A program made the translations under genes and the position numbers. A stretch of DNA of 35,191 nt from Spirochaetia bacterium (lineage in GTDB: Bacteria; Spirochaetota; Spirochaetia; CAKZLE01). This document shows positions 1-35,191 of the stretch, piece after piece. The notes beneath the pieces were generated by a model that ran no database searches, was not told the DNA's origin, and saw only the letters and a program-made list of their open reading frames with translations. Each line of letters opens with the position of its first letter. Positions within the stretch are counted from its first letter, which is position 1. The stretch is from the NCBI GenBank assembly GCA_021736385.1, contig JAIPFY010000033.1:1-35191 (forward strand), written 5' to 3'.

Positions 1-1
1 C

Positions 2-520
2 ACCCGGGACCCCGAGCTCGCAGAGCTCATCAAGTTCGGGTACATGTGTGAACTCGGAGGGGTGATGAGCCCGTTCAATGCCTGGCTCATGCTCAGGGGA
101 CTGAAGACCCTGCATGTTCGCATGGAGCGGCACTGTACCAATGCTGCAGCTGCAGCACAGCTGCTGAACGGTCATCCGAAGGTGGAGCAGGTCTACTACC
201 CGGGTCTGGAGACCCATCCAGGACATGCTCTGGCTAAGGAGCAGATGAGAGGGTTCGGTGGAGTGATCAGTTTCGAGGTCAGAGGCGGCTTACAGGCGGC
301 AAGACGCTGCATCAACGCGTTCTCTCTGGCACAGATCGCCGTGAGTCTTGGAGACTGCGAGACGCTGGTCCAGCTCCCCGCAGCCATGACCCACCGGGGC
401 TATGATCATGAGAGACTCAAGGAGTTCGGGCTTACCGAGAGCATGATCCGCATCTCTGTGGGTATCGAACACAGCGATGCGATCCTCGGAGATATCACCC
501 GGGCGCTTGAGACGATCTGA
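2..520 (+). CDS. Methionine gamma-lyase / Cys-Met metabolism PLP enzyme, C-terminal part
   Basis: The reading frame is open from the first bases of the window to TGA at 518-520, so only about the last 172 residues are present and the start lies outside. The fragment carries the C-terminal domain of the fold-type I PLP family that includes methionine gamma-lyase, cystathionine gamma-synthase and cystathionine gamma-lyase. Recognisable blocks are SPFNAWLMLRGLKTL, VEQVYYPGL, the loop VSLGDCETLVQLPAAMTH that helps bind substrate, and the terminal MIRISVGIEHSD. The pattern VSLGxCExLxQxPAxMTH is typical for methionine gamma-lyase, which degrades methionine to methanethiol, ammonia and 2-oxobutyrate, but a gamma-synthase or other gamma-lyase cannot be excluded without the N-terminal half. 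The catalytic lysine is not in the window. The gene is convergent with the SPFH gene, and a 12-bp inverted repeat spans its stop codon. Confidence 0.85.
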   Translation, partial: TRDPELAELIKFGYMCELGGVMSPFNAWLMLRGLKTLHVRMERHCTNAAAAAQLLNGHPKVEQVYYPGLETHPGHALAKEQMRGFGGVISFEVRGGLQAARRCINAFSLAQIAVSLGDCETLVQLPAAMTHRGYDHERLKEFGLTESMIRISVGIEHSDAILGDITRALETI

Positions 521-539
521 TCCCACCAGCGCCCGGGTG
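496..539. terminator. 12-bp perfect inverted repeat around the methionine gamma-lyase stop codon
   Basis: The arms 496-507 (CACCCGGGCGCT) and 528-539 (AGCGCCCGGGTG) are perfect complements separated by 20 nt, and the TGA stop at 518-520 lies in the loop. There is no T-run on either side, so it is not a textbook intrinsic terminator. Its place between two convergent genes (next stop at 548) suggests a transcript-end or stabilising hairpin. Confidence 0.5.
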
Positions 540-547
540 TATCACGG

Positions 548-1450
548 CTACTGCTTGGACACCTTCTTGAGGGAAGCCACCAGCCCCGCGATATCGGAGA
601 GATCGGTGGGGATGACCAGCGTACTGGACTCCTTGGCGATCTTACCGAACTCCAGCAGATACTGCTCAGCGATCCGCAGACTGACGGCCTCAGAGCCTCC
701 GGGCTGAGAGACCTCCTGTGCGATGGCATGGATACTCATGGCAGTCGCCTCGGCGATCTGTCTGATCTCTGCCGCCTTACCTGCTGCCTCGTTGATCTGT
801 TTGATCTTCTGCCCTTCCGAACGAAGTTCTATCTCACGCTTGGCAGCTTCTGCCACGTTCACCGTCGCCTGTTTGCGGCCCTCTGATTCAGCGATGACCG
901 CCCGCTTCTCGCGTTCTGCACGCATCTGTTTTTCCATCGCCTCTTTCACGCTCTGAGGCGGTGTGATGTTCTTTATCTCGTACCGGGTGATCTTCACTCC
1001 CCAGGGATCGGAGGCCATATCGACAGCCTGCACGATCTCCGCGTTGATGTTATCGCGCTCTTCGAAAGTCTTGTCGAGTTCCAGCTTGCCGATGATGCTC
1101 CTCATCGTCGTCTGTGCGATCTGTGACGATGCGAACATGTAGTTGTCGATCCCATAGGATGCCCTTTTGGCATCTATGACCTTCAGATAGAGGATCCCGT
1201 CCACCTCCACTGCGACATTGTCACGGGTGATACAGGTCTGCGACTCCACGTCGACGGCGACCTCCTTGAGTGTATGACGGTAGGCGATCCGGTCAAGGAA
1301 CGGCATGAGCACGTGCAGCCCTGCAGTGAGGGTGCTCTGGTACTTTCCCAGCCGCTCGACCACGAACGCACTCTTCTGCGGGACGATCCGCATACTCGAG
1401 ATGATGATCACAAGCAGCAGCACTGCCAGACCGATGTAGACGAATATCAT
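548..1450 (-). CDS. SPFH/band 7 (stomatin/paraslipin, QmcA-like) membrane protein
   Basis: The 300-residue protein starts with a single membrane anchor (about residues 1-19, IFVYIGLAVLLLVIIISS), followed by the band 7 domain (VPQKSAFVVERLGKY, GLHVLMPFLDRIAY, about residues 22-190) and a long charged coiled coil (about 185-250, AEREKRAVIAESEGRKQA). This matches bacterial paraslipins, which form large membrane-anchored oligomers and are linked to microdomains and protein quality control. The frame is open to 1507, but the ATG at 1448-1450 is chosen because it starts directly with the anchor and AGGTG lies a few bases upstream. The NfeD gene ends 34 nt upstream on the same strand. NfeD/SPFH pairs are a known conserved operon, in which the NfeD OB-fold partners the SPFH scaffold. 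Confidence 0.92.
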   Translation of the reverse strand: MIFVYIGLAVLLLVIIISSMRIVPQKSAFVVERLGKYQSTLTAGLHVLMPFLDRIAYRHTLKEVAVDVESQTCITRDNVAVEVDGILYLKVIDAKRASYGIDNYMFASSQIAQTTMRSIIGKLELDKTFEERDNINAEIVQAVDMASDPWGVKITRYEIKNITPPQSVKEAMEKQMRAEREKRAVIAESEGRKQATVNVAEAAKREIELRSEGQKIKQINEAAGKAAEIRQIAEATAMSIHAIAQEVSQPGGSEAVSLRIAEQYLLEFGKIAKESSTLVIPTDLSDIAGLVASLKKVSKQ

Positions 1451-1484
1451 AGGGACACCTCTTGTTGGTATAGAATATCTGGAT

Positions 1485-1928
1485 TCACAGCTGCTCTGAG
1501 CTGTCAATGCTCTCTACAGTGAGTACGAGCCCGTTCCTTCCGGTCACGCGAACCTTCTCGCCCGCTTCGATCACCTGATCGGACTCCGCCGTCCAGGTGG
1601 TCCCCCCGAAGAAGACCGCACCGGGATGATCGGCGGTGATGCGAACCCTGACCACGACTACCGCGCCGATCGCTTCATCACTCTCCTGTTCATCCGAAGT
1701 CTTCCGATTCAGGACACGAAGTGCATAGCTGCGCAGCAGCAGCACTGATGCGACTGATACGATCAGGAAGATCAGCAGCTGTAAGGTGAGAGAGAGCGGC
1801 AGAAAGGTAAGCAGCAGTGCGGTGACCCAGGCACCGATACCGAAGAAGACGACGATGACACCGGGAGCTGCGAACTCCAGGAGGATCAGGGCAAGCCCTG
1901 CAAGGAACCAAAGTAATGCACTGCTCAT
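1485..1928 (-). CDS. NfeD family protein
   Basis: This 147-residue protein has hydrophobic N-terminal segments (SALLWFLAGLALILLEFAAPG, then two more up to about residue 68) and a soluble C-terminal part (about 80-147, with GAVFFGGTTWTAES and VRVTGRNGLVLTVE) that looks like the OB-fold domain of short NfeD proteins. It lacks the ClpP-like protease domain of long NfeD. Three in-frame ATGs are clustered at 1937, 1934 and 1928. The last is preferred because GAGGAG sits 9 nt upstream, though 1934 is possible. A TATACT hexamer at 1997-2002 (minus) could be its -10, but no good -35 is seen. It is the first gene of an operon with the SPFH gene, whose partner it is expected to be in the membrane. Confidence 0.85.
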   Translation of the reverse strand: MSSALLWFLAGLALILLEFAAPGVIVVFFGIGAWVTALLLTFLPLSLTLQLLIFLIVSVASVLLLRSYALRVLNRKTSDEQESDEAIGAVVVVRVRITADHPGAVFFGGTTWTAESDQVIEAGEKVRVTGRNGLVLTVESIDSSEQL

Positions 1929-2047
1929 AGACATCATCTCCTCGATCGATGGGGCACGGTACGATACATGTGCCATACCCTCTCTGTGTCATACACAGTA
2001 TACCGACAAAATCTCAGGTTTACCAGCTTTTACTGCAGGATGTCGGT

Positions 2048-2076
2048 TTGACCACGTCCCCTTTTGCTACTATACT
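2048..2076 (+). promoter_or_regulatory. Sigma-70-type promoter of the biotin transporter operon
   Basis: TTGACC (2048-2053) and TATACT (2071-2076) are separated by exactly 17 bp. Transcription should start near 2083, giving a leader of about 50 nt with GAGGA before the bioY ATG. No clear BirA-type inverted repeat was found in the leader. Confidence 0.7.
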
Positions 2077-2134
2077 CTCAAGCGAAGTCTCACGGGGGAC
2101 TTGTAACGAAACAGATCATCGAAGAGGAACTACT

Positions 2135-2734
2135 ATGCACATCCGCTCTATCGTACTCACCTCATTGTTCGCCGCACTCATAGCAGCAGGAGCCTACATA
2201 GCCATCCCGCTCGCACCGGTACCCATCACATTGCAGACCCTGTTCGTCATCACCGCAGGACTGCTCGGAGGAAGGAGGATCGGGACTGCTTCAGTCGGGA
2301 TATATCTTGCCGCAGGAGCTATCGGTCTTCCGGTCTTCTCAGGAGGGACCGGAGGTATCGCACATCTGGTCGGACCGACCGGTGGATTCATCTTCGGCTG
2401 GCTGCTCAGTGCCTTCCTTGCAGGACTCTTCTCTGACCTGGCAAGGAAGATCATGCATGCTCAGAAGGACCCGGAAGCGGGAGCTGAGCATCAGCACTCC
2501 AGATCGGTCATGCTGCTGCTGATCCTGGGGTCACTCACCGCTGCAGTCTCGGTCTATGTCACCGGCCTTCCCTGGCTCAAGTATGCAGTCGATCTGAGCT
2601 GGCAGAAGACCTTCGCTGTCGGGATGATCCCCTTCATCCCCGGAGATCTGCTCAAAGCAGCAGCAGGCGTCGCTATCGCACGGGTATTCATCCGAAGGAT
2701 CGACACCTTCCTCGATACCGAGGGAGCCAGATGA
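2135..2734 (+). CDS. bioY: Biotin ECF transporter S component BioY
   Basis: The 199-residue integral membrane protein binds biotin as the substrate-specific S component of an energy-coupling-factor importer. The N-terminal signature IAIPLAPVPITLQTLFVITAGLLGG is cut here to its core PLAPVPITLQTLF (about residues 26-38); it is followed by GIYLAAGAIGLPVFSGGTGG and LVGPTGGFIFGWLLSAF, both hallmarks of BioY, with about six membrane helices. The end, MIPFIPGDLLKAAAGVAIA, is also typical. The frame is open from 1949, but the ATG at 2135 starts at the conserved N-terminus and has GAGGA about 7 nt upstream. The stop overlaps the ecfA start as ATGA, so translation is coupled. With dedicated A and T genes directly behind, this is a group I BioYMN-type system. 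Confidence 0.95.
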   Translation: MHIRSIVLTSLFAALIAAGAYIAIPLAPVPITLQTLFVITAGLLGGRRIGTASVGIYLAAGAIGLPVFSGGTGGIAHLVGPTGGFIFGWLLSAFLAGLFSDLARKIMHAQKDPEAGAEHQHSRSVMLLLILGSLTAAVSVYVTGLPWLKYAVDLSWQKTFAVGMIPFIPGDLLKAAAGVAIARVFIRRIDTFLDTEGAR

Positions 2735-3486
2735 GCCAGCTTGAGGTCCGGGATCTCTCCTACCGATTCCCGGACGGGACCCATGCCCTGCAGCAGGTCA
2801 GCTTCACGGTGGAAGAAGGGAGCTTCACGGTGATCGCCGGCAGAAACGGCTCGGGAAAGACCATCCTACTGAGGATACTCAACGGACTGATCAAGCCTAC
2901 TTCAGGGGACGTGCGCATCGAAGGGATCGATGCAGCGGCACATCCGTATGAGGCGCGTAAGAAGTTCGGTCTGGTCTTCCAGCAGGCTGACAGCCAGATC
3001 GTAGGTCAGACTGTCAGCAGGGATATCGCCTTCGGGCTGGAGAACACCGGTGTCTCGAAAGAGGTGCTGAAGGTACGGGTACAGCAGATGCTGGAGATGA
3101 CCGGTCTGACCCCGCATGCCCACCAGCGTCCGAGGACCCTCTCGGGAGGAGAGAAGCGCCGTCTGACCATAGCCGATGTCATGGCAGTCTCTCCTGGTAT
3201 CATCGCCCTTGATGAACCGTTCTCAGGTCTCGACTACCCCGGAGTCCTGCAGGTCCTGCATCAGCTGGTACAGCTCAACCGCTCAGGACATACGGTGATC
3301 CTCGTCACCCATGACCTTGAGAAGGTCCTCGCACATGCAGACACCCTCATCCTGATGGATCAGGGACGCATCGCGGCGCAGGGACCGGTGCTGGAGACTC
3401 TCCCGGCTGCCGCCTCCTGCGGAGTACGCATGAGAAGAGTCCCCACCGCGGAGACGATCAGGGATATGACATGGCTGAACGACTGA
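2731..3486 (+). CDS. bioM: ECF transporter ATPase (EcfA/BioM)
   Basis: The 251-residue ABC ATPase energises biotin uptake. Walker A is GRNGSGKT (37-44), the Q-loop is VFQQ (about 82-85), the signature is LSGGE (137-141), Walker B is IIALDE (157-162) and the H-loop histidine is in VTHD (194). The motif VFQQADSQIVGQTV after the Q-loop is typical for ECF ATPases. Only one ATPase gene is present, so the complex probably uses a homodimer as in BioMNY. It overlaps bioY by 4 nt and the downstream T-component gene by 16 nt. Confidence 0.93.
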   Translation: MSQLEVRDLSYRFPDGTHALQQVSFTVEEGSFTVIAGRNGSGKTILLRILNGLIKPTSGDVRIEGIDAAAHPYEARKKFGLVFQQADSQIVGQTVSRDIAFGLENTGVSKEVLKVRVQQMLEMTGLTPHAHQRPRTLSGGEKRRLTIADVMAVSPGIIALDEPFSGLDYPGVLQVLHQLVQLNRSGHTVILVTHDLEKVLAHADTLILMDQGRIAAQGPVLETLPAAASCGVRMRRVPTAETIRDMTWLND

Positions 3487-4193
3487 TCTTCCATTATCAT
3501 GACCGCGATACCCCGCTTCACCGTCTGGACCCGCGTTCCAAGATGTTCGCGATGGCAGTACTGACGATCATGGTGTTCAACCTACCCCCGGCGGGGCTGC
3601 TGCTGATCATGCTCTATACGGCAACAGGCATCATCATTGCCGGCATGCCGATACGTGAGTACCGCAGGGAGTCTCTCTTCTTCGGGATGTTCGCGCTGAT
3701 CATCTTCCTCACCCGCTGGTGGGGCTCCTCGATGCCGCTTGAAGCTTTGATCGGGTCCCTGCGCTTCCTGACCATCGTGCTCATCGGGATGCTTATGACT
3801 GAGACCACCTCACCGGATGATATGGCACTGGCACTCTTCTGGCTGCTGCGCCGGTTCTCACGCAGGGCGGCCTATGGGGCGGCGGCACGGCTGAATCTGA
3901 CGGTGAGCTTCTTCCCCGTCATCTTCGATGCCGTACAGGAGATCTCAGAAGCCAGGAAGTCCAGGCAGGAACAGCGCCTGCGCAGACCGCTGCAGCGCAT
4001 GATCTCGATGAGTACACAGATACTCGATGTGATCATAGACCGGGCAGAGGAGATATCCTATGCGCTCGAATCAAGAGGCTTCCGGGAAGATATCCTGCAC
4101 GGGGAGCTCTCATGGGGCAGACGCGATACGCTGTTCCTGCTGCTCTCGACGCTCTGCTTCACTGCAGCGACAGCCGCCGTACTCATCCCATGA
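3471..4193 (+). CDS. bioN: ECF transporter transmembrane component (EcfT/BioN)
   Basis: The 240-residue membrane protein links the ATPase to BioY. The N-terminal HRLDPRSKMFAM (about 17-28) is the family hallmark. Four or more hydrophobic segments follow, then two C-terminal coupling-helix motifs with the family Ala-x-x-Ser/Arg pattern: ARKSR (161-165) and ALESRGF (198-204), which dock on the ATPase. It begins inside the last 16 nt of the ATPase gene and completes the bioY-ecfA-ecfT operon. Its 3' end overlaps the convergent EIIA/PII-like gene by 11 nt. Confidence 0.92.
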   Translation: MAERLIFHYHDRDTPLHRLDPRSKMFAMAVLTIMVFNLPPAGLLLIMLYTATGIIIAGMPIREYRRESLFFGMFALIIFLTRWWGSSMPLEALIGSLRFLTIVLIGMLMTETTSPDDMALALFWLLRRFSRRAAYGAAARLNLTVSFFPVIFDAVQEISEARKSRQEQRLRRPLQRMISMSTQILDVIIDRAEEISYALESRGFREDILHGELSWGRRDTLFLLLSTLCFTAATAAVLIP

Positions 4194-5010
4194 TCTTCAT
4201 CGACCCCCGGTAGATCGACACATCGGTGGTGATGATCATCGCCCCCTCTTTGCGATCGAGGTCTCCGGTGATCTTCTCTATCCCCTCGATGAGTTCGTGC
4301 TCCCGCTCTGCCGGGATCAGTGCCATGATGGTCTTGCTCTGATTCTTCCGTTCATTGAAGAAGCCGATGAAGGTGGCAAACAGCGGGATATTCGATATGT
4401 AGGCCCCCATCCCCGAGGATTCGGTGATGGTAGCCCCATCGATCCCCTCCTGGATGAAATACTCCAGGATATGATAGAGAAAATCTTCCATATAGAGCAC
4501 GACATACATCAGTTTCATCTTACGCTTGGCCGTAAGGGTGTCCATACTCTTCTCGACACTGCGCAGGAAGGTCTCGTAGAGCACACCGCTGGTCTTCGCA
4601 GCAAGCAGCTCCTTCTTGATATGGGTGGTCCCGAAGGCCCGGGAGATGCTTGCAAGGATCTGCACATGCTCATTCACCTTCTCTGCCGGCCCGATGATGA
4701 GAAAGAACAGATGCACCCTCTTGCGGTCGATCGCATCGAACTCGATCCCTGCCTTTGAGGCTGCGATCAGGACCAGGAACCGTGAGAGTCCCTCCAGTCT
4801 CATATGGGGAAGTGCCACCCCGTCACCGAACCCGGTACTGCCCTGATCCTCACGGTCCTTCAGTGCCTGATAGATCACATCCACCCCGAACGGGGCGATA
4901 TCAGGGTTCCTGACCGCCAGACCGGCCAGTTCATGCAGTGCGGTATCCTTCGTACGTGCAGTCATAGCTACACTGCAGCAGTCTTTATCGAGAATCTCGT
5001 AGAGTTCCAT
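4183..5010 (-). CDS. PTS EIIA-type domain fused to a PII-like domain, antiporter partner
   Basis: Residues 1-155 form a PTS EIIA type 2 (fructose/nitrogen class) domain, with the phospho-accepting histidine in GDGVALPH (H69). Residues from about 165 to 275 resemble a small PII-like, ferredoxin-fold domain: it starts with KLMYVVLYMEDFLYHILEYF, contains GIDGATITESSGMGAY, and ends with a strand GAMIITTDV. Such PII-like domains are known next to cation transporters. The start ATG overlaps the antiporter stop (TAATG), so the two are translationally coupled. The inference is that it senses phosphorylation state or a small ligand and gates the antiporter. No PTS EI, HPr or EIIB/C gene is in the window. 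It overlaps ecfT by 11 nt at the 3' end. Confidence 0.8.
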   Translation of the reverse strand: MELYEILDKDCCSVAMTARTKDTALHELAGLAVRNPDIAPFGVDVIYQALKDREDQGSTGFGDGVALPHMRLEGLSRFLVLIAASKAGIEFDAIDRKRVHLFFLIIGPAEKVNEHVQILASISRAFGTTHIKKELLAAKTSGVLYETFLRSVEKSMDTLTAKRKMKLMYVVLYMEDFLYHILEYFIQEGIDGATITESSGMGAYISNIPLFATFIGFFNERKNQSKTIMALIPAEREHELIEGIEKITGDLDRKEGAMIITTDVSIYRGSMKIMG

Positions 5011-6254
5011 TAATCTTCCTCCATTGCCCGCCTGATCGCCAGTCGCGAGAGCGACGGGCCTACAAGCTCATTCACAAAGACAGACAGTAATACGATATTC
5101 ACCATATCAGCGATCTGTTCAGCATACAGGTAGGTAAGTCCTTCGATCATGGGAGATGCCTGTATGAGCAGGACCAGCCCGATAGCCACTCCGGCCTGGG
5201 GGATCATACACAAGCCCAGATGGGTCTTCACACAGCCGGTAAGCCCTGAGAGCTTCGCACCGGTGCGCACCCCCCAGTACTTTGCCAGACCGCGGGCTGC
5301 GATGAAGGCGAACCCGGTGATCAGGATCTTGGTCTGGAACAGGACCCCCGGATCCAGCTCGGTACCGGCGATGACGAAGAAGAGCGCATACAGCGGCGGG
5401 GTGAGCGGTTCGATGGACTTGAACAGTCGATGGTTACGCGGCGATGCATTGATCAGCACGGTCCCTGCTGCCATGTTCGACATGAGCGGTGAGAGGTTGA
5501 GGATCGTGGCAAGGGCCGTCTCGATGAAGATGATGCCGAGTGTGATCAGCAGCATCTCATTGATCCCGTTCTTCTTCCGAGTCATCAGATGGATGAGAGC
5601 CCCCGCAGCCCCACCCATGAGCAGGGAGAAGGCGATCTCCTCGAAGGCATGCAGGATCAGGAAGCCCGCTCCGCTTGATGCGGGATTGAGGATCCCGACG
5701 ACCAGGGCGAAGACGACTCCGAAGATCGCCACGCAGCCGGCATCATCGAGAGCCACCAGCCCGTACAGATAATCGACGAACCGTCCGTGGGCTCTGAGGT
5801 TCTGCACGATAGCTACGGTGGCAGCCGGGGCTGTCGCCGTGGAGATGGCACCGAGCAGCAGGGCGAAGGGCAGATCGACCCTGAACAGCAGCATGACCAC
5901 CGTGACCGCCGCGAACGTGAGCCCTACCTGCAGGATCGTCATGATCACGATCTCCCGGCCCATGCTCTTGAGTTTCGCGGAGTAGAACTCACCGCCGATG
6001 GTCAGGGCGATCAGGCCCAGAGCGACATCGGTGACGAACTTCAGGGATTCACCCATCTCGGGATGGATGATCCCAGTGACCGTATCACCCATGATCAATC
6101 CTGCGAAGATGTAGCCGGTGATCTCAGGCAGTCGTACTCTCACGACCAGCCTGCCCATGATGTACCCGAAGAACAGCAGCAGTCCCACAGTCAGCAGCCC
6201 GTTGCTCCCGGCAATGGTACGGAACTCTATCAGTGTGTGTGTCAGTTGATTCAT
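5010..6254 (-). CDS. CPA2-type cation/proton antiporter
   Basis: This 414-residue protein has about 12 hydrophobic segments and is a monovalent cation:proton antiporter of the Na_H_exchanger family. Key blocks are VRVRLPEITGYIFAGLIMG (about 38-56), GAISTATAPAATVAIV (about 135-150) and the acidic pair ALDDAG (D170-D171), which corresponds to the ion-binding aspartates of electrogenic members. It has no C-terminal TrkA-N or TrkA-C domain, so regulation probably falls to the separate EIIA/PII-like protein encoded next, overlapping by one base. The ATG at 6252-6254 has no Shine-Dalgarno sequence. A strong promoter (TTGCCC-17-TACAAT) ends 7 nt before it, so the mRNA is probably leaderless. Confidence 0.88.
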   Translation of the reverse strand: MNQLTHTLIEFRTIAGSNGLLTVGLLLFFGYIMGRLVVRVRLPEITGYIFAGLIMGDTVTGIIHPEMGESLKFVTDVALGLIALTIGGEFYSAKLKSMGREIVIMTILQVGLTFAAVTVVMLLFRVDLPFALLLGAISTATAPAATVAIVQNLRAHGRFVDYLYGLVALDDAGCVAIFGVVFALVVGILNPASSGAGFLILHAFEEIAFSLLMGGAAGALIHLMTRKKNGINEMLLITLGIIFIETALATILNLSPLMSNMAAGTVLINASPRNHRLFKSIEPLTPPLYALFFVIAGTELDPGVLFQTKILITGFAFIAARGLAKYWGVRTGAKLSGLTGCVKTHLGLCMIPQAGVAIGLVLLIQASPMIEGLTYLYAEQIADMVNIVLLSVFVNELVGPSLSRLAIRRAMEED

Positions 6255-6261
6255 GAGCTAC

Positions 6262-6290
6262 ATTGTACAAGGTATGCAGATACCGGGCAA
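6262..6290 (-). promoter_or_regulatory. Promoter of the antiporter operon (leaderless type)
   Basis: On the minus strand, TTGCCC (6290-6285) and TACAAT (6267-6262) are spaced 17 bp. Seven bases (GTAGCTC) separate the -10 from the ATG at 6254, which puts the expected transcription start at or next to the A of the start codon. Confidence 0.65.
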
Positions 6291-6333
6291 TCATTTTGTT
6301 TTAATATTTCTGTGCTGACCGTCCATCTTCCGG

Positions 6334-6362
6334 ATGACTTCTCAGAAGTTCTTCGCTATACT
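6334..6362 (+). promoter_or_regulatory. Promoter of the DMT transporter gene
   Basis: ATGACT (6334-6339) and TATACT (6357-6362) have a 17-bp spacer. The -10 ends 9 nt before the ATG at 6372, leaving at most 2-3 nt of leader. Confidence 0.5.
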
Positions 6363-6371
6363 CATCTGCAT

Positions 6372-7274
6372 ATGAACACGACGATGATCTTCACCCCCCT
6401 GGCGATCCTGAACGGCAGTCTGATCGCGATCATGATCCTCTTCAATACCCTGCTCGGCAGTGCCGTCGGGCTCACCTTCTCCATCCTGGTGATCCAGAGT
6501 GCGGGGCTGCTGCTCACACTGCTGCTGTCCCTGCTTCGAAGCTATCCCAAGGGAGCTCCCGCCCCCGCGTACCTGAGGATCGGGGGAGCGCTCGGGGTTC
6601 CCATCGTGCTGCTGAACACCATCTGCTTTCTCAATATAGGGGCTTCACTCACGCTCGCCTGCGGGGTCCTCGGTCAGGCCTCGGCCTCTCTGGGAGCAGA
6701 TCTGACCGGGTTCCTCGGAGTTCGCCGATATGCCTTCGAAAAGCAGAAACTCATCGGGTTCCTGATCTCTCTGGTCGGGGTCGCCGTCATGGCCGTAGGC
6801 GGGAGCTTCTCACCGCTCTATATCCTGCTTGCGTTCTCTGCAGGCATCATCACGATCATCCAGATGATCATCAACTCGCAGCTTGCCGTGCGGATCGGGC
6901 TGTTCCGCAGCACCCGCAGCAACTTCGTAGGAGGGCTCATCGCCAGTGCGGCCCTCTGCCTCGCTGCAGGGGTCTCTCTCTCAGAGAGCGTGCGGCTGCT
7001 TCCGGACGTCCCGCTGCAGTATATCCTCGGAGGAGGCTGGCTCGGTGTCGTGATCGTCTTCACCATCAACTGGATCCTTCCCAGAATCCCGACAGTCTAC
7101 TCCTCTCTGCTGATGTTCTCAGGTCAGATCATCACCGCGATCATCATCGATGCCATGAGATACGGGTTCTTCCCCCGCGATCAGCTCATCGGAGCGATCT
7201 GCATCCTTGCCGGGATGCTCTACAATGTGAATGTTGACAGGATCGAGGAACAGAAGCGCTCCGCTGTCAGCTGA
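6372..7274 (+). CDS. DMT-family transporter, YdcZ (DUF606) type, duplicated form
   Basis: The 300-residue protein has about ten hydrophobic segments arranged as two similar halves of five. Each half has the YdcZ pattern: GGALGVPIVLLNTICFLNIG with GASLTLACGVLGQ in the first half, and LGGGWLGVVIVFTINWILPR with LLMFSGQIITAIIID in the second. Single-copy YdcZ proteins are about 150 residues, so this is the fused, duplicated form. The family belongs to the drug/metabolite transporter superfamily and the substrate is unknown. The frame is open upstream to 5787, inside the antiporter gene, but hydrophobic coding starts only at the ATG at 6372, directly after the promoter. It is convergent with the MutY-like gene and overlaps it by 8 nt. 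Confidence 0.82.
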   Translation: MNTTMIFTPLAILNGSLIAIMILFNTLLGSAVGLTFSILVIQSAGLLLTLLLSLLRSYPKGAPAPAYLRIGGALGVPIVLLNTICFLNIGASLTLACGVLGQASASLGADLTGFLGVRRYAFEKQKLIGFLISLVGVAVMAVGGSFSPLYILLAFSAGIITIIQMIINSQLAVRIGLFRSTRSNFVGGLIASAALCLAAGVSLSESVRLLPDVPLQYILGGGWLGVVIVFTINWILPRIPTVYSSLLMFSGQIITAIIIDAMRYGFFPRDQLIGAICILAGMLYNVNVDRIEEQKRSAVS

Positions 7275-8172
7275 TCCGATAGCGCGGTGACTGCTCGGCA
7301 GCACTCTCAGCCTCACAGAAGATGAACCCCTCTTTGACCAGGGCCTCTACACAGCTGTCTATGCGGCTTGCATCGAACTTGAGCGATGCATAGAGTTCCT
7401 CTACCGTTGAGGCTCCCCGCTCGGTGAAGACCGTCAGCAGTTCTCCTCTGATCTGTCTGTTCGAGTTCTCGAACTTCGCCTGCCGGGTGTAGTGGGCACT
7501 GCGGCGGTTGGGATTGGGGACCATGGTCTTGAGATAGACCCCGTAATCCATCAGGGCATAGTACCAGTTCCTCGGGTCCCTGCGGTCAAGCAGGGTCTCG
7601 AGCAGCACATAGAGCTCCCGGTCATGGACCTGATCGACCCCATGGTAGAAGAAATAGATCAGGACCCTGCGGATGTTGGTCTCAAGATAGAGGGAGGGTA
7701 TACCATGGGCAAACGCCAGCAGGGCAGCAGAGGTGGCAGGCCCTACCATGGGCAGGGCTTTCAGCTCCTTCTGATCGACCGGCAGGGTCCCCGCATACGT
7801 TCGTGTGCTGATCTCTGCGATCTTCTTGAGTGCAAGGGCCCTTCGGTTATACCCCAGACCCTTCCAGCAGGAGAGCACATCAGTGAGGGAAGCCCGTGAG
7901 AGCGCCTCGAGGGTCGGCCACCGCTGGAGGAACTCCTCATACTTCGGGAGTGCACGGGCGGTCTGTGTCTGCTGCAGCATCATCTCTGATAACAGGATAT
8001 GATAGGGGTCAGAAGTCTCTCTCCAGGGAAAGGAACGCCCTGACACTCTGTAGTGGCTGTATATGATCTCCCGGAACGAGTCGACGACCTCACCGGTGAC
8101 CGCTATCCCCTCAGGGAACGGCTGCGGCAGCTGGTCGAACTCGACCCGGGGTTCAGAGCTCTGCTTTCTCAC
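7267..8172 (-). CDS. MutY-like HhH-GPD DNA glycosylase lacking the iron-sulfur motif
   Basis: The 301-residue protein is a HhH-GPD base-excision glycosylase nearest to adenine glycosylase MutY. The block [18 protein letters not shown] contains the MutY catalytic glutamate (E63) and adenine-pocket residues. The helix-hairpin-helix is [15 protein letters not shown] (about 138-152). In the GPD strand the usual catalytic Asp (LDGNVKRV in E. coli MutY) is replaced by Glu in LETNIRRV (E164). The four-cysteine iron-sulfur loop that normally follows is absent; the region reads [13 protein letters not shown]. The C-terminal NUDIX-like recognition domain is also missing, and a short winged-helix-like tail (about 240-290) takes its place. 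The start is GTG at 8172, 20 nt inside the trpS 3' end. Activity on A:8-oxoG is likely but unproven. Confidence 0.82.
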
Positions 8173-9214
8173 GTTTCTTCTTCACCGTCTCTGCTTTCCG
8201 GCTGATCTTGTTCCAGGTACCCGAGAGACCCATGGCCTTCCGCATCAGCATGATCGTCTCTCTGGACTCCCTGCGCATCTTCATCGTTCCGTCATAGATG
8301 ACTTCATCGACGAGACCGGAGATCCCGGAGAACTGTTCCCTCCGCTCCCTGATGGGGATGAGGGTCTCATTGAGGGCTCGCACGAGCTTCTCCTTGACCT
8401 CGACATCCCCTACTCGTCCTTCCCGGTAACGCAGCTTGAGGTCTTCCACCTCCGCCTTGTCATGATTGAAGACATCATGGTAGATGAATACCGGGTTGCC
8501 CTCTACGGTTCCCGGGATGTCGGCTCGGATCCGGTTCGGATCGGTATACATGCCGAAGACCTTCTTTTTGACCGTCTTCTCATCATCGGAGAGAAAGATC
8601 GCGTTGTTGAGCGATTTTGACATCTTGGCGTTGCCGTCTGTCCCCACGAGCGACCCCACTTCACCGACAAGCACCTCTGGGACGGGGAATACCTCACCGT
8701 AGAGATAGTTGAACTTCCTCGCGATCTCCCGTGTCAGTTCCACATGGGCTTCGTTGTCTTTTCCCACCGGGACCAGATGAGCTCTGGGCATCAGGATATC
8801 GGCGGCCTGAAGCACCGGATAGCCAAGCAGCCCGAAGGGCATCTCATTCAGATCTGCAGAGCGTGCCATCTCCTTGAGACTCGGGACTCTCTGGAGCCTC
8901 GGGACACTCACCATGTTCTCGAAGAGCAGGTTCATCTCATAGATCTCCGGAACCGCTGACTGCAGATAGATCACCGCCTTCTGAGGGTCTATCCCGCAGG
9001 AGAGATAATCGAGGACCATCTCTCTCGCATGCTCGGCGATCTGTGCGATATGCTCTTTACCGGGTTTTGTGGTGAGGGTATGCAGATCCGCGATGATGAA
9101 GAAGCACTCGTAGGACTCCTGCAGGCGCACACGATTCTGAAGAGAACCAAGATAGTGACCGAGATGCAGTTTTCCAGTAGGCCTGTCGCCTGTCAGTATT
9201 CGTTTCCGTTCCAT
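8153..9214 (-). CDS. trpS: Tryptophanyl-tRNA synthetase
   Basis: The 353-residue class I aminoacyl-tRNA synthetase charges tRNA-Trp in the cytoplasm. The HIGH signature is HLGH (17-20) in [12 protein letters not shown], and the second signature is KMSKS (197-201). IADLHTLTT and [21 protein letters not shown] are further conserved blocks. The frame extends to 9268, but the ATG at 9214 is chosen because AGAGG lies 6 nt upstream and [14 protein letters not shown] is the usual N-terminus. The MutY-like gene overlaps its 3' end and is probably co-transcribed. Confidence 0.95.
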
Positions 9215-9370
9215 TTCAAGCCTCTTTATGATGCCGATCCGCAGCAAGCAGAATCTGTCCGCGTACATGTGAGATCAGTACAGGAATGTAGTATATGATA
9301 GACCCTCTCGAACATGAGACATGATCGGAAGAGATATGACTCAGACTCTATAACCCAATGAAAGATTTGT

Positions 9371-10546
9371 CTAGCCCTGAGGGTTCCCGTCGGGCGATCG
9401 TTCCTTCTCTGATCCGGTCTGCATCCTGCTCAATCTTCTGGCGACCCGCTCTCGTGAGTAGCGGTCCTTTCTCTGTCGCTCCTCGGTATCGATCTGTTTG
9501 CGGTACTGTTTTCCGCTGCTGAGCAGGACCGCGATCGGCTTGAGGGGTTTGACATTATCGCACATGATCTGCAGCCCAGCGGTGATGGGAACGGCGAGGA
9601 ACATGCCGATGATGCCCCAGATGTATCCCCACAGGGCAAGAGAGACCAGGATGACGAACGGGCTGAGGTTCAGCCTGTTCCCCTGGACCCTCGGGTCCAG
9701 GATATTGCCGAGCACGATCTGGATGGATGCCATGAGGACCGAGACATAGAGGATACTGGCGTAGTCAGGATAGTACTGGATCAGTGCGATGCAGATCGTG
9801 GTGACCGTTATGATGATGGACCCGATGGTCGGGATGAAATTGAGGATGAATGCGAGCACACCGATGATGAAGGCGAAATCCAGTCGGGTGGCGATCGCCG
9901 CAAGGTAGAACAGGACACCGGTGCTCAGACTGAACAGGGCTTTCACGGTAAGGTATTTCGATATCTGCCGGTTGATCCTCTCGAACATGACTGCCCATCT
10001 GATCCATCCGTGATTCGGCATGGCGACTTTCATCTTGGGGATCAGTGACCTGCGTTCCATGAGCAGGAAGAGCACGAAAATGAAGATGATGAAGGCTGAT
10101 GAGAAGATCGATACGGCAGATTCAGAGACATTCGAGAGAATATTGATCAGGAGTCCCTGCCAGTTGAAGGTGAAGGATTCAAGGAAGCTGATACCGGTCT
10201 GCAGGTCGAGGATCTCAGAGACCCAGACATCGAACCTGCTGATGAGCATGCTGATACGTACCGAATAGCGGGGTATCTCGGAGATCAGGGTGTTCACGGC
10301 GAAGGAGAAGAACAGGATAGCCATGAAAAAGACCATGACCAGGACTGCCATGGCCAGGAGGATGGCAAGCCATCTGGGGAATCCCGCTTTTTCCATCCGG
10401 TTGACGAACGGACTGAGGATGAAGAAACAGAACAATGAGATCATCAGGGGGAGCGTGACCGAAGCGCCGTACTTGAGAACGACGATCAGCAGCACGATCC
10501 CTGCTGCATAGACTACTGTTTTCATCGATTTATCAGCAACTGCCAT
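9371..10546 (-). CDS. AI-2E family (PerM-like) membrane transporter
   Basis: The 391-residue protein has the AI-2E/PerM family layout: hydrophobic segments at about 10-35, 55-80, 150-170 and 210-345, with a soluble loop between about 80 and 145. Typical blocks are LPLMISLFCFFILSPFV near the N-terminus, FILNFIPTIGSIIITV in the middle, and VQGNRLNLSPFVILVSLALWGYIWGIIGMFLAVPI near the end (shown in pieces: NRLNLSPFVILVSL, GIIGMFLAVP). The tail from about 350 is very basic and probably cytosolic. Family members export small molecules, including AI-2 or ions; the substrate cannot be read from the sequence. The ATG at 10546 directly follows a -10 by 6 nt, so the mRNA is probably leaderless; the frame is open to 10576. 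Confidence 0.87.
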   Translation of the reverse strand: MAVADKSMKTVVYAAGIVLLIVVLKYGASVTLPLMISLFCFFILSPFVNRMEKAGFPRWLAILLAMAVLVMVFFMAILFFSFAVNTLISEIPRYSVRISMLISRFDVWVSEILDLQTGISFLESFTFNWQGLLINILSNVSESAVSIFSSAFIIFIFVLFLLMERRSLIPKMKVAMPNHGWIRWAVMFERINRQISKYLTVKALFSLSTGVLFYLAAIATRLDFAFIIGVLAFILNFIPTIGSIIITVTTICIALIQYYPDYASILYVSVLMASIQIVLGNILDPRVQGNRLNLSPFVILVSLALWGYIWGIIGMFLAVPITAGLQIMCDNVKPLKPIAVLLSSGKQYRKQIDTEERQRKDRYSRERVARRLSRMQTGSEKERSPDGNPQG

Positions 10547-10552
10547 GAAACA

Positions 10553-10581
10553 ACTATAGTCCACCTTGGAAAACAAGGCAA
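10553..10581. promoter_or_regulatory. Bidirectional promoter with palindromic -10 (perM-like / trmJ-like)
   Basis: The octamer ACTATAGT (10553-10560) is its own reverse complement, so TATAGT reads as a -10 on both strands. On the minus strand TTGCCT (10581-10576) lies exactly 17 bp away, and the perM-like ATG follows the -10 by 6 nt. On the plus strand the same element precedes the trmJ-like gene, though its -35 is poor. Confidence 0.6.
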
Positions 10582-10601
10582 TATCTGATACCTATACAGA
10601 A

Positions 10602-11336
10602 ATGAAAAGCATGTTAAATAACCTGGAAAGAATACAGATCGTACTGGTCGAGACTCAGGATGCGGCAAATATCGGGGCTGTATGCCGGGCGATGAAGACC
10701 ATGGGCATCACATCTCTGGCGATAGTGAGTGACAAGGAGTATTCGATCGACCGGATCAAGACCCTCTCACTGCACGCATACGACGTATATGAGCAGCACA
10801 CCCGATGCAGCACCCTCGAAGAGGCGCTCAGAGACAGCGTGTTCACTGCAGGGGCCACCAGAAGACGGGGCAAGTTCCGCAAATACTTCTCGCTGCTCCC
10901 CGAGCAGCTCGTACAGCAGATCTCCCGGATCCCGGTTTCAGGGCGCATCTCGATCGTGTTCGGCAGAGAGGCAGATGGTCTGACCGATGCCGAACTCTCC
11001 TGCTGTGATGCAGCGGTGATCATCCCCTCTTCCCCTGAGTTCCCGAGTCTCAACCTCTCTCAGGCGGTACAGGTGATCACCTACACCCTCTACCGGTCGC
11101 TCGTACCAGTGACCGGTCATGTCCCGATCGACAAGAGTCGTCTTGATACGATGACCGGGCACATCACCGAGGCCTTCGAGCGTATCGATTTCTACAAGCA
11201 GGATGAGAAGGAGGAGGTCCGCAGGTTCTTCCGCGATATCTTCGCCAGATCTGCCCTCAGCGAAAAAGAGGCTGCACGCATCGAGAAGATGTTCAACAAG
11301 ATGGCGGCACTGAAAATTCATCATTCTGCACCCTGA
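10602..11336 (+). CDS. TrmJ-like SPOUT RNA 2'-O-methyltransferase
   Basis: The 244-residue protein is a SPOUT-superfamily methyltransferase. The N-terminal IQIVLVETQDAANIGAVCRA (about 11-30) and the knot motifs SIVFGREADGLTDAEL (118-131) and IPSSPEFPSLNLSQAVQV (141-158) match TrmJ, which methylates the 2'-hydroxyl of nucleotide 32 in tRNA. The position is an inference from family resemblance. The C-terminal helical region (about 190-244) is also family-like. The start is uncertain: the frame is open from a TTG at 10566, five bases after the -10, and ATGs lie at 10602 and 10611. None has a good Shine-Dalgarno sequence. The ATG at 10602 gives the usual short N-terminus. Confidence 0.85.
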   Translation: MKSMLNNLERIQIVLVETQDAANIGAVCRAMKTMGITSLAIVSDKEYSIDRIKTLSLHAYDVYEQHTRCSTLEEALRDSVFTAGATRRRGKFRKYFSLLPEQLVQQISRIPVSGRISIVFGREADGLTDAELSCCDAAVIIPSSPEFPSLNLSQAVQVITYTLYRSLVPVTGHVPIDKSRLDTMTGHITEAFERIDFYKQDEKEEVRRFFRDIFARSALSEKEAARIEKMFNKMAALKIHHSAP

Positions 11337-11362
11337 CCACCCTTTCTTTACCGGTCAGTTTT
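11333..11362 (+). terminator. Possible terminator of the trmJ-like gene
   Basis: CTGACC (11333-11338, overlapping the TGA stop) pairs with GGTCAG (11353-11358) over a 14-nt loop and is followed by TTTT. The stem is short, and it overlaps the -35 region proposed for the next gene. Confidence 0.35.
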
Positions 11363-11371
11363 CAGTATAGT
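11343..11371 (+). promoter_or_regulatory. Possible promoter of the serine acetyltransferase gene
   Basis: TTTCTT (11343-11348) and TATAGT (11366-11371) are 17 bp apart. The -35 is weak. Transcription would start near 11378 and give a leader of about 48 nt that contains GGAG. Confidence 0.35.
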
Positions 11372-11425
11372 TCATGTAAGGGACTGTCAGAAGAACACTT
11401 CGGTCCCATACATGGAGTGCCCTGC

Positions 11426-12352
11426 ATGAACAGAATAGAGACCGCTTCGAACTCTTTCTCATATCTGGAAGAACTCATCGAGAGTTATGATGCATCATCA
11501 GGATCGAATTTCATCAACGAGCGACAGCTGCCCGATGCGAAAGCCATCCACAGGATCCTTGGACAGCTCCTTGAGATCCTCTTCCCCGGGTACTCCGGTA
11601 CACGGGAGATCACCAGCAGCAACCTGCTGTTCGTCATCGGGGACCTGCTCAGCAGCGTCAGCTGTGATCTCACGGCACAGGTCGCCATGGCGTACAAGCA
11701 CACCTGCCCGGAGAAGACCTGCAGCCATACGGTCTGCGACACGAAGGCAAAAGCCGCGGTAGAAGAACTGCTCTCATCGCTCCCAGACATTCGCAGGATC
11801 CTGAAGATCGATGTGGCGGCAGCCTTCGAAGGAGACCCGGCAGCCTGCTCTGAAGAGGAGATCGTGGTCTGCTATCCCGGCATCAAAGCCCTGGCCATCC
11901 ACCGGCTCTCCCATGTACTCTACACCCACCATGTCCCGCTGATCCCCAGGATGATGAACGAGATCGCCCACTCAGAGACCGGTATCGACATACACCCGGG
12001 GGCACAGATCGGTGAGGGATTCTTCATCGACCACGGGACGGGGGTCGTCATCGGTGAGACCTCGATCATCGGCAAGGGGGTGAAACTGTACCAGGGAGTC
12101 ACGCTCGGAGCCCTGAGCTTTCCCAAGGATCAGGGAGGGAACCTGATCCGCGGTCACAAACGACATCCGACGATCAAGGATCGGGTCACCATCTATGCCC
12201 ATGCGACGATCCTGGGGACGGTGACCATAGAACAGGGTGCTGTCATCGGAGGTAATGTCTGGCTGAAGGAAGATGTCGATGCCCATACCATCGTGACGAT
12301 GGAAGAGAAACCGGTGAACTTCAAGAAAGTACAGAGAGCAGGGACCCGCTAG
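11426..12352 (+). CDS. epsC: Serine O-acetyltransferase (EpsC-type)
   Basis: The 308-residue enzyme transfers acetyl from acetyl-CoA to L-serine, the first step of cysteine synthesis. The N-terminal helical half (1-175) includes a cysteine-rich stretch (CPEKTCSHTVC). The C-terminal left-handed beta-helix (about 185-290) has hexapeptide repeats with the catalytic histidine in IDHGTGVVIGET and the acetyl-CoA-binding GALSFPKDQGGNLIRGHKRHP (read here as ALSFPKDQ and RGHKRHP). The length of about 300 matches the EpsC branch of the CysE family. The ATG at 11426 is preferred over the GTG at 11417 because GGAG lies 8 nt upstream. No cysteine synthase gene is adjacent. The 3' end overlaps the convergent mnmA by 4 nt. 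Confidence 0.9.
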   Translation: MNRIETASNSFSYLEELIESYDASSGSNFINERQLPDAKAIHRILGQLLEILFPGYSGTREITSSNLLFVIGDLLSSVSCDLTAQVAMAYKHTCPEKTCSHTVCDTKAKAAVEELLSSLPDIRRILKIDVAAAFEGDPAACSEEEIVVCYPGIKALAIHRLSHVLYTHHVPLIPRMMNEIAHSETGIDIHPGAQIGEGFFIDHGTGVVIGETSIIGKGVKLYQGVTLGALSFPKDQGGNLIRGHKRHPTIKDRVTIYAHATILGTVTIEQGAVIGGNVWLKEDVDAHTIVTMEEKPVNFKKVQRAGTR

Positions 12353-13455
12353 CGCTCTGAGACGGTATCGATGATCCCGCCGCCGAGCAGATACTCCCCA
12401 TGGTAGCAGACAGCTGACTGACCCGGGGTGATCGATGCCGGGGTGCCGAGCACGATCTCGTTCCCCTCTTCTGCAGGGACGAGCAGACCCTGCTGCTCCG
12501 GTGAGTTGTATCGAATTTTGATCTTGAGCTTCCCGGCTGCTGAGAGTTCTGCACGCAGCGAGGGCGGGATGAACCAGTTCTCCTCACGCAGGCTGAAACG
12601 GCTGTGCAGCAGAGCCTCTTTCCTCCCCACGACCACGCTGTTATGATCCGCATCCAGTCTCTTGACGTACCACGGGCCGTCACTGAGGCCGAGTCCCTGC
12701 CGCTGCCCGAGCGTGTAGTGCATATAACCCCGGTGGGTCCCGAGCACTCTGCCCTCTTCATCGATGATCTTCCCCTCTGCAGAGACCGTCTCCCTGCCGT
12801 AGATCTCAATGAGCTTGTCGGTGTACTTCCCCGGGATGAAGCAGATGTCCTGACTCTCTTTCACGCTGGAGCTGGGGAACCCCTCACGGACAGCGATCTT
12901 CACGATCTCCTCTTTGGTATACTCCCCGAGGGGGAAGCGGATGGACATCAGGCGCGAGGGAAGGATGCGATAGAGCATATAGGACTGATCCTTGCTCAGG
13001 TCCCGGCCCTTCATGATCACCGGGTACCCTTCGTACTCCCCGATCCGTGCATAATGCCCGGTGGCGAAGAGAAAGCGAGCCTGATCGCTTATGATATGCT
13101 CTGATACAAGCCGGTCATGACAGAGCTGATAGAATCTGTTGAAGCGGATGCGTTCGTTACATCTGATGCAGGGATTGGGAGTCCTGCCGTGTCGGTATTC
13201 ACCAGCGAAATCGGCTATGACCGATTCAGTGAACTCATCGATGAGATCGAACCGGTAATACGGGATCCCGAACCTCGCGGCCAGGTCCCGGGCCCTGCCG
13301 AGGGTCTGCTCGTTACAGGTCAGACTGTTGGTGCAGATATCATGGCTGGCCCCGACGATATGATCATATTCCTTGCTCAGCAGATAGAGCGCTACGCTCG
13401 AATCCACTCCCCCGCTCAGCCCTACAGCGACTGCAGTCTCTACTTCTTTGTTCAT
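12349..13455 (-). CDS. mnmA: tRNA 2-thiouridine(34) synthase MnmA
   Basis: The 368-residue enzyme thiolates U34 of Lys, Glu and Gln tRNAs. The ATP-PPase P-loop is SGGVDSS (14-20). The first catalytic cysteine is in PNPCIRCN (C96) and the second is in SQDICFIP (C205). TGHYARI and HYTLGQRQGLGL are further family marks. The frame is open to 13500, but the ATG at 13455 gives the usual short N-terminus and stands 6 nt after a TATGAT hexamer, so a leaderless transcript is likely. No sulfur-relay genes are nearby. Confidence 0.94.
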   Translation of the reverse strand: MNKEVETAVAVGLSGGVDSSVALYLLSKEYDHIVGASHDICTNSLTCNEQTLGRARDLAARFGIPYYRFDLIDEFTESVIADFAGEYRHGRTPNPCIRCNERIRFNRFYQLCHDRLVSEHIISDQARFLFATGHYARIGEYEGYPVIMKGRDLSKDQSYMLYRILPSRLMSIRFPLGEYTKEEIVKIAVREGFPSSSVKESQDICFIPGKYTDKLIEIYGRETVSAEGKIIDEEGRVLGTHRGYMHYTLGQRQGLGLSDGPWYVKRLDADHNSVVVGRKEALLHSRFSLREENWFIPPSLRAELSAAGKLKIKIRYNSPEQQGLLVPAEEGNEIVLGTPASITPGQSAVCYHGEYLLGGGIIDTVSER

Positions 13456-13461
13456 GCGTGC

Positions 13462-13491
13462 ATCATAGGATACAATCGTGCAGTGTTTCAA
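13462..13491 (-). promoter_or_regulatory. Promoter of mnmA (leaderless type)
   Basis: On the minus strand TTGAAA (13491-13486) and TATGAT (13467-13462) are 18 bp apart. The 6 nt GCACGC separate the -10 from the ATG, so the expected start of transcription is the start codon itself. Confidence 0.6.
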
Positions 13492-13549
13492 TCTGCTCAC
13501 CGGCTGTTCACCGGGGTTTTCTCCTCAGGGACCGACTTCCAACTTCATA

Positions 13550-13577
13550 TTGACAGATGCCCCATATAGCGTACAAT
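13550..13577 (+). promoter_or_regulatory. Promoter of the glpQ-like gene (leaderless type)
   Basis: A perfect TTGACA (13550-13555) lies 16 bp before TACAAT (13572-13577). The ATG at 13585 follows the -10 by 7 nt. An earlier in-frame ATG at 13576 overlaps the -10 itself and so cannot be in this transcript. Confidence 0.7.
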
Positions 13578-13584
13578 GATCGGT

Positions 13585-14394
13585 ATGAACAGATCATTCT
13601 TCACCCCCATGCCAAGGATCCTCGCCCACAGAGGGGATTCAGCCCGATTCCCTGAGAACACCCTTCCGGCTTTCCTCAGTGCGGCTGAACTCGGCGTCGA
13701 TGTCATAGAGACCGATGTACATCTCACCTCTGACGGACAGATCATCATCTGGCATGATGATACGCTCGATCGGGAGACCGACGGCAGCGGACCGGTGGAG
13801 GACCACACGCTCAAGGAGCTTCTCACCCTTGATGCCGGCTATCATTTCTCCACAGACGGGGGGCAGACCTTCCCGTTCAGGGGTACCGGTATCCATATGC
13901 TCACCTTTGAAGATGCCCTGCAGGCACTGCCCCATATGAGATTCAATGTGGATCTGAAGACCGATCATACCGATATCGCACAGGCCTTCGGGGAACTCGT
14001 GGAACGGCATCAGGCACAGGATCGTATCCTGTGTGCATCTTTCCATGCCGATAACCTGATCCATGTGCGCAGGAAGTTCCCGGACCTTGCTACGAGCATG
14101 TCCCGTAAAGAGGTACGCACTCTGGTGTTCATGCAGAAGCTCCACCTGCCTCTGTGGCGTTCAGCTGTTCCAGGGATCGCCTTTCAGGTTCCCGAGCGAG
14201 AGGGCCGCATCACGGTGATCACTCCCGGGTTCATCAGACGATTCCATCGCATGGGTATCCATATTCAGGTGTGGACGATCAATGATGCTGCTGCTATGCA
14301 CCGGCTGCTCGACATGGGAGTCGATGGTATCTTCACCGATGACCCCAGAGTCCTGATAGCGGTGCTCAAAGAACGTGAGCCCAAGCAGCTGTAG
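13585..14394 (+). CDS. Glycerophosphodiester phosphodiesterase
   Basis: The 269-residue TIM-barrel enzyme hydrolyses glycerophosphodiesters to glycerol-3-phosphate and an alcohol. Catalytic and metal-binding residues are recognisable: HRG (15-17), PENT (23-26), IETDVHLT (E42, D44), WHDD (H57), NVDLK (121-125) and the terminal VWTINDAAAMHRLLDMGVDGIFTDDP, given here by its ends WTIN and GIFTDDP. There is no signal peptide, so it acts in the cytoplasm, unlike periplasmic GlpQ. The start is the ATG at 13585, because the upstream ATG at 13576 lies inside the -10. The gene stands alone between mnmA and the tRNA gene. Confidence 0.9.
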   Translation: MNRSFFTPMPRILAHRGDSARFPENTLPAFLSAAELGVDVIETDVHLTSDGQIIIWHDDTLDRETDGSGPVEDHTLKELLTLDAGYHFSTDGGQTFPFRGTGIHMLTFEDALQALPHMRFNVDLKTDHTDIAQAFGELVERHQAQDRILCASFHADNLIHVRRKFPDLATSMSRKEVRTLVFMQKLHLPLWRSAVPGIAFQVPEREGRITVITPGFIRRFHRMGIHIQVWTINDAAAMHRLLDMGVDGIFTDDPRVLIAVLKEREPKQL

Positions 14395-14601
14395 CATATA
14401 CGGGTCCCGCAACGATCGAAGGAGAGCGTGTTCCCCGATCACATCTGGTGTTCTTGTGAAGGCAAGGACCTGCGAAGATACGCACAGAAGGTACTCCGGA
14501 AACCGGGGAGCCACAGAAGAGACCTGTGATGAGGACGGCTGAGTCAAAGGTGCTCTGCTGGCTGTGCTGTCGTCGGGGATCGATGTGACGATGGAGGGGG
14601 T

Positions 14602-14639
14602 AAATAAAAAACGACCATTTGATCTCTCAAATGGTCGTT
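14602..14639 (-). terminator. Intrinsic terminator of the tRNA-Asp gene
   Basis: A perfect 13-bp stem (14610-14622 with 14627-14639) with a 4-nt loop is followed on the minus strand by a T-rich run (14610 down to 14602). It lies 4 nt downstream of the tRNA 3' end. Confidence 0.85.
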
Positions 14640-14642
14640 AGG

Positions 14643-14716
14643 CGGGAGCGACGGGGATTGAACCCGCGATCTCCGGCTTGACAGGCCGGCGCGATAACCA
14701 GCTTCGCTACGCCCCC
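14643..14716 (-). tRNA. tRNA-Asp (GTC)
   Basis: The minus strand folds as a 74-nt cloverleaf: acceptor GGGGGCG/CGCTCCC with one G-U pair, D-stem GCGA/TCGC, anticodon stem CCGGC/GCCGG around the loop CTGTCAA (anticodon GTC), and T-arm GCGGG-TTCAATC-CCCGT. The discriminator base is G, as expected for Asp. CCA is not encoded (CCT follows), so it must be added by tRNA nucleotidyltransferase. Confidence 0.95.
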
Positions 14717-14728
14717 TCGGCTTGATAG

Positions 14729-14757
14729 AATTTGCCCTATTTGATCTTTTTTGTCAA
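14729..14757 (-). promoter_or_regulatory. Probable tRNA-Asp promoter
   Basis: TTGACA (14757-14752, minus) is perfect and overlaps the stop codon of the methyltransferase gene. CAAATT (14734-14729) lies 17 bp away and is a weak -10. The start would be about 6 nt before the mature tRNA. Confidence 0.5.
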
Positions 14758-15398
14758 CCCTTTGCATAATATTTAATCACGTTTTTTCCCGGGTATCCTG
14801 CGATCATCCCAACCCGACGGGCAAGGACATCCATAGACTCCCGTGTGAAGAATGATATGTGGCTGGGATCCTCTTTATACCACCAGGAGGTGAAGGCAGC
14901 ACCTATCTGTCTGGTGACCAGCTGCGTCTGCATGATGATGATCCCACCGGGGTTCAGCAGCTGAGAAAGCTGCTGGATGACCGCTGCAGGGTCAGAAGTA
15001 TGTTCTATGACTTCAAGCAGGATCACCAGATCATAGGTGTGTGCGGTGTAGCTGGTATCAGGGGCGAAGAAGGGATCATAGGCATCGGTAGTGAACCCGG
15101 CCTCGCGCAGGAGCTCTGTGAGCACCGGCAGCGGTCCTGATCCGAAATCAAGGATCCTGCAGTCCGCTGCTGCGTGTGGAAGGACCGACTCATTCAGAAA
15201 CCGCTGAAGATACTGTACGTAGCCCTCGTTCTCCCTGCTGTTCTCATGGAGCAGATACCGCTGCCGCTCCTCTTCGCGTCCAAGCGACTGCTGTCTGTCG
15301 CGCATGATGAATCCGCACTCCTCGCAGACCTGGAAACGAGCACCCCGGGCATCCTGAAGCAGCTGCTGCTTCTGACTGTGACATATGATGCATCTCAT
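14754..15398 (-). CDS. Zinc-ribbon class I SAM-dependent methyltransferase (paralogue 1)
   Basis: The 214-residue protein starts with a zinc-ribbon-like CxxC...CxxC (C3, C6, C25, C28) and continues with a class I methyltransferase domain: motif I ILDFGSGPLPVL (about 82-93), an acidic YDPFFAP after strand 2, motif post-I/II LLEVIEHTSDP, and LNPGGIIIMQTQL. The region after it (WWYKEDPSHISFFTRESM) matches a subgroup of Methyltransf_23-like enzymes acting on unknown substrates. It is clearly related to the protein encoded at 30961-31620, with the same CIIC start, FGSGP motif, EVxEH and HISFxT elements. The ATG at 15398 stands 6 nt after TATACT, so the mRNA is probably leaderless; the frame is open to 15434. 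It is divergent from the PAP2 gene. Confidence 0.8.
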   Translation of the reverse strand: MRCIICHSQKQQLLQDARGARFQVCEECGFIMRDRQQSLGREEERQRYLLHENSRENEGYVQYLQRFLNESVLPHAAADCRILDFGSGPLPVLTELLREAGFTTDAYDPFFAPDTSYTAHTYDLVILLEVIEHTSDPAAVIQQLSQLLNPGGIIIMQTQLVTRQIGAAFTSWWYKEDPSHISFFTRESMDVLARRVGMIAGYPGKNVIKYYAKG

Positions 15399-15404
15399 GA
15401 GAGC

Positions 15405-15433
15405 AGTATAGCATATTGATTGATTTATATACA
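15405..15433 (-). promoter_or_regulatory. Promoter of methyltransferase 1 (leaderless type)
   Basis: TATACT (15410-15405, minus) is followed by the 6 nt GCTCTC and the ATG. The possible -35, TGTATA (15433-15428), is weak. It lies inside the spacer of the divergent PAP2 promoter. Confidence 0.5.
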
Positions 15434-15448
15434 CCGCTCCCCTATACT
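15420..15448 (+). promoter_or_regulatory. Promoter of the PAP2 phosphatase gene
   Basis: TTGATT (15420-15425) and TATACT (15443-15448) are 17 bp apart. The start should lie near 15455, leaving a leader of about 34 nt that contains GAGGGGAG. It overlaps the promoter of the divergent methyltransferase gene. Confidence 0.6.
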
Positions 15449-15488
15449 GTCTGTAGGTATCAGCACATCATCAGAGGGGAGACTCCAT

Positions 15489-16412
15489 ATGCAGGAAACC
15501 ATCATTCTGTTCTTTCAATCATTCTCAACAGAACTGCTTGATCTGATCATGGAGCTCATCACCATGACCGGGGAACAGATGCTCTATATCACCGTTGTAT
15601 CCTACATCGTCTGGAACGTATCGAAACCTCTGGGGTTCGCTCTGGCCTTCACGCTGCTGAGTTCGACCCTGTGCAACGGCACGATCAAACTGCTCGTGCA
15701 CAGCCCCAGACCCTATCAGGTCCTCTCCTCGGTAGAGGGCAAACGCATCTCTACCGCAGAAGGCTTCTCCTTCCCGAGCGGCCATACCCAGGGAGCGACG
15801 ACCTTCCTGCTCAGCGGGGCGCTCTACCTGAACCGGAGAAGATGGATCACAGCCGCTGCGATACTCTCGGCGGCAGTCGCTCTATCGAGGATATATCTCG
15901 GGGTACACTGGCCGATCGATGTGCTCGGGGCTCTGGTCCTCGGTACCCTGTTTGCGCTTCTGGTGTTCAAACGGGTCCTGGCGATCGCCTCTGATGAGCG
16001 ACTGCTCGCCAGAGTGAATATCTTGACCGGTACGCTGGCAGGTATCTTCGCATTGGTCCTCTCAGTACTGGAGATGCTGCAGCTGTTCGAACCTCAGATC
16101 TTCATGAGCATGATCAAGCTGCTGTCCATCCTCGCCGGTTTCTCCTTCGGCACCTACTTCGAACGCACGCATGTGGATTACATCATCAGTGGGACCCGTA
16201 TCGTCAGGCTCTTCAGATTCGTCATGGGAATGCTCGGAGCTCTGGTGATCCTCTACGGAGGGAAGATCATTCTGCCCGATCATGTGCTGTCAGTGATGGT
16301 CCGATACGCAGGGACCGGGTTCTGGGCGTTCTTTCTCTACCCGCTGCTGGGAACCCATATCAGTACGGACCGGGAGGGTGACCGCCTGTTCACGCGATCG
16401 AAGGGACTCTGA
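15489..16412 (+). CDS. PAP2-family membrane phosphatase
   Basis: The 307-residue protein is an integral membrane phosphatase of the type 2 phosphatidic acid phosphatase family. All three active-site motifs are present: K-x6-RP (K67 to R74-P75), PSGH (96-99) and SR-x5-H-x3-D (S133, R134, H140, D144). After the usual six-helix core the protein continues for about 120 residues with four more hydrophobic segments (about 180-300), a longer C-terminus than in a minimal PAP2 protein. Likely substrates are undecaprenyl pyrophosphate or phosphatidate; the sequence does not decide. The ATG at 15489 is chosen because GGGGAG lies 7 nt upstream. Confidence 0.9.
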   Translation: MQETIILFFQSFSTELLDLIMELITMTGEQMLYITVVSYIVWNVSKPLGFALAFTLLSSTLCNGTIKLLVHSPRPYQVLSSVEGKRISTAEGFSFPSGHTQGATTFLLSGALYLNRRRWITAAAILSAAVALSRIYLGVHWPIDVLGALVLGTLFALLVFKRVLAIASDERLLARVNILTGTLAGIFALVLSVLEMLQLFEPQIFMSMIKLLSILAGFSFGTYFERTHVDYIISGTRIVRLFRFVMGMLGALVILYGGKIILPDHVLSVMVRYAGTGFWAFFLYPLLGTHISTDREGDRLFTRSKGL

Positions 16413-16509
16413 ACCACATCAAAAACTCCAAGGGAACTATTCATGTGTCGTTTCTTTGGGAATTTTCATTTTCGGGGTAGTCTCCGGTCACAACCGACAC
16501 CTCATGCGG

Positions 16510-16538
16510 TTCCAAACTCCGGTGATTCCTGCTATACT
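16510..16538 (+). promoter_or_regulatory. Possible promoter of the SdpI-like gene
   Basis: TTCCAA (16510-16515) and TATACT (16533-16538) have a 17-bp spacer. The -35 is weak. The leader would be about 88 nt. The rest of the 220-bp gap 16413-16632 shows nothing recognisable. Confidence 0.35.
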
Positions 16539-16632
16539 CAACGCCGTCAGCGATTTCAGTATCTTCGCTGTACGGGCTGCTGTCCTCCGTTCCCGTTCAG
16601 GACCATCCCTCTCATGCTGCAAGGAGCCTTAC

Positions 16633-17286
16633 GTGAAACGACCGACGATCATCCATCTGCTGTCCACGTTGACAGCACTCTCGATCATAGCCACTGCCGC
16701 AGTCTACAGCAGTCTGCCTGAGATGATCCCCACAAGCTGGGATGCCTCGGGAATCATCGATACCCTCAAGCCAAGGACTCACCTCATCCTCACCGCTCTG
16801 CTCCCGGCGTTGTTCATCTTCCTTCTAGTGAAGGTCCCTTCGATCAACCTTGAGTCTGAGAGCTACCGGCAGCATACGCGGCTCTATACAGTCGCCTCAC
16901 TACTGCTCGTTGCCTTTCTGCTGATCATCCACTGGTTCTCCATCCTCGCTTCTCTGGGAACCTTCCTGCAGACACACATCCTCATCCAGCTGATGATCAG
17001 CCTCCTGTTCATCATCACCGGATTCATGATCCCCGGTTCAGATCAGAACAGCCGTTTCAGTCTCAGGACCCCATGGACTCTTGAGCATGCGCAGGTACAG
17101 AGAAGGACCCAGAAGCTTGCCGGGAAGGCTTTCATCATCTCAGGTATCATCACCGGCATGGCCGTCATCCTCGAACCGACGGCAGCCTTCTGGGTCGTCA
17201 CCGCTGCAGTGGCAGGGCTGATCCTGTTCATCTACGTCAGTTCCTACATCCTCTATCGAAACGCTGAGAATGATGAAAAACCGTAG
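16633..17286 (+). CDS. SdpI/YfhL-family membrane protein with DUF1648 domain
   Basis: The 217-residue protein has six hydrophobic segments. The N-terminal part with LPEMIPTSWDASGIIDTLKP (about 32-51) is the DUF1648 pattern (the family usually reads PDxIPxHWxxxG), and the C-terminal half contains RTPWTLEHAQVQRRTQKLAG, the SdpI pattern (RTPWTLxxxxxWxxTHxxxG). SdpI is an immunity and signalling protein against the SdpC toxin in Bacillus. Most homologues elsewhere stand alone with no known toxin, as here. The start is GTG at 16633 with AAGGAG 6 nt upstream; the frame is open much further but that part is not protein-like. Confidence 0.8.
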   Translation: MKRPTIIHLLSTLTALSIIATAAVYSSLPEMIPTSWDASGIIDTLKPRTHLILTALLPALFIFLLVKVPSINLESESYRQHTRLYTVASLLLVAFLLIIHWFSILASLGTFLQTHILIQLMISLLFIITGFMIPGSDQNSRFSLRTPWTLEHAQVQRRTQKLAGKAFIISGIITGMAVILEPTAAFWVVTAAVAGLILFIYVSSYILYRNAENDEKP

Positions 17287-17416
17287 AAACCCCTCAGGCT
17301 CTAGTGACTTGGGCCCCGAAGATACGTACAATGGAATCAGTAGTGGAGATCCCAGAACACCCGGAAGTCGCATTTTTCTGAGAACTCTGCTGCAATAATG
17401 AGATGAGTGAGTAGAT

Positions 17417-18598
17417 ATGAAACAATTGATAACAGGAGAATTCAACGATTCTCTCATACCGATCATGGATGGTGTAGGACTTGTTGCCAAGAACTATGCC
17501 TACTGGCTGAATCGGAAGTACGGCAAGGGATACTGCATCGGGCCATCAGTACCCGGCTATACTGACACTGAAGATCATTTCTTACGGTTTCCCACCGTTC
17601 CGCTTCCCGGGCATGCCCCGTACCGCTACGGTCTGCCCTTTCTGGGTTCCTTCAGAAAGCAGCTCGATGAGATCTCCTTCGATATCGTACACGCCCATTG
17701 CCCGTTCGTCAGCGGCGGTGAGGCTCTCAGGGTCGCCAGAAAGCGCAACATCCCGCTGGTCACCACCTTCCATTCCAAATACCGTGAGGATTTTCTCAGT
17801 GCATTCCATTCCCGATTCCTCGCAGATAAAGCACTTGCCAGGATCATGAAGTTCTATCATCAGGCCGATATGGTCTGGGTACCGAACGAACCATCTATTG
17901 ACGTACTTCGTTCCTACGGCTTCAAAGGGCATGTGGAGGTCGCGATCAACGGCACTGATCTGATCTCCCCGGGTGCTGAGGAACTCGCTCAGCTGAAGAA
18001 GAGCGGGTATGAACGATCAGGGGCTTCACCTGAGGATTTCATCATGCTCTTTGTCGGGCAGCATCGCTGGGAGAAGAACGTTCGTCTGATCCTCGAAGGG
18101 CTCAAGATCATCCATCAGCAGCAACAGAATTTCAAAGTCTTCTTCATCGGGACAGGACCGGAAGTGAAAGAGATGAAGCAGCTCACTGCGCAGTACAAGC
18201 TGACGGATAATATTCAGTTCAAAGGGGTCATCAAAGATCGGGAGGTACTCAAGTCATACTATGCGATAACCGATGTCTTCCTGTTCCCGTCTCTGTACGA
18301 CACAGCCTCTCTGGTCATGCGTGAAGCAGCCGCATTCCAGGTACCGACCATCCTGGTCAATGAGGCAACGACTGCAAAAGGCATAACAGATGAAGAGAAC
18401 GGTTTTCTCATTGACAACACTGCAGAAGCATTCGCTGATAAACTGCTGAAGGTCATGAAGCATCCTGAACTGCAGAAGAAAGCGGGAGCCGGTGCACGGG
18501 CGACGATCTACCTCCCATGGGAGAAGATCGTCGATGATGTCTACGAACGGTATATCGATATCATCGATCGCCGAGCTCATGGGCTCACCAGTCAATAA
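17417..18598 (+). CDS. GT4-family glycosyltransferase
   Basis: The 393-residue protein is a retaining GT-B glycosyltransferase of the GT4 type. The N-terminal half contains DGVGLVAKNYAYWL and FDIVHAHCPFVSG, with VTTFHSKY. The C-terminal half contains LFVGQHRWEKNVRLILEGL, the GTG block VFFIGTGPEVKEM, KGVIKDREVLKSYY and the nucleotide-sugar-binding FLFPSLYDTASLVMREAAAF, in which the second Glu of the usual EX7E is kept and the first is replaced by Asp. It probably adds a sugar to a lipid or glycan on the cytoplasmic side. The galactopyranose mutase gene follows after 31 nt, so galactose or galactofuranose is a plausible product unit. The ATG at 17417 lacks a good Shine-Dalgarno sequence. A TACAAT at 17327-17332 could be a -10 with a leader of about 80 nt. 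Confidence 0.85.
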   Translation: MKQLITGEFNDSLIPIMDGVGLVAKNYAYWLNRKYGKGYCIGPSVPGYTDTEDHFLRFPTVPLPGHAPYRYGLPFLGSFRKQLDEISFDIVHAHCPFVSGGEALRVARKRNIPLVTTFHSKYREDFLSAFHSRFLADKALARIMKFYHQADMVWVPNEPSIDVLRSYGFKGHVEVAINGTDLISPGAEELAQLKKSGYERSGASPEDFIMLFVGQHRWEKNVRLILEGLKIIHQQQQNFKVFFIGTGPEVKEMKQLTAQYKLTDNIQFKGVIKDREVLKSYYAITDVFLFPSLYDTASLVMREAAAFQVPTILVNEATTAKGITDEENGFLIDNTAEAFADKLLKVMKHPELQKKAGAGARATIYLPWEKIVDDVYERYIDIIDRRAHGLTSQ

Positions 18599-18629
18599 CA
18601 CAACGAACACCATCAGGAGAAGAACAGTT

Positions 18630-19733
18630 ATGGAATACAACTATGTTGTCGTCGGAGCGGGGATGGCCGGCGCTACCGCAGCAAGGGCTCTGGCAGAGGC
18701 AGGGAAGAAGGTGCTTGTGATCGAGAAGAATGATCACATAGCAGGCCACTGTCATGACTACAAGAACACTGACGGGATTACCGTGCATACCTATGGTCCT
18801 CACATATTCCATACGAATGACAAGGATGCATGGGAGTGGGCAAACAGATTCACCAACTTCATCTACTATCAGCATCGGGTGCTCAGCTATGCTCACGGCC
18901 GGTACATCCCCTTTCCCATCAACCGGGATACGATTGCAGAGCTCTTCGGCACGGAATTATCGATCAACGAGGTACAGCAGTTCCTCCAGGACGAGATAGA
19001 GCATTCAAGTTTCGAGCTGCCCCTGGCTAACTTCCGGGATGCGGTAGTCTCCCAGGTGGGAGAGACGCTGTATCAGACCTTCTTTGAGAACTATACACGA
19101 AAACAGTGGGGAAGAGATCCTGAGGAACTCTCTGCTGATCTGGCAAAAAGGATACCGGTAAGAAACAATCGAGATGACCGCTACTTCTCCGATGTCTATC
19201 AGGGGATCCCGGCAGCAGGATATACCGGTATGATCAGCAACATGCTCGATCATCCAGAGATCACGGTACAGCTTCAGAGCGATTATCTCAAGGTAAGATC
19301 AACGATGAGCCCTGAGATGACGGTGTATACCGGTGAGATCGATCGTTTCTTTGACTACTGCTTCGGCAAGCTGGAGTACCGGTCTCTGAGACTTGAGTTC
19401 CGAACCTATGAGCAGAAACAGTACCAGAGAGCTGCCGTAGTCAATTATCCCAATGACTATGACTGGACAAGGATCACAGAGTTCAAACAGCTCTCAGGTG
19501 AGATCTCAGACAGGACAACACTCTGCTTCGAGTACCCCAGTGCTGAAGGAGAACCCTACTACATCGTTCCTGATGATCGGAACTCTGCGATGCGGGATGA
19601 ATATATGGAAAAAGCTGCTGAGCTCGAAGCTGCGGGAACGCACCTGTTCATCGGTCGGCTTGCAGAATATACGTACTACAACATGGATCAGGTGATCACT
19701 GCGACTCTGCAGAAGATCAACAAACTCCTATGA
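18630..19733 (+). CDS. glf: UDP-galactopyranose mutase
   Basis: The 367-residue flavoenzyme converts UDP-galactopyranose to UDP-galactofuranose. The FAD-binding GAGMAGA (9-15) is at the N-terminus, and the family blocks IAGHCHDY, GPHIFHTND, YIPFPIN, FFENYTRKQWG, VRNNRDDRYF and YTGEIDRFFDY are all present; the C-terminus ends with GRLAEYTYYNMDQVI. The frame is open from 18492, inside the glycosyltransferase gene, but the ATG at 18630 has AGGAGA about 10 nt upstream and begins with the Rossmann fold. Together with the preceding GT4 gene it suggests a galactofuranose-containing glycolipid or surface glycan. Confidence 0.96.
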   Translation: MEYNYVVVGAGMAGATAARALAEAGKKVLVIEKNDHIAGHCHDYKNTDGITVHTYGPHIFHTNDKDAWEWANRFTNFIYYQHRVLSYAHGRYIPFPINRDTIAELFGTELSINEVQQFLQDEIEHSSFELPLANFRDAVVSQVGETLYQTFFENYTRKQWGRDPEELSADLAKRIPVRNNRDDRYFSDVYQGIPAAGYTGMISNMLDHPEITVQLQSDYLKVRSTMSPEMTVYTGEIDRFFDYCFGKLEYRSLRLEFRTYEQKQYQRAAVVNYPNDYDWTRITEFKQLSGEISDRTTLCFEYPSAEGEPYYIVPDDRNSAMRDEYMEKAAELEAAGTHLFIGRLAEYTYYNMDQVITATLQKINKLL

Positions 19734-19738
19734 TACCA

Positions 19739-19775
19739 CAGCAGGGAGTACCGGACAGACCGGTACTCCCTGCTG
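19739..19775. terminator. 16-bp perfect stem-loop between glf and topA
   Basis: The arms 19739-19754 and 19760-19775 are perfect complements with the 5-nt loop ACAGA. It fills the gap between two convergent genes (stops at 19733 and 19779). There is no real T-run on either side, but the strong stem suits a shared, bidirectional terminator. Confidence 0.7.
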
Positions 19776-19778
19776 TCG

Positions 19779-22334
19779 CTATTTCGTTGAATCCCCGATG
19801 ATCTTCAGCACATCCTCGAACGTCAGTTTCTGATAGGCATCATCACTCTTGTAGGCCTTGGGTAACCCGATGTTCTTCTTCCCGTGCTTGATGTATGGTC
19901 CATAGCGGCCTGAGTAGATCGCTACGGCGACACCCTTCTCATCCTTACCGAAATCTTTGAGCACAGTGGCCTTACCTCTTCCGGTCTTCGGCTCTGCCAG
20001 GATCTCAAGTGCCCGTTCGAGAGTCACCGTATAGAGATCATCTGCGGCCTTGAGCGATCTGAACTCACCGTCATGTCCCACATACGGGCCGAATCTCCCA
20101 TTGTTGGCGATGACCTCTTTCCCGGTGTCAGGATGGGGACCGAGGATCCTCGGCAGGTGCAGGATCTTCGCTATCTCCTCTACGGACATGGTCGAGGGGT
20201 CAGTCCCCTTGGGAACACTTGCCCGTTTGGGCTTCGGTTCATCATCGCTCTTCTCACCGAGCTGGAAGTATGGTCCATAGCGGCCATTGAGCAGATAGAT
20301 CTCCTTCCCGGTATCAGGATCGGTGCCGAACGATTCGGGCCCCTCCTTCTGCACTTCGATAAGCCGGATGATATCCTCATCCGAGAGATCCGCAGGCGCG
20401 ATGTCTTCGGGCAGCGATGCATGGATCTCCTCTGTCGCGTCATCACTCTTACAGAGGATGTATGGACCATATTTCCCGATATGCACCCCGTCGACACTAT
20501 GGATCTGCGGCATGCTGATCGTCCGGGCCTCATCGGGCTTGATCATCTTCGCCTGACGTTCCACATGTTCCTGAAGCCCCTCATCCCCGAGGTAGAACTG
20601 CTGCAGATACTTCAGCCGATCGACAGTCCCCGTGGCGATCTCATCGAGCGTATCTTCCATGGCAGAGGTGAAGCTGTATTCGATCAGATTGGTAAAGTTC
20701 TTCTCAAGCAGCTGTATGACTCCGAATCCGATGAACGTCGGGTTCAGGGTCGTCCCCTGCTTTCGAATGTAGCCGCGCTCATACAGGGTATTGATGATAC
20801 TTGCATAGGTAGAAGGTCTACCGATCCCCAGCTTCTCCAGTTCTTTGACCAGAGAGGCCTCAGTGAAGCGTGCAGGCGGCTTGGTCTCATGTCCGACAGG
20901 GTTGATCTCCAGAGGGTCGACTTCCTGTCCCTCGACAAGAGCCGGCAGAAAGGTCTCGGTACTCACCAGCTTCACTTCAGGATCATCAGACCCTTCGACG
21001 TAGGCCCGGATGAACCCGGGGAAGATGATGCGGGTACCGGTAGCGGAGAACAGGGTATCCTCCACACTGAAGACCGCCTTGGTCGATGCCTTGCGTGCCT
21101 CTGCCATCTGAGATGCGAGGGTCCGCTTCCAGATGAGTTTATAGAGGGACAGCTCCCTGCCCTCCAGTCGTGATTCTGATGGTGGTATGAACACCTCGCC
21201 GGAGGGGCGTATGGCCTCATGCGCCTCCTGTGCACCTTTGGACTTCTTGGCATACTGCCGAGGGCTCTGGGCAAGGTACTCGGCACCGTAGAGCTTCTCT
21301 ATGGCCTGTCGTGCAGACTGGATCCCATCCTGACTCAGGATGGTCGAATCGGTTCTCATATAGGTGATGAATCCCTTCTCATAGAGCCGCTGAGCTGTCC
21401 TCATCGTCTCCCGGGCAGACATGCGTAATTTCCTGTTCGATTCCTGCTGCAGGGTAGAGGTGGTGAACGGCGGTGCCGGTCGGGTCTTGTTCTCTTTCTC
21501 AGTGACAGAATCAACCGTCCAGGTCTTTCCCTCAAGGCGGGAAGCCAGATCACGTGCATCCTGCTCTGAGAGCAGCAGGGTCTGTCTCTTCTCGAAGACA
21601 CCTGTCCTGGAATTGAAGTCCTTGCTCCCGGTCACCCGCCTGCCGTCGACAGAGTCCAGTTTCGCCTCAAAGGATTCGCTCTTTGCTGCCCCGTCTGCAG
21701 AAAGGGAAGCTTTCAGATCCCAGTACGTACTGCTGGAAAAGAGGATACGCTCGCGCTCTCTCTCCACGATCAGACGCAGTCCGGGGGACTGCACCCGGCC
21801 TGCTGAGAGCCCATAGGCGATCTTCTTCCACAGAAGCGGGGATATGGTGTATCCGTAGAGTCTGTCGAGGATCCTTCTGGTCTCCTGTGCGTTCACCAGA
21901 TCCATATCTATATCTCTTCCGGTCTCAAGAGCCCGCAGGATGGCTTTTTTGGTGATCTCATGGAAGACCATCCTCTGACAGGGTACTTTCGGTTTGAGCA
22001 CATCCTTCAGATGCCAGGAGATACTCTCTCCCTCACGGTCCTCATCAGTGGCAAGCAGTACAAGATCCACTTCCTTGAGTCTGCTCTTGAGCTCACGGAT
22101 GACTTTACCTTTCCCTTTCGGTGTGACGTACAGCGGTTTGAACTCGTTCTCGATGTCGATCCCAAGACGGGACCACGGTTTGTCCTTATAGGCCTTGGGG
22201 ATCTCAGCTGCGGTCTGAGGCAGATCGCGAATATGTCCTACACTTGCCTCGATGATATAGTTACTCGGCAAGAACTTCTTTATGGTCTTCGCTTTCGTAG
22301 GAGATTCGACGATTACCAGAACTTTATTTCCCAT
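19779..22334 (-). CDS. topA: DNA topoisomerase I
   Basis: The 851-residue type IA topoisomerase relaxes negative supercoils. The Toprim domain has the general-acid glutamate in VIVESPTKAK (E10) and the metal-binding DEDRE (97-101). The catalytic tyrosine is Y325 in GFITYMRTDS. GRVQSPGLR (179-187) and the RPSTYASIINTLYERGYI region are also typical. The C-terminus has four GxxGPY repeats (GKYGPYI, GRYGPYF, GRFGPYV, GRYGPYI) without cysteines, so it uses zinc-free C-terminal repeats instead of the zinc fingers of the E. coli enzyme. The start ATG at 22334 has AAGGA about 7 nt upstream. It stands alone, facing glf across a strong hairpin. Confidence 0.97.
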   Translation of the reverse strand: MGNKVLVIVESPTKAKTIKKFLPSNYIIEASVGHIRDLPQTAAEIPKAYKDKPWSRLGIDIENEFKPLYVTPKGKGKVIRELKSRLKEVDLVLLATDEDREGESISWHLKDVLKPKVPCQRMVFHEITKKAILRALETGRDIDMDLVNAQETRRILDRLYGYTISPLLWKKIAYGLSAGRVQSPGLRLIVERERERILFSSSTYWDLKASLSADGAAKSESFEAKLDSVDGRRVTGSKDFNSRTGVFEKRQTLLLSEQDARDLASRLEGKTWTVDSVTEKENKTRPAPPFTTSTLQQESNRKLRMSARETMRTAQRLYEKGFITYMRTDSTILSQDGIQSARQAIEKLYGAEYLAQSPRQYAKKSKGAQEAHEAIRPSGEVFIPPSESRLEGRELSLYKLIWKRTLASQMAEARKASTKAVFSVEDTLFSATGTRIIFPGFIRAYVEGSDDPEVKLVSTETFLPALVEGQEVDPLEINPVGHETKPPARFTEASLVKELEKLGIGRPSTYASIINTLYERGYIRKQGTTLNPTFIGFGVIQLLEKNFTNLIEYSFTSAMEDTLDEIATGTVDRLKYLQQFYLGDEGLQEHVERQAKMIKPDEARTISMPQIHSVDGVHIGKYGPYILCKSDDATEEIHASLPEDIAPADLSDEDIIRLIEVQKEGPESFGTDPDTGKEIYLLNGRYGPYFQLGEKSDDEPKPKRASVPKGTDPSTMSVEEIAKILHLPRILGPHPDTGKEVIANNGRFGPYVGHDGEFRSLKAADDLYTVTLERALEILAEPKTGRGKATVLKDFGKDEKGVAVAIYSGRYGPYIKHGKKNIGLPKAYKSDDAYQKLTFEDVLKIIGDSTK

Positions 22335-22503
22335 ACCCTATCCTTTTGTATCATGAACGTCGCAGGCCTCCGAATGCATCAATGGCTGTTATACCAAAGA
22401 GTCGGAATGCTCAGCTACTATTTGTAACTATCAATGAATTGAAAAGTCAAGGGGGAGGAACAGGCTGTTGAGACGAAATACTCTGTATGAATAGCTTAAT
22501 ACC

Positions 22504-24636
22504 CTATTTCATAACAAAATGAAAGATTCTGCTGTCATACTCATGTCTGAACGCGATCGCCAGACCACAGCGCTGGAGGTACTCACCGGTCAGCAGCCGC
22601 ATCGCTTCAGAACCTGAGCGTACCGGGTTCATCATGTGCTGTTCAAGATGCTCTGCAAGCAACTCTCGCACCTCGTACATGCGGTCTTCCTGCAGTCCCG
22701 CAAGACGGATCTGCTCATACGCAGACCCAACAGAGAAGCGCAGTTCCCACACGAACAGGAGTGCTTCTGAACGGTCAGGCAGAACGTACATGATCGCTGC
22801 ATGATGCTGCTCATACGGCGATACCAGACGGTAGAGCTCACCGGATACGATCAGATGGCGTATTCCCTTATAGGTGCTGACAGCTTCGCAGAGGAACTCA
22901 CGGTCCTCACCGCTGAGTGCCAGTGGAGAGAGCTCGACACCGAACCGGCAGCTCATGGCAACAGAGCACCTGAATGCGAGGGGAAGATGCCTTCCGGTGA
23001 TATGGTTGGTCTCTGAACCCACATGGGCCGCCGTGACAGACGGCGGATAGAACATACCGGTCCCCCACTGGATGAAGATCCGCTGCAGAGCATCGGTGTT
23101 GTCGCTTGCCCAGAACTCATGCGTCCTGTGCAGGGCACCGTACTCCACCCTGCCCCCGCCTGAGGCACAGTCCTGTATCACCAGTGCAGGATACCGTTCA
23201 CCAAGGTGCTCCAGGATCCTGTAGTAGTTCTCCACATACCGGTCATAGACGGCAAAGCCCCCGGAGAGCTCCTTGATGTCCCGGTTGCAGTCCCATTTTA
23301 TATAATCGATTCCCGGATTCTGATCCAGGATCTGCTCGATGGTACCGATGACCCAGATGAGGACCTCCTCGCGGGAGAGATCGAGGACATACTGTCCCCG
23401 TTCCAGTGAGGCCTCACGATGCTCAGCGCTCAGGATCCATTCCGGATGCTGCTCGAAGAGCCTGCTCCGGGGATTGACCATCTCCGGTTCGATCCACAGC
23501 CCGAAGGTCATCCCCCGCTCACGGCACCGATCGATCAGCGGGGTGAGACCGCGGGGTAATTTGGCCGGCTGCACCTGCCAGTCTCCCAGACCCTGCGTAT
23601 CATCATCTCTCGGGTAGTCACTGCCGAACCAGCCGTCATCAAGCACGAAAGTCTCTATGCCGATCCGGGCTGCACCGTCGATCATCTGCAGCAGCAGGGT
23701 CTCATCGAAATCAAAATAGGCTGCTTCCCAGCTGTTCAGGACGATGGATCTCGGGTTAGCTGCATCCGGGATCATCCGCTGCTTCGCCCATCGGTGGAAC
23801 CTGCGCGATACCGTACCCCGGCCGCTCTCGCTATAGGTAAGATAGAGATGAGGCATCTGGTACGATGCCCCTGCTGTAAGGATCCGCCTGGCAGTGTCAG
23901 GATGGTCTCCCGCGATCAGAGAGATGGTACCATCGGGATCATGATCGAGCAGGAACGCCCAGTTCCCCGACCAGGCATAGGCAGCCCCGATGCAGATGCC
24001 GGTCTGCTCACCGACTGCGTGTTCTCCATGTGAGAGGATGATCGAGGGATTCGCGAACCGGGTGGTCCTGACCCCGCACCGCTCTCCAGTGATATGGATC
24101 CCGGGGTTGAGTCTCTGCTCGTTCATATGCATCTCATGAGCCCAGCTTCCGGTACAGTTCGTCAGGACCCCTTCTTTCCAGGAAAGCGGCAGGAATGCTG
24201 CCGCCATATAGTCGATGATACAGGAAGTGTCGCTGCAGTTGGTCACACGGGTGTACATGCCGATCATATCATATTCATAGTCGGCCTCGATGATCAGAGA
24301 GACCTCGAGCTGCAGATACGAATCGAACAGGGACAGGACCAGGGTCTGCTCATCGGCAGCTTCACTGCCGGTAAACAGCAGTCTGGCACTGGTGTGCTGC
24401 TGCTCTGATCCTTTACTGACCCTGAAGGCCGGGCTCCTGCGGTAGACCCCGCCGAATGCCGGGTAGGCCTCGGGAGCCGAGGCGGCGCCCTCAAGGGCAG
24501 AGATCGTCCTCTCATCGGTGATCCGTGAACCGAAATAGAGCAGCTCCAGAGGAGCGCCGATCAGCGTACGGTAGAGGATCGTCTGATTGGTGGTGTGGAT
24601 GCCGCAGCAGCTGTTCGATCTGTATATATGTTTCAT
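22504..24636 (-). CDS. Alpha-galactosidase, GH36
   Basis: The 710-residue glycoside hydrolase releases alpha-linked galactose, for example from melibiose or raffinose. The N-terminal beta-supersandwich (about 1-295) precedes the TIM barrel. VLDDGWFG (331-338), LWIEPEMVNP (380-389), the nucleophile in YIKWDCN (D449), DCASGGGR (489-496) and the acid/base in WASDNTDA (D512) are all as expected for clan GH-D. There is no signal peptide, so it acts in the cytoplasm. The frame is open to 24750, but the ATG at 24636 starts just before the family N-terminus and stands 6 nt after TATGAT, giving a likely leaderless mRNA. The divergent AraC gene is its probable regulator. No sugar transporter is in the window. 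Confidence 0.95.
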   Translation of the reverse strand: MKHIYRSNSCCGIHTTNQTILYRTLIGAPLELLYFGSRITDERTISALEGAASAPEAYPAFGGVYRRSPAFRVSKGSEQQHTSARLLFTGSEAADEQTLVLSLFDSYLQLEVSLIIEADYEYDMIGMYTRVTNCSDTSCIIDYMAAAFLPLSWKEGVLTNCTGSWAHEMHMNEQRLNPGIHITGERCGVRTTRFANPSIILSHGEHAVGEQTGICIGAAYAWSGNWAFLLDHDPDGTISLIAGDHPDTARRILTAGASYQMPHLYLTYSESGRGTVSRRFHRWAKQRMIPDAANPRSIVLNSWEAAYFDFDETLLLQMIDGAARIGIETFVLDDGWFGSDYPRDDDTQGLGDWQVQPAKLPRGLTPLIDRCRERGMTFGLWIEPEMVNPRSRLFEQHPEWILSAEHREASLERGQYVLDLSREEVLIWVIGTIEQILDQNPGIDYIKWDCNRDIKELSGGFAVYDRYVENYYRILEHLGERYPALVIQDCASGGGRVEYGALHRTHEFWASDNTDALQRIFIQWGTGMFYPPSVTAAHVGSETNHITGRHLPLAFRCSVAMSCRFGVELSPLALSGEDREFLCEAVSTYKGIRHLIVSGELYRLVSPYEQHHAAIMYVLPDRSEALLFVWELRFSVGSAYEQIRLAGLQEDRMYEVRELLAEHLEQHMMNPVRSGSEAMRLLTGEYLQRCGLAIAFRHEYDSRIFHFVMK

Positions 24637-24642
24637 ATGAAC

Positions 24643-24671
24643 ATCATATAACGAAGGTATACCTATATACA
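24643..24671 (-). promoter_or_regulatory. Promoter of the alpha-galactosidase gene (leaderless type)
   Basis: TATGAT (24648-24643, minus) precedes the ATG by the 6 nt GTTCAT. The candidate -35 TGTATA (24671-24666, 17-bp spacer) is weak, as often at activator-dependent promoters. The whole divergent region is markedly AT-rich. Confidence 0.5.
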
Positions 24672-24681
24672 TGTAATATGT

Positions 24682-24687
24682 TATGAT
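24682..24687 (+). promoter_or_regulatory. -10 element of the AraC regulator gene
   Basis: TATGAT ends exactly 6 nt before the GTG at 24694. No good -35 is seen at the right distance. The spacing matches the leaderless genes of the window and supports the GTG start. Confidence 0.4.
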
Positions 24688-24693
24688 ACATAT

Positions 24694-25539
24694 GTGATAT
24701 ATGACCATTTTGCCATGAACGAACAGCTGCAGATCAGACGGCCCTCTCATGCCGTCTCCTATACTCCCGGTCTGATCATCTCCTGTGCAGGCGAGAGCTG
24801 GTGGCGTGCCGGCGCAGGCTACCGGAGACCGCAGGGGAACGCCTTCGAGGTCGGCTTCGAGTATGTGCTCTCTGGTGATGCTGAACTGGATCGAGGGGGG
24901 GTCACCACCGTGGTCGGCGCGGGAGAGGTCTTCGTCTTCATGACCGGCAGCGATACCCGCTATGCCACCGGCCCATCAGGGGCCCTGCATAAGCGGTTTG
25001 CCACGCTCAACGGTACGGCACTCATGCCGCTGATGCGCAGTATGGGACTGCTTGGCCTCATGACGTTCACCCCGAAACTGCCTCAGCGGTTCCTGGAGCT
25101 GCTGACCGCCGCTCAGAAGATCCTCTCCGAACAGGGGAGTGCTGACGATATGGAGCTTTCGGTGATCGCCTGGCAGCTGCTTCAGGAGGCAGGGCGCTCC
25201 TATGCCCATAGGATCGCTGAACCGGTAGAGCGGATGCTCTGCTACATCGGAGACCATCTGCATGAGGCGATCACCCTCGAAGCGGTAGCTGATGCGGTGC
25301 ATATGAGCCCCACACACCTCAACCGACTCGCGAAGAGACATCTGGGGACCTCTGTCATGGAGTACTGCTATACACAGCGGTTGCTGTGGGCACGGGAGAT
25401 GCTCCTGAACACCTCCCAGCCGATCAAGGAGATCGCTCTGAGCTCTGGGTTCTCTGACCCCCTCTACTTCTCCTCCAGGTTCAAACAACGGTTCGGACTT
25501 GCCCCTTCTCTGTTCAGACGCAGTCAGCTCGGAGGCTGA
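24694..25539 (+). CDS. AraC-family transcriptional regulator
   Basis: The 281-residue protein has an N-terminal cupin-like sensor region (about 25-165, including GNAFEVGFEYVLSGDAELDR and GAGEVFVFMTGS in pieces) and a C-terminal double helix-turn-helix (about 183-278) with ITLEAVADAVHMSPTHLNRL and the second helix QPIKEIALSSGFSDPLYFSSRFK, truncated here to IKEIALSSGFSDPLYFS. It is transcribed away from the alpha-galactosidase gene across 57 bp and most likely controls it in response to a galactoside. The start is either GTG at 24694, which fits a -10 placed 6 nt upstream, or ATG at 24715; neither has a Shine-Dalgarno sequence. The 3' end overlaps the convergent serine dehydratase gene by 16 nt. 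Confidence 0.9.
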   Translation: MIYDHFAMNEQLQIRRPSHAVSYTPGLIISCAGESWWRAGAGYRRPQGNAFEVGFEYVLSGDAELDRGGVTTVVGAGEVFVFMTGSDTRYATGPSGALHKRFATLNGTALMPLMRSMGLLGLMTFTPKLPQRFLELLTAAQKILSEQGSADDMELSVIAWQLLQEAGRSYAHRIAEPVERMLCYIGDHLHEAITLEAVADAVHMSPTHLNRLAKRHLGTSVMEYCYTQRLLWAREMLLNTSQPIKEIALSSGFSDPLYFSSRFKQRFGLAPSLFRRSQLGG

Positions 25540-26720
25540 CCTATCCTCGCCAGTCCTCCTCCCGAGGTCTCGCGGTAGAGGGAAGGCAGGGCATGTCCGG
25601 TCTCCTTCATCACCGAGACCACCTGATCGAACGAGACCCGATGCATCCCGTCCGAGAGCAGACTGTAGTTCATATGGTTCAGAGCCCGTACCGCGGCAAG
25701 CGCGTTCCGTTCGATGCAGGGGATCTGCACCAGGCCGCCGATCGGGTCACAGGTCAGCCCGAGATGGTGTTCAAGCCCCATCTCCGCCGCATATTCGATC
25801 TGCCGGGCAGATCCGCCCATCAGTTGTGCACTGGCCCCTGAGGCCATGGCACAGGCTGTACCTATCTCTCCCTGACACCCTACTTCAGCTCCCGATATCG
25901 AAGCATGCTCCTTAACCAGTGCACCGATGATCCCTGCAGTGGCCAGTGCCCTGATGATCCTGCTTTCGGGCAGCTTGTAGACTTCCTTCTGGTACCGCAG
26001 GACCGCTGGAAGCACCCCGCAAGACCCGCAGGTGGGAGCGGTTACGACCATCCCGCCTGCAGCATTCTCCTCGGAGACCGCCAGGGCATAGGCATAGACT
26101 TTTGACCGTTTGCCCATCGGTCCGCTGAAGTGCGTAGCCTTTGCATAGTAGCCTGATGCCTTTCTCGGCAGATTGAGCCCTCCGGGGAGGACTCCCTCAT
26201 GATCAAGACCGGCCTTGAGGGCACTCTTCATCACCTTCCAGACTTCATTGAGATAGTCCGGAAGATCCGCATCCTCATGCTCGAACACATACTCCCACAT
26301 AGGTCTTCCGCTGGTCTCACACCACTGCATGATCTGATTCATCGTATCAAGCGGATAGATATGACGCTCGGGCAGCTGCTGCTGATCTTTCACGATCTTA
26401 CCGCCGCCGACACTGTAATAGATCTCATGTATATCATCGGGAAGGAGGGTTATCTTCAGGGCATTGGGATGGCGGGGTAGTTCGGTCTCAGGCTGCCAGA
26501 GGACTTCACAGCTCGCCCCTGCCCTGCGTGCCTCTTCCATGATGGCGACATCGGTCATATGACCTCGTCCGGTCGCAGCCAGACTCCCGTAGAGGGTCAC
26601 TTCGATATGAGAGGCTCCCCGGTGTCCCGTGAGGAACTCTTCGACCGCTTTGCGCGGTCCCATGGTATGACTGCTTGACGGGCCGTACCCTATGCGAAAT
26701 ATATCTTTGATGGTTTCCAT
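25524..26720 (-). CDS. sdaA: L-serine dehydratase, iron-sulfur type, single chain
   Basis: The 398-residue enzyme deaminates L-serine to pyruvate and ammonia. The beta domain comes first, with IGYGPSSSHTMGPRKAVEEF (10-29), followed by the alpha domain with TAPTCGSCGVLPAVL (228-241). The likely [4Fe-4S] ligands are C282, C324 and C335; the spacings 42 and 11 equal those of the Legionella enzyme (C343, C385, C396). It is shorter than the E. coli protein (454). The ATG at 26720 starts directly with the family N-terminus. A TATCAT ends 5 nt before it, with TTCTCA 17 bp further, so the mRNA may be leaderless. The oxygen-sensitive cluster fits an anaerobe. Confidence 0.94.
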   Translation of the reverse strand: METIKDIFRIGYGPSSSHTMGPRKAVEEFLTGHRGASHIEVTLYGSLAATGRGHMTDVAIMEEARRAGASCEVLWQPETELPRHPNALKITLLPDDIHEIYYSVGGGKIVKDQQQLPERHIYPLDTMNQIMQWCETSGRPMWEYVFEHEDADLPDYLNEVWKVMKSALKAGLDHEGVLPGGLNLPRKASGYYAKATHFSGPMGKRSKVYAYALAVSEENAAGGMVVTAPTCGSCGVLPAVLRYQKEVYKLPESRIIRALATAGIIGALVKEHASISGAEVGCQGEIGTACAMASGASAQLMGGSARQIEYAAEMGLEHHLGLTCDPIGGLVQIPCIERNALAAVRALNHMNYSLLSDGMHRVSFDQVVSVMKETGHALPSLYRETSGGGLARIGQPPS

Positions 26721-26725
26721 ACACC

Positions 26726-26754
26726 ATGATACCCGGTTTGCCCCATCATGAGAA
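26726..26754 (-). promoter_or_regulatory. Possible promoter of the serine dehydratase gene
   Basis: TTCTCA (26754-26749) and TATCAT (26731-26726) on the minus strand are 17 bp apart; the -10 ends 5 nt before the ATG. Both hexamers are only moderate matches. Confidence 0.35.
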
Positions 26755-26890
26755 GCACCGGCAGTGCCCTGTCTGTCGAAAGAGCAGCCCTTCTATCGTG
26801 CTGTCTCACAGAGGCATCTTTCTCCCGACAGGGCAAGCGACATCTGGAGGATCTTGAGAGCTGTGACCTGAGAAGGGCTTCCGGGTCCTG

Positions 26891-27409
26891 CTACAGCAGG
26901 CTCTCGATCTGCGGTGCTATCTTCTCAGGTGTGACGTTCGGTGCGAACCGTTCGAAGAGTCTTCCCTCCCGGTCGATGAGGAACTTGGTGAAGTTCCATT
27001 TGATCTCATCACCGAGGACTCCCTTGAGCTTTCCCAGCACCCCGCCCGATCCTGCTCTACGAAGTTCTGCTGAGGCTTCTTTGAGCTGGACGAACAGCGG
27101 TGAGGCATTCGGTCCGTTGACGTCGATCTTGGAGAAGGTCTTGAAGGAGACCCCGTAGGTGAGCTGGCAGAACTGCACGATCTCCTGATCGGTCCCGGGT
27201 GCCTGGTTGTGAAACTGATTGCAGGGAAAATCGAGGATCTCGAATCCTTCATCCCGATACTTCAGATAGAGACGTTCCAGTCCCTCATACTGCGGGGTGA
27301 ACCCGCAGCCGGTAGCGGTGTTCACGATCAGCAGGACCTTCCCCCGATAATCGGCCAGCGGGATATCGTGCTGATCTGCATCTTTCACGGTCACATCATA
27401 TAACTGCAT
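26891..27409 (-). CDS. Glutathione peroxidase-family thiol peroxidase
   Basis: The 172-residue protein has the GPx fold: peroxidatic cysteine C35 in TATGCGFTPQYEGL, glutamine Q65 in FPCNQF, and Trp-Asn in KWNFTKFL (W138, N139), the full catalytic tetrad. Cysteine, not selenocysteine, is used. C81 in IVQFCQLTYG fits the resolving cysteine of thioredoxin-dependent members, so thioredoxin is the likely reductant. A Gly-rich insert (GSGGVLGKLKGVLG) precedes the tetrad Trp. The frame is open to 27466, but the ATG at 27409 is the usual N-terminus and AGAGG lies about 10 nt upstream. It follows the NUDIX-like gene by 115 nt on the same strand. Confidence 0.93.
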   Translation of the reverse strand: MQLYDVTVKDADQHDIPLADYRGKVLLIVNTATGCGFTPQYEGLERLYLKYRDEGFEILDFPCNQFHNQAPGTDQEIVQFCQLTYGVSFKTFSKIDVNGPNASPLFVQLKEASAELRRAGSGGVLGKLKGVLGDEIKWNFTKFLIDREGRLFERFAPNVTPEKIAPQIESLL

Positions 27410-27524
27410 GGTATACGTACCTCTTGATGATAATATGCTTCTTTCCCGCCCAAAGGGCAACACCATAGTTGACTTCCGGGTGATCTATCCTGTCAGAGAG
27501 ATCTTTTGACAGAGACATCTCATC

Positions 27525-28073
27525 TCATCGGGCCCGCAGGAGATCAGAAGTATCCCGCCTGTCGCAGGCAGCGACTGCCTGCGCGTATCTGCCTGCATGA
27601 TCAGATGCTGGTTCCTCAGAGATCTGCCTGAGCCCATCGATCCAGAGAAAGAACTGTCGCAGCTGGGCTCCGACGAACAGCGCCGTATCCTTCGGGATCC
27701 TCTGCTCTGAGAACCAGCGCAGCTCACAGGAGGGATCGATACAGCTGCACAGTCGTTTCGTCTTCAGTCTGCTGGTGAACAGTTCCCGGTGTAGACCCGG
27801 TAGGTGCTGCTGCCACAGAGGAAGATCGGGGCGATCGAGCACCACGGAAGAAAGCAGGGTCTCTGCTGCCGCCCTCAGAGCGGTCCTCCGGTACTCGCGA
27901 ACTCCGGTCTCGGGATTCCGCAGATCGCCCTCTTCCCATGCTACTTCAGGGAACGACCACCTTGAGGCTATCTGATCATGATATCTGCAGCCGAGCAGTA
28001 TCGAGATCGATCCCCATCTATCAATATGCCAGAACAGGACACCCGCCCCATGATACGACAGCATGTATCTCAT
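27525..28073 (-). CDS. Hypothetical protein, possibly a degenerate NUDIX-fold protein
   Basis: The 182-residue protein is not clearly recognised. Its first 90 residues look like a NUDIX domain: a strand GAGVLFWHID, then ILLGCRYHD, then WSFPEVAWEEGD, where the family has a SFPGGxxExGE-like turn, and a helix EYRRTALRAAAETLLSS at the place of the REUxEExGU box. In that helix only R and the first E of the EE pair remain; the other glutamates and the glycine are lost, so metal-dependent hydrolysis is unlikely. The rest (about 90-182) shows no known motif and has a Cys pair (LCSCIDPSC). The gene is real to judge by its strong Shine-Dalgarno sequence (GAGGAGG, 7-8 nt before the ATG at 28073). Confidence 0.6.
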   Translation of the reverse strand: MRYMLSYHGAGVLFWHIDRWGSISILLGCRYHDQIASRWSFPEVAWEEGDLRNPETGVREYRRTALRAAAETLLSSVVLDRPDLPLWQQHLPGLHRELFTSRLKTKRLCSCIDPSCELRWFSEQRIPKDTALFVGAQLRQFFLWIDGLRQISEEPASDHAGRYAQAVAACDRRDTSDLLRAR

Positions 28074-28421
28074 CTGATGACCTCCTCATGCGATGCTGTA
28101 CTACCATTATCACCGGGAGGTCAGACATATAGTGTCGGTGTGAACAGGACCTTCAAAAAAAAACGGTGTGATCCCAGGTCTGAGGGAGCAGCCCTCTGAA
28201 GAACTCCCTCATACAGGGCACATGCAGCCTGCATATCTTTTGCAGTACCGAAGCATCCGGTGTATACTGTGCAGGAGATAGTTACTCACTCTACTGAGAC
28301 ACAAAGCATCAGTCCCTCAGTCCTGCCACAGGCTGGGAACTCCTGACCAGCGGTCAGGCCGGGGAGCTGCGAGGCAGAGGAGCCTATCGTGCCGATCCCC
28401 AGGTGCAGGTACGGAGGATGT
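28074..28421. other. 348-bp divergent intergenic region upstream of the WYL regulator
   Basis: No gene is seen. The left end holds the Shine-Dalgarno sequence of the NUDIX-like gene. The right part holds the WYL promoter (28240-28268), a near-perfect inverted repeat CTGTGCAGGA (28267-28276) / TCCTGCCACAG (28321-28331, one bulged base), and a short hairpin CCTGACC-AGC-GGTCAGG (28342-28358). A run of nine A residues lies near 28155. Confidence 0.5.
28240..28268 (+). promoter_or_regulatory. Promoter of the WYL regulator gene
   Basis: TTGCAG (28240-28245) and TATACT (28263-28268) are exactly 17 bp apart. The transcript would have a leader of about 147 nt, the longest inferred here. Confidence 0.6.
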
Positions 28422-29408
28422 ATGGGTAAGAACAGCATGGAGAGGATCATCTACATAGATGAGCTGCTGCGTGATCACAGCTTCCCGAAGAAACAGGACT
28501 TCGCAGAACACTTCGAAGTGTCAGGGAAGACCATCGAAAGGGATCTCGAATACATGAGGGACCGGCTCGGAGCCCCTGTAGTCTACGACAGGGAGCGATG
28601 CGGGTATTGTTATGAACAGGAGGGGTACTATATCCCTTCGTGCCATATGCAGCAGCAGGAAGCCCTTGCCCTGTTCATATCGCATTATCTGGGCAATGCA
28701 TGGAAGGCGACTCCCCTTGCCGACGCTGCCCAGCGGCTGTGGAAGCGGGTATCGGGATCCATCAGTGAAGAACTGCTCATAGACACCTCGGCATTCAGTC
28801 AGACCGTCCATCTGGTCGATCAGTCGGTGGAGATCGATACCCGGTCCTGGCTCTCGGTATTCACTGCAGCTCGGAACAGGAGAAAGATCAGGATCACCTA
28901 CCGTTCACAGGGAAAGGCTGCCGCCGAGCGGGTCATACGTCCCTACCGGCTGATCCATCACCGTAACAGCTGGTATGTGCTGGCGTATGACGAGAACCGG
29001 CAGATGCCACTGATGTTCAGCATCTCCAGGATCGAAGGGCTGACCGAACTCGATGAGGCGTTCACCATACCGGAGCAGTTCTCCATCTCCGACTATATCG
29101 ATCCGAGATTCGGTATCCATATCGGGGGGACCCCCTGTACCGTGGTCATTCAGCTTGAGAAGAGCCTGTTGGCAGTGGTATCAGAGCATATGCCCGCAAC
29201 AAACAGACAGATCCGTCAGTGCAGTGACAGCACGTGCACGATCAGCTTCGAGACCAACCAGAGGGAAGAACTCAAGCACTGGCTGCTGCAGTGGGGAGGG
29301 AACATTGAAGTGATCGAACCTCAGGAGATGCGGGACGAACTCGCTGCGATCGGGAGATACTACGTCGACACCTATACCAGAGATACCCCCGGCACTGAAG
29401 TCCAGTGA
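28422..29408 (+). CDS. YafY-type transcriptional regulator with WYL domain
   Basis: The 328-residue protein has an N-terminal DeoR-like winged helix-turn-helix (about 6-60, RIIYIDELLRDHSFPKKQDFAEHF read in part, and VSGKTIERDLEYMRDRL), a middle helical region and the WYL domain (about 150-225) with ITYRSQGKAAAERVIRPYRLIHHRNSWYVLAYD, here seen by RPYRLIHHRNSWYVLAY. A WCX-like C-terminal region follows (about 240-315). WYL regulators bind nucleic-acid or nucleotide ligands and often control phage-defence or DNA-damage genes; no such target is next to it. The ATG at 28422 has GGAGG 4 nt upstream, and ATG 28437 is an alternative. Its stop abuts the convergent pcm stop without a gap. Confidence 0.88.
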   Translation: MGKNSMERIIYIDELLRDHSFPKKQDFAEHFEVSGKTIERDLEYMRDRLGAPVVYDRERCGYCYEQEGYYIPSCHMQQQEALALFISHYLGNAWKATPLADAAQRLWKRVSGSISEELLIDTSAFSQTVHLVDQSVEIDTRSWLSVFTAARNRRKIRITYRSQGKAAAERVIRPYRLIHHRNSWYVLAYDENRQMPLMFSISRIEGLTELDEAFTIPEQFSISDYIDPRFGIHIGGTPCTVVIQLEKSLLAVVSEHMPATNRQIRQCSDSTCTISFETNQREELKHWLLQWGGNIEVIEPQEMRDELAAIGRYYVDTYTRDTPGTEVQ

Positions 29409-30011
29409 TCACAGCAGCGGCACGAACCGCACCGGTATGAGCGGCCGGGTCTGCACTTCGCCCTGCAGATCCCTGGTGATATGATAGAGGTACTGCACCT
29501 CACCTGCAGGGCCGAGAGGAATGATCATGCTGCCTCCGCGCTTCAGCTGGCCCACCAGCTGAAGCGGCAGCTCTGCAGCCGCGGCAGTGACGATGATCTT
29601 ATCGTACGGGGCATGTTCAGGCCATCCCTGTTTCCCGTCTCCTGTATGGTAGGAGATGGTATGATAGCCGAGCTCTTCAAGGGTCTGCTCTGCACGCAGG
29701 GAGAGCTCACTGATACGCTCTACGGTATAGACATGAGAGGCAAGCAGCGAGAGCAGGGCGCTCTGGTACCCGCTTCCTGTCCCGATCTCAAGGACCCTGT
29801 CAGTGCTCTTCAGCTGCAGCCTGTCGGTCATGTAGGCTACGATGAACGGCTGACTGATCGTCTGTCCATAGCCGATGGAGAATGGTGAATCCACTGAGGC
29901 GAATGATGACAGATGGGCTGACATGAAGGCTTCTCTGGGAATGGATTCCAGCTTTTCTATCACCTCACGGCTTATCCCGTCCCAGCTGCAGGATCTGTTG
30001 ATCATGGTCAT
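29409..30011 (-). CDS. pcm: Protein-L-isoaspartate O-methyltransferase
   Basis: The 200-residue enzyme methylates L-isoaspartyl residues in damaged proteins so that they can revert. The N-terminal REAFMSAHLSSFASVDSPFSIGYGQTISQP region holds the typical IGYGQTISQP (about 46-55), followed by SAM motif I VLEIGTGSGYQSALL (73-87), TVERISEL (95-102) and GDGKQGWPEHAPYDKIIVTAA, seen by GDGKQGWPEHAPYDKI. The C-terminus ends with RFVPL. The ATG at 30011 has AAGGG about 9 nt upstream; a second in-frame ATG is two codons later. It faces the WYL regulator gene with directly abutting stops. Confidence 0.94.
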   Translation of the reverse strand: MTMINRSCSWDGISREVIEKLESIPREAFMSAHLSSFASVDSPFSIGYGQTISQPFIVAYMTDRLQLKSTDRVLEIGTGSGYQSALLSLLASHVYTVERISELSLRAEQTLEELGYHTISYHTGDGKQGWPEHAPYDKIIVTAAAAELPLQLVGQLKRGGSMIIPLGPAGEVQYLYHITRDLQGEVQTRPLIPVRFVPLL

Positions 30012-30076
30012 GGCTGCATCCCTTCCCGGTTCTTCTCATCGTTCATAGGTACCCCCTTGTGTGATCCGGCACCTTC

Positions 30077-30105
30077 ATCATACGACTTGAGGGGCGATCA
30101 AACAA
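30077..30105 (-). promoter_or_regulatory. Promoter of pcm
   Basis: TTGTTT (30105-30100) and TATGAT (30082-30077) on the minus strand are 17 bp apart, with an expected leader of about 58 nt. Confidence 0.55.
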
Positions 30106-30287
30106 TATCAGAAGGGGCAAGAATCTCTCTATCCCTGCATCCAGAGCAGACATGGGTATCTCTGTTCAGGTGAATGGTTCATACTACCTATGGTCATCAG
30201 GGCCTCTCAAGGGGTACAGTATCAGTACTGCAGGGAGCCGTATCGCTGCTGCATATACACAACAAGATCTGACAGAGAAGGTATGCT

Positions 30288-30935
30288 ATGACAGAGACAG
30301 CTATCAAGGACCATTCACTCGAAGAGCGGCTCAATGCGCTCACGCATGCAGCCGGTGCAGGGATGAGCATCGCTGCGCTGGTGTTCCTGCTGGTGCTCAT
30401 TCCCGGCGGTCCTGCCGGGAACACTGCCAGGATCGCCTTCAGCATCTACGGGGCGTGCCAGATCCTGCTCTACCTCTCCTCGGCGGTGACCCATCAGTTC
30501 TCTGATACACAGAAGGTGTATCATATTGCCCGTATCTTCGATCAGCTTGCGATCTACTACCTGATCGCAGGCACCTACACACCTATAGCTCTTCTGGTGC
30601 TGCCCGATCCCTGGAGGACTCAGATGCTGATCAGCATATGGGGCCTGGCAGCTCTCGGGACGCTCCTGAAGGCTTGGATCTTCCAGAAGCAGCATAAGCT
30701 CACCGATATCCTCTATGTGCCGATGGGATGGCTGGTCATCCTCTTTCTCAAGCCGCTGCAGCAGCATGCGCCGGATGGGTTCCTCACCCTCCTGATGGCA
30801 GGTGGGATCATCTATACGGTCGGGATCATCTTCTACCTCACACGGAAGATCTATCTCAGTCATGTGATCTGGCACCTGTTCGTGATCGCAGGCAGCATCT
30901 GTTTCTATGCGGCCTTCGCACGCTATCTCATATGA
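30288..30935 (+). CDS. Hemolysin III / PAQR-family membrane protein
   Basis: The 215-residue protein has seven hydrophobic segments and the conserved PAQR/CREST residues: EERLNALTHAAGAG near the N-terminus, SSAVTHQF with the conserved Ser/His (about 64-71), FDQLAIYYLIAGTYTP (about 84-99) and the C-terminal HVIWHLFVIAGS with two histidines. These residues form a metal site in the superfamily (ceramidase-like hydrolases). Bacterial members are labelled hemolysin III, but their function in most species is unknown. The ATG at 30288 has AAGG about 7 nt upstream. The 276-bp gap before it shows nothing apart from the pcm promoter. Confidence 0.9.
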   Translation: MTETAIKDHSLEERLNALTHAAGAGMSIAALVFLLVLIPGGPAGNTARIAFSIYGACQILLYLSSAVTHQFSDTQKVYHIARIFDQLAIYYLIAGTYTPIALLVLPDPWRTQMLISIWGLAALGTLLKAWIFQKQHKLTDILYVPMGWLVILFLKPLQQHAPDGFLTLLMAGGIIYTVGIIFYLTRKIYLSHVIWHLFVIAGSICFYAAFARYLI

Positions 30936-30960
30936 TCAGCTGAGAAGGGGTGAAGATATC

Positions 30961-31620
30961 TCAGTGATCATCGGCAGCAGCAAAGGTGGTATATCTGGTG
31001 CCGTTGCTGTGGAGGATCTGCAGCCCGGTCTGTTCTGCGATGCAGTGCAGGGTCTCAAGCGTATAGAATGAGATATGCGTGGCATCCCTGATATAGTGCC
31101 AGTCGAAGAACTGCTTTCGATCATCGGGGTGGAACAGGGTCATGACCGAAAGAATGCCCTGTTCGCCAAGCAGCTGCCTGAAGAGCCTGAAATAGGGTAA
31201 CGGATCCTGAAGATGTTCCAGGACCTCCGTGCAGGTGAGCAGGTCGTACCGCTTCCCCCTGTAGATCCTCTCAGGGGCATAGTAGAGATCATAGATATCC
31301 ATCTCATAGCCGTGATACCGTTCCAGGATCTGTGCGAGGACCGGTGACGGTCCGCTGCCGAAATCGAGTCCCCGACGGCCGGACCCCGCATAGCCGAAGA
31401 CGGCATCCTCGAGGAAGCGATAGAAGTACGCGACGTAGCGGGGATCATCGATCGAGTTGTTATGATAGTCATAGAGCCTGAGCTCCGCTTCGGGAGAGAG
31501 CAGGTGCTGAGGGTCTTTTGCGATGAACCGGCACGCAGGACAGCGGTGGTACAGCGTCCCGTGCTTCGGGTCTCTCAGCTCCTCGGTTCGTTCTGTGCAT
31601 ATGATACAGGTATTGCTCAC
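30961..31620 (-). CDS. Zinc-ribbon class I SAM-dependent methyltransferase (paralogue 2)
   Basis: The 219-residue protein has the same order as the protein encoded at 14754-15398: a CxxC...CxxC ribbon (C5, C8, C27, C30), SAM motif I LDFGSGPSPVL (about 85-95), an acidic YDLYYAPE after strand 2, LTCTEVLEHLQDPLPYF, and a C-terminal THISFYTLETLH. The substrate is unknown. The start is GTG at 31620, chosen because AAGGAG lies 7 nt upstream and the protein then begins just before CIIC, as in the paralogue; the frame is open to 31653. It is divergent from the UbiA gene and convergent with hemolysin III (25-bp gap). Confidence 0.8.
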   Translation of the reverse strand: MSNTCIICTERTEELRDPKHGTLYHRCPACRFIAKDPQHLLSPEAELRLYDYHNNSIDDPRYVAYFYRFLEDAVFGYAGSGRRGLDFGSGPSPVLAQILERYHGYEMDIYDLYYAPERIYRGKRYDLLTCTEVLEHLQDPLPYFRLFRQLLGEQGILSVMTLFHPDDRKQFFDWHYIRDATHISFYTLETLHCIAEQTGLQILHSNGTRYTTFAAADDH

Positions 31621-31841
31621 TTGGGATCTCCTTGACTGGGGCCTTTCCATCATAGCCCGGATGAGACGGTTTGGGTACCGTCAGTGCATACCACCGGAGA
31701 GCGGTACGCTATCATCCGCGACCACGGGTATCACCCCGGAGCGGTCGTGATCCACCTTCTGGTGGCACTCTGCAGCTGGCAGATCAGAAGTATCCATGCA
31801 CACAAGACCTGCAGATCAAGCATCTTTTTTCACATTATATC

Positions 31842-31870
31842 TTTGTCCCCTGCCCGTTTTCGGGTATAGT
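31842..31870 (+). promoter_or_regulatory. Promoter of the UbiA-type gene (leaderless type)
   Basis: TTTGTC (31842-31847; or TTGTCC one base later with a 16-bp spacer) and TATAGT (31865-31870). The 6 nt GACTGC separate the -10 from the ATG at 31877. Confidence 0.6.
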
Positions 31871-31876
31871 GACTGC

Positions 31877-32773
31877 ATGACGTTACAACAATTCAACCGG
31901 ATCGTAGAGATCCGGACAAAGATCATCAGTATGGGCACGTTCATCTCAGGTAGTCTCTATGCACTGGTGGTGACAGGAAGCTGGTCCTGGACCCGCTTCC
32001 TGCTCATGTGGCTCTCAGTCCTCTTCATCGATATGGGAACCACGGGGTTCAACAGCTACTATGATTATATACGGGGGACGGACAACGCGGATTATAATCT
32101 TGAGCGTGACAAGGTCCTTGTCCATGAGGGAGTACCGCCGATCCTTGCCCTGCTGATCTCGCTTGCCCTCTTTGCCGCTGCCGGAATACTCGGTCTGGTC
32201 CTGGCGATCAGCACCAGCATCTATCTCATCCCGGTCGGGGCACTGTGCATGCTCGTGGGCTACACCTATACCGGGGGTCCCTACCCGATCTCCCGGACCC
32301 CTTTTGGTGAGCTGTTCGCAGGAGGCTTCCTCGGCAGTGTCCTCTTCATGATCAGCTTCTATGTACAGAGCCTCTCGATCAGCATGGAGATCTTCCTGGC
32401 ATCGATTCCCTTCCTGCTGCTCATAGCCCTGATCCTTACGGTGAACAACACCTGTGACAGGGTCGCAGACAGTGCAGCCGGCAGAAGGACTCTGTCGATC
32501 ATCTTCTCAGGACGTGTGATCAGGGCCCTCATGCTGCTGATGATCATCATCGCCTACCTGCTCCCGTTCATCTACAGTGCCGTCGGGCTCTACCCTGCAG
32601 CTTCGATCATATTCATGATCCCTGCGGCGCTGCTGTCGCTGTTCACCTACCGTGCCATGGTGAGACAGGGCTTCTCTCTGGAGACCAAGGGGCTCTCCAT
32701 GGGCGGGGTCTCGAAGATATTCCTCCTGTATACTCTGGCCTTCTCTCTTGCCATGATCACAGCACTGCTGTGA
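31877..32773 (+). CDS. UbiA-superfamily prenyltransferase, MenA-like
   Basis: The 298-residue protein has about nine hydrophobic segments and the two Asp-rich motifs of UbiA aromatic prenyltransferases: NSYYDYIRGTDNAD (59-72) and NNTCDRVADSAAGRRTL (about 195-211). The first motif, with NxxxD and further aspartates, is closest to the MenA (dihydroxynaphthoate prenyltransferase) branch. A product such as a menaquinone precursor or another prenylated compound is therefore possible. No other quinone gene is in the window, so the acceptor cannot be named. The ATG at 31877 has no Shine-Dalgarno sequence and stands 6 nt after the -10. The frame is open upstream to 31796, but that part is not conserved-looking. 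Confidence 0.85.
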   Translation: MTLQQFNRIVEIRTKIISMGTFISGSLYALVVTGSWSWTRFLLMWLSVLFIDMGTTGFNSYYDYIRGTDNADYNLERDKVLVHEGVPPILALLISLALFAAAGILGLVLAISTSIYLIPVGALCMLVGYTYTGGPYPISRTPFGELFAGGFLGSVLFMISFYVQSLSISMEIFLASIPFLLLIALILTVNNTCDRVADSAAGRRTLSIIFSGRVIRALMLLMIIIAYLLPFIYSAVGLYPAASIIFMIPAALLSLFTYRAMVRQGFSLETKGLSMGGVSKIFLLYTLAFSLAMITALL

Positions 32774-32953
32774 TCACAGCTGCTGCCGCTCCCCCCGAAG
32801 GAAGGACAGGATCAGTGAGCAGCATGAGTGATGCAGATGTTATACTCTCCATATGATTCTTGCATAATCTGTACATGGCTGTATTGAAGCAGCCATACCA
32901 TACTGCCGTGCAGCTTCTCAGGACAGAGATCGGCTGCACCTGAGGAGAGCGCC

Positions 32954-33988
32954 ATGACAGCAGCTGCAGGAGAGAGGGTCCACTACCTGGATATCGCAAA
33001 AGGGTTCGCCATCCTGTTCATGTTCACCCAGCACTGCATGCTGGTACATGAATACGAAGGTGGTGATTCCATGCACTGGCTGTCAGTACTGTTCACCATC
33101 GCGGGAACGGCACCAGCTGCCCCTGTCTTCATGCTCATCATGGGGGTGTTCCTCATGAAGTCGAAGAAGACGAAGAACCAGCAGATCATACGAGGCATCA
33201 GACTTCTGGCACTCGGATTCCTCCTGAATCTGCTGCGGCTGCCAATGATGCTGCCCGAAACGACAGGGCAGCAGGGGCTGGTACAGCAGACCCTGCTGAA
33301 CATCCTCATATTCAATGATATCCTGCAGCTGGCAGGCTTATCTGTCATCATAGGGGCACTGCTGAAACCCTTTATGAGCACCAAAGTATTCCCGCTCTTA
33401 GTATGCACCGGGATCCTTCTGGTATCGCCGCTGCTGTGGGGACTCTTCCCTGAGAACATCCCGCTCCTGATGCTGTGGGGGGAGGTAGAGCCGGTCCATT
33501 TTCCCGTGTTCCCATGGGTGGTGTATCCGCTTCTGGGTATGTATCTCAGCAGGTATCTGCTGCAGCCCGCACAGCAGCTCGATGCATGGCTCAGGCGTTC
33601 AGCTCAGCTTGGCTTCGCCCTGGCAGTCATAGGAGGTATATTCCTCATCCTGGAGCTGTTCCCTCTGGGTGACTACAGCAGAAGCGGACTGGGGCTGCAT
33701 CTGCTGATGATCGGTTTTATCGGCATCTGGCTCAGACTCTGCCGTATCATCGAGCTGCACCTTTCACCAGAAAGCCGGTTAGTAGCAGCCCTGACGTTCA
33801 TGAGCATCAATATAACGATGATCTACTTCATCCAATGGGTCCTGTTTAGCTGGAGCATCCTCATATTCGGAGCCAATGAGCAGGGTCCCTACACAGCGGC
33901 ACTCATCGGACTCGGGGTCATGGTCCTCACCTATGGGTTGGTCAAGATGAAGAAGGTTCGATCCATACTGGCTTTCACCCGAGTCTGA
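32954..33988 (+). CDS. Acyltransferase-3 / DUF1624-like integral membrane protein
   Basis: The 344-residue protein has about ten hydrophobic segments. The N-terminus VHYLDIAKGFAILFMFTQHCMLVHE contains the (L)DxxKGxAIxxMxxxH pattern of membrane acyltransferases (DUF1624, heparan-alpha-glucosaminide acetyltransferase-like, and acyltransferase 3), and PVFMLIMGVFLMKSKK (about 56-71) matches the following family block (xxFxxxxGxxLxxS). The C-terminal half is hydrophobic without further signature. It probably transfers an acyl group to a sugar or lipid at the membrane; donor and acceptor are unknown. The ATG at 32954 has GAGGAG 6 nt upstream. The 180-bp gap before it contains a TATACT hexamer near 32842 but no clear -35. 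Confidence 0.75.
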   Translation: MTAAAGERVHYLDIAKGFAILFMFTQHCMLVHEYEGGDSMHWLSVLFTIAGTAPAAPVFMLIMGVFLMKSKKTKNQQIIRGIRLLALGFLLNLLRLPMMLPETTGQQGLVQQTLLNILIFNDILQLAGLSVIIGALLKPFMSTKVFPLLVCTGILLVSPLLWGLFPENIPLLMLWGEVEPVHFPVFPWVVYPLLGMYLSRYLLQPAQQLDAWLRRSAQLGFALAVIGGIFLILELFPLGDYSRSGLGLHLLMIGFIGIWLRLCRIIELHLSPESRLVAALTFMSINITMIYFIQWVLFSWSILIFGANEQGPYTAALIGLGVMVLTYGLVKMKKVRSILAFTRV

Positions 33989-34050
33989 GAAGCAGAGATC
34001 AGCTGATGCTGTTGTGATTCAGGAGGGCACCCTGATCATCTCGAGAAGGG

Positions 34051-34251
34051 TCATAGAGGTCCCACCCCAACCCTCTCTTCATGCACCTTCCTGTCAATGA
34101 ACTCACGAATGAACGCCTGAGCATCATAGCTCATACGTCGTATACATTCGGTTCCCTTGTGAAAGACTCTCTTATGATCATCATCTGTGTATCGATAGTA
34201 CCGGTATGGGGAACCAGCCGATTTGGAGGGTTTTGGGTAATTCTGGCTCAA
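34051..34251 (-). CDS. Small ORF directly behind the transposase gene
   Basis: The frame of 66 codons starts with TTG immediately after one more base following the transposase TGA and runs to 34051. It encodes a charged, Tyr/Arg-rich peptide (PYRYYRYTDDDHKRVFHKG, REFIDRKVHEERVG). It has no Shine-Dalgarno sequence and no recognised family. It could be an accessory ORF of the insertion element, a remnant of a longer transposase end, or chance. The left boundary and terminal repeat of the element could not be identified. Confidence 0.25.
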   Translation of the reverse strand: MSQNYPKPSKSAGSPYRYYRYTDDDHKRVFHKGTECIRRMSYDAQAFIREFIDRKVHEERVGVGPL

Positions 34252-35191
34252 TCATAAATCTTGTGGGATTCTGTCAGCGACAGGGTTTCTGACGTAGGTC
34301 TTCCTGCTGGCATCAAAGAGTTTGAGGAAGAAGTATTCATCATCAGCATACCCATAGCCCTGTCTTCTCAGGGTCTTGGTACGGTTATTGACGCCCTCAA
34401 CCTTACCAGAAGATATCGCATAGGTTGCATGGGCGATGATGCCTTCGAAGTGGTTATCCAGTAATCTTCTGAACCACCGCAGGTGGGTGTTCTTGGAGTT
34501 CCAACACATATCCATGATGTCCGAGATAGCCTTAGCCATAGTTGGCTCATCGGTCATCTTGTAGGCCCCGCTGAGCTTCTCCTTGATCAGATCCAGGGTA
34601 AACAGGAGTTTGTTTTGACTAAGCAGCTCCTCGTACTTGTCCAGATGGCCACCTTTGAGGATATAGGGCTCTTTGCTGAACAGGGAGGAGCCTTCGCCTC
34701 TGACCTTTCCGGCGTCTTCATCCTTCCGAGCGAGGGTTCGCTTCGAAGAGGCAAGGATATACTTGCAGCCCTTGAGCGACTTGGCTCCCTCTTCGTCACC
34801 TTCGGCAATCAGCCTTTTCTGTTCGTCCTTACGTATCTGTCCCACTACCTTGTCATTGAAGTTTCGGACTAAATGGAAGTGGTCGAAAACAGGTTGGATG
34901 TGGGCGCAGCGCTCCTCGAACACCTCTTGGAAATCGCTGTTCATATCACAGGCGACCGCCTCGACGCCATCCATCCAATCCTCGCCAACATGGTCGATGA
35001 AGGCATGCACCGAGGCCTTCTTCTTCCCATGCGCCAGCCACAGTATGTGCCCACTTTCGATGTCGATGATCACCACTGCATACTGGTGCCCGTTATGCAG
35101 CTTGAACTCATCGATCCCCAGGATCCTCGCCTGTTTTTCCGGCTTGATCAGTCGAGTCCCATCGATAGTGTAACGCTCCTTAAGCCGCTGG
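34252..35191 (-). CDS. ISL3-type transposase, 5' part outside the window
   Basis: The frame is open to the right edge, so about 313 C-terminal residues are present and the start is missing. It has the DDE layout of ISL3-family transposases: ILGIDEFKLHNGHQYAVVIID with the first Asp, EAVACDMNSDFQEVF with the second Asp followed by VFDHFHLVRNFNDKV, and the Glu in SSGKVEGVNNRTKTLRRQGYGY (read here by GKVEGVNNRTKTLRRQGYGY). A basic, helical insert (about residues 120-200 of the visible part) separates the second Asp from the Glu, as usual in this family. No frameshift or stop interrupts the visible part, so the copy may be active. Confidence 0.9.
   Translation of the reverse strand, partial: QRLKERYTIDGTRLIKPEKQARILGIDEFKLHNGHQYAVVIIDIESGHILWLAHGKKKASVHAFIDHVGEDWMDGVEAVACDMNSDFQEVFEERCAHIQPVFDHFHLVRNFNDKVVGQIRKDEQKRLIAEGDEEGAKSLKGCKYILASSKRTLARKDEDAGKVRGEGSSLFSKEPYILKGGHLDKYEELLSQNKLLFTLDLIKEKLSGAYKMTDEPTMAKAISDIMDMCWNSKNTHLRWFRRLLDNHFEGIIAHATYAISSGKVEGVNNRTKTLRRQGYGYADDEYFFLKLFDASRKTYVRNPVADRIPQDL
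34252..35191. mobile_element. ISL3-family insertion sequence, partial
   Basis: The element is inferred from the transposase gene only. It reaches at least to the window edge on the right; on the left it ends somewhere between about 33990 and 34251, where no terminal inverted repeat could be matched because the other end is not in the window. Confidence 0.7.

Follow-up and report, generated by a model that had tools for sequence, protein, structure and literature searches.

The window, a 35,191-nucleotide stretch of contig JAIPFY010000033.1 from a Spirochaetia bacterium, carries on its minus strand a gene for the membrane part only of a CPA2-type cation/proton antiporter (414 aa, positions 5010..6254; Pfam, TIGR00932 and NapA alignment), followed by a gene for a 275-aa protein (4183..5010, minus strand; ORF, Pfam and AlphaFold2) in which an EIIA domain is joined to a PII-like domain. 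At their junction, GGAGGAAGATTAATGGA, the antiporter stop codon and the fusion start codon form a TAATG overlap (5008..5012, minus strand), with base 5010 common to TAA and ATG, and the GGAGG Shine-Dalgarno sequence of the fusion gene lies within the end of the antiporter gene (5018..5022, minus strand), 7 nt before the ATG. The one-base overlap described in an earlier note on this DNA was thereby recovered, both reading frames lying where they had been placed, and the same overlap recurs at two further loci, L001 and L099. Because of this TAATG stop/start arrangement, translational coupling of the antiporter and fusion genes is suggested. At its other end, the fusion gene shares an 11-base stop-end overlap (4183-4193) with a convergent ORF (3471-4193) that is preceded by an ABC-type ATPase ORF and probably encodes the membrane subunit of an ECF-type transporter.

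The sole significant Pfam match of the window antiporter was Na_H_Exchanger (8.5e-33); the TIGR00932 CPA2 model matched at 4.5e-16, under that model's cut-off, and the nearest solved structure was NapA (5bz2, E 2.7e-8). No TrkA/RCK domain was found in Pfam and NCBIfam scans, and neither Pfam nor the NapA alignment revealed a C-terminal extension past the membrane part, in agreement with the original description of an antiporter without its own regulatory domain. In the alignment, two features of NapA are kept: LDDAGC, whose Asp-Asp pair (D170-D171; 5742..5747, minus strand) aligns with the ion-binding DD of NapA, and GLAKYWG, whose Lys325 (5280..5282, minus strand) aligns with a NapA lysine that we take to be K305, thought to bear on electrogenic exchange. 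The first Asp of this pair is absent from the antiporters of L038, L039 and L099. The window protein is thus a NapA-like CPA2 member by its sequence, and a predicted Na+ (or K+)/H+ exchanger. Antiporters of the NapA type are dimers.

The N-terminal part of the fusion (residues 1-149; 4564..5010, minus strand; Pfam and Foldseek) was assigned to PTS_EIIA_2, the only significant Pfam match of the protein (residues 5-148, 1.2e-24). Its best Foldseek match was EIIA-Ntr (1a6j, TM 0.92 over the target), so that both the fold and the active-site His of the EIIA_2 family are present. This residue, His69 (4804..4806, minus strand), is the predicted phosphorylation site and belongs to an [IV]-A-[IL]-P-H motif conserved in 15 of 15 aligned fusions, the P-H also being conserved in five stand-alone EIIAs of the same alignment. 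The domain scored below the curated cut-off for PtsN (TIGR01419, 80.7 bits vs 138.7). Since H69 is conserved and genes for both EI and HPr are present in the window's genome, a phosphotransfer route to the fusion EIIA is plausible.

The remainder of the fusion, residues ~164-275, had no significant Pfam or NCBIfam match. Its AlphaFold2 model (mean pLDDT 83.0 for this domain and 86.6 for the whole fusion) consists of beta-alpha-beta, a loop of ~24 residues and a second beta-alpha-beta unit, a ferredoxin-like fold that together with Foldseek placed a PII-like domain at residues 164-275 (4186..4521, minus strand). The best PDB matches were GlnK, GlnZ, PstA, SbtB and CPII (E 1e-5 to 1e-4), and the loops follow the PII pattern of a long T-loop with a short B-loop. 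The T-loop equivalent (residues 200-223; 4342..4413, minus strand), delimited by secondary structure, conservation and low pLDDT (53-76), carries a P-[LF]-F motif of which P209 and F211 are near-invariant in the family. Pfam P-II left the window domain unmatched and matched 13 of 19 related domains (best E 9.8e-6), the stand-alone relatives weakly, while hhalign of the family against E. coli GlnK aligned 96 columns (E 4e-6, probability 87%). On the strength of the structural model and these profile matches, the C-terminal domain is assigned to the PII superfamily. The proposal in the earlier note of a phosphorylatable EIIA (H69) fused to a PII-like domain was therefore borne out in its domain content, and its worry that the C-terminal part might not fold like PII is answered by a predicted fold that is that of PII.

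Placement within the superfamily was less straightforward. In the alignment with GlnK, T-loop R38 is replaced by A203 and B-loop K90 by M258 in the window fusion, and the loss of R38 and of the B-loop GDGK, along with the missing P-II match of the window domain, sets it apart from canonical GlnB/GlnK. The canonical PII nucleotide residues are thus mostly missing from this sequence, and with R38 and K90 replaced it would be unsafe to presume an ATP/2-oxoglutarate readout of the canonical kind. The Mrp-linked relatives described below keep the Arg, reading GMGR where GlnK has GFGR; in the domains of a second fusion type the GMG motif is gone, as are two T-loop residues. Membership of the c-di-AMP receptors PstA/DarA was considered because the fold aligns well with PstA (4wk1, TM 0.80) and a diadenylate cyclase is encoded in the window's genome. 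It was rejected: the loop lengths are reversed relative to the short T-loop and long B-loop that we take to define PstA/DarA, and no PstA family match was found in Pfam. Membership of SbtB was likewise not adopted, the genetic link being to CPA2 and Mrp antiporters and not to SbtA.

Conservation of the neighbourhood was surveyed almost wholly within Spirochaetota genomes. A single-protein scan of genome contigs returned only one close relative; a domain profile search of whole Spirochaetota genomes matched 50 of 393. Each of the 14 intact fusions found by the scan had a CPA2 antiporter as its neighbour, so that chance is excluded, and the same held for the L001 fusion and for a divergent fusion in L142; a broken antiporter-EIIA-PII arrangement in L106 was excluded from the intact count. 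Either gene of the pair may come first, and the gaps that were measured range from -1 to 28 bases. The pairing is kept across several families of Spirochaetota, which settles in its favour the question, raised with the original proposal, of whether the neighbourhood is conserved.

Four arrangements were distinguished. In type 1 (the window, L001, L037-L041 and L099), the CPA2 antiporter gene is followed by EIIA-PII. In type 2 (L035, L052-L054 and L107-L109), an HTH-EIIA gene precedes EIIA-PII and the CPA2 antiporter; L052 and L053, where HTH-EIIA was not seen upstream, lie near contig ends. The HTH_17-EIIA gene of most type-2 operons is probably a transcriptional regulator. Type 3, found in 24 genomes including the window's own, consists of stand-alone PII and stand-alone EIIA genes at the head of an operon with mnhE, F, G, B and usually C and D, which encodes an Mrp antiporter, a family unrelated to CPA2. 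In type 4 (L117, L120 and L121), EIIA, CPA2 antiporter and PII are three separate adjacent genes, and a variant (L110 and L112) has PII and the antiporter without EIIA. At L051, L113, L115 and L116, PII and EIIA pairs had no antiporter within the fetched flank, and at L104 MnhD-related genes lie further downstream of such a pair; as some pairs lack an antiporter nearby, targets other than antiporters may exist. Apparent PII fusions to other proteins in L051 and L114 were dismissed as chance upstream extensions of long ORFs. Loci of the L118 type, where a DUF1538 membrane protein is followed by a tandem PII-type protein (6005-8127 in L118; several genomes of one family), matched weakly and were treated as a different PII group. 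In a plasmid collection, no record covered 80% of the fusion, and among the matches listed only the EIIA part was represented. The stand-alone PII query returned one gene, from Acetoanaerobium. This stand-alone PII-like gene of Acetoanaerobium noterae (Bacillota; L132, 4314-6282) lies beside a DcuC-family carrier, and for this reason the PII-like family may extend beyond spirochaetes or antiporters.

A tree of 44 PII domains placed all 16 fused rows (L106 included, the divergent L142 fusion left out) on one side of a branch with 99/98 support, the bootstrap being not fully settled and long branches present. As the fused rows form one clade, one fusion event is enough to account for these domains as judged from their sequences. 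At L113, L115 and L116 a separate EIIA gene is immediately followed by a PII gene, as in the order of the fusion, and both fused paralogues are found together in four genomes (the window's own, G064, G003 and G203). Types 1, 2 and 3 coexist in the window's genome, on C17, C98 and C86 respectively, type 3 as a PII-like, EIIA and Mrp operon (mnhE, F, G, B, C and D; L036, C86:24000-36000, 5461-10510) whose Mrp subunits were confirmed by Pfam. In the same genome, Usp and EIIA genes directly follow those of V/A-type ATPase subunits B and D (L130, 1-2441; C88), a further EIIA beside ion-translocating machinery.

EIIA was also encountered as part of antiporters themselves. One of the five antiporters of the window's genome, an 840-aa protein (C86; L134, 1417-3939), carries a C-terminal EIIA_2 domain (Pfam 2.5e-10). 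Eight further spirochaete genomes, none with a strong match to the PII profile, were sampled and contained 12 Na_H_Exchanger genes, of which five encode a C-terminal EIIA_2 by Pfam (that of L143 just below the curated cut-off). A sixth EIIA-bearing antiporter, L147, was recognized by its ends and neighbours as a near copy of one of the Pfam-confirmed cases. Two of these six antiporter genes are overlapped by an HPr-like gene, each encoding a 706-aa antiporter (L146, 679-3074; L147, 688-3083) in roughly 1-Mb genomes of one genus. In L146, where Pfam confirmed both the C-terminal EIIA domain and the HPr family, HPr lies directly upstream and overlaps the antiporter gene by one or a few bases, as it does by sequence in L147. 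The divergent EIIA-PII fusion that follows an antiporter in L142, a locus from these further genomes (585-2709; hhalign 97%, E 3e-11), had been too divergent for the first PII profile, which missed it. Judged by gene content, control of antiporters by EIIA thus seems widespread among Spirochaetota.

EIIA and PII proteins are classic bacterial carriers of carbon/energy and nitrogen/energy status, respectively, and each is known to control transporters. The closest precedents of the fusion are PtsN-YcgO and SbtB-SbtA. In the E. coli PtsN-YcgO system, an EIIA_2-type protein is likewise tied to a cation/proton antiporter, and phosphorylation state decides its binding to this K+/H+ antiporter, unphosphorylated PtsN binding and inhibiting YcgO (PMC11808508). 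YcgO, however, is a CPA1 protein whose own RCK and CorC regions serve as docking site, whereas the window antiporter has no soluble domain and its EIIA is fused to PII and encoded in an operon with it. SbtB, a PII-like protein, locks the bicarbonate transporter SbtA (PMC10710835), which shares a common fold with CPA2 antiporters (PMC9477730). There too a PII-fold protein is linked to a secondary transporter; unlike the fusion, SbtB stands alone without EIIA, reads adenyl nucleotides and targets a trimeric symporter. In LacS, an HPr-phosphorylated EIIA-type domain controls a secondary transporter, although it is EIIA-Glc-like, fused to a sugar transporter and without PII (PMC10710835). GlnK-AmtB resembles the window pair in that the PII gene lies beside that of its transporter (glnK-amtB), but comprises a canonical PII with an ATP/2-oxoglutarate site, a channel as target and no EIIA. 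The KefFC and KefGB antiporters carry their own RCK domains. They too are CPA2 antiporters with an ancillary regulator encoded alongside, yet glutathione holds them inactive and its adducts activate them (PMC11808508), with no involvement of EIIA or PII.

By analogy with PtsN-YcgO and SbtB-SbtA, we infer that binding of the fusion to the antiporter is the most likely mode of action, with antiporter activity changing in response to both phosphorylation and a signal bound by PII. The NapA-like antiporter, which has no cytosolic sensing domain, would serve as effector by exchanging Na+ (or K+) for H+. The EIIA domain would signal the status of the PTS relay (PEP, EI, HPr, His69), while the PII-like domain, which probably forms a trimer as its relatives do, would sense a second signal, either a nucleotide or another small molecule, and contact the partner through its flexible, conserved T-loop. 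Once bound, the fusion might either inhibit or release the antiporter, so that Na+/H+ exchange would respond to the cell's energy and carbon status as well as to one additional signal; separate PII and EIIA proteins may act likewise on the Mrp antiporter. That the fusion is a dedicated post-translational antiporter regulator reading both EIIA phosphorylation and a PII-sensed signal is, in our judgement, probable, although the absence of the GlnK R38 and K90 residues from the window protein, the dimeric state of NapA-type antiporters and the few PII and EIIA pairs without a nearby antiporter count against it.

It is unlikely that the fusion instead controls expression, with a transcription factor or a kinase as the partner bound by its EIIA, like other EIIAs, and an antiporter gene that simply shares the transcript. 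E. coli EIIA-Ntr also stimulates the KdpD kinase, according to a statement cited in PMC13104625, and the probable transcriptional regulator in most type-2 operons fits such a role. Window-type loci, however, contain no DNA-binding partner, and both the persistence of the pairing with two unrelated antiporter families and the existence, in other members of the phylum, of antiporters with EIIA fused in cis point to the transporter itself as the target. The nature of the second signal bears on a further alternative, that the PII-like domain is a trimerisation or docking scaffold that has lost ligand binding and leaves phosphorylation state as the sole signal. The replaced nucleotide residues and the eroded type-2 domains would suit this reading, but the near-invariance of the T-loop core (P209 and F211) in fused and separate forms and the GMGR motif kept by Mrp-linked forms make it quite unlikely. 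An ordinary sugar-PTS EIIA, in an operon that helps to import sugar or to balance pH in fermenting cells, is improbable. The fructose EIIA model does score close to the PtsN model (78 vs 81 bits, both below cut-off) and the window's genome contains a sugar PTS operon, but that operon has its own EIIA, and the neighbourhoods of the fusions examined contained no recognisable EIIB or EIIC gene.

In the open-access literature searched, no description was found of an EIIA-PII fusion or a PII-Mrp link, nor of EIIA and PII acting together on one ion antiporter. The parts are of known kinds; their combination, and the same pair on Mrp, are new within that literature and the Spirochaetota survey. The fusion, if it acts as a dedicated regulator, raises a structural question, as the PII-transporter complexes known so far seem confined to transporters that are trimers (review, PMC10710835), in contrast to the dimeric CPA2 antiporters. 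These results suggest that spirochaete ion transport is tuned to metabolic state by a dual-input regulator. Gonzalez and colleagues (2005, as cited in PMC2937029) are said to have described PTS phosphoryl transfer in Treponema denticola despite its lack of PTS permeases, and for such a permease-free spirochaete PTS, Na+/H+ antiporters are a testable candidate for what is regulated. More tentatively, and with somewhat less than even confidence, we propose a Spirochaetota-wide layer in which EIIA and a distinct PII-like family gate Na+/H+ antiport by both CPA2 and Mrp systems, the fused form reading both signals; if true, antiporter gating would be a major output of the spirochaete regulatory PTS.

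Follow-up and report, generated by a model that had tools for sequence, protein, structure and literature searches.

Candidate leaderless genes with sigma-70-type promoters in an uncultured Spirochaetia genome and across its class

In leaderless mRNAs the start codon lies at the very 5' end, and it is chiefly 70S ribosomes that translate from it. The synthesis of such messages has been predicted in about 21.6% of bacterial species, and some antibiotics are stated to spare leaderless initiation (PMC9581028). With respect to the spirochaetes, the predictions of Zheng et al. (2011) put leaderless genes in 6 of 18 genomes, at frequencies of 1.8–6.9%; for Deinococcus-Thermus the predicted share was 39%, and for Actinobacteria 19% (PMC3160421). 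The TA-led genes of that survey, in which a TANNNT hexamer precedes the start by about 12 bp and which occur alongside genes led by a Shine-Dalgarno (SD) sequence, resemble the genes described below (PMC3160421); in the latter, however, the layout goes together with a -35 box as well, favours first genes and is conserved in orthologues. Within the same phylum, leaderless transcripts are known from differential RNA-seq (dRNA-seq) of Leptospira interrogans, in which 5' UTRs of 0–10 nt were recorded for about 440 genes and of 0–1 nt for about 240; no common housekeeping promoter motif was reported there, whereas clear sigma-70-like -35 and -10 boxes are present in the DNA considered here (PMC5243855).

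The stretch analysed (the window; 35,191 nucleotides) is contig C17 of a source genome of 3.23 Mb in 113 contigs, and its gene content matched the genes named in the preliminary description, a reading of the window's sequence which drew attention to the promoters concerned. The best named relatives of its mnmA gene were from Spirochaetia and Spirochaetales metagenome-assembled genomes. Presumably the uncultured family of the source was not among the 18 Spirochaetes genomes surveyed by 2011, and Leptospira we take to lie outside the class Spirochaetia. For genome-wide work, 1.15 Mb of the 3.23 Mb (54% GC) was sampled, yielding 929 gene starts called by a coding-only dicodon model blind to upstream sequence; a -10 hexamer was scored as TANNNT, and its distance counted from the end of the hexamer to the start codon. 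A search of the assembly for the 16S rRNA, intended to supply the anti-SD tail, found none.

In the preliminary description seven named genes had a -10 hexamer ending exactly 6 or 7 nt ahead of the ATG, and all seven were recovered. Four of these carried the -35 boxes quoted at the time, each of them present. On the minus strand, the CPA2-type antiporter promoter (6255–6290) consisted of TTGCCC (6285–6290), a 17 bp spacer and TACAAT (6262–6267) 7 nt before the ATG at 6254; that of the AI-2E/PerM-family transporter (10547–10581) of TTGCCT (10576–10581), 17 bp and TATAGT (10553–10558) 6 nt before the ATG at 10546; and that of mnmA (13456–13491) of TTGAAA (13486–13491), 18 bp and TATGAT (13462–13467) 6 nt before the ATG at 13455. 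On the plus strand, the GlpQ-like phosphodiesterase promoter (13550–13584) comprised TTGACA (13550–13555), 16 bp and TACAAT (13572–13577) 7 nt before the ATG at 13585, and that of the UbiA/MenA-family prenyltransferase (31843–31876) comprised TTGTCC (31843–31848), 16 bp and TATAGT (31865–31870) 6 nt before the ATG at 31877.

The remaining two of the seven, both on the minus strand, exhibited only a weak -35: the methyltransferase (Methyltransf_23; 15399–15410), with TATACT (15405–15410) 6 nt before the ATG at 15398, and the GH36 alpha-galactosidase (24637–24648), with TATGAT (24643–24648) 6 nt before the ATG at 24636. The latter is divergent from an AraC-family regulator gene (24682–24693, plus strand), 57 nt separating the two starts, for which the TATGAT (24682–24687) reported 6 nt before a GTG (24694) was likewise found, again with a weak -35. 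As about a quarter of individual calls are expected by chance, single genes lacking a good -35 are less certain, and the methyltransferase, alpha-galactosidase and AraC genes are accordingly less certain than those for the antiporter, PerM-like, MnmA, GlpQ-like and UbiA-like proteins. Of the two near misses put forward, serine dehydratase (26721–26731, minus strand; TATCAT at 26726–26731, 5 nt before the ATG at 26720) was confirmed, while the hexamer said to lie 9 nt before the DMT transporter was not reproduced. A further candidate, glutathione peroxidase (27388, GTG), was rejected: a better-scoring start at 27409 has an SD-like GAGG, and an SD sequence also precedes the orthologue in G001, the only other genome of the same family among the relatives searched (44% GC).

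Several starts within the window differed from the longest-ORF start, and for the perM-like, mnmA and GlpQ-like genes the leaderless start was not the one with the top coding score, the gap being less than 2 units and thus neutral. Since longest-ORF starts are likely to be wrong for genes of the kind of mnmA, perM and glpQ, a promoter model should be used for start calling in these genomes. An additional coding open reading frame on the plus strand (6312–7271; 320 aa, coding score 110) forms a divergent pair with the antiporter gene, with 57 bp between the starts; it was left out of the called genes, probably through an overlap of its best-scoring start with the antiporter.

The plot of hexamer distance against a shuffled control that had been proposed for the whole genome was conducted on the sampled DNA, and displayed a sharp peak at the predicted spacing. 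A TANNNT ended 6 nt ahead of the start in 34 genes and 7 nt ahead in 31, compared with 8–9 genes at each of 4, 8 and 9 nt. Among divergent genes or those with an upstream gap of at least 60 nt the corresponding values were 30 and 28, against 6–7, while only 2 and 3 were recorded for same-strand genes with a gap below 30 nt. With a stricter hexamer, 49 first genes qualified at 6–7 nt, as against 15.9 ± 3.9 (maximum 28) in 200 dinucleotide shuffles of the upstream 60 nt, and the peak persisted when alternative starts of near-equal coding score were allowed. Controls using annotated starts gave no 6–7 nt peak in E. coli (100 kb, 93 starts); a D. radiodurans plasmid, with 80 starts, gave 7 genes at 6–7 nt against 0–3 at every other spacing. 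The Deinococcus peak was missed by the coding-score start caller in 100 kb and became visible only with annotated starts, so the sensitivity of that caller is limited in small or high-GC samples.

Strong leaderless cases numbered 75 of the 929 genes, and an equal criterion applied at control spacings of 3–4 and 8–15 nt returned 13–25 matches; spacings further upstream, in the zone of ordinary leadered promoters, returned 27–37. The resultant excess over chance, about 57 genes, corresponds to about 6% of all genes, or roughly one gene in sixteen. The proposition that the frequency in this lineage is notable holds only in part: the rate, higher among divergent first genes, touches the top of the range published for Spirochaetes without being extraordinary, and it falls far below the values for Deinococcus-Thermus and Actinobacteria. 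Relative to the genome the window is a rich patch, with 9 of its approximately 31 genes strong (binomial p = 6e-4, uncorrected for the reader's choice of the window), although one of the nine, the glutathione peroxidase, is probably false. A second rich patch was encountered at L128 (G000:C48), where 6 of 14 genes were strong leaderless candidates.

Sequences flanking the hexamers were those of promoters. Of the 91 genes with a hexamer at 6 or 7 nt, 49 had a -35 box with at least 4 of 6 matches at 16–18 bp, compared with a background rate of 12% at random upstream positions, and the spacer histogram was dominated by 17 bp (34 genes) and 18 bp (12), with 1–6 elsewhere. The commonest -10 forms were TATGAT, TATACT and TATAGT. 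SD-like motifs were present in 5% of strong cases but in 60% of other genes, in keeping with the earlier contention that the two modes coexist in one genome. Strong cases made up 53 of 264 divergently transcribed genes (20%, a raw value), but among the 326 same-strand genes with a gap below 30 nt there were only 5 (1.5%). A pyrimidine occupied position -1 in 81% of leaderless-type genes against 63% (p = 0.0015), a bias expected if the start codon is +1. Predicted mRNA structure at the 5' end was -5.4 versus -6.2 kcal/mol (p = 0.08), and weaker structure was thus not clearly demonstrated.

Comparison with G001 gave 242 scorable reciprocal-best pairs, in which the layout was strong in both members of 14, in the source genome only in 16, in G001 only in 6 and in neither in 206, a co-occurrence with an odds ratio of 30 (p = 2e-10). 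Column identity upstream of the 14 conserved pairs was 11–14 of 14 at the -10, 8–12 around the -35 and 2–7 at most other columns. Proteins aligned from residue 1 at the leaderless start in 10 of these pairs, and a downstream start with an SD sequence was present in only one. The conserved cases include mnmA, with its -10 at 6 or 7 nt before the ATG in G001 also, and the GlpQ-like gene, with an equal layout (TTGACA..TACAAT, 7 nt), together with mnmE and genes for a DEAD-box helicase, undecaprenyl-diphosphatase and cytidine deaminase. Elsewhere in the window, the G001 orthologues displayed TACAAT 5 nt before the ATG (antiporter), TACGAT at 6 nt (methyltransferase) and TAGTAT at 6 nt (serine dehydratase). 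The alpha-galactosidase layout was not conserved, an SD-like GGAGG being found there instead; because this gene is leaderless-like in one genome and SD-led in the other, it appears that genes can switch initiation mode.

Divergent pairs in which both starts are of the leaderless type were noted at 24636–24694 and 13455–13585 in the window and at L019:18689–18749. The last, a cobA-type adenosyltransferase gene and an MFS transporter gene with both promoters within 59 bp, is kept in G001. With start-to-start distances in such pairs down to 57–59 bp, both promoters must overlap.

Raw pattern counts on the sampled DNA were weak except for a strict TTGAC pattern, and it was therefore the latter (TTGAC-N18,19-TAWNNT-N6,7-ATG, compared with N10,11) which was applied to whole genomes, 247 Spirochaetota genomes being counted. 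Across 69 Spirochaetia genomes there were 1296 strict matches at 6–7 nt and 401 at 10–11 nt (3.2 times), and 59 of the 69 had more at the shorter spacing. Family f19 (16 genomes, 0.9–1.8 Mb) served as an internal control, exhibiting no excess (62 versus 58), which suggests that leaderless promoters were lost in this reduced-genome family. The strongest signal in the class was recorded in G172 (family f32), with 132 strict matches at 6–7 nt and 21 at 10–11 nt. Inspection by eye of mnmA from several families located TANNNT 6 or 7 nt before the ATG in L043, L045, L046, L048, L150, L151, L152 and L161. On balance, and with moderate confidence, we read these data jointly as indicating a leaderless mode that is old and inherited in the class Spirochaetia, perhaps in the Spirochaetota, with the same genes, mnmA for example, kept leaderless across families, with strong expansion in some lineages (in G172 to about 6 times the source-genome excess by the strict pattern) and with loss in the small-genome f19.

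Three other accounts of the layout were weighed. That it reflects chance and hindsight might be argued from the commonness of TANNNT-like hexamers, from starts that were chosen to fit, the choice being free in several genes, and from cases selected by the reader in a window richer than the genome average, and the 13–25 hits per 929 genes at control spacings confirm that such matches do arise. Nevertheless, the peak emerged with starts chosen blind to the motif, and the -35 at 17–18 bp, the conservation in orthologues and the class-wide survey point the same way; this account conflicts with both the genome-wide peak and the orthologue test and is scarcely credible. Alternatively, the AT-rich hexamer could be a translational element, recognised by ribosomal protein S1 or acting as a standby site, rather than a promoter. 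Such a reading has been offered, as one alternative, for AT-rich signals found between -20 and -10 in non-SD genes (PMC5397173), and the genome encodes a full-length S1-type protein, but the specific TANNNT form, its coupling to a -35 at 17–18 bp and its near absence from closely packed same-strand genes largely contradict the proposal, which we regard as very improbable.

It is also conceivable, if unlikely, that the promoters are real and the mRNAs not strictly leaderless, having either leaders of a few nucleotides or a true start downstream behind an SD sequence. Here +1 is deduced from promoter placement, and of the roughly 440 Leptospira genes whose 5' UTR is below 10 nt by dRNA-seq, about half have at least 2 nt (PMC5243855). 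Against this, the spacing is confined to 6–7 nt, with low counts at 3–5 and 8–9, a pyrimidine prevails at -1, 13 of the 14 conserved genes have no downstream SD start, and the alignment of N-termini begins at the leaderless start in 10 of the 14.

Leaderless transcription is preferred as the sole explanation considered that covers together the 6–7 nt peak, the -35 at 17–18 bp, the missing SD, the first-gene bias and the conservation, and it is very probable that these are sigma-70-type promoters whose position makes the first base of the start codon the transcription start. Promoter anatomy and position, like each of those features, were directly observed; they lend support to the earlier proposal of mRNAs that open with the start codon. 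Where transcription actually starts and how these mRNAs are translated are predictions. RNA polymerase with a housekeeping sigma factor of the sigma-70 type would read -35 and -10 boxes 17–18 bp apart. As the -10 ends 6–7 nt ahead of ATG or GTG, and this is the usual distance to +1, the purine at +1 would be the first base (A or G) of that codon, usually preceded by a pyrimidine at -1. The resulting mRNAs would possess neither a 5' UTR nor an SD sequence, and by analogy with known leaderless mRNAs would be translated from the 5'-terminal start codon. The genome would thereby mix a leaderless mode, for about 6% of genes and mostly those first in a transcript, with SD-led initiation for most others, and additional upstream promoters may yield leadered transcripts at leaderless-type genes.

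The leaderless kind of gene is already known, in Spirochaetes included, and what is added here is orthologue conservation, class-wide distribution and corrected starts. To the leaderless expression known experimentally in spirochaetes from Leptospira, the present work adds, as a prediction, an uncultured family of Spirochaetia and the greater part of its class; how widely this mode is used could bear on the drug response of relatives, given the antibiotics stated to spare leaderless initiation. In mycobacteria, members of another phylum, leaderless and leadered genes likewise share one genome (PMC4633059). The geometry is also that of Deinococcus-Thermus, where a -10 (TANNNT) lies about 6–7 bp before the ORF and its promoter function has been shown experimentally; there, however, about one third of genes are involved as against about 6% here, and the commonest -10 is TACACT rather than the TATGAT, TATACT and TATAGT of the present genome (PMC12340547).
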